From: Thelephora terrestris
Taxonomy: Eukaryota > Basidiomycota > Agaricomycetes > Thelephorales > Thelephoraceae
Length of the DNA: 64,000 nucleotides
NCBI GenBank assembly: GCA_015956445.1
Contig: WIUZ02000019.1
Span: 1-64,000 of the forward strand
Direction of reading: 5' to 3'
Each line of letters starts with the position of its first letter. The first letter of the stretch is position 1. Below are positions 1-64,000 of the stretch, piece by piece. The position numbers and the translations under genes are program-made. The notes beneath the pieces are model-generated. The model had not been told where the DNA came from, ran no database searches, and saw nothing but the letters and a program-made list of their open reading frames with translations.

Positions 1-1316
1 TTTCCATCCGTTGACTGGTCTGTTTTCGGTATAGTCGCTCACCAACTTCGAACGCCCGCATTGTGTTGTGCCCTTTATTTGCCTTGACCCCTTCCTATCT
101 CACCCACAGTTATATTCACATGCGTTTTGCATCATTTCAACTCCATGTTCCTGTCTTGAGTAGTTATAGTCTCAAATCTGTAGATGAGCGATCTATCATT
201 ATCACCTATTTTTCTCACTCTTCAGCTTTCGCCGTTCCTGACTGGTGACTTCGCACGGGTGCAGTACATTCCTAAAAAGGAAAAATTATCGATGACGCGT
301 CGCACTTGCCTTGCCCGTTCGTCCGTCGTCATCCCCGTTCAGCCGATGCCCTTTTGCTCCATCTTTAGGTTCTCACTAGACTCACACTTATGAGTTCTCA
401 CCGTCCAGAGACTTTGTGCAGGCTATGCGATGGCTAACCTACAAACCATCTCACCGTTGAGTTGACTCGATGGCTGAGTTGTCGAGAGCGGTGAGCAACC
501 CCCCTTGCATATCTCTCTCAAGGAGAGTTCAACCTTGAGCGTCGAGTGACCCCTGTTACTCCCCTCGGTTGAACTGCTGACTTCTATCTAGGTCTCCTCA
601 CGTGTCTAGGGAGGACTGTACCCACCGTCGAGTAAACTTGATGCTTGAGTTGCCGGTCAATCTACCAGGTGGCCCCCTTGCATGAGCCGACCGCTTGGTC
701 GTTCGATAGATGGAAGTACATGCTCCTATCTAGGTGACAACTCTCTGGAGAGCACTGTTGAGTTGAATTGGTATGTTAGCTGCAGTCCTATCTCCTGGAT
801 AGCATCTGTTGGTCAGGCCTCTCGTCGTTCTCCTACCTCTGTAGCACTCCACCATTCTTCTCTTCAACAACGTACTTCTATCGTCACTTCACCCGTCACA
901 AAATCCCTCCATCTCAGTATTTATTGATGGTGTGTTTGCCATCTTAGCGGTTCACCCTTTTTGGTTAAATCTTTCAACAATCTGGACCGCACATCGCAAA
1001 ATTTTTTGTTCAAAAATTCAAAAATTAACCATGACAACTCCTTCGGACGATGGTGCTGGAGAACTACTTCAGAAGACCAAGTTAAAAAACCCTGTCAGAT
1101 GATAGCGTTAAATGACCGTGTTCTACGACCCTGTCACAGAAATGGTGCCACATGAGCATATCAGATGCCCTGTGGTGACCTTGGGCACCTATGTTAGGCA
1201 ACTACTTTGTGAAGCTATTTGTGGCAACCCAATTGGTGAGCGAGTCGGTGGGGAGGTTGGCAGAGAAGGCTGCTTTGGTTGGGGACAACTGAAAAGGCAT
1301 TAGCGAAAAGGGAGGT
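1..1316. other. Left flank, no gene recognised
   Basis: I see no protein-coding gene here; the short open frames are low-complexity or lack fungal codon character. Between about 440 and 760 there are many degenerate copies of TTGAGTTG/CAACTCAA and GTCGAGT in both orientations, which looks like repeat-derived DNA. The stretch ends where the 21-bp satellite begins. Confidence 0.5.
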
Positions 1317-1500
1317 TGGTGAAAACGTGAGGGTGGTGTTGGTGAAAATGCCGGTGTTGATGATAATTTCCCTGGTGTAAGTGAAAATTTCCGTGGTGGT
1401 GAAAATTTTCACCTTGTCAGTGAAAATTTCCACCATGTTGGTGAAAATTTCCGTCGTGGTGGTGAAAATTTCCGTCGTGGTGGTGAAAATTTCCGTCAGC
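1317..1500 (+). repeat. 21-bp minisatellite, left array
   Basis: Tandem copies of a 21-bp unit built on GTGAAAATTTCCGTCGTGGTG, clean near 1440-1500 and increasingly degenerate towards 1317. One unit contains the perfect palindrome GGTGAAAATTTTCACC. The array abuts the outer end of the left inverted arm. A related array sits beyond the outer end of the right arm (23866-24062) in the same, not inverted, orientation. The unit is a multiple of three, so spurious open frames run through it. Confidence 0.85.
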
Positions 1501-2109
1501 TGTGGTGAATTGATTTGTCAATTAGTCAATGATAAAAGTATGAAATCATTGTTACAAGCGAAGTGATAACTGGTTTTCAAGGGGTGCTCACCCAGCTCAC
1601 TGACAACGGGTACATTATCAGTGCAGCACGTTGGAAGAAAAGCCTACCATATTGGGTGGTCCATCCCGGGGCCAGTTTACCTGGCTTGCAGCGGTCGAGC
1701 ATGGCTTCCCCTCCCATAAATAGAATGAATTGGGCTTGATTGAGCCTTTTTCTGGTCCTTCCGCAGGCCTCGCGCCGCTGTTTCCGCCCCGCCAAATGTT
1801 GCAACCGTGCGAATTTCACCCTTCGACACTGATGGCGGTGGCACCTGACTTCGGTGCGCGCCAAACTGGCCCATTCGCTCGAACTGGACCTCCCTCCGCT
1901 ATTCTGATTGGGAAATCTCACTCCCTTCCGCCCCGATGGATATGGGGGGTTCGTGAATGCGACGTACCTGTGGGAACCCACTCTCCTCCTCCCATTGGCC
2001 CGCAATCAGCCGAATAATTGATCTGACCTGCCTCCCACCCTCCTTCGGGGTGCATTTATTCCCTCCCCCGGTCGTCGGCTGGCTTTCGGCCTGCACTCCT
2101 ACACCACGT

Positions 2110-3340
2110 GCCGTTCACAGCGCTCGTTGTGACCCCGCCCAGTGGGTTGGCCAATCACGATGTTGATCGATTAGGCATGATCATTCCTCATCTCTCCCCT
2201 CGTCCTCCCATTCCCTGCCCCCGATAGCCCCCGATAGCCATTTGACGACACGCCCCTGGCTCCACGTGGCTCCTCCCAGCTATGATCCTGGTCGGCCAAC
2301 CGCCCAGCGGGTTGGCCAATCACGACGTCGATCAATTAGGTATGATCATTCCCCATCTCTCCCCTCGTCCTCCCGTTCCCTGCCCCTGATAGCCGTTTGA
2401 CGACACGCCCCTGGCTCCATGTGGCTCCTCCCAGCTACGATCCTGGGGCTCGGCCAATCCCAACGCCGATCAGTCAAGTATTCTGATTTCCATTCTTGCC
2501 CTTGCTCTCCCGTTTGCTGCTGCTGCGCATCCCCGACGCGTCCCTCTTTGCGTACATTATATTTCCTTATTCATCCCATTGTTTTCCCGTCCCCAGCCAC
2601 CGTTGATAGCGTTCGGCAATGTGGCACCTCCAGCCACAGTTCCAACGATCCGGCAAATCCCGCCACCGAGCAATAAGGTACAGCGTTTCCCGATCCCGAC
2701 CTCACGTCCTTGGCTCGACGTTTCTCTGCCGAGCTACGGTTCTAGGGCTCGGCCAATCCCAACGCCAATCGGTCAAGTATCTTGGCTTCCATTCTTACCC
2801 TCGTTCTCCCGTTTCCCGCTGCTGCGCATCCTTTGACATGTCCCTCTTTGTGTGCATTAGATTTCCTCGTTCATCCCATTGGTTTCCCGCCCCCCGCCGC
2901 TGATAGTGTTTGGCGATGTGGCGCCTCCAGCCACAGCTCCAACGATCCAGCAAATCCCGACACCGAGCAATAAGGTAAAGCACTCTCCAAATCTAACGCT
3001 GCTACTGATATTCGATGACGCGTCCCCCGTTTCTTGCTCACGCCAGCCACAGTTTCTAGCCAACGCCAATCAATCTGGTACACGAATTTCTGTACCCCCG
3101 TTCCCCCGCTCCCTGCTGTTGAGAACCACACCCTGCCACATGGGTCGTCGCAGCCGCGTTTGCCAGCAAAGCGCTGTGCCAATTGATTTGGTTTGTTAAC
3201 TTCCCTCTTTCCCCACAGTTTCCGGCCAATCACAGCGCCGATTGATTAAGTCCACCCACCTTCCGTTTCTGCCCTCATCTCCCCTCCTCATGATGGCGCA
3301 CTGCCCTTTCGACATGGCTTACTTCAACCAATCCCGATGC
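2110..3340 (+). repeat. Degenerate tandem units with GGCCAATC core
   Basis: At least six degenerate units of about 140-310 bp each begin with a core close to GGCCAATCCCAACGCCGATC followed by a T/C-rich stretch. Cores lie near 2151, 2311, 2452, 2753, 3060 and 3228. GGCCAATC is a canonical CCAAT box, the site bound by the fungal HAP/CBF complex. The same array runs through the right arm (about 22230-23240, minus sense). Whether the units recruit CCAAT factors or serve as subterminal transposase sites is unknown. Confidence 0.75.
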
Positions 3341-3573
3341 AGAACAATTTGGCTTTTCCATTCCTCGTTCCTCTCCAGTTCTCCCATCCACCTGCACGTT
3401 TGCTGTCGGCTGCGCTTCTGATTGGCTGGTAGGTCACACCCGGAACCTCAAACCCCGACGGACTCATCAGCCACGATTCCCAGATACGGACCTACGGACT
3501 TCCGTCCCGGATGCTTCCCTCTCCATTTATCGGTTCTACGGTAACTTCCGATAAAGCCGCTTATCACGTCGAC

Positions 3574-3660
3574 ACTGATAAGGGCCGTTATCACTCTAAC
3601 ACTGATAAGGGCCGTTATCACTCTAACACTGATAAGGGCCGTTATCACTCTAACACTGAC
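3574..3660 (+). repeat. 27-bp GATAA/TTATC palindromic tandem repeat
   Basis: About three copies of ACTGATAAGGGCCGTTATCA plus CTCTAAC, each containing the inverted pair GATAA...TTATC. The right arm keeps one full copy (near 21870-21895), so copy number has changed since the arms separated. GATAA is also the core of fungal GATA-factor sites; binding is only a possibility. Confidence 0.8.
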
Positions 3661-3684
3661 AAACACTGCTTGTCACTCAGGTAC

Positions 3685-3745
3685 TGATAATAGAACATAA
3701 AAGAGTAGGCCCGCACGACACCTGCTCTTCTCTCCCCCATCATGG
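3685..3745 (+). promoter_or_regulatory. Inward-facing promoter-like segment in left arm
   Basis: A TATA-like ACATAAAAGAG lies about 45-55 bp upstream of an ATG in a good fungal start context (CATCATGG, 3742), separated by a pyrimidine-rich leader. The same arrangement is present in the right arm, facing inward on the minus strand (about 21840-21778). Function is inferred from motifs only. Confidence 0.35.
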
Positions 3746-4158
3746 ATCCTCCTCTCCTCCCTCATCCCGATGGTAGTGAGACGTGGTCAAACCCTCTGCC
3801 CCTATCGGTACAGCCGCCTCACAGGACCTTGACCCTCAAGCCACAGGAAATCATCATCTTTGCAGCGAGTACACCCCTCGACTCCAACCGCAGTCACGCC
3901 TCATCGGCCAGTCCCGAAGTCCCCGCTGCTTACACATTCCTCAAGTCCACTCCGGTGTGCACGCCCGCCACACCTGACAGTTCCTCAACGCTTCCCGGCG
4001 TAACACGCTCAATTTGCATATTTTATCCCGGCCTTGACTTTATCGCTTGTTCGGTGAGCACGATTCCCGCCGCTTCCGCTCGGCTACCCCGTAACCACTT
4101 CCAGATTAGGCCCCCGACTCCACGAGATTCCGTCCTCATAATATTCCCAGCATCTTAG
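3742..4158 (+). CDS. Small open frame at inner end of left arm (doubtful gene)
   Basis: A 138-codon frame starting MDPPLLPHPDGS. The first 87 or so codons are open and identical in the right arm (21780-21466, minus), after which the two copies differ in their tails. The protein is rich in Pro, Ser and Thr and shows no domain, signal or membrane segment. Conservation may simply reflect the recent duplication of the arms. It is listed because it is the only ATG-initiated frame sitting directly behind a promoter-like segment in both arms. Confidence 0.25.
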   Translation: MDPPLLPHPDGSETWSNPLPLSVQPPHRTLTLKPQEIIIFAASTPLDSNRSHASSASPEVPAAYTFLKSTPVCTPATPDSSSTLPGVTRSICIFYPGLDFIACSVSTIPAASARLPRNHFQIRPPTPRDSVLIIFPAS

Positions 4159-6210
4159 TGGACACTTTCTACCGGTTGATAATTGAAATTTCTTGCCGGT
4201 GTGTTCCCGGGACAACCACCGATTCTTCGCTGATATCAATTATCAGATCTTGGGATGCTCGCGTGAAAATTTCTACAATCGTTGCAGTGCCTCCTCAGAG
4301 GTGGCCATCCGCTAGTATCCCTGCCCCCAAGCCTTGTAAACTACGTGTTATCCTGCCGCAGTCGAAATCTGCGATCGTAATCTGATTCTACGAGAGCCGA
4401 GTTTTGTCATCAAATCCATTGATAATCGATTACTTCCTTCACGACTTGCTGATTTTGATGGCGGCTTCTCGTGCAGACCGCGTCGCAATGGATGTCGAAG
4501 GCTGAAGCGGTGACCACTTCCCAACCTCAACGCAGAGGTTTCATCCGTGTCGTTTGGAATGGCGTCAAACCAACCGTGTGATTCGTAAGCAGGATTACCA
4601 GCTTAGAGCTTCCAGGGGTGGACGTTCAATTTGGCACCCAATTAAATAAAAAAAGGGGTGTTTGTCATGAACAAACACGCACAAAGCTGATGGGGACACC
4701 TGGCCTAGAACATGCCCCGTCACAGCCTGTCACACACTATCTCCCCCAACGCCACCCACACCACCCTGCTGGATGGCGCCACCCACGACGACGATGCCTC
4801 CAAACAATCCAACACTGCACCATTTCCCCTCATGCCTTCATGCGTTTGACTGTATGCAAACCACCTACCAGCAGGCAGAGTCGGATCCAACATGGACGCC
4901 TGCCTACATCGCTCCGTGGTCTCTGTCCTTCCTGCAAGCGCAACACCCCAGGCTACCCATACCCCCTTTCCCATCCATCCTCAACATCACGCACCCTGGC
5001 AAGACCATGAACTCAGCCTCCACTGTACTTGTTGGTGGTACGCAAAATTCGAGCGTCCTCAGGTGTCGGCACAGTTCTTTGAACAGATTGTGAGTTAAAA
5101 CTCTCTCATTTCATCACCTTCCTCTGCTGGCCGGCTCACATGGTTTTACTGTATTGGTATGTCAGTCATCAAGGTCGTGGCACTTGGACAAGACTCACGC
5201 CGGGTCCCCTTGAGGTACGTAGCATTCTCGTCGTGTCATTTATTACTCTCTCGTCCGACGAACTTCAGATCTTTAGATCCACCCTCTTACGCTAGTCGCT
5301 CGTCATGTGCTGGCAGCTCATGCTGCTTCGTTAACTGTCTCGCTTGGCAGCACCGATCACTCGTCTGCAATAAGCAACACTTTACCCCTGCAATCTTCCC
5401 TCCTCCTCAAAAGGCCTGCTCACCCCGTCGATCCTGAGATCTATACCCCCTATACCATTGCCCCATTGTTCACACAGCATCCTGTTGGCGTCCCCTACTC
5501 CCCTACTTCTTATTCGCACAATCCACTTTCAACAAAGACTGAGCAGGTGGTTGCCGCCTTTTCAATTGGTCATTGATACAGTCGATCATTTTGCCTCACC
5601 TCCCAAATTAATGATGTCATTCCGTCTCAAATGTTTCGTCGTTCCGCTGACTTGACTCACGAAAATCTGTGACTTGCTCGTTCGTGACAAAATATACTTG
5701 CCTTCCCTTCGCCGTGCACAATTACTCCCTCTTTTCAAATTGTGCTTCAGTACCTCGGGTAGTGATCCCCAGGAAAACAGTGCACCTCAGCCGTACGATC
5801 CCACCGCGCGTCCATATTTAGGTAGAATTTCCACTGTGCGCCACTGTGGGAAGAAGAAGATCTACCTTCCGCTGAATTTATTTTTTTGAGATTCAAGAAA
5901 TATCTGATATATTTGGAGCGGAGTTCTCGAGACTGCCGCTGGTAAGGTGTGGTACATCTTATACTAAAAATTGATCATCGGTGCAACAAAATTATAGTCC
6001 GAAAGGAGGCAGTCGATTACACAAGGAAGGATGGCGCAAAGTTGGCGCAAAGAATGTCAAACACATGAAATCACGTGCAGCGAGAAGACAAGAAAGTTCG
6101 TGGTGAATTTGTATAGACGACGGCGGGAAGAGTTCAGGTCCAAAGAGAGAACACAAGAAATCTAAATGGTGTAAAAAAAAAAAAGGGGGGGACGGGTCGC
6201 CATGAGCTCC
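4159..6210. other. No gene recognised
   Basis: About 2 kb inside the left arm without a supportable gene. Open frames at 4618-5010 and 5159-5576 are short, overlap each other and lack recognisable motifs. The last 300 bp (about 5900-6200) are purine-rich and lead into the 3' end of the minus-strand WFNN/WW gene. A poly-A/poly-G tract lies at about 6173-6192. Confidence 0.4.
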
Positions 6211-9022
6211 TCAGGCTTTAGACCTTGTCCTCTTCAAGGTGGTGCCAGCTGCGGCCCTCTTCCGAGGCGTGTCTGGTTCTGCCTCGCGGTTTCTCTTGGC
6301 CCGACGGCTGGGAGTTGACATTCCTCGCTTTGGCACGTCACAGTCTTGAGCCTTTGCCATGACAAACGAGAGGTCGTCGACAACGCGCAACCACTCGGGA
6401 TCGTGGTCTGCAAGGTCATCGAAGTTGGGTGTAACTCCAGCACCCACTGCCTCGATGCGACGGGCTTTCTCGCCTTCTAAATACCGTGCATGCGCACGGT
6501 CCCACCAAGAGAGGCACATGAGAACCAAGAACAGACCCTTAGACCCACCAGAGAGGACGTAGGACCACGCAGATGAGCCTCGGGGCGGATCCTGTCCGGA
6601 GCGACGCCACTCTGGCTGGATCTTGCCCCACCAACTGACCACCTCAGTGCCAAATCCAGGGACCACGACAGTGTCACCTCGCGATGGCCTATGGGCGTAC
6701 TGAAAATATTCGCTGATCTTGGGTGGTCGGTCCTCGTTCGTGAGTGTGACTCCCTGCAAATGGCTCAGAGCTGAGAAGGGAATACTTGAATGGGATTACA
6801 TACCATGTCCATGAATTCAAGCCGTCGCTCTTGTCGCATATAAGCCTTCAGTAAGTTCTCCCATGGATGCCCACCCGCAGTGGAAGCAATGTACTTCCAC
6901 TGACCGTGTTTGACCATCCAGGCCGGAAGGTCACCCTCATCGACATCCATATCAGAGCAAGTGTGAGTAGGAGGAGGCTGGGAATGGTTGGCGACGGTAG
7001 GGTCTGAAGATGGGGGTGGGAGCTCCTTGCATCTGTCAGCGGTTTCTTGGGAAGATGGCACCTGGGTTCCAGCCTCGCTGTCATCGTTCAGGCTGACGAA
7101 ACTATTCACGTCGATGAACTGGCGTAAATCCACAGACACCTCTAGGTCATCGTCGCCGAATACATCTTGCACTTGGGGAGGTGGAAAGAGGCCAGAAATC
7201 CTCTCTGGCGCATCACTCATTGAGCCTCGACGAGAATGAGTCCCAGCGGTTGTTCTTGCTGAATTCCGGACCCGGTAGGAGACCTTTGGCACGACGGCAT
7301 TACCAAGCGACTGAGAAGGGATCGTTGCAGGAGCTAAATGCAGCTGTGCGTCCATGGTGGTTTCCTCAGGGGGGGGATGGGAAGATACGGAGGCAGGTTG
7401 CAAAGGCTCAACAAGAACTTGAGAGGGTTCAGTGCCGAGTTGCGACGGACTGACAGCTGGTTGGGACGGTTTGACGCTGGGTTGGGACGTACTGACAGCT
7501 GGTTGGAATGGTTCGACACCGCCAGGGCCTGTGGAGGTGGGCGAAGAAGGTGCTGCAGACAGATCCGGTGCACTTGTGATTTGAAAGGTAGAAATTCCGG
7601 GGCGCAACGGAATGCCAGCCGTTGATGCCCCAGACGTTGATTCATGAGATGCGGGCAATAGAGAGGATGCGTTCTGAGGTTCTTGAGATGCCGCCAGTCC
7701 TGAGGTCGATTTACGAAGTGCTGCAAGCCGCAACGCCGATTGTTTAGATGAGGCAGCCCGAGTGGAGGAATTGTGTGATGAAGTAGACTGAGCGGGCAAG
7801 GGAATCTCTGGCTCCGGCTCGTTGCGTGAAAGCTCTTCAGAAGGCTGTTCTTCCAATCGGGCGGCGGTTTCTGGAGAGAGAAGGAACTGGTTTCGTTGCT
7901 TACTTCCCTTCGCTTTAACGGGATAAGCCAGAGGTTCACGCAAGTCACGAGGGAAAGATCATTTACCTCCGAAGACCCGAAGAGCCCACTCGTTGAACCT
8001 TCTCTCCACACACTCGTCCCAATCGTCTCCGTAGAAGGTTTCGAAGTCGAGCTTCCCTACCGACCTCCCTTGACAGAACCTTGATCAAGGAGTGTTAGGA
8101 TGGGGCACGGATGATGAAAGATTACACGTGCTTTTGGACCTGAAGTTTTCCATCCTGGGGGGAAAGTGAAGCGACGAAAACCTGGGCAATGCAACCAGTC
8201 TGGTCCTCCAAGTTTGTAAGGACACGAAGCAGTGATTTTGCGACCAGAGGCTGGTTCCTAGATGGCCGAAGGCGTCAACTCTAATTAACCATATCTAAGG
8301 GTTAGTGTACTTCTCGTGAATCTTGAGCTTCGCTTTCCGCTCTCCGTCGTCAGGGATCTCAGTGATTTTGCAGTATAACTTCTGTCTATCTTCCTCCCGG
8401 CGAACATCAATCGCTTTTTTCTCCGTGCTAGAGAGGTCGACGAAGAGCTCCTTTGCGATCTTGAGCTTGAATGCAAGGGGTATGCGATCTACTGCAGAAG
8501 AACCCTCGGCGTCGGAAGGTGGGTCTTCATCGTCTGCAAAGGTGACAACCGTTTTCTCCCTTTCCCAACGAGCAAGGACAATGGGCTCAAGGGTGGACTT
8601 CCAAGCATAAGAACAGTACGCCTGGACAGGCGCGAGCTTCCTCTTCTCATTGACGTCGAGTTTCAGATTGCTGCGTCCTGCTTTCGCCGATTCAGCACCA
8701 CGACCACAGTTGTTGAACCAGGATTTTATTTGCTGGACAAGGAGCAGATAAGTATGGCGTCACGCAACAAGATAAAACGACCACACACCGTATTCTTTTC
8801 TTGCTGCATCATCATACGCGCAGCTTCCGGGGACCCATGTTTCCTGGTCATGGCGATGGAGGGAACGATTGGCCACTGATGATACCATTCCTCGAAGACC
8901 TTCGGCCAGAAACGATCGAGGGTCTTCTCGTCTTGGCAGCGCCTAAACCTGGCCTCTTGAGTGAGCAAAAATTCGAGCTGTACACCAGACTTCCAATCAA
9001 AGCGGGTGGCCTTGGGGGGCAT
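6211..9022 (-). CDS. WFNN/WW-motif protein, transposon-associated Agaricomycete family
   Basis: Six exons join in phase to 772 aa: 9022-8789, 8732-8311, 8257-8126, 8079-7967, 7912-6804 and 6753-6211. The introns are 46-56 nt with GT-AG ends. Residues 1-180 carry a homeodomain-like helix with WFNN at about 83-86. Residues about 190-275 are a second globular part (QTGC, then FETFYGDDW). Residues about 280-530 are Ser/Pro/Gln-rich and look disordered. Residues about 540-700 carry a tryptophan-rich block ending in SWWGKIQPEWR (632-642) and a CLSWW motif. The C-terminus is basic and nuclear-signal-like. From memory this is an expanded Agaricomycete family of unknown function, often seen beside transposons; the WFNN helix suggests DNA binding. 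It lies within the inverted arms and may be cargo or an accessory gene of the KDZ element. I see no break. Confidence 0.75.
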
Positions 9023-10596
9023 GTCGAGTGAAGAGAAGCAAGACAAAAATGGATCGTGGCTGAGTGAAAAAATGAGCGAGGCTGAGGAACTTTGAAGTGG
9101 CAAGGGACAAACAATTCGACTGATAACTGTCGGCTTATAAGTTCTGCCCTTCCCCGGTCACTGCTTGAGCGCTTATGGTCAAACTCACCCACTGCCACCG
9201 ATTGTGAGGGCAGAATTTCAAGTAGTTTGTCGACCAAGTCGACAACACTCAGCCTGTTGTCACCCCATTGCAATTTGCGGCATCAAATCATCGGATTTTG
9301 AAACGCCTATGATGGGGAATGCATATCATGGAAAGTTACCTCCCAACTCGCTCGAACCGCTCTAGTCGGCAATGCAAAAAACAGGTGAGGCTTTCCAATC
9401 GCATTACCGCTTCGGCGTCGCGAGAGGTCATGAAAACGGGATAGTAGATCACTGAACTTGCAGTGGCAAGTTTGCCCTTTGTGATTGGGGGAGCCAACCC
9501 TCCAAACGGAACAACGAATATTCTGGTCCCCGCCACACCGCAGATCCATTCTTCACGGATCAAACTACATCTCCGACGAATCGTCCGGAGTCAGAGACCG
9601 AACCAAAGTTAGTACAACAGCTGTCAAAATAAGGTCAGTCCGCTGGCTGCCTCCGAAAGAGCCAACGTTCATCAATACGGCAAGAACATCCATTGATGCC
9701 GCCCTGTTTCAGAAGTATGTCTGAGATCGGAATGTCAGCTGCCCAAGCGAGGTGGCTCGTCGTCTGCCTCTGAAAGAGAAGGTATACAGGAATGGACAAG
9801 CGGATTGACTTGCTCGGTGACAAACATAGAAAATGTTACTCTTTTTGAGTACAAGACAGCCCGACAGAAGTTGTTTGAGATCCGTCATCGCATGTTGGCC
9901 CTTTCAGAGCCTGGCAACAAGCTTCCCGACCTCACCCCAACGACTGATTTACCAGTCTGGGCTTATCTCCGACACCAAATGTTTCATCAGAAGCCCTTCT
10001 TTGTCCAAGGTTGACGACACGCGGTGTTGCCCCCTCAGCGACGGACGGTGAACTTCCCTACGAGATCCAAAGAATTTAGACAATCATTAATCAAGTGTCG
10101 GGCTCAATCAAAACAAAGAGAGTGCTTTACCTCTTGGGCTTATGGGAAGTGATACGGATCTGATCGGGGGTTAGCTCGTCGAGCACCCAACATAGTGGTC
10201 ATTCGAGGTGTGTCCTGTCCTGTCATCGGTGCCAGCAGGGCAGAGAGTCATTACATTACTGCGTGGAACAACCATACCCCTGTCCATGGGTTTGGGACAC
10301 ATGGTCGTGGCTCTAGGCGGAACCTGACAAGAAGCGACTTCAGGATTACCAACTGATAAATCGATGATTGATGAGCGGTGAGCGGTGAGCAGAACCGAGA
10401 AAGGTGCAGATCACTGGTCGCCGCTGTCACGTGAGAAGAAAGGCAAAGCTGTCGATCACAAGACCCCAGCCGGTGTTTTTGGCGGGATATAACTGCCCCG
10501 GCCTACACCAAGACTCCTCCCTGTTGCCCACCGTGTTCTCTTTCCAGTCTGTGTGCTACTCTCAGCTTCTGCCATCTCCGCCACAGCCCGCGCAAT
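9023..10596. other. Upstream region of the WFNN/WW gene, no clear gene
   Basis: This holds the 5' region of the minus-strand WFNN/WW gene. Two weak overlapping minus frames (9563-9307 and 9823-9635) and one plus frame (9805-10014) have no family match that I recognise, and no splice model joins them convincingly. The small direct repeat GAGCGGTGAGCGGTGAGC occurs near 10374-10391. Confidence 0.35.
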
Positions 10597-11431
10597 ATGA
10601 CCTTCACTCCAGACGACATTTTCTCCATCGCTTCCTCCACCGCCGTCGGCATGGGGGAAAATCTTGTCACGACGTTGAACACAATCATCATGAACCTTCC
10701 TGAGGCTGACCTTCGCAAGGTGCGCGATGCGGTAAATCGCTCACTGCAGCTCGCAGATGACCTGCTTCACCACTTCCCAATCTCACCCGCCTTCGAATTT
10801 GTTTCTACGAGCGATGGTGGGCTGATCCAACTTCGCTTTTTCGTTCACGTTTATATCCCCCTAGTCACAGAGTTAACCACCCCTGGCAAGGAAACTTCCG
10901 CCTCCCCCGGTACCGCTTCAGATCACAGTCCCTTCAAAGCCAATGATGACTCCGTAGGTTCTCTATCTATACCTACTACCCAATACGCTATTCACCTTCA
11001 GCTAGCAAATGCGTGTCCCACCACCGTCTCCTGCTTCTCTGGCGCCAAGTGAAAGCTTCGTCTACAGCTCCCCCGTTTTCGGGAACATTGAACTCCCCTG
11101 GCTCAAGAGCACTCGCGACCGTGGTGGGGTCCCGGTCTTAAGCACCTCTGCCCAGCCCCACATTCAGAAAGAGGAGCATGAGAGTCTGTTGACCACCTCT
11201 CCTCGTCTCCATGATGACATTCCCGGTCACAGTCTCCACCCCGAAATCCTTGATATCGGTCTGTTGGTTCTGTTTACAAATCATCCACCTTGGAGTAACC
11301 CTCGTTTTACAGGCGCCTCGGGGCCATACTGTTACTTCGCCCATGAGTTCCCCTCACCCCAAAACTGCTGCGTATCATGTGGCCGCATATGGATCTTAGG
11401 TCTTCCCCTCGCAGATCCAACGCGCGTATAG
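10597..11431 (+). CDS. Hypothetical protein, two-exon model
   Basis: A frame starting MTFTPDDIFSIASSTAVG at 10597 can be joined across an intron (about 10954-11005, GTAGGT...CTAG) to a downstream frame that ends at 11431. The product would be about 260 aa. The N-terminal 90 residues look helical and amphipathic; the rest is Ser/Pro-rich with no recognised domain. The join is chosen because it restores a protein-like frame (SPVFGNIELPWLKS). The alternative is that only the first exon is coding and ends at 11052. It may be cargo of the surrounding element or a relic. Confidence 0.35.
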
Positions 11432-12226
11432 GTTCCATGTCCTCCGTGGGTCGCAGGGGTCTCTGGGAGTATTGATCACAAACGTAGGAGTTTGTTCAGA
11501 CGGTCAATCTGTACGACTCCTTTCTTGCCGTAAATGCTCGTGAGGTGGTTTCTTGTGTGCTCGCAGAATACTTTGGTTTGCCAATTGTGTACATCTTATC
11601 TAATGCTGTCCCTCCACGTTGAGGCCTCATAAATTTACTACCCACCATCCTTGCCACTAGGCATATCTTTACATGTATGTTATCCACCGATGTTGAGGCA
11701 AGTGCTTCCAGATCTAGGTGTCATTGGGGCCTTTGCGCTTGGTTGGCTCTGCAGCCCGTTTGTCTTCCCCTGTTTAAGCAGAATCCGAGGCACAGCTGCA
11801 CCGCCCAACTCGTAATCATGTCTGTCGTTCAGAATTACCTCCTAGTCTCAGATCATTATACACCTTGTCTTCCCTATGTAGTGTAATTCGACATTCAATC
11901 ACAGTTCCCAGAGCGTCGCAAAACACGATTGATACGTTATTGTCCAGAGATTTACCTGCAACATACCCATGGAATCAACTTAGCACTCTCGCAGGCTACA
12001 GTTGCCGTAGGTCTCTGAGCTTCGCTTCTTCCAGTATTCAAAGCAGCACTGGCTCAGGTCAACACCTCACTTATGAACCGGAATTCCTTGCGTTCCGCAG
12101 TGACCTTAACATTTTGTGCCTTCCTCATTTCCATAAGTATTACAATAGTTTTCGGATTTACAGCCTGAGGTCATTGAACGATGTAAAAAACGATACACAT
12201 ACAGATAAATTTGATTCACCAATGTG

Positions 12227-12500
12227 TGATTGCATGCATCGGCTACATCAAATGAGATACTCCCAGGACATATCAGCCATTTGGAGGCCGTTCAAAATTG
12301 AGATGTGTCCTAACGCGTAAAATCTACTATACCCCGAAAAGTATCGTGTGGATGTGCCTCATGGCAGATTATTTTGGACGTCCAAGGAATGTCTTATCGG
12401 AGGCTATGTGGTGGTTTTAATTTGACGATATATGATTATATGATTACATGTATTAACTACATCGGAACAAAAGAGATACTCCCAAAACATAGCAGCCATT
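12227..12500 (+). repeat. Degenerate ~65-bp direct repeat
   Basis: Two copies about 210 bp apart share the pattern TGATTRCATG...CTACATC...AGATACTCCCA..ACAT...CAGCCATT (about 12227-12285 and 12438-12500). They differ at roughly one position in six, so the duplication is old. No coding meaning is apparent. Confidence 0.6.
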
Positions 12501-12703
12501 CGGGGATAGTTCGAGAGGGCCCTGGTAGGTTACTACACTTCAAGGAGGGTTGTTTGGGCGTACACAGAGAACTGACATCAATGCACAAAGGGGGCCTTAT
12601 AAAATGATAACCCAGCGATTGTGTCGGACATCCTAGGATATCCGATGGGTGCAATGGGAGTCCTTAGACCATCAGGCAACTCTGGATACCTATGTAGCTT
12701 ACC

Positions 12704-12758
12704 CCACATGTAGAGAGACAGACGTCCACATGTATAGAGACAGACGTCCACATGTAAT
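12704..12758 (+). repeat. 22-bp tandem repeat
   Basis: Two and a half copies of CCACATGTAGAGAGACAGACGT, with one A/T difference in the second copy. Confidence 0.8.
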
Positions 12759-13424
12759 CGAGCTATGTTGTGTGGCAGTGTACCTCAAATGTGCAAACGC
12801 CGCAAGCTGATTGCACCTTAATTGCCAGTGCCTGAACGTCAGACTTTGGCTTCCGCTTACGCCACTGGTTGTACCCCAGGTTACTCCCCTAAATGAACTG
12901 AATCCAGACCTTTGGCCAACTGTAGCAAAATTTGGAATTTGCCGCATGTGCATAAAATGCTGGTGTCTTGGGTCATAGTATTGATAAGCAAACATCCGGC
13001 TTAGAATTACAGCACGTAGGTGGTATACATACACGCAGGCATCCGGGTTGAATGGATAATGCTAAGCAGTCCTCAAAGCCTCTAGGGGTGCATTCACGAA
13101 CAACTCCCAGCAGTGAGAATGCTGTGTGTCGAAAGACACAACGAGTCTCTTATCTTTCGCTCAAATTGTGCCTACTTGACATCGCAATTCAATCACTGAA
13201 GTGCTCACTCTTAGTAGACCTATATGATACATTGTAGAATTTACGCAGGGTAAATTAACGGTACTCATGTCATCCACCTGTGTTCTGAGTCGAATGGAAC
13301 TGGAGTCACATTAAAAGTGGGCCTCAGGGTAGATAAGCAAGACAAAAAATGGCAAGATGACCTAAGCCCTGGGAAACCGCTTCGATCATGCTTAAGACGA
13401 CACGTCACACTCCTCGCCTCCACT

Positions 13425-16400
13425 ATGTCTAAGCGTACCTCAACAGGTCACCAGCTGTCTCGGAAAAAGAGGAAGGGAGGGGTAAGTTACGCGATGATAG
13501 ACGTCGACTCTCTGGACGAACGACCACCCGAGGAAGACATATGTGTCTGGAGCGTGACTAGGTCCGAAGTCAGTGGGTGTGTTTCCGCCTCGCGAAAGAA
13601 CCACCAACACCTTTGCATGGACGCTCCGGAACGTTTGTGCGAAGGAAATCTCCCTACTGCCATCCCGGAGGACCTTGGTGTCTTTGCCGAACCGGAGCAG
13701 AGCGACCATCCGGCCGAGCCTGTTGTAAAGCGCACGAGGGAAAAAGCTCTCAAAGAAAACGATAGCGTCAGTCCCACACTAAAATTGTTTATCATGCTGG
13801 TACTCACGTGCCGACAGACAAGGATGGCGGATTGGCTCCATTACCGTTCAATCATGTTAGACGAGCTACTCCGCATGGATGGCACAGGCGATTCAGCAAC
13901 CCCAGAGGACTGTGTAAACTGCGGGAGTGCGGGAGAATATAGATGCAGTGACTGCTTCGGAGGTAACATGTGTTGTTTGAAATGCATCGTGTCGCTGCAC
14001 TGTCACCTTCCACTACATAGAGTTCAGGTATGTCCCGTGTCACTGAAACATACTGCACTGGATAAATGTCCACTCTAGGTCTGGTTGGACGGGTTTTTCA
14101 AACGGGTGACACTCGAGAGTCTCGGCCTGATTGTTAGTCTAGGACATTCTGGGCATTGCTGCCCTATTCTCACCGAAACTCATCGGATACTCGTTGTTGA
14201 CCTTTCCGGGTATCACACTGTCCGCATCCGTTACTGCAAATGTTCTGGAAATGGATACCTCGAAAACTTTCGACAGTTCCTGCGTGTCGGATGGTATCCT
14301 GCCTCGGTCCTCCATCCCAGAACTGTCTTCACGTTCGACCTTTTGGACACGTACCACAAGATATCCCTTCAAGGAAAGCTAAACCTCTACGACTTCTATA
14401 ATGCCATTATGCAGAAGACAGATAATCACGGGAGCTTGAAAGTGAAGGTAAGTCGTCGCTGCAACCCGTTATTACCAGCAACTGATGCACACAAAACAGT
14501 ACCGCTATCACGAGATGTCGCGATGTGTGCGACAATGGCGTCACCTCAAGGATCTTAAACGAGGTGCAGCCGGCCACACGACCACCACGGTTGACAAATT
14601 GGATAGTGGGATCCTTGCTGTTGAATGCCCCGCTTGTCCCTGTCCAGGACGAAACCTACCTGCAGGGTGGGATAGCCCCAGCAGTCACGCGTAAGATTTT
14701 AAAGCCACTGCGCTAGTCGGCCCTAAAACAACTATGTGCAGATGGCTCTATTGCCTGTTCCTGGCTATTGATGCGAACTTCCGGTTGAAATTGAAGGCGC
14801 GAGGTATAAACGATCCGGAGCTTGGGGCAGGTCTCGCATATTTTGTGGATACCACCAGGTTTCAAGGACACCTCAAAAGTCATACTGATGAGGAAGATGT
14901 GAGTCGAACATGTTTCCCCAACTTGAGGGTTATCGATCAATCGTTGTTGAACGTTGATGATTTGATAGATCGAGACTTGCGGCACCGAGTTCCACGCAGT
15001 TAACCAAGCAAACTCAAGGTTATTGAAGGACTTCTCAGTATCCGGTGTTGGCGCGATTGTCTGCCGTCATGGCCTGGTTCGTAAAAACGGTGTAGTTGAC
15101 CTTCAGAAAGGCGAGCGGTAGGTCGCGTGCTTGGCCAACCACCATAAACACGTGCTGACTCGTTTAGGTTCGTGAACATGGACTTCATCTTCCTCTCCAC
15201 CGTGAAAGATGAGGAGGTCAAAATGATCAAGATCTCTTACGACATTGCTTGTCGTTGGTCGGTTAACTTATTTCGGAGGATTGAGAGCTACTCTCCAGAG
15301 CTTCGCATCTCTGAAGATAAATTCGCTTTGGAATATTTTATTCCCAAGTTCCACCTGCCTGCCCACGGGTCCAGCTGCCACACGAAATATTCATTCAACT
15401 ATCGACCTGGTGTGGGGCGGACCCATGGAGAGAATATCGAGAGTGGTTGGGCTCACACAAATCCAGCCGCGGTTGCAACTCGGGAAATGGGTGCCGGCGC
15501 CCGACACTCAGCACTTGATAGTCACTGGGGGGGATGGAACTGGCGAAAGATTGTTGGTTTCGGTATGGAGTGGCAGTGTTGGTCGTCTGCAGTTCTATTT
15601 TTAACACATTTTCCAGGAACACTCTTACTGAAGAATCTCCACGACGCACGGAAGATGGCCAAGCAGTGCGAGAAGATCTGCAGTGACTTCGAAGTGCAGA
15701 CTGACCCAGGGACAGTCAAGGAATGGCGGGCAATGAAGCACGGTTGGGAACGCGATCCTTCGAAGCCTGACCCATTCAAGTTGGTTGAAAGACGTAGGTG
15801 CTATTGACTGAGTCCTTTTTGAACGACCCCTAAACACATCCTCCCATTGTCAGCTGCAAGCCTCGATGCCGCAAAGAAGAAGCTTGCTGAAACTGAAGCC
15901 CTTGAAGCAAGAACGGGTAGTTCTCTGCCACATAAGCTACTCCCGTCTTCATTCGTTCGCATGGGGCTTGAGATTGAGGACCACCAGTGAGTATCCTAAC
16001 CCGCATTCCACGACGGCACACTCACCAAATCTAATGTAGGCAACAAATCATTGCACACTTACGCACAAATCGCCAACGCACAGACCCACAGAAAATCGAG
16101 ACCCAGCAACGAAGGAACGCCCTTGCAAGATGGATCAAGGTCTGGAGGATAGCTCAGGTCGTTTACATGCCGCAGGCCCTCGCATATCTCCCCGATGAAA
16201 GTGGCTCGCCCGCTTCCAATGACGCTGAAAGACTCAATGACTCAAAACCCGAAACTTGGGCGCTTTTCCTTCCCTCTGCCATCCCAGAGGACGACCGTTC
16301 GCTGTGTTACAAGTGGATCGTAGAGACAGAACGAACTCTTCGCTTGGCGCAGTTGCAAGACAGTTTGGCGGACCTCAGGCAATTTAGGCGAACCCTTCGC

Positions 16401-17339
16401 AACCTTCGATTATACTTCAAGACTAATACAGCCGGGGAAGGTCAAAAGACTCAGACGAAGTCGAGGACCATCGAAGCAGGAGTCAACAACCGAATCAACC
16501 GAGCCGTGTGCAGGTACCGCATCGCGTACCGTGCGCTTCTTGAGTTGGACCCGGCCGGAGACTGGACAGATGAATACTACGAGCTAAGAGACGAGGACAA
16601 TAGGGGTCCACTGAAGGAGCTTGAGGAGAGAGGCACGGGTGATGGGAGATATGCCCCGTCCTGGATATGGGCGGTTCCCTCACTAACATCTCTAGGCAAA
16701 GGATCTGTGGCCGAACAGGGAGAAGTCGACGAGACCGTTCATCACAAATGGATGACCTGTAGGGCGAGGGCAGATCGTTGGCTAGAAGAAGAGGAGCTGC
16801 TGAGAGAGGAGATGCGTCGAGTCCTTGTCTACCTAGGGTGGAAATCCCGTGCATGGTCTGATAAAGTTGGGGCCCGCACAGGTTCCTGTTCCCCTGACGT
16901 TCAAAACGGCCTCAACGCATATGCTCGCAAGCAGGCAAATATCCACCGCGAGCTTGCAATTTCTTTCGCCGGCCAGTGGCTCCCCTACCTCAACGCTTGC
17001 AGCCTGGATACAAAGTGGGCTGCTGAGTTTCCGTGGCTCCCCCCTCCCCTTTCTCGCCAAAAAGGTCTTCCAAAACGATTTTCCACTGCCCCAGCCGATG
17101 CTCCCATAGCTTCGTCCTCCAGTGCCCGAGGACCGGAAGTGGCGGAGGGGTATGAGGCTTCCTCACAGGCACGAAGCAACAGGGGTGGCCCCGACGACGA
17201 AGCGCAAGATTCTGACGGCAATGAGGAAGATTCTGATGACGAAGGCGCGGGGGTGAGTCACGAGGATGGAAGCCCCGGTGGTGATGTCTTGTCCAGTGAC
17301 GAGCTCGGCTTTGAATACGATGACGAATACATGTCTTGA
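13425..17339 (+). CDS. KDZ-type transposase with CxC2-like cysteine cluster
   Basis: Nine exons join in phase to 1157 aa: 13425-14027, 14079-14447, 14500-14690, 14742-14898, 14969-15117, 15168-15562, 15617-15793, 15854-15986 and 16040-17339. All introns are GT-AG, 50-70 nt. Residues 163-201 form the cysteine cluster (CVNCGSAGEYRC..DC and following Cys/His) that precedes KDZ cores in fungi. The core carries AIDANFRL (Asp398), ISYDIACRW (Asp515) and GENIESGWAHTNP (Glu581). I propose these as the DDE-type catalytic triad by position in the family. HWGGWNWRK and a long helical C-terminal part follow, then an acidic Ser-rich tail. KDZ proteins move large DNA transposons and have expanded in mushroom genomes. 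No break is visible. The ATG follows a plausible leader; an upstream in-frame GTG is less likely. Confidence 0.9.
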
Positions 17340-18864
17340 AGAGGCGTTGAGATCTTTGTTGAGCGTAGGGCGTGTATACAGAATAGAGAGATTTTCGCAC
17401 AATTTGATGGGGCATTTACGGGGTCAGTCATATGATTTAAATATCTTGTCGTGAAAGCGCGTTGAAGAGAAGTTGGAGGGGGGCAGTCAATTGTGGAGCA
17501 GGAAAAACGATATAAGGAGCAGGCAATTACAGGCTAGGGGCATGTACGAGACTTATGATACGACATGGTGACCATGTCAAAAGTGGGGAGAAGAGATGGG
17601 TGATGCTAAGATACCTTGACGGTGTTCCGACGACAACACAAGGGGTAAGTGGAATTTGGATAATGCAGTCGGCTGACGACGGGACAGGCCAATGTGTTGT
17701 AGGAAACCGTGTAAGGAAATAAAAGCGAACGGCAACACCTATGCTGTGGAGAAGTGCAAAAAATGCTGTCAACGCGACGGGTGACCGTTGAAGTCGTGGA
17801 GAATGAAAGTGGGAATCAATGCCATGAGAGCTGGGAAAGACGGCGATAGACTGAACGGGAGTGGATTGCGGAAATAAAATCCTAGATGTGTGGCTGTGGT
17901 GCTATTGGGAATTTGGAAACATACAGGGGAGCGCAATGTTGAGACGTCCCAACCGGTGGGTACAAAATACCTGGGAAACCATTGGAGCGTTTGACTCAAG
18001 GCAAAGGGGACAACAGTGACCGTGATGGGCAGTCGGCAAGTGAAAATGCGATCGTTTCCAGGGTTTTGCAGGAAGGGATGGCTGGTGGGAGTGGAGTACG
18101 GACATGAAGGGAATGTTTCCTGGAATCCCCTGACAAGGGTGAAGTGGGGTGGCGCACAGCGGACGTGCAAGAGAAGGTGCGTTAGAGGAAGCACTGAGAA
18201 ATATGTGGAATTTCACTTGCCAGCCACGGGTGTCCAAAACTGCGGAAACGGAGAGTCGATCTCGAGGAGCAGCTAGTACAATAGCAATGAGTGTCCCCAA
18301 CTGCTCGAAGGAAGACTTGAATGGAGGGTGGGATGTTGTGGGAGCGGGCAGATCGTGGTGCGTGCGTTCCTCGCGGTGGATGGGGTATTGGGTGTCCGAG
18401 TTTGGGCAGGCGTGCGAAACCCAGTTACCCAAACCAAACAAATCTCAATTGGTTTATGTTGCTTTCACTTGTCACGTGAGCGCCTATGCTTAATGGCCCT
18501 CACTGACTGAACTTGTGATTTCAGTTGATACCTACTGGAAATCGCCCTGGTGGTGATCCTGCGCCTCATATTCAATGATGTCTCAGATTGAAAATCTCCA
18601 AATTCCTCACGTCTTTTTGGATTACCATTATGAAAAAATTCAACCTTATTGCGTCATGATTTGATTTTGATGCATAATTAAATTTTGATTGGTGGTCCGA
18701 CTTCTTCGATTGTACTTAATTAATCCACATGGGATTCTTCGCAACTGTAAAACTAAGCACTGGAGTGAACATCCAAGGATACCGGGTACTCTGCCGCCTG
18801 CGAGTCTCTAGGTTCTCCACATTCTCATTCAACCTACTCCCACCTCTATTTCTTACAGTCTTGG
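17340..18864. other. No clear gene
   Basis: This is 3' flank of the KDZ gene followed by spacer. A 179-codon minus frame (18441-17902) overlaps another minus frame (18194-17769), is rich in His, Pro and Ser and has no recognisable motif; I do not call it a gene. The stretch about 18590-18730 is AT-rich. Confidence 0.4.
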
Positions 18865-19240
18865 CGGGGAGGGTTTGAATCACAAGTTATCGCCTGTGGT
18901 CTTGGCGGTGGAACATTTGATGTCCACCTTCTCCCCATCAATGATGGTGTCTTCGAGAGCACCAACATTAGACTGTACTGGCGCAACCAATTCGGCGGTC
19001 ATCGGACATTTTTCTAGCCAAACTGAATTGATTACACAGGTTTTGATGTCGGGTTGGTCATGTTAAGACAGTAAACCCATTGTCACGAGAAGAGGTCTAG
19101 CGCTAACGTTTCTAGGAACCTCGAGACTATCGGAAAGTTGAAGAGGGAAGTCGAGAAGACCAAGAGTGACTGTCGGACAGCCAGCATTGAGATTGAACCG
19201 TCCAATGGTGGAAACGGCATTTCCTCCTCGGCTCCAGCTA
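18865..19240 (+). pseudogene. Hsp70 gene fossil (fragments)
   Basis: Translation near 18889 reads LGGGTFDVHLLPINDGVFES, matching the phosphate-binding loop of Hsp70/BiP (family: DLGGGTFDVSLL). About 230 bp further on, near 19125, a different frame reads LKREVEKTKSDCRTASIEIE, matching the later Hsp70 segment KLKREVERAKRTLSS...IEIES. The pieces are in the right order. The frame between them is interrupted by stops and shifts, and the rest of the gene (about 550 residues) is missing. I read it as a captured or retro-inserted host Hsp70 relic inside the candidate KDZ element. Confidence 0.75.
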
Positions 19241-19598
19241 CCGATCCCGACACAAAAGAGCGGGCTGGCACCGAAAATTTCAATGGGGGAGCCTCTTCCC
19301 ATTTGCACTTTTGCACCACATGGTGCGTGTCCCCGATTGAATCCATCATGCATCAGCGCTGACGTCTACACTAGAATCCATGTGTAGAAGGAGCTAACAA
19401 AGCTATCTGAGGGTGACCGACACTCGGTGCCCAGCAGCACCGGTTCTCAGTCAGCGCCGATCTTCCCTCATTCCCTCCTTTCTGGTGAAAGGCGTGTGAA
19501 GTCAGACTCTTAAGATCGAATTCATTAGTAGCAATAGATATAACAAGAAATATATTCGGCGTGGCAAATAAATCGTTCGAACAAACAAATCACGGACG
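19241..19598. other. Spacer, nothing recognised
   Basis: This lies between the Hsp70 relic and the 3' end of the minus-strand cysteine-rich gene. It is AT-rich near 19510-19590, fitting a 3' flank. No other signal is seen. Confidence 0.4.
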
Positions 19599-20644
19599 CT
19601 AGTCCGAGTCTTCTATCTCAATTATGCAGGTATGACCACCAGCCCTAGAGGTTTCGCTGCAAACAATCCTGCCGCAGCCTTCGCACACGCGAAACACCTT
19701 GAAGAATTGTTGCGGGAGGGCACCATACTTACCGAAGAGGTTTGAGGTGGTGACAGCGAGCCCTGCGGACGGACGATCGTCCAATTGTATGTGGGGGGGC
19801 TGTGACGGGACACTGGCAGGGATCGCACGATTTGCACGATTTCCATTGGCACGATTCGCTCGCAGATTACGCTTTGGTTTCTTCGCCGGGGCCTCGGTCG
19901 CGGTATCTAGAAGTCAGTGTCCTAGGATCAGCGTACTTGCACCAAAGTAGCTAACCTGTTCGAGTGTACTGACCGTCATCCGATGGAACTGGGTGGTTTC
20001 CAGTGACAGCTGTGTTCTCGACGGCTAAAACATCATCCTTGTATCGGTTCATTAATTCACTGATATTCACTATGTTGGGGTTCAGGGACTTGAAAACATC
20101 GACGCGGCGGCTGTTCTCACCGAAGTAGGGGCACTGCAGGTTGGGGCAAACCATACACATCATTCCAGTTGATGTAAAGTCCCTCAGGGTCGGGACGACG
20201 AGCCTAGCCTGGTGGGAAGGACCACGGACCGCACAAAAACAGGACGGGAGTTCCCAACGGTTCGTCTTGACGAACTCCGGGAGCTGTAGTGGTTCAACCG
20301 GATTCCCTTTGTCGTCCCGGGGACTGGTTCATGCTTCAGAAAACAAATGATTGCAAGAAAGCCTAAACAGCTTACTAAGGAATAGGATGAAGGATGCCTT
20401 CCGAGATTTCGGCATCCCACTTGAAGGATACGAGGGTCGTCATGAGCTTCAAACGTGTTAAAAGCTCCCGAAAGATGCGATCGAATTGAGAAGGCTCATG
20501 GGAAGCGGCTTCAGTTGTGAGGAGGGGGCTTTGAATGCGCATATGGTCGTGGCGGCGCTTTTGAGAGGGAGTGGGAGTTGCGGGGGAAGGGCGGTTCGAG
20601 AGGACCGGGTGAGCCTCCGTGGCAGGGGAGCCCGCAGAATCCAT
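19599..20644 (-). CDS. Cysteine-rich putative zinc-binding protein
   Basis: Three exons join in phase to 308 aa: 20644-20376, 20323-19974 and 19906-19599. Introns are 52 and 67 nt with GT-AG ends. The N-terminal 70 residues are Ser/Pro-rich. The middle has a Cys-rich block (CFCAVRGPSHQARL, then MCMVCPNLQCPYFGEN), a basic stretch with repeated RAN motifs (KKPKRNLRANRANGNRANRA) follows, and the C-terminus ends in VCEGCGRIVC...HTC, a second zinc-ligand set. I know no named family. It sits between the KDZ gene and the right arm on the opposite strand, and could be element cargo that binds DNA or RNA. The 5' end of the first exon is set by the only early ATG. Confidence 0.65.
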
Positions 20645-21401
20645 TTTTGTGGTATGGGGCGTGGAAGGGCGTAGAGAGTGAGGGAGGGTGAGGGAGGGTG
20701 AGAGGCAGCTTGGTTGATGATGACCTGCACTCCACTTATATTATTTAAACTAGGCAACGGCGAAATGCCTGAAAAGGAATGAACAAGTTCAGAAGCAATA
20801 GATCTGCGGCAATCCTGGAGAGTACGACCGGATGAATAATCTCAGAGATTTACATCATAGATGGATGGTCCTGATGGGTCGATGGCGACAAGTCTCAGAT
20901 GAGACATGACTGGGGCAGAAAGGGGGAAGTCCAGTCCTCAATGGGTCCAAAGAACGACGTGGATGATCCGGCATCAGACAACGCGTACCGGGGTGAGGTC
21001 TGGTGCAGTGGAGGGCAGGGAATGGCTAATTATTGATTACTGGATATCCACAGAAATGATGAATGCGCGTCTGGTGCGCAATCCAACCAGAGAGCAACTA
21101 ATTTAGTAGGCGGGTCAAGAAAACACGAGAACACCCAGGAAGGAAATTTTGAACCTCCGGATCAGAGATGCATCGGTAAGTTGGGAACAAGGCCAGAGTG
21201 GCGTATTGCAATAAAAATACCACAGGTGACACCAACGACCGGCTTGCTGGAAGGACGATGTTCTCATTTAGCGGGTTATTAGTGGGAGGGATGGACTGTG
21301 CTCACCGATGGATTGATTAGCTTCTGGGGGACAGGATCACCAGCGCCGAGCAATAGGAGCGCCAATCACAAGTGTTGCTAAGGTACGCGTCATTGCGAAG
21401 T
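20645..21401. other. Spacer before right arm, no gene
   Basis: This is 5' flank of the cysteine-rich gene, with a GAGGGTGAGG tandem near 20684-20702, then sequence without coding character up to the right arm. Nothing else is recognised. Confidence 0.4.
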
Positions 21402-23839
21402 GAAGTCAGGGACCTAATCCGGAAGTCGTTACGGGGTAGCTGAGCGGAAGCGGCGGGAATCGTGCTCACCGAACGAGTGATAAAGCCAGGGCCGGGATAA
21501 AATATGCAATCGAGCGTTTTACACCGGGAAGCGTTGAGGAACTGTCAGGTGTGGCGGGCGTGCACACCGGAGTGGACTTGAGGAATGTGTAAGCAGCGGG
21601 GACTTCGGGACTGGCCGATGAGGCGTGACTGCGGTTGGAGTCGAGGGGTGTACTCGCTGCAAAGATGATGATTTCCTGTGGCTTGAGGGTCAAGGTCCTG
21701 TGAGGCGGCTGTACCGATAGGGGCAGAGGGTTTGACCACGTCTCACTACCATCGGGATGAGGGAGGAGAGGAGGATCCATGATGGGGGAGAGAAGAGCAG
21801 GTGTCGTGCGGGCCTACTCTTTTATGTTCTATTATCAGTACCTGAGTGACAAGCAGTGTTTGTCAGTGTTAGAGTGATAACGGCCCTTATCAGTGTCGAC
21901 GTGATAAGCGGCTTTATCGGAAGTTACCGTAGAACCGATAAATGGAGAGGGAAGCATCCGGGACGGAAGTCCGTAGGTCCGTATCTGGGAATCGTGGCTG
22001 ATGAGTCCGTCGGGGTTTGAGGTTCCGGGTGTGACCTACCAGCCAATCAGAAGCGCAGCCGACAGCAAACGCGCAGGTGGATGGGAGGACCAGAGAGGGA
22101 CGAGGAATGGAAAAGCCAAATTGTTCTGCGTCGGGATTGGTTGAAGCAAGCCATGTCGAAAGGGCAGTGCGCCATCACGATGAGGGAAGATGAGGGCAGA
22201 AACAGAAGGTGGGTGGACTTAATCAATCGGCGCTGCGATTGGCCGGAAACTGTGGGGTAGGGTGAGTCACGTGGAATGCAAGATGCATCGTCACCGGTTG
22301 ACAATGGCAGGGAATAGGAAGGTGAGGGAAAGAGGGAAGTTAACATACCAAATCAATTGGCACAGCGCTTTGCCAGCAAACGCGGCTGCGACGACCCATG
22401 CGGCAGGGCGTGGCTCTCAACAGCAGGGAACGGGGGAACACAGGTGCAGAAATTTGTGTACCAGATTGATTGGCGTTGGCTAGAAACTGTGGCTGGCGTG
22501 AGCAAGAAACGGGGGACGCGTCATCAAATATCAGTAGCAGCGTTAGATTTGGAGAATGCTTTACCTGATTGCTCATGTCGAGGGTAAGAATGGAAACCAA
22601 GATACTTGACCAATTGGCGTTGGGATTGGCCGAGCCCTAGAACCGTAGCTCGGCAGAGCAACATTGAGCCAGGGACATGAGGTCGGGATCGGGAAACACT
22701 GTAGCTTATTGCTTGGTGGCGGGATTTGCCGGATCGTTGGAACTGTGGCTGGAGGCGCCACATTGCCGAACGCTATCAACGGTAGCTGGGGACGGGAAAA
22801 CAATGGGATGAATAAGGAAATATAATGTACGCGAAGAGGGACGCATCGGGGATGCGCAGCAGCAGCAAATGGGAGAGCAAGGGCAAGAATGGAAATCAGA
22901 ATACTTGACCGATCGGCGTTGGGATTGGCCGAGCCCCAGGATCGTAGCTGGGAGGAGCCACATGGAGCCAGGGGCGTGTCGTCAAACGGCTATCGGGGGC
23001 AGGGAACGGGAGGACGAGGGGAGAGATGGGGAATGATCATACCTAATTGATCGACGTCGTGATTGGCCAACCCGCTGGGCGGTTGGCCGACCAGGATCAT
23101 AGCTGGGAGGAGCCACGTGGAGCCAGGGGCGTGTCGTCAAATGGCTATCGGGGGCTATCGGGGGCAGGGAATGGGAGGACGAGGGGAGAGATGAGGAATG
23201 ATCATGCCTAATTGATCAACATCGTGATTGGCCAACCCACTGGGCGGGGTCACAACGAGCGCTGTGAACGGCACGTGGTGTAGGAGTGCAGGCCGAAAGC
23301 CAGCCGACGACCGGGGGAGGGAATAAATGCACCCCGAAGGAGGGTGGGAGGCAGGTCAGATCAATTATTCGGCTGATTGCGGGCCAATGGGAGGAGGAGA
23401 GTGGGTTCCCACAGGTACGTTGCATTCACAAACCCCCCATATCCATCGGGGCGGAAGGGAGTGAGATTTCCCAATCAGAATAGCGGAGGGAGGTCCAGTT
23501 CGAGCGAATGGGCCAGTTTGGCGCGCACCGAAGTCAGGTGCCACCGCCATCAGTGTCGAAGGGTGAAATTCGCACGGTTGCAACATTTGGCGGGGCGGAA
23601 ACAGCGGCGCGAGGCCTGCGGAAGGACCAGAAAAAGGCTCAATCAAGCCCAATTCATTCTATTTATGGGAGGGGAAGCCATGCTCGACCGCTGCAAGCCA
23701 GGTAAACTGGCCCCGGGATGGACCACCCAATATGGTAGGCTTTCCTTCCAACGTGCTGCACTGATAATTTACCCGTTGTCAGTGAGCTGGGTGAGCACCC
23801 CTTGAAAACCAGTCATCACTTCGCTTGTAACAATGATTT
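21402..23839 (-). repeat. Right inverted arm
   Basis: Reverse-complement copy of 1543-4120. It includes the inward-facing promoter-like segment and 104-codon frame (21780-21466), one GATAA repeat copy and the CCAAT units. It has lost about 170 bp of one CCAAT unit (around 22580) and gained about 80 bp (around 22255-22335) relative to the left arm. Substitutions are few (about 1-3 per cent in the stretches I compared), so the arms are young or kept alike by gene conversion. Confidence 0.9.
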
Positions 23840-23865
23840 GGCGCAGTTATCACCGTTTTCAGTGA

Positions 23866-24062
23866 AAATGTTACTTACCAGTAGTGTTTCCGTCGTGGTG
23901 GTGAAAATTTCCGACATGCTGGTGAAAATTTCCGCCACGTTGGTGAAAATTTCCGACATGTTGGTGAAAATTTCCGACATGTTGGTGAAAATTTCCGACA
24001 TGTTGGTGAAAATTTCCGACATGTTGGTGAAAATTTCCGACATGTTGGTGAAAATTTCCTTT
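23866..24062 (+). repeat. 21-bp minisatellite, right array
   Basis: About eight copies of GTGAAAATTTCCGACATGTTG, very homogeneous from 23940 on, after a first part that matches the left array variant (TTTCCGTCGTGGTGGTGAAAA). The orientation is the same as in the left array although the arms are inverted. It directly follows the outer end of the right arm. Confidence 0.9.
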
Positions 24063-24366
24063 TAAGGAAATCGTGACGGGCGCTAGATTCAGGTGCTGAA
24101 TCGCGCCGGAATGCATGTATCTTTACCCCTATGTTTCATGCAGACATTTCTTATCTTTTATGCAATCCTTCACACGCTAGTAAGGCCCTTTGTCCTTTAT
24201 TCTCTCACGCGTCACCTTTGTTCGCTTCCCTTACTTAGCGTTCTCATACTCCTTATCTCCCTTTGTTCTGGACTTGATAAGGGTATATTAGGGTATTGAC
24301 GTCATGGCCACTCCTTTAGTATAAGTAGCAACTGTGGCTGTATCGTTGTCAGGGTTGGAGGCCTGC

Positions 24367-24990
24367 TTACTGTTTGTGGGGCGCTAGAGGATTAGCGGAT
24401 GGGTGAGGGGTATCGGGTCGGGTTTTGAAGGGGGTTCCGGGCGTGGAGATGAGGAGAGGAGGGATGTCAAGAGAGAGGGGTGACTCGGTTTGATAGGGAT
24501 AAACGGGTGAGTGATATTCTTGGCAGAATTGGCTGAGCTGTTGCACAAACAGTTCGAAGTCTTGGTCGCTAAGACGTTCGAAGTTGACGAGATACTCTAT
24601 AACAGAGTAAGGCAGTTCAGTTGGGATTTCCCACCAAAGAACAATAATAGCAGGGGAATGGGTATGGACGTTAGTCGTGAGATGAACACGCGGAGAAGGG
24701 AAGTAAAAGGCCGGGCTGATACTGAAGTAGACTGTCGCAAGGACACTTTCAGTAAGATCTGAATTCCAAAGGAATTGATGATCCGCTCCTAATAGGAAGG
24801 GAGGAGTAGTGACTCCGGCGTCGAGGGCTGCAAAGGGTCGGTAGTAGGGGAAATGGGTAAGTAAACCGGCGGTTCGGTTTACTTGAAGACTCCTGATGAG
24901 TTTATACTCCCAGATAGATCTTCGAGCGTCAGGGACAACTGGTCGCTGAACTGGGCTAGTAGAGGGGAAAGGATTGGGGACACTGAACAT
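24367..24990 (-). CDS. Element A open frame 1, unknown
   Basis: A 207-codon frame starting MFSVPNPFPSTSPVQRPV, within 20 bp of the element's left end. It is rich in Pro, Ser and aromatic residues. A central part (about residues 110-160, with IVLWWEIPTELPYSVIEYL) looks structured, and the tail is Pro/Thr-rich. No family is recognised. It is divergent from the plus-strand frame, with about 670 bp and a tandem repeat between them. Confidence 0.35.
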   Translation of the reverse strand: MFSVPNPFPSTSPVQRPVVPDARRSIWEYKLIRSLQVNRTAGLLTHFPYYRPFAALDAGVTTPPFLLGADHQFLWNSDLTESVLATVYFSISPAFYFPSPRVHLTTNVHTHSPAIIVLWWEIPTELPYSVIEYLVNFERLSDQDFELFVQQLSQFCQEYHSPVYPYQTESPLSLDIPPLLISTPGTPFKTRPDTPHPSANPLAPHKQ

Positions 24991-25310
24991 ACACTGGCAG
25001 GAGGATTCCTGCTGAGATGGGTCAGAAGAGGTAAGGCGTGGGGAGAATTCCTCAGCTTACTTTTATTCAGGTTGTGGGTAGAGGAGTACAGAAGAGATTG
25101 AGAATGGGGAAAAGAAGGAGCGAATGCTCTTCCTTATATACCCAATCCTCTACAGGAGTCATTATTCTACAACGAGTCAAACAAGAGTCAACATGGTCTG
25201 TGCGTAGTTTAGGGTAGGGTAGATGAGTCAGAATGAGGGGACTTAGGACGACCAATAGTAATTACTCATACGGGAACAATAGGGGCGCGGGTCAATGGAA
25301 GCATTCGGGG

Positions 25311-25480
25311 ATTTCTCGTGTTTCGTGGTAGCAATAGAAGCGTGATGGGGATTTCTCATGATCGATGGGGATTTCTCTGGATCGATGGGGATTTCTCTGG
25401 ATCCATGGCAGCAATAGAAGCGTGGTGGGGATTTCCCATGATCGATGGGGATTTCTCTGAATTGATGGGATCTCGATTGG
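25311..25480 (+). repeat. Tandem repeat around GATCGATGGGGATTTCTCTG
   Basis: About six near copies of a 20-bp unit, with a larger duplication that includes GCAATAGAAGCGTGRTGGGG (25329 and 25413). It lies between the two divergent frames of element A, where a promoter would be expected. Confidence 0.75.
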
Positions 25481-25659
25481 GGTTGAGGGTTCGTTTACCC
25501 TAATGGGGACATTAATGAATAATGGGTTTTTGTTTTCCCTTTCTGGTTTTCCTTGAGTCAGGATGTATTTAAGTCAGGGGGATTAATGCTCGTTTCCCTC
25601 ATCGTCTCTTTTCCACTCCCACCAAACACCAGTACTATCTTCTCCCATCCTCTGCTACT

Positions 25660-26397
25660 ATGTCTGCTTTTGCTGCCGCCAATGTCGTCCTCAACGCTGC
25701 CGCCACCCCCTTCACTCCGTCCTTTGAGACGGATGCTCCCTACAACATGGAGCAACACTTGTACGATACTCCCACCAACATCGCCCACGACAATCAGGTC
25801 GCCGTCGACTTCCTTACCGCCCATAACGCTCCTGCCGAGTTCTGGGAACAGGCCGGTTACGAAGATCCCAGACTTTCTGGGCCTGTGGTCCGGGCTCTAC
25901 ACCCTGGAGCCGTTCAGTTATTGGACGTCATGGAGAGGGATAGGGAGGATAGGATCGCGAAATTGGAGAAGCGGGTGGACCTCATGTACGTCATCATGAA
26001 CAGCTTGAATGATGACTTCTCTCACTTTGCTTTGGAACATTGGGGACCTTTCCAGGCATCTCTCTTCCGACATTTCGGACACCAGTGTCACGGGGCCTAT
26101 TGCACCGACCCCCCTTGCAAGTCCCCAGTCATCCCTTCGCCACCACCAGGATCAGGGTGTTCCTCTCCCTCCATCCCCTCCCTGGAGTCCTGCCCCAGTT
26201 CGCCAGATGGTGGAGAGGTCCCAGAAGAAGAAGAACCGCAAGAATCCGATGACTCGTTCTGGTCAACGCTGTCGTCCCTCCGACAAGTCACGTCAAGTTT
26301 GGATGAAGTTGAAGGTGGAAGTGGCGGGTCTCCAAGACCGGTATGGGTTCGCCTTAGTGAGCGCAGCCTTGTCGGACGTGAAGCGGGAGATGCATGA
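25660..26397 (+). CDS. Element A open frame 2, unknown
   Basis: A 245-codon frame starting MSAFAAANVVLNAAATPF. The N-terminal 60 residues are Ala/Thr/Pro-rich, then comes a helical part (about 85-130, VMERDREDRIAKLEKRVDL), then a Cys/His patch (HQCHGAYCTDPPCK), then an acidic tail. No known domain. A pyrimidine-rich leader precedes the ATG. Gag-like organisation (helical core plus Cys/His patch) is a loose analogy only. Confidence 0.4.
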   Translation: MSAFAAANVVLNAAATPFTPSFETDAPYNMEQHLYDTPTNIAHDNQVAVDFLTAHNAPAEFWEQAGYEDPRLSGPVVRALHPGAVQLLDVMERDREDRIAKLEKRVDLMYVIMNSLNDDFSHFALEHWGPFQASLFRHFGHQCHGAYCTDPPCKSPVIPSPPPGSGCSSPSIPSLESCPSSPDGGEVPEEEEPQESDDSFWSTLSSLRQVTSSLDEVEGGSGGSPRPVWVRLSERSLVGREAGDA

Positions 26398-27099
26398 TAG
26401 TCTATCTCATGATGTGTTGGGGTGTAGGGAGTGTTGGCAGGATCCGGTAACGCGGGCGTGGTCTTACTGTCCTGAGAGTGTTCATAACCCTCATCACTTC
26501 GCTCATCGTTGCCCTCTCCCTCAGCATTGTTCATGTGATGTCGACCCGTTTGTTCTTGTCTGAGTTTGTAGTTTCTTTTAACCACTCGTGTACTATTATT
26601 ACTACGAATGAGACCAATGTCTTGAATTACTTGTGAAATCTTGGCTACTATGTCACGCGTTCGTGACAATCGTAGTACCTTAGTTTTGTTACCTCAGGAA
26701 ATCCTCTGCCCTTCTCAGCCCAGTTGCAGTTAAGGACAAGTCAGAGTTTCTTGTTTGATCCAAGACATCCCCATCTGCTCTCCCTCCCGCTCTGCGCGTC
26801 AACTGCGCCTCGTAACTATAGACTCCTAGCAGTCACATTAGAACACCTCGAGCGTCCAGTCGATCAACTGGTGGAGTCATCAATCCTGTTGTAGGGATAA
26901 ACCCTTGCTTGTTAAACCGAACGAAGTACGGTTTAGGTTGGGTTTCTCTTTAGGATTTTGACCTGACTTGTAGTGACCTCGGACAACCTACCGGAAGAAT
27001 AGAGACGTGAACGTTCTCTCACAAGCTAGTTGGACTAGTGAGTACTCTGCGGAGTCGGCTCAGTGCACTGGTAGTTGTTGGGGTAGAGTGGCCCTGACA

Positions 27100-29361
27100 C
27101 TGAAGGAGGAGGGTTCTGTTTGTGATGAAACAGCACCACCTCCCAGCCAATGAACAGCACCACTCCGACCCGACCAAACCGATAACCACACCAGTTACAG
27201 CCCTACAGAAAAGGAAAAGTCTGAGCAAAGACTGACTCAGACCTGTGGGTATGAATACAGAAGAGGCCATGAGCGACACCTCATGTCCTTCTCTTGCTGC
27301 CAGAAGGTCAAAAACACGGTCATACAGTCATACAGTCATACCATTCAATCAGAGTTCTATAATTCAAAGATATGCACAACACCAATGCCCTTGACCATTG
27401 TTATCCTCCATCCTTCGTTCCAAACAACGAGCAGATATCTATACGACTACGGCTGCTGTGTAATGACACACTACTTGGCAGCGTTTGCAGGTTTTGTGCA
27501 AGTGTTTCCAGTGGCCAATGAACAAAAGCGGGCCTCGCAAAACTCATCATGGATGACTTCAGGCGTCAGATAAATGAGCTGGTGCAATTGTTGACCGAAG
27601 ATCTGTACAAACTTGTGTCCCCTCCACCTCAATGCCAAAGACTTCAACTGCAACTGGTATGTCAATTCGTGCACAATCAATATGGTACCATTGTTGCACC
27701 CTATTTGCTGTGTCAGCCCAATCGTTGGGATCCCCCTGAGTCAACAGATGGCGATACAGTGTCTTCAACAAGTTGGCCAGGTCCCAGTCGATCAACTCAA
27801 GTCTCATCTTTTGAAGGTGGACCCCGGTGTGATCAAAGCTTGCTGTAATCTCTACCTCTCACCCTAGCCAGCACCAAAATCTAAGACAGCAAAATACACT
27901 GTGATTGCTGGGCATTTTAGGTCTCACTCGGTGTTTCTGTTTGGCCTAACAGATGTTGAGTTCTTCAAGCTTTAAGGATTATCTTGCTCTTTTCCCATAC
28001 AGTTCACTCTCCCCCGGGGCACCCCACCAGCAGCTCATTGAAGATGTTCTTGAACAAGAGTTTGGTCATGGGATATCTACGTGACTTCTTCTACCACCTT
28101 CATCTGAGAGAGGAAATGAAAAAAAGAAACAAGTGTGCCATGAAAACCACTTGTTGTCCGTTTCAAATGCCTGTGAAACTCGGAACGAGTATATTCATTC
28201 GTGGCCCCACTGGAGTCAAACTTAATCAAACATGCATGTTTACAAAGATTGTCGAGGCACGCTACACATCAGCAATGTTGCAAAAAACTTATCTGTCACT
28301 TTTCTGTCGCTTTTCGCAAGAAAAGGTGGAAAAAAGAGAAAAGTACATACTTATATAAGCTATGTGGTGAATAAGAAAAAGTCGGCCTTCCAAATATGGC
28401 AATAATCAGCAAATAAGTGACTGAAAAGAAGGAAAAAGCAACGTAAAAAATAAGTTCGTTGCTATGTTGCTGATGCAAATGTGCCTGCAGACTGTGTCAT
28501 TCACAGGAAGGCAATATGTATGCACTGCAAGCAGAGTTGGGGATTGGCGCCCTGGCGCCGCTACTGTTGAGCAGGTAGAGTATATTCTATACTACTACAT
28601 GGTGTACTCTAGTCCTTACCTGAGAGGGGAAGATGTAATAGTGCAATTGGGGGTGAGAGAGAGAGAAGCAATTGATTTATCTATCTACACTATTGGTGTC
28701 ACAACTGTATAGTGTGACTGATGCAGGGCCCATGCAGCGGCTTAAGGCACGCACACATCATACAAATCAATCGGATCACTGATGTGATACCGTCCCTTTG
28801 GGTCACTTATTCAGCGCTCTCCGGCATCGGCTCTCGCTCGAAGCGGTGGAGCTGGTTGACCTGTTGCCAGGCACAGACCTCCGGTTCAACAGCTACGTCC
28901 CAATCTTGGAACGTGGCCTGGTTCGGCCTGGGTTGAGGGCAAAATCGGCGCAATCCTATGACGGCTGTTTGCTTATGTGATATGTGCATATAGATTGATA
29001 GAACATTTACATCAATCCAGTTGATCAGCACAAAATTCTGTATATGGGACACCTTCATAGATACCCCCGTCCTCCTCCTACGTGTCTGGTTGGTTTCTGT
29101 GTCTAGCCACAGACCATCACAGCAGCTGAAACTGTTTTGCTAATGTACATAATTTACCAACAAGGCCTAGGCAGGAACCGATTATCGTTGAAATCGCATA
29201 GTCGGAGGAACCGATCGTATTATATATCTGATAGCAAAATACTCCGTGACTACAAGTAAGGGATTATATGGAGTAAACAAGACAACGCTGACTCAGTCAG
29301 GACAAAGCACATGTAAAGGTAACGGGCATAATGACTGCCTATTCTCGGTTGTGTCCACGTT
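27100..29361. other. No gene recognised; contains a MITE-like repeat
   Basis: About 2.2 kb between LTR-like block 1 and the host gene island. Open frames are short and have no recognised family. The segment 28270-28472 has inverted ends and is listed separately. The rest appears to be old repeat-derived or intergenic DNA. Confidence 0.4.
28270..28472. mobile_element. MITE-like 203-bp inverted-end repeat
   Basis: The ends read CAGCAATGTTGCAAAAAACTTAT and, reverse-complemented, CAGCAACATAGCAACGAACTTAT, an imperfect terminal inverted repeat of about 23 bp. The interior is AT-rich and non-coding. Flanking bases are CAT and ATG, so a 2-bp AT duplication is possible but unconvincing. No transposase is linked to it. 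Confidence 0.45.
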
Positions 29362-30519
29362 TCAACGGCCAGACCACGCTTCGATCCCTTTATCAGGCGA
29401 GTTAGTAGAGTCTCCGATTGGATTTCCGTCCGCATCAAATTCCGATCCGGGGCGAGACTGTGAAGTTGTGGTGCTACTCGTTGAAGGTTGCGAGCCAGCT
29501 TGTTGTTGGGATGCAGTTCGAGCGGTGAATTGAACATTCGCCGGGGACGAGGTCAATGTCAAATCAAGGGGGGGAAACGACGAAACGTGATTTGGAAATA
29601 GTGTGTATATGAAGGGAGTAGAGGAGGAGAGCGATGGAGATGGCGGATTACGCCAGTAGGCTGAGCCAGAGGGGCAATTTGGGTGTGAAGGTGTTGTTGC
29701 TGTGCTAAATAGGCCTTCAGCCGCAGCTTTACATGGTCGATACCGTGTCCCCAAGAGATTTCCACTGCGGTGATTCTCTCAATTACGTGCTTAAAGACAA
29801 AGGGCCGTGAGTCAGACGTACCAGAACCGGCACCCAATCCCCTCGCGTATGCATCCACACGGGCTCTTCATCATTCGTGCCACCACGGAACGATCGAAAT
29901 ACTGTGAGTCCAACTCGGTGACGGCATCGGTGCTGCCAAACCTAGCCATCCAGACGCCGCATCGTTTCCGTGGAACCGCAGACATGTGGATGACAGCTCC
30001 GCAGCCGTTGGACGTTGGATGTGTGGGAGGGGACGGTGGTCGCCGTGGGTAAGAAGGTAATGGGGAGATGAGATGAGGGGTTATCGAGGAGGTTAGATGA
30101 GGTTCTTCGGCACCGCAATAGAGGACAAAGGTTTGCGCGCTCTTCTCGAGGTCCTCTGGGTAGTCGAGATCCTCGGCCTGGGTGTCCCTTGCCTCGGGCC
30201 ACTCACCAGTGTAAGAGCCGGGGCTGTCATCCTCATCGGCGGCACCATCTTGATCTTGCCTCCAAATGGCATTGGCGTTCGGGGCAAGCTCGGTAGCCTG
30301 TGTGCTTCGTCCAGACGGATGGTTTTCCGGTGGTTGTAATGGTGGCGGACCTCCGCTTTCCCTGGCGGCATGATCGATTCGCATTGCACCTCTTCTCCTC
30401 AAGCGAGAGGCTTCTCCTGTTCGCACAAGATCCGAGAGCACGATTTCGTCGTCTACGTCCGAAGATTCAGGTGAGGACCTTTCCTCTATTAGGTCGGGAT
30501 GGCGGTAAACTCGGGGCAT
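29362..30519 (-). CDS. Conserved basidiomycete zinc-binding protein (CGN-LGTRY motif)
   Basis: Two exons (30519-29822 and 29764-29362) join in phase to 366 aa across a 57-nt GTACGT...CAG intron. The join creates the motif CGCIREGIGCRFCGNLLGTRYRPC at about residues 220-243. Its four spaced cysteines and invariant-looking LGTRY-PC suggest a zinc ribbon. The first 140 residues are acidic and disordered, the last 110 Ser/Thr/Gln-rich. I recall this Cys motif from unnamed basidiomycete proteins; function unknown. The first exon may hold a further small intron around its LYCGAEE segment, because about 30 residues after it look non-conserved. The ATG is only 112 bp from the divergent gene at 30632. 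Confidence 0.65.
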
Positions 30520-30631
30520 AATGGTAGAGAGGGACAAGTACAAGAGTTCCCACGAGGTCCCCATCTGGCATCTGGCCAATAAAATCACCGAAACCCCGCA
30601 CTAGCTACTCCGCATCCGCCACCACAGTCAT
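30520..30631. promoter_or_regulatory. Shared bidirectional promoter (112 bp)
   Basis: The starts of two divergent genes lie 112 bp apart, so both 5' leaders and promoters must fit in or overlap this interval. The minus-side part contains CCAATAAAA-like sequence near 30575. There is no TATA box on either side. Confidence 0.45.
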
Positions 30632-31563
30632 ATGCCCGGCCCCGCTGTCTACGTTGTCGTCGCCATTGGCGCAGTTGCCACCGGATATGTCTTGAAGCAG
30701 GTACGCTTACCCCTCCTCGTCTCCGATACTCTCGCCCATAACACACCCGCACCACTATACGTCCTATCGGCACACTAGTTCGTCTATGACCCACACATCG
30801 CTCCAATAATTCGTGATTGGAGAGAGCAACGGAATGCGCGCCGCAATTCCCGGCAGCGTCCCTACAGCCCTGTCCCTGCTGCGCCTGAGTACAGGTCTCC
30901 TCGCCGCTCCCCGACTCCGAGTCGGAGTCCTTCGCCCATCGAACTCGATACTGTAGTTGCCAGCGAGGTAGATGGGTGGAGGTCATTCGCCAGTATGAGG
31001 CACAGACGGACCAACAACGCTCTCGATGACGTGCGTTGACCCTCCAAACCCATTCTCTCGCGATTGACGTTCCCCCATAGAGAATTCCCGATGAGGTTGA
31101 CTACCCTCTTCTATCCCCCAGCACGCCTCTTGCAAGGAGCCCGCCACACGCAATCTGGTCCCCTCCCCACGAGGGTGCTCCTCTCCACCCTCCACAACCC
31201 CTTTCCACCCCTGCGACGTTGCACATTCCCGACCTTGCGACTTTTGCCACCGATGTTGATTATACTGCATCATCGGTCGACGTAACACCCCTAGTGCAAA
31301 CCGCAGAACTTGAGTCTAACCTCACCTCCCCTCAATTCACGATAACGTCTCCTTTCTCGGATGTTTTTGAGCTCGCACAGTCCCAGATCTCGGAAGTCGG
31401 GATCGCTCGTGCAGGTTCCGGGTCGGATGATGAACTCGTTTCATTGCCATCTTCAATGTCGTCTGTCTCATCGGTCAGTGCTACTGACGACGAGGACGAT
31501 GATGGCTCTTTCGGAAGCGGGGGGAGTTGGCACGATATACGTAATGAAATTCGCAGGTCCTGA
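30632..31563 (+). CDS. Single-pass N-anchored, otherwise disordered protein
   Basis: Three exons (30632-30700, 30779-31030 and 31081-31563) join in phase to 267 aa. Introns are 78 and 50 nt. The first 22 residues (MPGPAVYVVVAIGAVATGYV) form one hydrophobic segment like a signal anchor. A conserved-looking FVYDPHIAPIIRDW follows, then an Arg-rich and Ser/Pro-rich region and an acidic Ser-rich tail ending WHDIRNEIRRS. This suggests a membrane-anchored protein with a cytosolic disordered tail; the compartment is not determined. The family is unnamed to me. It shares a promoter interval with the zinc-binding gene. Confidence 0.65.
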
Positions 31564-33122
31564 CTTAGTAGTTGTTATTCCCTTATCCATAACTGGTATG
31601 ACCACTCACGATAACAATTCTCCCCACATACTTGCTCTGCAAACAGTGCCTTCAATATACGTTCATAGCTTGGGTCTCTATTGCTGTAAGAATACACGGG
31701 CTCTTACAAATATCGCGATCCTTTTTCATAACTTGGTTCTGGCTTGCGCTCGGTCGTTCCCCTTCAATGCGTATTTGATTCTCTCACGCATTCCTGGCTG
31801 GTTGGGTGCCTTGAGAAGGAACTCTGGTTCGAGACTGTAACCGATGCTGGCAACACGGATCATGATATTCCTGCCTTCAAACGTGAGTGACCGCCGATAG
31901 ATCCTAAGGGAAGGTACTTCACGCAGTTACACCAAAGATCGGTTTCACGCCTCCCGCCTCACGACCGGTGAGGAAACGATGAGCGCGTATCTTCCTCGAT
32001 GGATCCTTACGAAACGGGATGTCTTCGTATGAATGATATGGGAATTCTACCGCCGATTGGTCCAGGGGAAAGGGCGAGTCTGTTGAAAGGAAAGACGCAA
32101 GTGGATGAGAGAACAGCTGAGCTACTTCGGGGGCGTTAAGGACGGGCTAAAGCAGAAGATGAACGGGCGCGATTTGTGTCGAGGGAAACATTCGACGTAC
32201 GCGAAGTGTATTGTCCAGGACGAGAACAACCACCCTTATACACTGTCAGCGCCAGCAGTGTGCTTTCGAGATTGGAACGAACTCACGGGGTGACGATAAG
32301 GCAGCCCCCAGCGAGAAACGGCTCCAACACGCAGAGCAGAGGGACTCTACTCTTGTCTGTCAAAAGTCCGATCTGGGCGGTGTAAGTTGTGGGTCAATGT
32401 GGCCGCAAGAGTGTTCGAAATCTCGCTACCTCTTCGAAGGCTTCTCTCCGCTATGCATGCAACTCAATGTTGAAATGCAGTCTCGGTGGTGCGTTTATAG
32501 GCTCACCGCTGTTTCTTCTGCATTCCTGTCATTTTCGTCTGCTTTCCCACCTGGCAAAGCAGTATGACCGGCGTAGGTTCGTAAGGTAGATGCCCGCCTG
32601 AAATGTCTTTAGTACTGGGTGAAAGCGGCTTATCCCGCGAATGACGTACTTGCTGAGCAACACATACAAATCTCCCTTTCTCCCTACGAACAACGCTACA
32701 AGTACGGCTGCACACCGTTCACGAGGGTATTTGATGTTTTGCCGCCTTGGTGTGTAGTTTGCGAGGGCGCGGATGCACCTGTGCGGGAATTGAGCCGAGG
32801 CAAACTAACCTTTGCTAGCGTGCGAACCGTCGTGATTCCTGTTTTAGCACAGGTATTTGAGAGACATATTCCCGGAGGTGTGGCCGGGGACGGTGGAAGC
32901 CCAGGAGGTCAATCGGAAAGTAGTAGGGACTTGACATTCGGTGATCGGGCGACAGTACTACACGGCCGATCGAAATCGATACCAGTTGATGTCCCAGGTG
33001 ACGTCTGGGGATATCCACAGGATTAGATGCTTCGTTGATACATACGGATGTTACAAACATATCAAACAATTTCAAATATATTGTTGATATCTATAGTTGG
33101 ATTCCAGAGATATCGGGCGATA
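31564..33122. other. No gene recognised
   Basis: About 1.5 kb of spacer between the host gene island and the 3' end of the large transposon-type gene. Open frames at 31361-31840, 32105-32293 and 32619-33026 show no recognised motif and overlap frames in other phases. The left boundary of the transposon should lie somewhere in here. Confidence 0.35.
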
Positions 33123-34791
33123 TCACAACGCTGGAAATACTTCGTATTCACTTTGCACGTCTTCGATTCCCCCCGTTGAATCAACCACTCGCTTCTTTCG
33201 TTCGCGCGTGTCCTTCGCCTTCTCCTTCGCCCTCGCACGCTTTTTTGGGTTCGCCTTCTGCAATTTTCTTGCCATTTCGTGGTGGAATTCCTCACGATTA
33301 TCAACATAAGGCACAGGTTCCGTAAGGTTTCGGGGCAGGACTTCACGAAGTCGCCACGCGTTGTGAAGAGCGTGCAGGTTGATGAAATATTTGTCATGGG
33401 TTGAGTGCATAATCTTCCTTTCGATCCTTGCTCTCCGAGTCGGTTGACCGTTCTGTGTGCTGACCTCATCAACTTCATATCCACACTCCCCACCTTCGCA
33501 GTCGTGTTGAGCGTTAAAGAGGAACGACACGTTCTAGTTGATAGCAATGAGCCGCGACGTTGTGCCAGGCGGTCATTCACAACTCACAGACGGCGGTATC
33601 GCCTGGTACCTTTGATCAGTGCTTGCGTGCATTGAGGGCATCCCGTACCGATGGTCCCTGGATTCCAAGATATCAAATACTTCCATGATAACGTGCTCTA
33701 CGCGCGCTTTAGATGCTGCAATCTTGAAGATCCGGCCCATCATGGTGCGATGGCGGACCGACTCTTCTCCGTTCTCTGAGACATATGTCTCTGCCTGTAA
33801 CAAAACACGCAAACATCCATTAGCATACCATCCTTCAGAGGATAGTAGAATGGCGCACATATGTCGAACGATAAAACACCCATGAGCCAACCCTGCAGAC
33901 ATCTCCCGATGTTGCGACGATGCTCTCGCCCATTGACAGGCACTCGTCAACGGCGATACCATCTGGGCACGGTGGTGGGATGGTCCCAGAGTCAAAGAGC
34001 TCATCCCATGTACAGTTCTTGGGCTGTTTCTTTGCAGGTATAAACTTGACAGAGCCTATGCGATGGATGTGAGGTCAGAATGATTGGCACGGTTCAACCG
34101 AGAGGCAAACTTTCCAGGTGCCAAGCCCGGCGCCTGGTTCCAACCAAGGCGTCGACGTAGCTTTTTGTCGGAATCAAACATTCCCCACACAGCTTTACCT
34201 GCTTGAACATAGGCCTTTGAGCTCTTGTCCTGCCAAAAACCGCCACTCAAAAGATGTTTAATCCGCTCAACCTTGCAAAGCTTGATGGCAATGTCACGGC
34301 TCGGCGAATGGTGGTTTGACAGAATACTGCAAAGCCGCCAGATTCGGTTCCAGCCTTCAAACCCTTCGACAATATATAAACCTGGTGGGCCAAATCGTTG
34401 GACGTCTTCAGGCAAGTGTGTTAGAACGTGAAGTTTCATTTTGTCGATGATGCGGTTCGCATCAATCTTCGCCCAAATATCGAGGACATTTGCAATCAGA
34501 ACATTGAGATCAGCCTATAGAATGTTGAATCTACACACGAATGGACGGTGTACCATCTTTTACTCACCAGATATTGTTCCATATTATTGATAATAGGGTA
34601 CCACAACAAAGCTCCAAGTTCACCTGTCGCTTTCCACAGGTCAAAGACAAGGTCATTGCACATGTCTCGACGTAGGTGAAAAACGGCCAGTTGCTGGATG
34701 AACTTGAATTGCCGTCCAACAAGATTGTTCTTGTATTTGATGAGGTACCGAGCATCCTCGCGTGACCCGCTTAAGCCATCTAACGAGGATG

Positions 34792-35451
34792 TGTCAGGGC
34801 CACTCTACCCTAACAACTACCAGTGCACTGAGCCGACTCCGCAGAGTACTCACTAGTCCAACTAGTTTGTGAGAGAACGATCACGTCCCTATTCTTCCGG
34901 TAGGTTGTCCGAGGTCACTACAAGTCAGGTCGAAATCCTAAAGAGAAACCCAACCTAAACCGCACTTCGTTCGGTTTAACAAACAAGGGTTGATCCCTAC
35001 AACAGGATTTGATGACTCCACCAGTTGATCGACTGGACGCTCGAGGTGTTCTAATATGACTGCTGGGAGTCTATAGTTACGAGGCGCAGTTGACGCGCAG
35101 AGCGGGAGGGAGAGCAGATGGGGGATGTCTTGGATCAAACAAGAAACTCTGACTTGTCCTTAACTGCAACTGGGCTGAGAAGGGCAGAGGATTTCCTGAG
35201 GTAACAAAACTAAGGTACTACGATACAGCCACAGTTGCTACTTATACTAAAGGAGTGGCCATGACGTCAATACCCTAATATACCCTTATCAAATCCAGAA
35301 CAAAGGGAGATAAGGAGTGTGAGAACGCTAAGTAAGGGAAGCGAACAAAGGTGACGCGTGGGAGAATAAAAGACAAAGGGCCTTACTAGCGTGTGAAGGA
35401 TTGCATAAAAGATAAGGAATGTCCGCATGAAACATAGGGGTAAAGATAACA
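34792..35451 (-). repeat. LTR-like block 2, fossil
   Basis: 660 bp with TG...CA termini, matching LTR-like block 1 (24116-24346 plus 26674-27099) in opposite orientation. Only scattered differences are seen over the compared length. It contains a TATA-like TAGTATAAG on the minus strand and a short hairpin (AACCG...CGGTT). It forms the left end of element B. Confidence 0.75.
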
Positions 35452-36170
35452 CTAGTCCTAAAAGAAATAGGGGCATGGGATCATAAAAGTTCGTACCTGG
35501 GGATCACACCCAAGGGTCAGGTGGCAATCTCCCTTTACATAGTTGTACCAGCGGATTCGGGAGTAGAGCCATGCAAACATCCCTTGTTGTCTGTAGGCGG
35601 TACCAGCATCACGGACTAGTGGCAACCTCAACGTACGTCCGAACATGAGGAGGTCGGGCCTAGACTCATGGGACATGAGGGATTACAGATTCGCCGGCGT
35701 TTCACGCTAACGGCTACTCCACATGCGCTGAGCTAACCAGAAGGATCCTAAGGCGATGCTTCCGAATAACGGCGAGTCCTTCCTCCGGTTAGGAGACTGT
35801 GATGTGACTGTCCACGTGTGTGATCAGGGTCCAGGGTTGATCGTAATCGTAAAGTCATGAGGGGTCGTAAAAAGGGGTTCGTGATGTCATAAAGGGGTCA
35901 TCAGGGTCTTGAGACCTATTTTTAGTGCGCGCGCGTTCTAGGCGTTCCGGAACGAAGTTCTTCCAAGGCCGTCCCGCGGGCCGAGGTGTCAGCTTGATGT
36001 AGTAAGCCAACGATGATGGTACAGGGGCGGAAGTTGATGTGACCCGGACCAATGAGGTTCGTCGAGGTAGGTCACGTGAAGGATCACCGATCTAGGCTAT
36101 AAGAAGGACGTCTTCTTGGAGCCATCCTTGATCAGCAACACCAGCAACTTCCCCATCATCTTACCAAAAC

Positions 36171-37911
36171 ATGTCCTTCCCCAACAACCACACCTACAAA
36201 GTCGCCAATGGTATCTCCACCATCTCTCGCATCGATCGTCGTGCCGCCGCTCGCAAGTCCTACGCCTGTGCAGCGGGGACTCCCTATACCACAGATGACC
36301 AGGTATGGGGGAGACCTAGAGCTTTGTGTGCTAGCGCTAACGCCTTCCTCTAGGTAGAGGTTACGTTCTTTTGGGCGTTGATGTCCAGCTAACGGCTTCT
36401 AGATCTTGGAGGTCGTCACGGAGGTGGACCCTGAACGTCTCAGGGAGACCATGCCTCATTTGATGGGGTTGACCTGGGACGATGAGCTCTGGGTCCGTAC
36501 AATCATTGCCGAGAAGGTGGCCTTCCGAATGAGGGGTAGGTTCGGAGAGTTGGAGCATTCGATCAAGAAGGAGCTCTGGTACACCCTGCAAAGGGGAATC
36601 TACGATCAGGACCTATTGGAGCACGGAGCTACCGTTCCTCGGGCCGTCCGCCATGCCACTGCCGCCACGTCATTGTTGTGGTCGCTCGTTCGGGAGGGGG
36701 AGAGCAAGGTAGGTTCTCCGTTTGAATATTCGAGTATGACTATCGAATAATCAAACTGCCTAGGTTGAACGTTTGGAACGTGAGGTGAAGGAAGCGAAGG
36801 CAGACGTCCTTCGTCTATCTGCGGAGGGTCTTCAGATGAAGGAGACCTTGGCCGCCTTCCAGCAGGGGACGAACGAGGCGTTGGAGGCAATGGTCGCCAA
36901 CCATCAGGAGTTGATCGCCGGGTTGAAGGTTAGGGACAATAACATCAAGGGAGCGTTGGCCAGGAGGGATGAAAAGGTAGCTTTCCTCATCTCGAAGACG
37001 AAATGAGGGAAGCTGACACTTCTTCTAGACTGAGGAGCTCGAGAACGTGGTGGCTGTGTTGACAGCGCAGGTCGAGTCCTTGCAGGACAAGACCTGCAAC
37101 TGCAGGGAGGGTCCCAAATTGGTTGGTCAGGGGACCGCCGACGTTCCGTTCGAGTTGGAGTACGCCGACGAGGTGGTACTCCCATCTCCTAACCCGTCGT
37201 CCTATGCGACGCCTCCAATCGAGAACGCGGTTCCTGTTCCGACTCCAGGTCCGGCTTCCACCTTGGCCGCTTCCGACAAGGAGAACTGTGGGCGCTGCGT
37301 CTTGCAGCCGATCCATCAGTTGGTGAAGATCGAGGATGAGGTCATGGAGGTTGACCGAGCCGAAGATGCTCCGAGGGTCGCCGAGGTACGTCCGGTGACT
37401 AAGGGGCAACGTTGCAAGCGCTCTCGACGCCGTCCTGCTCATCGCATGGCTCCATCGGCTAATCCCTATCCTCGACCAGTTGAGTCGGATGGTGACCTCT
37501 CTGGTCGAGGTGAGGAGCGAGGATTCCGATATCGGGTCCACCGTCCTTACCGACAGGTCGAGTCCGAGATCCAACTCCGACACCAGCTTCGCCTCGCAAG
37601 ACAGGATCCCACCCAGGGGTCCGACGAGGGAGACGGAGGGTCGCTTGCCGACTACGTCGATAGTGCTGTCGAGCAGTCACCCGGTGATGGCGATGTGGGA
37701 CCAGGTGTTCCAGAGTTCAGTGACATCTGGGAGGCTGATCGGTCCGCTCGAAGGAGTCTCTTCCTATCGGCTTGAACTAGTCGTTCAGCTGAGTGCCGAA
37801 GATGGCGACGCCATGTTCGGGGAGGTTCTTGCGAGGAGGGGCCAGCACTACGATCTCCGGGATGGACGCTTGGTGACCTTTAGGCCTGCCGTAGATAGAG
37901 TCGACTTTTAA
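36171..37911 (+). CDS. Element B coding block: coiled-coil protein, unknown
   Basis: The block starts at an ATG near 36171 (MSFPNNHTYKVANGIST) and is built of several short exons with GT-AG introns. The readable parts are an N-terminal globular region (LRETMPHLMGLTWDDELWVR), a long coiled coil (VERLEREVKEAKADVLRLSA onward), and a Pro-rich, basic C-terminal region (QRCKRSRRRPAHR). No polymerase, integrase or capsid motif was recognised. A TATA-like CTATAAGAAG lies at about 36097. It probably belongs to the element rather than to the host genome. The end is set only by the last open frame and is uncertain. Confidence 0.45.
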
Positions 37912-40760
37912 GGATGTAGGATAGCACTTGTATAGCTCGTTGTGGATTTGCTGGGAATAGTACGCGCGTGTGTGTGTTTCGAATGATTGGCATGAAGGAT
38001 AAGGAGTGTGAAGCATTCAAAACATAAGAAGTGGTAAGAAGAGTTCGAAGAAAGAGCGTGTTATAAAAAGTTTAAAAATACCATGTTCCTGACAGGATGC
38101 TAAATCCATCCGCAATGCAAAGAGTGTTCCCTTCCTCTCGTTCCAGGTGCTGCTTGTCTTATGCCACACATACTTGTCTAGACCAAGGAGTATTGTGTGA
38201 AGCAGGTCAATTGACGAGTCCTGATGAGGATCCAATCCTGTACAGATTCTATTTTAGATGTGTTGCACAAGCGTCAGGCATTTAATGGAAATGAACATGC
38301 CTGAGAACCCAAACAAAATGTTATAGTGATCTCCTGGGCGGAGTTCATTGCGAAGGTCTATTCCAATGAGTTTTGGTTAGGGTCCTGCTGTCAGGGAGGA
38401 CATAACTCTTACATGATTCTTGTGGAATTTCGTTGAACCGTTCCGGTGGTTGCTCGATCACCCATCGTCTCACCTCTGCCGAGACCTCAGAATGGATCAT
38501 CTGCTTGATTTGTTTTCTTTCATCTGGCTTCAGTTTCCCTCCGAGACGGGGGTCTTTTGTTTCTGGTTCATGGAGTCGTTGCCGCATGAGCTCAGATGAC
38601 CGTTCCAATGCACGGTCAATCCAGTATTGTGCTGTTCGGTCTTTGATGCCAGTCTCGGTCTGAAGATCAGAAACCTTGCATGCGATTCCCTCGCACGCCA
38701 AATAAATCTGTTGCTTGATTATTTGCACAGTCTCTGGCACCATCCTGCGAATTTTCCCAGGCTCAGGAGGACTCAATTAAATCATTTTTACATTGGGAAA
38801 TTTCATGATTACTCACAGCAAACAAAGCATGGTAAACGTCGTTACTCTCTTTTTGTTCCTTCGTTCCACCTGATTTATCTCGGATACAGTTCAGGTTCCC
38901 ATTCCCGCCAATACCTGATGCTGACTCTGCCTGTTGTGGGTTGTCGGCCGGTAGGTGGTGCGGGAAGATTCGAAACAAAATTTCACGTTTGAGTAGACAA
39001 TCATACGCTGGTATGTATTTCTCATGGCTGCTGTTGGTGTGTGAGTGTATGGTGGGTCACAACAGGGGCAGAGCTTACCAGTTCTCAAGAAATGCTCGAA
39101 ACTGTTCGTTGGAGCTCGTGTTGGGTGACGTTGAACAAAACCGAACAAAAAATTGCTGTTTAAGTTTCTCGCTAGGTATGTTCAAGTTCTTCATATAAAT
39201 GTTGATGTGTGGGTTGTATTGTTTACTCCGGTTCCCAGATACGTCGTCAGCCCACGGCATGACCCGGAGACTGAAGACCGGTCTGCCTTTTGCAATGGTT
39301 CGGACTGGGTTCGGGCTAAAATCTTTTTGAATCATCAATCGTTGGTTTTGAGATGTACATTGACCCACTCACTTTGAAACCCCCCGCGTCCGAGTGCCTC
39401 AATCTCAGGGAAGGTCAACTGTAGGTGATCCACTGGAACGCGGATGATTTCGGACGTTCTGACTCGATACCTCCCTCTCTATAGGCAAGGTCTCAGCATG
39501 TAGATTAGGCTGACTCTCATACAACTTACACGTTCGCTGAAGTAGACAGGATTGCATTCGGCGTACTCCTTTTTATTGACAACAATCCATCGCTTCGGCA
39601 AGATGTACTTCCCTGCCTTGGTGCACGCAACTTCATTGACATAGAAGTGTCGCTCTGGCGAGGATTCCCAGTCTGCCCACATCGGTGATAACTCGTCGAG
39701 AGGGACCTCGTCACGCCATTTCCCTGCCTGCCATGACTCGCTGATTGAGGATGTAACCTCTGGGTACAAACACATTGAATTTCGCACGTGCGGGTTGGCC
39801 CAGTCCTGTGAACTGTGAGTAGTTCATTCGATTTCAACGAGAAGGATCACTGACCAGCGCTAGCAGATCTTCCGGAGCAACGGCGTGGAACTTCTGTCCG
39901 AGTGCAGAGATATGCTCACGTGGTTGAATGTCCATCTCCTCCGCAAGCTTCTTTTGTGTTTCACGAAGCGCATAAAAACTTGGCGTGTCTGGTACATTCA
40001 GTTCCTCGAGCATCCACAAGACTGTTTTCATGTGATCGTCAGAGAGCCTTAGATGTGGCATGTTATCGAGAATATCCAGGACGAGCATCTGGTGTCTCAT
40101 TGTGTAAGTGCCAAAGTATCTGATGCTCGTAATTTTTCACTAACGGTTTTCGAAGGATACGGCCAATAGTCACCACCGTCTTGTGCGGTCCATCCAGGTT
40201 CTTGGCTGGCAACATCGCTTTCAGACTCATCTGAATGATCAAATTCAGGAGCCTCATCCCGTTCGTTTTCCGTTCGATTACGCTCGTCGCTTGAGTCAGC
40301 CCCCGCAGAGAACTCTAATTGTGCTCCACTTTCATCGAGAAAGGCAAGGCCAAGACGACGAAAGCCTTTAAACATATCAGATGTTGCGTCATCTGAATCG
40401 GTGGGATGGGCCGACGGAAACTCCGGCAGTGGAAGGAGGACCGAATGCGGAAGTTGAGCTTGTTCCCGCGCTGATTCTACCTCCTCCAGTTTTCGCGCAC
40501 GGGCGTTCAACGAAACCCTGTGTTTCGTGGTCTGAAGGTGGGCGGTCTTATTGTTTGGGGTGAATGTCTTTGATTCGTCGTCTGACCCATACTCGATACA
40601 GACGGTACAACGAAACCTGTCATCGGAACGTTTTCCGTTCCCAGATGGAATCCGTTCGAGACCTGCAAACTCTAAGCCTCGATAAACATATACGATGAGT
40701 GCCTCACTCACAATCTGGTGTCGCTGCTCTCAGTCGACGGGATCCAGGCCGGTCAGTCAT

Positions 40761-40865
40761 TGAAACGAAGTCCAGAAATGGCGGGCTCCGGCTCTGCACC
40801 CGATCAAGTGAAACTTCGTTCGACTCAACCTCTGGCCCCCACTTCCACCGTCCCCCTCTGCAAAG
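40761..40865. promoter_or_regulatory. Divergent promoter between transposon gene and partner gene
   Basis: About 105 bp separate the proposed ATG of the minus-strand transposon gene (40760) from the ATG of the plus-strand gene at 40866. Such head-to-head spacing means the two must share promoter sequence. No TATA box is evident. Confidence 0.4.
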
Positions 40866-42205
40866 ATGAGCAGCTTCCTCAGTGACATCATCTCTGACAC
40901 CTCCAACACCTCATTGATACCACCAACGCAACAGAACACCTCGACATCCTCAGGCAGTGATGGTGAAATGTCATCAGATACCGATCCCGAGGAGTTGCAA
41001 GATAGCACTGGAAACCGAAACACTCAACATCAAGCCAGCACCCAGAACTCTCGTGACACAATCGCCGCGTTCGCCGTCAATACCGCCCGTAACCTTCGGC
41101 TCACCGCCAACGGGGAAAATTCGCTCATCCGGTTTAGTCAGGTATTACCTCCCCTCACCAGGTATTCACAACGTTGACGTGGCGCATTGAGCTTGACATG
41201 AGGTCAGCTCTGATCTATCAGCAAGCCACACTCATCAAAATGAGTGAGGCTTACTCGCGCCTCGAGTCTGCGGCAACGGATGGATCGCAGACTGGCGAAA
41301 AACTGGACCTTCCAAAAAAGACCAAGGTACCCTGCCATGATCGCCTGTAACACACTGCTGAGACCTTCGGTTGTAGGACGAAATAGATTACCGCGCGAGA
41401 CTCGTCATCGTGTCTCCCAGCTTGTCACGATATCGAGCCTTGGGAAAGGACTTGAAAACGGGCCCAGGAGCAATTGTCCTTGTGAGTCCCTCTTTTTTCA
41501 CGCTGGACGTCCAACCCAACGAGCCGTCCTCGGAGAATTGGCTCCGTTCCAAGTCAGGAACCAACAAGAGATACTTTGAGGGCGAGGCGTACAAAGTCCT
41601 TCGGTCAAAGATCAAGGCCTCGTGCCGATACGCACGCTCTGATGTGAAGGATGTGGCGAGTGTTTACGTCTTGCCCTTCATTACTTGCTAATCGCCAGGT
41701 ATTAGATTCGCCATTCCGTTGAAGATAGGCTCCACATCACAGGCCTCCTCAAAGAAATGGCAAAGGCTTTTGAGAAGTGGTTTAGGAGCGACATGAGTGC
41801 CTCGGTGGCCGTTGCTGTCCGTTTCGCGCTTCTTGTAAGTGCCGCGTTGTCATCCGGTTCGGTTATAAATTTCACTCAACCACCACCTTCAGCGACAGGT
41901 TTATGACAAAGATCCATCGGATACCTTCTGGACGTCCGTTGACAAGACCCTTACTGAAATCCGTCAGAACGCTGCATCGGGCAACGGGTTAAGTGCCTCT
42001 GAGTGAGTCGACGTCATGTCCCACCTTTGTGCGTATCTGATATTGCAATAGGATTCTCGTCAAATGTTTGGACGCCGATGAGCAAAAATACCCTCCAAGC
42101 GCAGGCTCCGCCTCTGCGCAGACCGCTTTGGCAAGCGTCCAGCAGTCCGAGGACCAGCTGTCAATGGATGACTTTGTTTTGGTATCAGACGCTGCCATTG
42201 AATGA
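40866..42205 (+). CDS. Accessory protein divergent from the transposon gene
   Basis: A multi-exon gene starting MSSFLSDIISDTSNTSLI and ending in SMDDFVLVSDAAIE at 42203-42205. About six exons are separated by short introns (for example after LIRFSQ at about 41140, after PKKTK at about 41325, around 41695 and 41836). The product is about 330 aa. The N-terminal 60 residues are Ser/Thr-rich and acidic, then come helical segments (SALIYQQATLIKMSEAYSRLE), a basic middle (YEGEAYKVLRSKIKASCRYA-like) and a C-terminal helical part (EMAKAFEKWFRSDMSASVAV). No named family. I recall similar helical proteins next to transposon genes in Agaricomycetes, so it may be a second gene of the same element. Exon ends are approximate. 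Confidence 0.5.
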
Positions 42206-42510
42206 TCCCGTATACCCATAAACTTGTACTTCGCGACGTCCATAATTAATATGATTCTTGGTTCTCTCGACCAACTGTATTGAATGTATCGGGATGGATG
42301 GCTGGACCGCAAGGGCAGTTGGTCGAAAAACCTATGATATCTACAGACGTCCGCCGTGTCGGGTGATATCTTACAACAGTAAGTTGAGCATCAACAGATG
42401 TCAATCCCTCGGGAATGCTCATATCAGGCGACGTCCACATTCGACATCATCCGGAGCATCAGATCCGATTGGCCGTGTAGTAGTAGCCTCAAGAAACCCA
42501 GTGTGCGCGT
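42206..42510. other. Short spacer
   Basis: About 300 bp between two converging genes. I see no additional feature. Confidence 0.4.
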
Positions 42511-43679
42511 TTATTCTGCCTCGGACTCCGACTCTACGGCTATGACGGAACTACTCTGCCGACGCAAAGCCCCGACCATCGTAAGGTAGTCAGCTACAGA
42601 CCGAGTTTTAGTTCTAATGAATTTATCTAACGACCGTTCCCCTTCTAGACCGAGGCCAAGGCTCTCGATGTACCCCAGAACCGTCTTTTCCTTGATGCCA
42701 GTCACATTCGCGATGGCTTTTGCAAGCTTTGCGGTGCTAACTCCCGTGGATTCTGAAAGACGATCGTAGACCCCGACGAAGGTTTGCGGACGTCCATTGG
42801 ATGTCAACAATTCGGGGTTGGTGATGTAGCGATAGGGTTTACAGACGAAAGTGACCCGAGGATCACAAGGGGAATTTTTGGTCGACCGATGGGACAAGTC
42901 CAAGCCAATACGTGGACAACGAAAGGGATTGGCGGTCTTCGAGAGGTTATTTCGGGGGATAATCCTCAGGGAGGGACGTGAGCTCGGAACTGCGGAAGAT
43001 AACGCGAATGTATCGTTCTCCCACTTGGATTGCACGAGCTCTGAGATCGACTGAGCACCGGATTGAGCCAATATCTCGTCGACCAATCGAGAGGGACCGG
43101 AGACGACCTTTTTGTCTTTGAGTCGGCGAATCGTACGAAAGAGAATCCCACCACGGGTCGAGTCCAAGTCCTCTCCAGACACAGAAGGTGGAAGAGAAGT
43201 GGCGGATGATCCGAACGTCAAGTCCATGCCTTTTCTGCTACCGCCTCTATAACTCGAGGTCGACACACCGGAGGCCGTGGGTGTTCGGTGGAAATACCTG
43301 CATTGAGTGGGGGTTGAAAGGGGTTGAATCTCAGGAAGAGTAAAACGGGTTACCATCGACCGCCCCGTCTCTGTTCTGCCGCCCGGTGGGTGAACGGGTC
43401 GGCGTGGAAACCAGGTTTGTATAAGTAGAACTCGAGCTCCAATATCTCGTATTCGATGTCTTTGGGTGGAGAGCCTGGGGTATGAAGGTGAATAACATGC
43501 CCGAACATAAGCAATTTCGCTATTTCATCAAATCGAATTGGTATCTCTTGCGCTGAGCTGAGGGCGGTAAAGTCAAGGGCTTCGGTCAGACCAACGGCGT
43601 CGTTCTGAGTGTTTGCTCCGAGGCGTAGCTGTTTCCGAGGATGTTCCAAGGTTTCTTCGTCCTGAATACGCCTCTTCAT
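42511..43679 (-). CDS. Conserved fungal protein, glycosylase-like annotation in relatives
   Basis: Two exons (43679-43354 and 43297-42511) join in phase to 370 aa. The 56-nt intron is GTAACC...CAG, and the join gives RGGRWYFHRTPT. The conserved run is YEILELEFYLYKPGFHADPF...WYFHR...YRGGSRKGMDLTFG...GGILFRTIRRL...GPSRLVDEIL...RIGLDLSH...YRYITNPELLT. I recall this pattern from fungal proteins often labelled 3-methyladenine-DNA-glycosylase-like. I do not see a helix-hairpin-helix glycosylase core, so the biochemical role is open. The C-terminus is helical and ends acidic. Codon character and intron match the housekeeping block to its right; this looks like the first host gene right of the transposons. 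Confidence 0.75.
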
Positions 43680-43874
43680 AATTCCCTGAAGGTTAGAGTT
43701 AGCCTAGACCTGCCCACTGAATCTGTTGCGCACCGACCAGTACCGCGAAGGGTGAGTGACGATCCTTTGAAATATTACATAATATCCAGCATTTCGTCAT
43801 GGCTCACAACGGTCAAAACCGGCGACCGCTTTCGTTTTTTTGCTCGTTCTCTGTCCACGACTATCGATATCGCC

Positions 43875-46292
43875 ATGGCCACGGATACCTTTGACCCAAA
43901 GTCTGTCCTCGAGCTCGACTCGTGGCTTGAGCCATTTCTTGGCGCTATCGACAAGAGATACCAACTATTCAAGCGCTGGAAGGACACCATCGCAAACACT
44001 GAAGGCGGCTACGACCAGTTCACCAAGGGTTACCTCAAGTTTGGCCTAAACGTTCAACCCGACAATTCGGTGCTCTATCGAGAGTGGGCTCCGAATGCCA
44101 TTTCTGCCGCTCTCACTGGTGACTTCAGTCTGTCTCCGTCTGATCGGCATCCGACCCGCTCCCGACGCTAACGCTCGAATAGATGACTGGAACAGGATCG
44201 CTCACCCTATGAAAAAGAACGAATATGGTGTCTGGGAGGTCACAATTCCACCCAACCCAGATGGTACCTGTGCCATTCCTCACGATTCCAAAATCAAGGC
44301 GAGATCCGTTCGAATTTGTGTTCGGAGATCGTTTTGACGCCGGTAAAGGTCACTATGATCACAGCTTCCAGGGAACGCATCGAGAGAATACCCGCTTGGA
44401 TTCGTCGGGTTACTCAGGATATCAGCGTCTCACCCGCCTATGACGCCAGATTTTGGAATCCCCCCGAGGAAAAGCGCTATAAGTTCAAAAACGCTGCCCC
44501 TCCCACCCCCAAAAGCCCTCGTATCTATGAAGCTCACGTCGGGATCTCCACCAGTGAGCATCGGGTTGGAACCTATACAGAGTTCACGCGCGACACTCTT
44601 CCTCGGATTAAGAAGTTGGGTTATAACACCATCCAGCTAATGGCCATTATGGAGCACGCTTACTATGCCTGTAATCGTTCATCTCTTCGATCTGAATTGG
44701 ATGTGTTCTGACCTCTTCTTAGCCTTTGGGTATCAGGTCACCAGCTTTTTCGCTGCAAGTTCTCGCTACGGCACCCCTGAAGAACTGATGGAGCTCATTG
44801 ATACAGCCCACGGCTTGGGCATAGTCGTGTTGCTCGACATCGTTCATTCTCATGCTTGCAAGAACGTCCTTGACGGTCTGAATATGTTCGACGGCACAGA
44901 CCACCTTTACTTCCATGGCGGAAAGAAAGGGCAGCACGAGCTCTGGGATAGCCGACTCTTCAACTACGGAAGCCACGAAGTCCTTCGCTTCCTCCTCAGC
45001 AATCTAAGGTTCTACATGGAGGAATTCAAATTCGATGGCTTCCGGTTTGACGGTGTCACGAGCATGATGTACCTCCACCACGGCATCGGCACTGGCTTTT
45101 CGGGGGGTTACCACGAATACTTCGAGGATAAAGTCGACTTGGAAGGTGTCGTATACCTCATGCTCGCAAACGATGCCATGCACGAGTTATACCCCCATTG
45201 CATCACGATTGCCGAGGATGTCTCCGGTATGCCGCTTCTCTGCATCCCCACCTCTAAGGGAGGGGTGGGCTTCGACTATCGTTTATCCATGGCTGTCCCG
45301 GATATGTGGATCAAGTTACTCAAACACAAGCAAGACGATGAATGGGACATGGGTAATATCGTTCAGACTCTCGTAAATCGAAGGCACCTAGAGAAGAGCG
45401 TTGCATACGCCGAGAGTCATGACCAAGCCCTTGTCGGTGACAAGACGATCGCGTTCTGGTTGATGGACAAAGAGATGTGTGCGTATCGAGTGCTTCTCCA
45501 TTTTTCTGCCCCGCTAACCGTCCTTAGACACGAACATGTCCGATTTGACTGAGATGACGCCTATCATATCGCGTGGTATTGCACTTCACAAGATGATCAG
45601 GCACGTCGGCCTTCCTTGGTCTCCGCAATCATTGACTTAACCCTACCAGGCTTCTCGTTCACGCACTGGGTGGAGAAGCTTATCTCAATTTCGAAGGAAA
45701 TGAGTTTGGTCACCCCGAGGTTGCTACATTTTCTCCCCTCCGTTCGACAACAACCCTAAATTATGCCATCATAGTGGCTCGATTTCCCTCGCGAGGGAAA
45801 CAATAACTCGTACCACTATGCGCGGCGGCAGTGGAACGTTGTCGACGACGCGGTGCTTCGCTACAGGTACCTCAACGGGTTTGACTCGGAAATGAACAAC
45901 ACCGAAGAGAAATACGGCTGGCTCGCCGCTCCGCAGGCTTATGTATCACTCAAAAACGAGGTCGACAAGGTCATCGTTTTCGAGCGCGCCGGGCTGTTGT
46001 TCGTTTTCAACTTCCACCCGACCAAATCGTTTTCCGACTACCGCATCGGCGTCGAAGAGGCCGGAGAATATCATGTAATCCTTTCTACTGACGATAAACG
46101 ATTCGGAGGGTTCGAAAACATAGATACTTCTGTCAAATACAAGACAACACCACTGGAATGGAATGGCAGGAAGAATTGGGCGCAGGTATGATCAATAATC
46201 ACATTCGTTTGTATACTGTCCTCTGACTACTAGATACGCAGGTATACATACCCTCCAGAACTGCGATGATTCTTTCAAAGGACACGGCCTAA
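43875..46292 (+). CDS. GLC3: 1,4-alpha-glucan (glycogen) branching enzyme
   Basis: Eight exons join in phase to 683 aa, the usual length: 43875-44127, 44183-44298, 44349-44670, 44723-45478, 45528-45600, 45650-45719, 45775-46185 and 46242-46292. It cuts alpha-1,4 glucan and re-attaches the segment through an alpha-1,6 bond in cytosolic glycogen synthesis. The N-terminal CBM48-type domain (LYREWAP, GDFNDWN) precedes a GH13 barrel. The barrel has DIVHSH (269-274), [10 protein letters not shown] with nucleophile Asp340, IAEDVSGMP with acid Glu395, and AESHD with Asp464. The C-terminal beta domain ([16 protein letters not shown]) ends in a short last exon. Introns 2 (44299-44348) and 5 (45601-45649) appear to be GC-AG. 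No damage is seen. Confidence 0.95.
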
Positions 46293-46379
46293 AATTCACC
46301 CCCGCCGCCGTAAGAACTTATCTCTGAGCTTCCCCCCTCGAACCTACAATTCCCCCTAGATGTAATAGAGTAAACGAAA

Positions 46380-48088
46380 CTAGACATTGATTCCGAACAC
46401 CTTCTTTGCTTCTCTGACCGCTTCTTCATTGCCCGTGTTCTGGGAAGCCTTATCAATCACCACCCCCAATATGACGGGCGTGATCAGATCCGCACCTTTG
46501 TCAGCTCGTCACTGATCTTTGCACAGTACTTCCCGCCCACTTGATACAACTTGATCACCATGTTCAGCGCCTTGCTCTTCTGTTTCCTCCCACTGGATAT
46601 TGATTTGAAGTCGTTCGAGAGCGACGTCCCGATCCCGAAGGACGCTATATGTTTGAACGGTCACCCCAGAACTCAATTTCGAATCCCGCTCACGTACCAG
46701 TGAACCCCAGTTTGTCGCACTGTTTCTTGAGAGCCAAAGCTTTTTCCACATTGAGTCCGTCGGAATAGACAATCATCTTCGTAGTGTGATCGATTCCCAT
46801 TGACTGATATATTTCCCGCGCCCTTGGGGCATACACGAAAGGGTCACCCGAGTCTTGTCGTAACGCGCCCCACCTCTTGGCCCTCTCTGGGTCCTTGACG
46901 AAATCCTACCACAGGTGCGTTGAGTCACTGATGGCTAGCAGAGTAAGTGGTGATTGTAGCAATTGGTCATACCTGGTAGAAAGCTTCCGTGGAGAAGGTG
47001 TCCGTCAACGTAACCAAGAGGACGTCTGGATATGTTGCCTCCCAAAGGTCCATCGCCCTCCCGTTCGCGTTCTCGTACCCCCCGATAGCGGCAACTCCCA
47101 TGAACCATTCACTAGTGGGCGCCCGTCAGACTCGTGTCAGGCTCGAAGGAGAGACTCACCCACTGGGCGATAGTTCCAACGGGAGTGATCCCATATTGCC
47201 GCGCCAAATGAGCCTACGCCGGTCTAAGAGATTTCACTGAGAGAGCGTGTGAGAATCGTTGACGTACGTTGCTCGTCCCAACCAACTGGCCGCGACTGGA
47301 CGGAGTGTCTTTGTACGCCTTGATTAGTTCGTCTACGACGAGATCCTGGGTCTTATAAGACCTCCTGCGTCTGGTTCCGAACTCGTTGATGATACAATCT
47401 GATTCCGCCAAAATCTTCCCCTTAGAATACGCCTCCGCTACACGTCCCTTCGTCATGATCCTGTTTCACAACGCTGTTCGGAACATGGGGAAACTCGCCT
47501 GTTTGACCCTCATAATCCCAATCAGTGTTGACCACGGTGAAGTAGAGCTCGCTCAAGCTGGCCATAAGCGGCACTTCCCACATGATCGTCTCCACCCACA
47601 GGCCCTCAGCCACGATTCCGATTTGGCCACGGTCGGGGTCCTCGGGTAGCGGGTCAAAAGTGATAGTGACTTGTTCGGGCCGGAAGCGGTAGCTTTGTAG
47701 GTAGTCTAGATAGCCCTTCTTGAGGTGTGGGCAAGTGCGCTCGAGCCAGGAGCGCTCGTCGGGTGATAATGCCAACTTTGCGAATTCTATATGCAGCGGT
47801 GTTAAAAGAATCCGACAAAATAGGCGAGTAATCACCTTGGACAGATTTCTTGAAGAGTTCGAAACATCTTCGGGTGAAGGTATCCTCGAGGGTGCGATTT
47901 GTGAAGCGGTATGAAGCCTCCACGTCAGGAAAATGGGCAAAGACTGCTTGTTGCATCGTCAGCTGCGAAAAGTTAAATCATTTACTTCCGCGCAAGAATT
48001 CAACGATGGGCGTTGGTCAGACCTTGTAGAGATCCGTGTCCAATATCGAGGGAGGCACGATGAGCGGGCTGTTATCTGCGGAAGTCAT
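46380..48088 (-). CDS. NPT1: Nicotinate phosphoribosyltransferase
   Basis: It makes nicotinate mononucleotide from nicotinate and PRPP, the entry step of the Preiss-Handler NAD salvage route. Start MTSADNSPLIVPPSILDTDL at 48088; last exon ends KKVFGINV at 46380. About eight short-intron exons give roughly 440 aa, the normal length. Visible motifs: DTDLYKLTMQQAVF at the N-terminus, INEFGTRRRRS, GQLVGTSN, GTIAHEWFMG with the histidine that is phosphorylated in this family, TLTDTFSTEAFY, RQDSGDP, VYSDGLN and FGIGTSLSNDF. The reading frame carries across the introns I checked (near 46450-46505 and 47115-47165). It is convergent with the branching-enzyme gene, with 87 bp between stops. Confidence 0.93.
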
Positions 48089-48283
48089 AGTTGTGATTGA
48101 ATAAGCGGCGTTGTCACTTTGATCGATCGATCAGAAGCTGGCAACTTCAACAACATCAGGTAGCTCGACTGACATGGGTTGACATGAATATGAAGGGAAA
48201 CTACGGAGCATTTGTACTATACAAGGAATCAGGGACCCGCACAACGGTCTAGCCGTGGCTTATAAATACAGTGAGGTGGGCCA

Positions 48284-49872
48284 CTAACGGCGGATGAGGA
48301 TTGCGGAAGTAATGAGGGCCCCGGCCAAAACACCCATAGTTCCAACGACCGACCAATGCGTATAGTCGGTGAACGGTTGTTTAATGGTACCGGGGGAGCT
48401 AACCGTGAAGCCGCGGAATGAATACAATGTGATCGCGGTAATGAACGCGACGATTCCCCATGCAAGGAAAACCAATGGCAACGACATCACAAGGCTCCGC
48501 CTCTGTCGGATCTCGTTAGAGGCAGGTTTGAAAACGGAATGAAGGGGTGACCCACCGAAAGCATCACGAGACCCTCACCACCCATGTACACAACAGCGCG
48601 TTCAACGTCAGCTTTATAACGGAAGAGCGCAATTACCGCCGAGATCATACTAGCAGCCGAGCAGAGAATTGCCACGAACCCTGCGATTCGTCCGAAATTG
48701 TCAAGACCGGGCAGAGATACTAATGTCACGGAGGCGCTAAGAATTATCGCCGCCTAATGATCGTTAATAAGGGGGATATAGATGGTAAACATATAACGTA
48801 CCACGAGACAAGAGCAAGCCCCGATAGCAAGCATCGGTCCGGCAGAACGCGCCACACTCTCCTCATCGGTGATGCGAAGGTGATTGGCTCGCCTCAGGAA
48901 CAAATATGGGAGACCAAGGCAAACAGTAGACATGAAGAGGTCCATGAGTCGTGAGGAAAACGTTTTTCCTCCCCAACGAGGTTGGCGATTGGAGGCATCC
49001 TTCGGAAGTGGCCTGTCAGGGCGGAAGTAATGTTGGCGCCATTGAGCTGAGAAGGCTTTAGAGTTCGAAACCTTCCAGGATATGTATATCCTTACCTAGA
49101 CGCATGAGAACGCGTGAGACGATACGTGTGTGCACCACGTTTTGGGACTCGGATAGATTCTGATGGCCTATGTGTGAGAGTTATACTGAATTAGAGTTGG
49201 TCTAACTTCAGGCGGGACGACGTTACCTAGAGTCTCGAGGAGCTTGATCAACTCTTGGCATTCATCCTGGCTGAACGGAGGCGGTATGGGTCTAGCAGAT
49301 GGCAAGAGACAGTCTGAACGTGTTTCAGTGGACCAAAGACGCGGAAGCAGCAGAATCATGAACTGACCGGTATACGACCAAGTCAACGCATCCAAAGCCT
49401 CTGAACGTGCGTTGAGCGGAAGGGGCGCATGGGCGGGATGAGACTCCATAAAAGCCCAATAGCGGTAGTCGAGGTCGAGCCCTGCATCGGATTAAGCACT
49501 CAACCATGCAAGAGGGAAAATCTCCAACGTACGGTCATCGTCCATCGTCTTTGAACTACTAACTTCGCGAGACTGGGGCAAAGAGGGAGATGCAAAAGTC
49601 AAAATTCTCTCCGAGTGGTTGACCCAGCTGCTGATGGGTTTGGGGTGCTTCTTTCCGACGTTGGAGTCCACCAACCAGGACTCCCATCCCTCAGGTGGCA
49701 CAAAAGATTCGTCGATAGAGTGCCCCTCGAGGTAGGCGGTGATAGCATCAAGCTTGGCCGGGGTTCGTAAGTCGATATCTGTGGTGACACGCCGAGTGGG
49801 GTGGTAAAAGTACACGGAATTGTCCGGGAGTGTGATGTGTCGCCATCCCTTCAATTGCAAGGGCGTCTGCAT
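48284..49872 (-). CDS. WW-like, multi-pass membrane protein of Agaricomycetes
   Basis: Five or six exons from an ATG near 49872 (MQTPLQLKGWRHITLP) to a stop at 48284. The N-terminal 40 residues resemble a WW fold (GWRHITLPDNSVYFYHPTRR). Then come GWESWLVDS and a helical middle part (LDLDYRYWAFMESHPAH, PFSQDECQELIKLLETL). The C-terminal half has at least four hydrophobic stretches (STVCLGLPYLFL, IAGFVAILCSAASMISAVIAL, LVFLAWGIVAFITAITLYSF, GVLAGALITSAILI) fit for membrane spans. I recall a large Agaricomycete family with this layout; function unknown. The exon junctions between about 48960 and 49110 are unresolved, because neighbouring pieces are in different frames. Confidence 0.6.
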
Positions 49873-50253
49873 CGCTTCCCACTGATTGGAGGGGTAGCTT
49901 AACGCCACTTGACCGTTACCGACGTTTTTAATGCTAGCTGCCCCATCGAAGAAGGTTGGCTTGGGAAGAAGAGGTTGGGTTTCGCTGCTGGGGCATTAGT
50001 GATCGAGAGCAACGGAGGTCAGGATGAGACGCACTCTGTTCCCGAAGCGCGAGGCATGCTTCCCATGCTGTAAGTCGAGGGGACGGTGTGCACAGATCTG
50101 GACAGTGTAAGCAAACGAAAGTAGATCGACGAAATCAAAACCCACCTGTTCTTGATCACTTCGTGCGCGGCAGGGAGTGGCATCGCAATGTGTACATTGG
50201 AAGTTGAAGATTCTGCCTGTTCTTGTCTAGTGATTTGTTCCATCAGCATCGTG
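49873..50253. other. Spacer between two minus-strand genes
   Basis: About 380 bp that must hold the terminator of the proline-rich gene and the promoter of the WW-like gene. Open frames here have no recognised motif. An additional 5' exon of the WW-like gene cannot be excluded. Confidence 0.35.
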
Positions 50254-51502
50254 CTACGATGACGGCGCAGTAACATACTGAGAGGGCTCCTCTGTGGGAT
50301 AATAATAGGGTACCGGTTGAGCATCGCGGGGTGGATCGACGAAGGGATCATCTGCGGCGAACCTAGCGACGGATGTGAGTTCTGAGTTGAATGGAACACT
50401 GGATAAGCGAGGCTTACCGTGCACTTGAGATCGTCCTAGCATCACCGTTGGTCCCGTAATCAATAGCCTGAGAAGCGAGCTTTGGTTGCGGATCCGCCTT
50501 TGTACTCCAGGTATAGGAAGGAGCTAGCGAGGTCTTGCTTGGCTTGTTGGAAACATGGCGCGGAAGGGAATGTTGAGACCCATTCACGGATTCAAATACG
50601 GTCCCGGCAAAGCTTGCGCGGGATTGCTTGGGAGAGAGCGCTCGAGGATGATTTGGTGGCGTGCGAAGTTGAGAGGACAGGTTGTCATTCCTGCTGATTG
50701 CGCCAGCCCACGGTGAGTGATCCTCTTGAGGAGGGACGGCGATTACGGTTTGACCAAAAATGGGTAGTGCTCTAACATCAGGGACCACCTGCATAGGAGG
50801 AGGAACCGGCTGTTCTGGAACCTGGATGTGAACTGGAGCTGGTTCTGGCTCTGGGATATGGATCGAGGCTGGTTTGGGTTGAGGCTCTTCCACTGCACGA
50901 ACGCCATGGATTCCAAAATCCTTATTGATCGAGTCCATGCCAGACTCCACTTGTGGCTGAATCGGGTCTGGTTCTTCGCGAACGTGTTGTGAAGTCGTTT
51001 CCGGAGTCCTTGTGGGCTGTGGCGCAAAGTAGTCAGAGAGCTTTTCAGATGCCCGTTCAACGGTAGGAAGTGGGGCTTCATGGGACCCAGGAGATTCTAC
51101 GAGATTAGGCGGGGATTCGACAACATGCAACTCGGGTTCCGGAATAGAAGGCGCGGGAGGATCGGAGACAGTAGGGTTCTGCGCGGGGGTCTCTTGCGGG
51201 CCGGAAACTGGGATCGCGCTGAGGGGTGATGGTACAACGATGGGAGAGGGCCAGGCGGCATCTGCCTCGCGAGCAGGTGACTCAGCTACAGGACTGACGA
51301 CGGTATGTGGCGCGATTTCTGGTTCAATGACAGTACCAACTTTGAGGTGGCTTCCTTTCGTGCTGCCAACGAGGTCCGACAAGGAAGTCTTGGACTCTGA
51401 CTTGTGCTGCGTCCCAAGGCCCAGTGAAGGCCTCCGCATGAGGGTTCCCATGCGGGAACGGAAGGACGGCTTGGGGGATGGGGACGGAGAAGGACTAGCC
51501 AT
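50254..51502 (-). CDS. Proline/serine-rich disordered protein
   Basis: Two exons, 51502 to about 50417 and about 50362-50254, give roughly 398 aa ending PSQYVTAPSS. The protein starts MASPSPSPSPKPSFRSRMGT and is basic for 40 residues (RSRMGTLMRRPSLGLG). It then becomes a long Pro/Glu/Ser/Val-rich region with many PEP, PVP and IPEPEP runs, with no globular domain. The final exon (FAADDPFVDPPRDAQPVPYY) may be a short linear motif. Low complexity prevents family assignment. It lies head-to-tail with the WW-like gene. Confidence 0.6.
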
Positions 51503-51773
51503 CGAGGCTCACCAGTGATACTCGAGGGAGGGGGGAGATAAAGACGGTGAAGAGCACCAGGGGCAACTTGGACGCTTTATTAATGGTAAACCAGGCGACT
51601 TCGACGAGGCAATAATGGCAGACATCCTGGTGGAGTTTCATGAAAGCTGTTCGGCCAAAAACTGAATGTAACGCCAGGATGTCGCATGCGAGGACAACAC
51701 GTGTCGAGACATATGGCAGCCTGATTCGGCCTAGGTCTGTTAAGAACCCGACGGCTTTACGGCGTGGTGACAT
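51495..51773 (-). CDS. Small hypothetical frame upstream of the proline-rich gene (doubtful)
   Basis: A 92-codon frame starting MSPRRKAVGFLTDLGRIRL overlaps the start of the proline-rich gene by a few bases in another frame. The middle is hydrophobic (VVLACDILALHSVF and LVLFTVFISPL). It could be a small membrane protein, an upstream frame in the leader of the next gene, or chance. Confidence 0.25.
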   Translation of the reverse strand: MSPRRKAVGFLTDLGRIRLPYVSTRVVLACDILALHSVFGRTAFMKLHQDVCHYCLVEVAWFTINKASKLPLVLFTVFISPLPRVSLVSLDG

Positions 51774-53512
51774 CGAAATATGAAAGGCGCATGGCGCGCA
51801 GCGAGCCGGGGGCAGTGCGTCACAACCACGATCCTGTTGACAAGGACCGTCCGTGACACGTTTTAGTCGCTAGAAGACGTAAATCACTACAAGGCCCCCC
51901 TTATACGTGGTGTCAACGAAAAACGTGGATCAACGAGACGAGACGGCCACCACGTGGTTGTTTGGAGGCAGACGGTAGAACGTCGTGTGCAAACCCAATC
52001 GCGATTCGCAGTTTCGAGGCCGCTCACTGTGCTCCACCCGCTTGGGGGCCAGAATGCACGTAGCCCCCAGCGGCGTGAGGCGTTCATAGTTGTCGTTCAT
52101 TATTCACATATCCCCGCGTCTGTGCTATTCTGCACGCCAGTGGTAGCAACACCTTGGACGCGGGACGCTGCGCAAGACTTTTGATGACGCAAAAGAAAAA
52201 CGAAACATAAGACTAACTGGAAGTAGAGATTAGAGAACAATGAAACAGAGGGCAGTGTACACGTGGGCCAAGCCTGAGGAAATACCATCACGAATTCAAG
52301 AATATCTCGAACACGTTCAAGAGCTGGCGAGCCGAGGACGGATCCAGGTTTCCACCGTCAGCATCCATTCGAAAAGTCTCAAGCTCCCTCCACAAATCAC
52401 GAAAAGCACAGGGGACTCATGAACAATGCATACAGTAACGCACAGCACACCGGAGACAACCCGCCAGCGCTCCAGCACTTAACCATTCAGGCCATTCAGT
52501 GACCTCCAGGCTGAGACAAGGTACCGGTATGTCACACAACTCGAGGCCCCGAAATGTACCTTTTGGATAATAGTTGAGTAAAACGCTCGCGGTGATGGTA
52601 GTCTGTGCACTGCTTCACTACGCTATGCTCGGGGGTGACCGGTGACCGGTGAAGGGTGGTCGCGCCAGCACGACGAGTCCGAAGAAGAAGAGGGTCCAGA
52701 CTCCACAAGTAGTATTGCGATCGGAGAAATCCCGGGCTCTCGTCGCCAAACGATCCTCGCGACGTGGGGAACCTCTACTTATCACATATCTATGTCCACG
52801 GGATGGGGTTTTCACGAAATAATTCCTTGCAGCCTTGTAAAAAACGCTGGGACACCCACCCTCAGGTCACACATCTGAGTGGGTCATGTGTGCTGGAACC
52901 GATGGTGTGCGCTTGGAGGTTTTTCGGCTTGACTACTGTATCGACTCGATTCAAAAACATCCTTCCCACCCCTCTGAACTTGAGGTTGAATCCCAGTTTG
53001 CGTATATGCCAGACGCCCTCGGCCCCCATATACCGCCACCCACACAAGGACGAGACAAATGGTGGGAAGCAGAAGCGCCTTCGCCAGACAAACGAACCCG
53101 TCGCCAATTATAGTACGGATCCAACAGGAGACACCATCAATAATTCTTGTATCCTCAGTGCGACCTGAGCACAGCCCGCACCATTGTCCCACCCGATGTT
53201 CAAATGCGCTGCGCCACAGGCAGGTTCACGGGAGGAATGCAGTCCGCGGCGGCATCGCGATGAGTACGAATTTACGGCACATTCAAGACAATCACACAGT
53301 CACCGCGCACCGGGAGCTGACCAGAAGATCAAACAAGTGACATTAGAAATACAAAGTACGGGGGTGATAAGACAACAACAAATTGGGAAATACATCGATG
53401 AGCGGGGAGGAAAGTGTACCGCAGGAGCGTAGGGAGCTATAAACTACGTAGGAGGTGTTAGATTAGACACACAAACATGGAGAAGTTGAAGCGTAGAAGC
53501 CACCAGTAGTCA
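51774..53512. other. No gene recognised
   Basis: About 1.7 kb between the proline-rich gene and the hydrolase. Several overlapping frames (for example 52240-52422 plus, 52764-53168 plus, 53192-52884 minus) share no recognisable family and are not joined by convincing splice signals. A small tandem GTGACCGGTGACCGGTGA occurs near 52635-52652. Confidence 0.4.
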
Positions 53513-54893
53513 TCACGAAGATAAGAACTCAATCAGCGTTTTTATGACTTGAACGCTGTGCCCGAGGGTTTCTTCCAAGATCAAGCCGTGGGTCCCGCCC
53601 TCAACAACATATACCTGAGCTCTAGGCAACAGCGAGATCACGGTAGAAGTGCTCCGTGACGGTATTGCGTTATCTGCAGCGCCCTAAACGACAGGTTATA
53701 GAGTGAATTCCGCGAAACGGGCAACCCTGGTGGTGACGCACGTATATCATGAGGATGCTCTTGTTTGATTGATGCAAGAGCTGGAAAGACGATTGCTGCC
53801 CCCTGACAGGCCCTTGCCGTATGGAAGACCCGACAGCGGCGTTGTACCCTGGCAAGTAAGCCGCTTGTAATCGTGCCAGCTTGGTGAAAAGAGTCAAGGA
53901 AGGCGCTCAACAAAGCAAGAACACGTGCCAACCTCTGCGGGATCGGTGGAGTTGGACTCCGCCATACTCCTGAGGTACATCTGGTGGGAATATTAGTGTT
54001 TGCCGGGTATGCAGCGGCTACGGATGCGTACCCGCCCGAGGAAAGATGAACTAAGCATTTGGCCAAGCGAAGATGACATAAACTTGGAAGTCCTCGAAAG
54101 ATCTGCGGCTTCGAGTGTTCCTGCGGGTGATATTAGAGCAACCTTTCTATCCACTAGGTGAGGAAAATCAGCATGGAAAGCCGAGGCGATGGCTCCACCC
54201 TGTCACGTAGAATGTTCAACAATTGTGGATGGAGGAAAGCTAAGAACGCTTGCCATAGACACTCCGACCATATTTGTACTCCGCCAACCAAGATATTGCA
54301 TGAGCAAAGCGAGCTGGGTGGTGTACAGCACTGAATCATACGTCGTGGATGGTGCGTCGGAGAACCCTCGGCCGTAAAGATCTGGGAGAAACCCATCACT
54401 TCTGGGAGAAATATTACAGTTGGGCAGGGTTTACATACCATACAATAGGACACGGAATCCACGGGAGGCAAGCTCTGGGGCAACGTTTTTCCAAATGATG
54501 GCCGGGAGGAGTAGCCCAGGTATCAGAACAACCTGGAGAAAGAGAATCAGAGAATGTCCACAGTGTAATTTCTACAGTTCACCTTCTCCCCTTCCTCTGG
54601 ACCCATGAGCCAGTATCGTACCTAATCTACTCGTGAGTACACGGTACGAGAGGACCAGAGGCTATGCTCACCCGCCCGTACGGTAAGGTCGCATAACCAC
54701 CACCAGGGAAGTAGTCTTCATCGTAGATCTCCCACACACGGTTGGACCTGGGCACGCTGGCGAGCGATGGGTAGATGTGTAATGACTCTTGTGGTCTTGG
54801 GAACTGAGTGACCAGATAGATCAAGAGCAGAAGCGGAGGAATGGAAAACAGAGCGTATCCCACGATACGCAGAAAGGCCGACGGACGAACCAT
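53513..54893 (-). CDS. Membrane-anchored alpha/beta hydrolase
   Basis: Five or more exons from ATG 54893 to a stop at 53513, about 345 aa. The N-terminus (FLRIVGYALFSIPPLLLLIY) is one membrane-anchor helix. A 39-nt micro-exon (54621-54583) encodes VRYWLMGPEEGEK and restores the usual first strand before VVLIPGLLLPAIIWKNVA. Then follow RVLLYDLYGRGFSDAP, the nucleophile elbow MVGVSMGGAIAS (Ser of GVSMG), a cap region, and the C-terminal strand and helix VYVVEGGTHGLILEETLGH with the presumed catalytic His. The presumed acid lies just upstream in a junction I could not fix. The substrate cannot be inferred from the sequence; lipase, esterase and epoxide-hydrolase-like enzymes share this fold. Confidence 0.85.
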
Positions 54894-55593
54894 TCCGACC
54901 AGGAAGCTTACATAACTGGAAGACGACCGCACCACTTCTTTCCCGGCACATGCTAGACGCGCGTGTATTTTCTCACGGGTTCTCACCTCCCGCCGCGAGT
55001 GTTTCAGTTAATCATGGCGTCAGGTATATCCTCTCCACGACAGTTGTGGGTTTACGAAGTTCAACTCCTTATGCGCGCGCCATGTAGTTAATTTACTCTC
55101 AGCTGGGCACAAATCAGCTCAATAGTTTGAGCAGTTCAATATTCACAGCAGTCCGAGAATTTGAAACGTTTGGCCGTCCATAATGCGAACTTGAAGTGAC
55201 TGGCATAGAACTCTCAGTCCCAGGGATACACGTAGTCCAAGGGTCAGCCACTACCGCGCCCATGGCAGTCGGAACTTCTTGACTTGAGAATCGCTAGCTC
55301 TTGGAAACTAGTCATTTAGAACCGAACCGTGAGAGAGGGACAAGCAGACACCGAAGCGCATGGAGGTAAAATGTCCAAAGAGAGTCTATAAAGGAACGGG
55401 GGGAGTTGTAGTCTAGAAATTAGAAGAATGTCCGGGGAATGAATGATTGGGTAGGCTACTACAGATTGTTCATGATGCAGGGAGGGAGATGATGGAATGC
55501 TGTCCATAAGGCTGTAAGTTAGATAGATACGCCGAGATGACGACAGTCTTCCCGCGAATGGTGTAAGAGTCGTTGAGTAGGTAAGGGATAAAA
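54894..55593. other. Intergenic, 3' flank of chitin synthase
   Basis: About 700 bp between two minus-strand genes, holding the promoter of the hydrolase and the 3' region of the chitin synthase. A short minus frame (55507-55316) shows no motif. Confidence 0.4.
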
Positions 55594-58500
55594 TCAGGAT
55601 TCAGAGAGGATTTTGTCAATAGACTGGTTCAAGAAGTCCCGCCTTGCGGACAAGTCGGCCTTTGGGAACCGAGCTTGAATCGCCTCTCTCGCGGTCCTTG
55701 TGGGGGCACTGCGTCAACAGGAGGGGAAGAGGGGAAGCAACCTAGACACTTACTTCTTCGTCACAGTCATCAGATCTTGGGTGCTAAGGTAGTTGCGCAA
55801 GGCATTGAAAAGATCATCGTCCGTGGGATCCGGATTCATACTTGGACCAGCAAATGGGTTGACAGAGGTCGCCATGGAGAAGGTAGACATAGGGCGAGCG
55901 CCAGCTCCGGTAAATTGAGGAGCGACACCGTCTCCACCAAACATGTTCATGTTCGTCATTACCGTGTTTCGCGGGGCGTTCGGGATCATTCCATAAACGC
56001 TTCCAGTGTTTTGGTAGGGAAGCTGTGGAATGCCAACAGGAAGTCCGCCATATTCCGAACCCGTGGTAGACCCAGGGCCACCTGCAAATGGCATGAATGG
56101 TAGCTGAGGGAAGCCTGGAGCACCTCCATATTGCGACATTTGGCTTTGCGGTAGAAACTGTGAGTGCGATCCCTTTTGTGACATAGCATTGGTGTTACGA
56201 TAGAAGTCTCCTGTCATGGATGGGTGGAGGCTTCGTGAGTCAGCAACAGAACCGGGGCCAAGGGATTTTGGTTTCTGATTGGTGTGCCCTGTCTTGCGGG
56301 TCTCATCGGACACGCGGGAAGCCGTGTCCCATGTTTCTGCCTCGTATTCTGATTGGTGGGAGGTTAGAACAGTTCGGCACGGGCATGCGAATTGAAGTAC
56401 CGCTGAATTTCTTGAGGGGGATCATCGATTCGTCCCACTTCTCATCGTCATTCACAATGACCTTCTTGTTGCTCCCCTCACCGATGACGAGACGTGTATT
56501 ACCCCAACTGAAGTCGTCCATGCGCCAGAAAGAATATACTGGAAGGAAGAAGCTGTACACGGGATATCTATAATGAAGTGAGACGAATGTTGACACTTGC
56601 TGGCATGATTTGGCTCACGATAAGATATAAACAACCATCCAGCCAACGAGCATGAACTCTCGCTTGATTATGAAAACGAGAGCCTTTGCTCAAATTAGAG
56701 TAGCCCTTTTGAGGGAAGCTTGGTACTCACCTGGAGACCATAAACCGCTGCAATCATGACGATCGATATCCAGGGGAACACCCCTTGGTGGGTCGCAACG
56801 AGTACGATGAGGTATACAAGCTACAGGCGTGTGTTAATGGAAGGAACGCCGTCAAATCCAAGGGACGTACATAAACGACTGTCGCAGGGAGGATCTAGAA
56901 GCCAGTGAGAAAGGATTGAAGCAAGAAAGAGGACCCATACCAAAGTGCCGAGGAGGTCGATGAAAACGAAGAAACGCATGGAGAAGAGACAAAATCCGCA
57001 AAGCTCGGGAAGAAATACCAGCTCGCACAGGTTGTGAATGGTCGAGTTAATCCATCGGCGCCTCTGGGAGAACAACACGCGTGAAGACTCAGGGGCCACC
57101 GTGTGTGCGATCGCGTCGGGGGTGAACTTCGTCTTGAACGTGGGGAAGTATTTGAGGAGCAGAGTTGTTAGGTAACGATCTTCACCGAGAGAGAACAAGT
57201 TCTTCTTGTGGAGGGTATCAACGTTGGGTTCTGCGTATTCGTCGATGACACGGTTTGAGATGATGATCGGCCGACCTTTATCGGCCGTTCGGATCCGATA
57301 CAGGGAGAAACAACCAGGGAGACAAGTGACAGACCCGAACAGACTTTCAAAGGCTTTAGAGAGATGGTGAGAAATGTAGTACTCGTACACCTGAGCTAAG
57401 TTAGGTATTGCCGTCCAACATGAGCGTTTTGTTCCTCACCTGAATCATCGTCCACCAAGAACCTTCCTCGTTCTCAAGTTTTGTTTCACCACAGATACCA
57501 ATGATGGAAGAGTCGTCCGCGGCTGATGCGACAAGCCGATTCAATGATTCAGGTGTGACAGTCTAAACCCGTGTCAAAACAAGGGCATTGTGGTGACGAT
57601 ATGTCTGGCTCACCGTGTCGGCGTCTACGGTAAAGATGTACTCATAGAATGCGGGGTCAATTCCGATGACATTACGCATCTGATGGTAGATTTCCAGCTC
57701 CAGCGGGGTCATCGGGGCATCGAAGTGAACACGGTTCAGGTAGTGCATCAACAAGATCTGACTGTCGCGTTTTCCGCGATTCCCCGGCCTGGACCGCTCC
57801 GTGGGCTTTCCAACCTTGACGACGACCACATATCTATAGAGCGATCAGGCTGGATGGGCGAATCACATAACAGCAGACTCACGGAACGACGTGTCCCTCA
57901 AACTCGTAAAGGCCTGAATACACCTTTCCGTAATTGATCGCACGAGAACCCTCCCCAACGGACTTGAAAAGCAGGGGCTCTGGGTCAAGCTTGGGGTCCA
58001 CACCGAGAATGTCAAGGACTAAACGGGACGTTGGCTTTTCATTGCCGCTACCGATAATCAGACCGTCGCAGATAATAAACAGGAGTTTCCTCTTGTCGTC
58101 ATAGTGGAGGGCGGAGAGTGAGTCGATAGTACGTCGCAAGGAATCTTCGCCTTCCGTATAGCAAGGAACTTGACAGATGACGAATTTGTCCAACATCTCG
58201 GGGTTCCTCTTTGGGGTAAGCTGGAGCGCAGCGAGGACTGTCAAACATAAAATCAGAAACTTGGAAGTTGACAACAGATGGAGACATACACTTCAATAAC
58301 ATAGTCCCCGCAATGAGACCCGAAGCGCTGATCATAAAGTAACTTTGGACCTTGCATCTCGGGGTATCGCGGAAGTCCGTTGTTCCGATGTAGAAGAGGT
58401 TCTTGATACAATAGGTGTTTTGCTGAACCGTCGTCGAATCCTTCTTGGCGAAGACCTGCTCTAGGGCACTGGTGACATCTTGACCACTTTGCTGTTGGAA

Positions 58501-61500
58501 CACCACTGCAATATCCTTGTCCAAGAATTGATAATCAGTGACCCCCTGGAACGTGTTGATGGTGTTGAAATAGTCCGTCAGATCGTAAACTTTGTTCTCC
58601 CAAACGCCCCAGATCCTTGTTGGTTCTTCACGTGAGCTCAGAAACAGACGAGAAATAGAAGAGGCTTACTTTGCGATATTTGTGTCCGCAGCTTGTGCCG
58701 CCAACGTACTGCCCGACCAGACAACCGGTCCCTTGTAGTATTGCATAATCTTCGGCTGAAAGACGCTGGTATACCAGTTTTCCTGAGCCAGCGCTGAATT
58801 GGGCGAAGGCGCAAGTGCACCAGACGTGTGGACTGCGGTTGTGATGTCGGCGGTGAAGTTTTTGTAAGTAAGCACGAGATCCGGGTTTGAGACGAGCCCG
58901 GGACAGCCAAGGGTAAGAGGTACTGGGAAGTAGTTGGTCAAATCTTGCCCGGGAAGGATCTCCAAAGTGGTCTCTCCGTTACTGGGTTCACCGGTGATAT
59001 CGCTGTGATCTCCGCTGATGAATTTCGTGACATCGTAGACACTACCTTGGATCGCGACGTAGCGGTCTGTCACTCCTGTGTGCGTTCCGACTTGTTGCAG
59101 GTTCCAAGCTTTGTCGTAGTTGGGGCAGAGAAGGCGACCAAAGAAGATGATGTAGAAGATGACGGTTGCGTTGAGAAGGAAGATGAGCCAGAATATGGTG
59201 AACTTCTCGCGCCATGCCAATCGGATATCTGGCCGCTTCATCCGCCCCAGCCCTCGCAAACAGAAGCCGGGAATCCAGAAGGTACAAGACATGACCACCC
59301 ATAACCAAATCCTACGGGTGCGACTCGTGGGTACTTCTTCGACGGCATTCATTGCCTCTTTTACGATTATCCCACCGTCCGTGTTCATATTAGGGGTCGG
59401 AGGGGCCGCCTCCTTGTCGTATTCTGAATCCCACCCACCATGGCTCGAAGCAGGGTTATCGGCGAACGGACTTCTGACGTCGTTCGGGGAATTCTCGGGA
59501 TGATTCAAGAGGTGAGAATTTTGCTGTCCTGCGGAACGGGTCAATAACCCCCTATCCTCCCCATCACCGTAGTAAGTTGTCGGTAACGGCTGGTGCCCAG
59601 AGTCAGGGTGCGAATACTCCGTCACGTCATCTGGCATAACACTGTCTGCATCGTCGCCCTTGAGAGCTTTCCTTGCCTCCCGTTCGGCCTCTCGAATGAC
59701 GTCTTCCACGAGTTTCCAGGCGCCATACGTTAACCAGATGGACCGGTGACCAAGAACGTAATCGGATCTCTCCCTCCAGCCATTTGCCTGAGCACACTGC
59801 CTGATTCTGTCGACCTCCGTTCCCCGCATTGTCGGAACGTATCGCTCGCAGAACTCGGCCTGATCGAATTCGACTGTGAACTCCTTCCGTCGCCTCGAGA
59901 CCACGTCCGGCAGGAGTAAAGAGCGAATCTGCGCCTTAACACGTCGCTTGTCGAAGGAATTCGGCGAGCCGGAGTCGTTTGGGCGAATACAAGAGACAAA
60001 CCAATGATGGGTGTGATCCATGGTCGCGAAAATTTGTGAAAGAGTGTAGTTTATCTGGGTGGTCACAGCATAGGTTTTGGAGAGGTCCAACTCCGCGTGG
60101 GGATCAGAGGGGGCAGCGCCGTTGAAAGAAGGGGCGGGGGTGGGTTGCCGGATGGGTCGAGAAAATACCTGAGCTTGAACGACGATGGTCTCATCCTTGG
60201 GATGTTTCTCCAGTGCCATACCGACGCCCGACATGAGTTTGGAAATGAATGGGTCCGCAGAGTGACGGAGGAGAGTGATGAAAGCTGGATCGATCAGACC
60301 AGCATCCTTCTCGACAAAGCCGGTTACATCGTATGAACATGGACCAGCGTAATGGTTGATTCCAAACATATTTCGACCATCTGGGCCGGACACGCTGGGA
60401 CCGGTGACGAAAGAAACGTGAGTGCCGAACTTCGAGATCAAGTCCTGCAGCATGTCCCCATCGTCGTTTTCGCCACCCTTTCCCGTCTTGAACGTTGAAG
60501 CAGCCTTATTCATGACTCCTATGACTCCGTTGGGCTTCCTGTGGGCCCGTTCGTTCAGCTGCTCCCCACGAAGCAACTCCACGCAGGCGACATTGTCCAT
60601 AGTGGTGACAGCAGGGAGGGCGAGGCCATCGCTGACGATCTCGCTGTTCCATCCAATAGCATCTTCGAAGATGTTTCTGACGACATAGGACTGGAGGAGT
60701 TCGTCGGAGAAGTTGATACAGAACTCCTCAAATCCATTGTGGCCGTAGGCGGAGATTAGAGGCGCGCCCCCTGAGAAGGCCATTGATGCGGCACCAGTGG
60801 GACCCCGGGTCTGGAAGCCTGCTTGATCAAATATGCCGATTTGAGTCTGGAGGGTGGGCTCTTCCGGGGATGGAGCGAGACGATGGTTGATGCTCTCGAC
60901 AGCATATGCGAAGAGGATAGCGTACAGATCCCGGACAAACTTGTTTCGTTGTTCAGAACTCTGTTCGGCGCTCAACAGGACAGTATACAGTTCCTTTCGG
61001 ACGTAACTGGTCTTGTTTGTCAATGCTTGGGTGAGATCGTCCGTGGGGACGCCAAGGAGTCGAGCAGCGTGCTCCAAAACAGGCATATTTGCGACGAAAG
61101 CGGAAACGTCCTTGGCATCAGCCTCCAGGAATTCCAGGTTTCCCAGAACCAGGATGGCCACGAGGAGTGAGAACATCGAGGAGATATTCTTGGGTTTGAA
61201 GCCGAGAACCCGAAGTGCGGCTCGAAGGTCACCGTAAGCGATGGAATCGTCAGTGAATGGTCCGGCCGGTAATCGGTAGCACCCGCTCGAGGCGAGAAGG
61301 GAGTAATCGGTGATATCTTCGAGGGCCCAGAAATCTCGCTCCTGGGGGGTGGCACCAGCGAGAAGTTGGTAGAAAACGTGGTAGGTTCGTTCCTCATGTG
61401 ACAAGTGGTTGAGACGGGATTTGTCGAGGCCATAGGTAAGAACCTTCGCAGCTGCGATACGGCCTCGGTCGTTGAAAAAGAGCTGGAGGTAACGTCCGTG

Positions 61501-62099
61501 ACGGGAGGCGTTGGGGTTTGAGATAGTTTTGGCGTTGCCGAAGGAGTCGAGGAGAGGGCCAAGTGCGCGAATCTGATCAGCGACTTTCGCCTCCCGTTTA
61601 GAATGCGTAGAGAACCTGAGGAGTTGGTTCACTAAGAGATTTGCGCTGAAGCTCTTGCTAGAGCCTGTAATCCCCCTTACAAACGCGATGTGTCAGGCGA
61701 AACGAACGCACGTTGCCCAAAGGCTACAACACGGACGCACCTGAAAATGACGGATTGTGACTGATTCCTACGCCTCATGACGAGATACACTTTCGCGGCC
61801 AACTCATAGAGATGAGGAGAGGGCGGGGCCGGCCCATCGGGAAGAGGCATGCTGGTATCCCTGTAGCATCTTTCCTCGTAATCCTTCGCAGAGACTTCGT
61901 TGATATTAGCAAGGGTCTTGTACGGATTGACTATGACGAGGTTAGATGTGGATATTTTCGAGTAGGGATTGTCAGAGCGGAAACGAGCGTTGAGGACGGC
62001 GAGGATGGCGTCATCAGTGGGAAATACGGTGGTGGATGCGGTGGTGGATATGAGGTCAGTGAGGTCGCCGGAAGAGATGGCGTTGGAGGTGGACGCCAT
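55594..62099 (-). CDS. Chitin synthase with myosin motor and DEK C-terminal domain (class V/VII type)
   Basis: It polymerises UDP-GlcNAc into chitin at the plasma membrane; the motor part helps deliver it along actin. About a dozen exons, roughly 1,880 aa, a normal length. Order: myosin motor-like region (residues 1 to about 770, largest exon about 61680-58679), with P-loop [10 protein letters not shown] and NASRHGRY in place of the usual switch I; two membrane helices ([32 protein letters not shown]); a cytochrome-b5-like segment ([17 protein letters not shown]); then the GT2 core with [27 protein letters not shown] and QRRRWINS; C-terminal membrane spans; a Gly/Pro/Met-rich linker; and a DEK-C domain ([22 protein letters not shown] to [14 protein letters not shown]). 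The P-loop has Ser where Gly is usual. No break is seen. The start is the first ATG ([12 protein letters not shown]). Confidence 0.93.
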
Positions 62100-62264
62100 C
62101 GAGGAGCGACTGCTGCCTGAGTTGCAGTAGAACCGGTGGTGGCAACAGGTGAAAACCGGTGAAACTTGCGGCCTCTCTAACAGGTGTCGCCAAACACTGG
62201 TCGGCAAAGTCCGACCAGTCGGCTTTCACTGCCGCGTGCCAAAAAACACACTGACAGGCTCAAA
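62100..62264. promoter_or_regulatory. Divergent promoter between chitin synthase and PXR1
   Basis: 165 bp separate the two start codons, so the leaders and promoters of both genes overlap or adjoin here. No TATA box is apparent. Confidence 0.4.
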
Positions 62265-63595
62265 ATGGGCCTTTCAGGTAGAAAAGTCAAGCAACGGATC
62301 CCTCAAGATCCGAGGAACCTCTCATGGGCTGACGGTAGCGCTAAACCTCTCCGTATCGACGACCGTTCCCATTGCTCAGCATTATATTCACAGACGCATC
62401 TCGCTTTGGTTCTACATATTTGGCCAAGCTGGGCTTCGATCACAGCGACAAAAATGCCACCCTCGGCATCTCAGGTGAAGGTCTCTCCCAACACCTCAAG
62501 GTAGGGAGTACGCCTTCCTTCGCAATTGGTCTTTCACTTCCGCGTCATGTAGGTGCACCACAAACTGGACATGATGGGTATCGGAGCCCAACACACCAGG
62601 GATCCTAATGGGATCGCTTGGAAGCAAAATAGAGACTTTGAAAACCTTCTCAAGAGGCTCAATGCGAACTCGGAAGATCCTGCAGAGGATGGAGTGGATT
62701 TTTCTCCCATTGACGGCTTCCAGCCAGCTCACGTCAACGAACTCCCTGGCAGCACGGCTAATGCCGAGACAGAAACAGAGACAAGAGGCGAGGATGGAAA
62801 AGTAAAGAAGGAGAGGAAGTCGAAGAAGAGAAAGAGGCCACGAAATGATGATGAAACTGCGGTAGTGGAAGAGAGAAAGTCAAAAAAACGGAAGCAGGCT
62901 GATGGTGGACCCATGGAAGGGGGTCCATCGAGCTCAAACTCACCCCCACCCACACCAGAAAGCATACCGTCCGTCACAACTGATCGTTTCCGTAAAGAGG
63001 CATCTTCTGACCCTTCGGTTCCAGCATCTCCAGCAAACCCCACCGCCATGGCCGTGCTCATAGAGCTCGGTTCATCGCCTCCAAACGTCTCGCCGCGACT
63101 TCATCGAGAGCCGTCGCGGAAATTCTTGGCATATCTTCCACTTCTATTACACCTCTGTCTGGTTCAGGCTTTGCAACTCCTGAGGTAGCACCTCTTGCTG
63201 AAGCTGACCAACATGGACACTTGACAGTCTCGACGAAAAGCGTCACAGAATACTTCAAGGAGAGGATGGGACTCGTGGTTTCAAAGCCCAAAAGTTTTGA
63301 CATGGTGACGGATGAAGAGCCCCGAGGTGGTATTGGCTCTCGGCCGAAAGTCTGCGCTCTTGACGAGGTCGAGGAAGGCAGGGGGCTGCGCGGCGGTCTC
63401 GGTATGGGTTTGCTTGCTAAGATGTCCGCAGCCGAGGCCGCGGGGGAAGTTTCTATACAAGGAATACCCGAAGGAAAGGACAAGAGAAAGGAGGCGAGGA
63501 TTGGGAGAGAAAGCTGCAGTGAAGGAGATGAAACTGAGGCGAGGCACAGATCAAGAAGGAAAGGTAAAAGACGGGCGAAAGTGGCCAGTGACTAG
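62265..63595 (+). CDS. PXR1: G-patch protein PXR1/PINX1, ribosome biogenesis
   Basis: The start MGLSGRKVKQRIPQDPRNLSW matches the family's opening. Exons 62265-62334, 62394-62500 and 62553 onward join in phase to give DASRFGSTYLAKLGFDHSDKN and GISGEGLSQHLKV...KLDMMGIGA, the G-patch with its glycine-spaced core. NRDFENLLKRLN follows, then a Lys/Glu-rich, nuclear-signal-like region (KKERKSKKRKRPRND). A further intron, best placed at about 62992-63066, reconnects to PRFIASKRLAATSSRAVAEILG, the conserved C-terminal segment. The final basic tail ends KRRAKVASD at 63595. In yeast the protein acts in the nucleolus with the helicase Prp43 in rRNA and snoRNA processing. Total about 415 aa. The placement of the last intron is uncertain. 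Confidence 0.85.
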
Positions 63596-64000
63596 TGCCA
63601 ACTGGTTCGGAAGGCGTGTGCTACTTTGTTACCTACTGGAAATCGTGATGAAAGTTACCAACTCGCTCTCTGGTTATCGCTTTCCGCTGAATCGACGCGA
63701 ACGGGCAGTGCGTCATGCGCAACTCCACGTTTCTCCAGGCCGATGGGAAATCAACTATTTTGAGTGAAAAAAGCGTGCCTTGTACGAGGGATCTCTGGGG
63801 CGCGACTGTGGAGTACGCAGGATGCAAAGCGAAAAGAAGGCGGGGTTCACTTGTTGGATAATTCAATCGCGTTCCGGCTCTTTGACAACACTTGCTCGCT
63901 TATGCTCGGTGTTGGCTTGGACCGGAGCGGAGTATCTGGAATCTTGGACGATGCTGTTCCAACTACCGACCTCCAGTCAATCGAGCGAACAAGAGTACCA
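63596..64000. other. 3' flank of PXR1, no gene recognised
   Basis: The last 400 bp of the window. Two frames are open (63312-63767 plus, 63866-63633 minus), but neither has a recognisable motif. Confidence 0.4.

Follow-up and report, generated by a model that had tools for sequence, protein, structure and literature searches.

The window analysed here is a stretch of 64,000 nucleotides from Thelephora terrestris. An element, designated W, occupies positions 1497–23886 (22,390 bp) and lies within a 7-bp target site duplication (TSD), TTTCCGT, with identical copies at 1490–1496 and 23887–23893. Its gene for a KDZ transposase with a CxC2 cysteine cluster is located at 13425–17339 on the plus strand and has at least 8 exons, with conserved blocks free of stops; the start codon is approximate, being the first ATG in the conserved block. 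When tested pair by pair, 8 coding blocks from 13797 to 17336 could be joined by 7 GT-AG introns without a stop. As in the KDZ superfamily, the KDZ domain (PF18758) was found by Pfam at 15148–15804 (E 8.8e-36) and 14695–15000 (E 3.4e-6), and CxC2 lies ahead of it at 14079–14555 (E 1.1e-34). A KDZ exon compared with solved structures gave no match.

The transposase gene was compared with its relatives at loci C37, C16, C58 and C7 of the same genome. Between W and C37, dN is 0.17 and dS 1.88 over 790 codons (dN/dS about 0.09). Against C16, C58 and C7, dN is about 0.27 with dS saturated, and the matched stretches are stop-free. These substitution patterns show the signature of purifying selection on the KDZ/CxC2 transposase of W.

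Two further coding regions are conserved with the C37 relative. G1 (6214–9022, minus strand) is composed of several exons and gave no match to a known fold or family, the exons scanned containing no Pfam family. Of the 24 genome matches to its central exon, W's own among them, 22 are no farther than 13 kb from a KDZ match, showing that G1 is an accessory gene linked to KDZ. Other KDZ loci that have G1 as a neighbour include C1, C17, C19/C21, C59, C10 and C22. G2 is a conserved coding block at 10518–10818 (plus strand) with 49% protein identity to C37 and no known Pfam family. An earlier sequence-only reading had placed a KDZ gene and at least two further genes between inverted arms, and the present results bear this out.

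Region X (19537–20680) has a conserved counterpart in C16 (59%), and C1, C59 and C45 share short stretches of it; no match to a known fold or family was obtained for region X, and the four minus-strand ORFs scanned gave no Pfam family. An impression of a zinc-finger (GRF-like) protein in this region was dropped, having no Pfam support. As a remnant of once-longer arms, region X does not fit by its orientation in C16. An HSP70-like fragment is also found inside W, and may mean decay or capture.

Boundaries, arms and tips of W

Insertion of W interrupts a 21-bp tandem array. Since the flank is such an array, the TSD is partly ambiguous and its match is weak evidence when taken alone, and the left boundary was fixed by the conserved tip, not by the TSD. 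For an empty-site test, the W flanks were joined minus one TSD and compared with five paralogous arrays. In three of the five, the joined flanks matched without a gap over the junction at 98% (620 bp in C7, 536 bp in C8 and 578 bp in C10), the C8 match extending only 40 bp past the junction; the C11 right and C4 arrays gave no gapless match over it. Two other placements were abandoned. The array permits an 8-bp TSD, TTTCCGTC, which was given up for 7 bp after C7 and C16/C58 were seen; a boundary at 1509, where the first array matches end, was given up for the conserved tip at 1497 in other elements.

The left arm (1543–4123, plus strand, about 2.6 kb) and the right arm (21400–23839, minus strand, about 2.4 kb) were delimited by inverted-repeat search and end-to-end alignment. 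The repeat search gave the inverted pairs 1530–2803/22579–23852 (98%), 2965–3213/22326–22574 (94%), 3211–3608/21860–22257 (97%), 3604–4014/21508–21918 (97%) and 4014–4123/21400–21509 (91%). End to end, the arms agree at 2303 of the 2369 positions compared (97.2%; a further 283 columns are gaps), in keeping with the figure of about 98% first proposed. Mismatches per 100 bp vary from 0 to 8, with one identical run of 548, and mid-arm patches of low identity are flanked on both sides by high identity. A 27-bp tandem repeat with TTATCA/TGATAA motifs lies inside the left arm (3556–3659, plus strand).

A genome search with 1543–4043 found the arm in W only, among the best candidates scored, and the outer-arm pattern, allowing up to 3 mismatches, gave 4 matches, all in W and the C37 element. 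Arms without a KDZ gene between them, which would have spoken against the sequence-only reading, were thus not seen among these candidates. That the arms are ordinary dispersed repeats was rejected, as only two copies were found by the arm search.

Outside the arms lie the tips, the left of CAGCTGTGGT type (1497–1542, plus strand, TGATAA at position 34) and the right of CACTACTGGT type (23840–23886, minus strand, TGATAA at position 35). The same 10-bp left tip is present at one end of C37, C16, C58 and C7. The tips of W form no inverted repeat beyond about 10 loosely matching bp, and the arms begin about 46 bp inside. The bounds 1543–23839 given earlier therefore describe a real element but omit 46–47 bp of non-identical tip per side; likewise, the arms do belong to the transposon, but they are subterminal, not terminal repeats, and the outermost tips are short and differ from each other.

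Related elements in the same genome

Four further copies, from three families in the same genome, share the plan of W. Of some 58 KDZ loci, W and these four were examined for arms; all five were selected either for their close relationship or for having G1 alongside. All five have 5'-CA..TG-3' termini. The C7 element (46.6 kb, arms of 12–17 kb) has, like W, a perfect 7-bp duplication, TGATTAT, on both sides; the C37 element (21 kb) has no matching TSD (GGAAGAA vs CTTGTGG). C16 and C58 are two copies of one 19.7-kb element at different loci, 99.69% alike, arms and genes included. Their TSDs, GAATGAT and CCTGCTG, are swapped between the copies and match once the swap is reversed: the left flank of each pairs with the right flank of the other, and the joined flanks restore a 3.3-kb repeat. 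This reflects either a translocation or an assembly error. An assembly error with no translocation is the somewhat favoured explanation, two copies of a 19.7-kb repeat this alike being a classic mis-join site, although the paired-flank pattern is equally expected from a real reciprocal exchange.

Given the empty sites, the 7-bp TSD and a sister element in two 99.7% copies, the arms therefore belong to a KDZ transposon. On another reading, the arms come from a segmental inverted duplication of unrelated origin, or from a smaller element present twice, and enclose KDZ by chance. The tandem repeats in the arms of C7, C16 and W duplicate easily, and PMC12730594 describes published Kyakuja elements as having no terminal inverted repeats (TIRs). 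However, both arms belong to the single unit common to C16 and C58, the plan and tips are shared by four families, and no solo arms were found, either among the best candidates of the arm search or with the outer-arm pattern at up to 3 mismatches. Such a chance enclosure is already contradicted and is given very little credence.

As a whole, the evidence is best explained, with high confidence, by W being a complete giant cut-and-paste transposon of the KDZ superfamily, of Kyakuja type by its ends and possibly still functional. W might instead be a dead relic that merely looks intact. It is a single copy, interior matches elsewhere among those listed being diverged (at most 87%), and the HSP70-like fragment may reflect decay or capture; yet the conserved KDZ blocks are stop-free with dN/dS of about 0.09 against C37, and the tips and TSD are intact, so that a relic appears unlikely. 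Of the recent or current activity suggested earlier, recent mobility is indicated for the sister family C16/C58, but not for the single-copy W.

Concerted evolution of the arms

The first 10 bases sort by end in 10/10 ends, the extreme tips being end-specific in all five copies (CAGCTGTGGT / CACTA[AC]TGGT), whereas the arms sort by element. Further in, the tips carry only a weak signal, identities between same ends (58–80%) and between opposite ends (49–62%) overlapping. Arm identity is 91–99% within an element and 44–59% between families. In the arm tree, support for joining both ends of one element is 100/100 in W, 100/99 in C37 and 100/100 in C7, and the four C16/C58 ends group at 99/96; deeper forks were flagged by the program for long branches. 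With arms sorting by element and tips by end, the arms therefore evolve in concert. Mismatches are unevenly spread, as none of 2000 shuffles equalled the unevenness in any of the four elements; in C37, 1,400 identical positions give way to 9–11 mismatches per 100, after which identity drops again.

Gene conversion that halts before it reaches the tips is the most likely cause of this concerted evolution. Conversion is read from patterns, and a repair process that re-copied one arm would leave a similar picture. Thus the arms could be homogenised by the transposition cycle, with post-excision repair copying one arm from the other, and not by conversion in the resting element. In C37 and C16, the outer part of the arm is the best matched and identity declines inward, the direction expected of end-started repair synthesis. 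Such synthesis should copy the tips too, which the end-specific first 10 bases oppose, and the low-identity patches between high-identity stretches in the W arms fit internal conversion tracts better. Homogenisation by the transposition cycle is accordingly the less probable process.

In W, C37 and C7, KDZ is transcribed toward the CACTA end. In C16/C58 it is transcribed toward the CAGCTG end, the transposase gene there being inverted relative to the tips. In the outermost 600 bp, each end of W and C37 has 2–3 TGATAA motifs (0.1–0.3 expected), each end of C16 has one, and the ends of C7 have 2 and 0. TGATAA is only a candidate binding motif, because the interiors of C37 and C7 are also enriched (13 vs 6.3 and 6.7 expected).

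In the mechanism we propose, the transposase would recognise two end-specific tips, perhaps with nearby TGATAA motifs, cut at CA/TG and join with a 7-bp stagger. Kilobase-scale inverted arms beside the tips would date back to the ancestor of the group, and within each element the two arms would be kept nearly identical by recurrent gene conversion between them, ending before the tips. Arm pairing resolved at times as a crossover would invert the interior, and exchange between element copies could swap flanks. More tentatively, the arms may be a working part, maintained by conversion so that the ends of a 20–47 kb element pair. Conversion would then halt some 45–130 bp from each end because the transposase demands two different tips; with arms maintained by conversion within the element, the interior would be free to flip, the polar ends staying fixed and the cargo invertible.

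Instability is generally expected of long inverted repeats, and TIR length is usually taken to be incidental. In this genome, four families carry arms of about 1.4 to 17 kb that have persisted long enough to become nearly unalignable between families, yet each pair has stayed matched and two unlike tips are kept apart. Two questions become testable: whether conversion halts before the tips by selection for unlike ends or by homology loss, and by what means the two ends of a giant DNA transposon meet. Through this group, giant KDZ elements may also be connected to chromosome rearrangement.

Comparison with known systems

Palindrome arms of the mammalian Y chromosome are likewise kept alike by gene conversion, but they are immobile and have neither tips nor TSDs. 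Kyakuja elements of Agaricomycetes were reportedly treated by Iyer et al. in 2014. In Kojima 2025 (PMC12730594), Kyakuja elements have 7-bp TSDs and 5'-CA..TG-3' termini, and the Laccaria families, selected for carrying a TET/JBP gene, are described without TIRs. W and its relatives share the KDZ transposase, TSD length and termini, and differ from that description in their kilobase-scale inverted arms. A search for TET/JBP cargo (PF12851) gave no match, the control genomes being silent as well. The 8-bp TSD of Zisupton is not seen, since the duplication is 7 bp in C7 and, after the swap, in C16/C58, an 8-bp reading being possible only in W.

Cryptococcus KDZ1–KDZ3, as reported in PMC12810828, are also mobile KDZ elements in a basidiomycete, of 9–11 kb with TIRs of 139–241 bp, a CxC1 domain and TSDs of 8 bp (KDZ1) or 4–8 bp (KDZ2, KDZ3); the W group, in contrast, has elements of 20–47 kb, arms of about 2 to 17 kb, 7-bp TSDs and CxC2. 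PMC12477816 reports KDZ elements that are likewise giant and carry extra genes, reaching 30.3 kb in Ectocarpus and, by a citation there, 31.7 kb in Chlamydomonas. Its relevant passages are silent on long inverted arms, and at 46.6 kb the C7 element is larger. Mushroom KDZ elements are also known from Marasmius oreades, where a TIR motif of KDZ and Plavaka elements was characterised (PMC8290104) and long arms may occur.

Long TIRs with internal tandem repeats are found in Drosophila, in Galileo (PMC3573991) and the Foldback-type Tetris (PMC4079207). Galileo differs in belonging to the P superfamily and in its shorter TIRs, of up to about 1.26 kb; its longest-TIR copies are without a transposase gene, some copies have non-matching 7-bp flanks attributed to recombination or assembly, and TIR length is regarded there as incidental (PMC3573991). 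No P-type transposase as in Foldback/Galileo was found in the 20 ORFs scanned with Pfam, in which KDZ and CxC1-3 were the only transposase-associated families. Giant KDZ elements and long-armed transposons are each known, and it is their combination here that is new.

Insertion site and boundaries of the window element

Repeat search of the window recovered the pair of inverted arms that the sequence-only reading had placed at 1543-23839. The arms (1543-4123 and 21400-23839) are identical at 2303 of 2369 compared positions, with 283 gap columns in the alignment. When an arm query (1543-4043) was searched against the 40.6-Mb genome, no further copy was found among the best-scoring candidates. 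An open frame with MDPPLLPHPDG is present in both arms (3709-4155, plus strand; 21469-21813, minus strand), which are nearly identical there; Pfam scanning of the left copy (3709-4155) gave no match.

Contig C11 opens with the window, whose repeat at 1-1509 is present also on contigs C7 (contig start), C8, C10 and C11 (768 kb), and in pieces on C4. Some of these copies lie no more than 15-40 kb from contig ends, the C8 copy not. The repeat closes with an array of 21-bp units, which picks up again at about 23887 in unchanged orientation. An empty-site test was carried out by joining 1001-1496 to 23894-24120 (junction at position 496) and comparing the product with the paralogous arrays. The joined flanks matched C7 (620 bp), C8 (536 bp) and C10 (578 bp) without gaps over the junction at 98%. 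At C11 (right) there were two matching pieces, neither spanning the junction, and at C4 the junction was spanned only with gaps (85-93%). Since the joined flanks match paralogues across the junction, 1497-23886 is an insertion of 22,390 bp in C11. TTTCCGT flanks it on both sides, but this duplication is by itself weak evidence because the target is a tandem array; the boundary is fixed by the conserved tips described below.

Relatives of the same plan

The KDZ domain (PF18758) gave 125 exon-level Pfam matches in the genome, which we grouped into about 58 loci. Four further copies were taken whole, picked as near relatives with the accessory gene G1 adjoining, making five copies in four families. 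The closest relative of the window element's interior lies on C37, in an element of 20,954 bp whose arms are identical for 1,400 positions, identity dropping afterwards. A 0.5-kb sequence, inserted in one C37 arm, occurs again just outside the element (C37:11724-12224 and C37:10384-10885, 93.6% alike). C16:248978-268688 and C58:1382535-1402230 are two copies of one 19.7-kb element at different loci, 99.69% alike with arms included; outside it, the fetched stretches have one 301-bp repeat in common among matches over 150 bp. The C7 element (C7:684061-730647, 46,587 bp) has TGATTAT on both sides, a perfect 7-bp target site duplication (TSD). Tandem units of about 565-623 bp make up its arms, which are 12-17 kb long; the outer 4.8 kb of the arms are 80% alike in one BLAST match, and a second alignment gave 3653 of 3958 positions identical with 1,239 gap columns.

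Each of the five copies has a CAGCTGTGGT end and an opposite end that reads CACTA[AC]TGGT. Over the first 45 aligned positions, identity is 58-80% for same-type ends of different families, 49-62% for opposite-type ends and 51-67% between the ends of a single element; as these ranges overlap, the clear tip signal is the first 10 bases. Past position 50, in the outer 600 bp, arms are 91-99% alike within an element and 44-59% between families. Arm likeness begins about 46 bp in for the window element and C37, and, by eye, further in for C16 (about 85 bp) and C7 (about 130 bp). The earlier reading holds: the window element is a KDZ transposon whose inverted arms are long.

In a tree of arm positions 131-600, for whose deeper forks the program warned of long branches, the two ends pair in the window element (support 100/100), C37 (100/99) and C7 (100/100), and the four C16/C58 ends fall together (99/96). 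End type requires 5 changes on this tree, and none of 500 shuffles needed more. As all four families have homologous arms at the two ends, such arms were probably present in the common ancestor, and each lineage has homogenised its own pair since. Arm identity is patchy, none of 2000 shuffles being equally uneven in any of the four elements tested, though in C16 the unevenness owes much to poorly aligning inner sequence. This is most likely the pattern left by gene conversion tracts, from which the tips appear to have been spared.

Flank exchange and gene content

The C16 copy is flanked by GAATGAT on the left and CCTGCTG on the right, and C58 the other way round. When the left flank of C16 is put together with the right flank of C58, the product restores a 3.3-kb repeat that also occurs in the window (a match of 607 bp at 94.6% with 3 gap positions), whereas with C16-left and C16-right the match ends at the junction. 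C16 and C58 have swapped flanks, either in the cell by reciprocal translocation or through an assembly mis-join. The high-copy 3.3-kb repeat occupies 34792-38096 in the window, with inverted parts 8-11 kb away (24118-24349 and 26669-27100); at least 14 matches elsewhere are near full span (93-97%; 23 of 969 candidates scored). The KDZ gene points towards the CACTA end in the window element, C37 and C7, and towards the CAGCTG end in C16/C58, the result that an arm-to-arm crossover would give. A paper on insertion sequences (PMC3004938) names inversion via terminal inverted repeats (TIRs) in its title. The 7-bp flanks of the C37 element are unlike; Drosophila Galileo, with long-armed copies whose 7-bp flanks do not match, offers a precedent (PMC3573991).

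The KDZ gene of the window element (13425..17339, plus strand, the start approximate) encodes CxC2 and KDZ domains by Pfam. No stops were found in the five KDZ blocks compared, coverage of some blocks being partial in some copies. Against C37, dN is 0.17 and dS 1.88 over 790 codons; against C16, C58 and C7, dN is about 0.27 and dS saturated. Near C16:255000-256400 two blocks align to the window gene less fully than those of C58, one at lower identity, so that there may be damage or a sequencing error in the C16 gene at this point.

The accessory gene G1 (6214..9022, minus strand) matched no known family in Pfam, for the exons scanned, or in further searches. Its central exon has 24 genome matches, its own included, 22 of them within 13 kb of a KDZ match, an interval covering at most 4% of the genome; G1 is therefore a standing KDZ partner. 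The other two matches are at C12:1476990 and C13:510079. A conserved block, G2 (10518..10818), is common to the window element and C37. Region X (19537..20680) is common to the window element and C16, with short stretches also on C1, C59 and C45; it lies past G1 in C16 and, judging from position, in C1 and C59 too, but past KDZ in the window element. A search for TET/JBP genes gave no match, but control genomes were equally silent. A short HSP70-like stretch inside the element at 18769-19014 (Pfam E 2.8e-4; 19.7 bits, cut-off 20.6) is perhaps a captured gene fragment.

Comparison with known elements

Kyakuja elements, in the accessible part of Kojima 2025 (PMC12730594), have 7-bp TSDs and CA..TG termini and lack TIRs. 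The TSD and termini of the window element fit this description. "No TIRs" would hold in it for the tips at most, which are inverted repeats over no more than about 10 loosely matching bp; the kilobase-scale arms set in about 46 bp from each end. Cryptococcus KDZ1-3 are given TIRs of 139-241 bp, with 8-bp TSDs in KDZ1 and TSDs of 4-8 bp in KDZ2 and KDZ3 (PMC12810828, in part). Giant KDZ elements reach 30.3 kb, with one cited of 31.7 kb, in the portion available of PMC12477816. A TIR motif of KDZ and Plavaka elements in Marasmius oreades is characterised in a supplementary figure, according to the main text (PMC8290104, excerpt). The passages at hand from PMC8226300, PMC10828217, PMC7473861 and PMC12510652 mention Kyakuja or KDZ elements but say nothing of arms. 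Among the papers listed by literature searches, no title or abstract opening describes kilobase-scale arms in KDZ elements. What is new here is the exact ends of the window element, the plan common to the four families examined, and end-specific tips set against self-matching arms.
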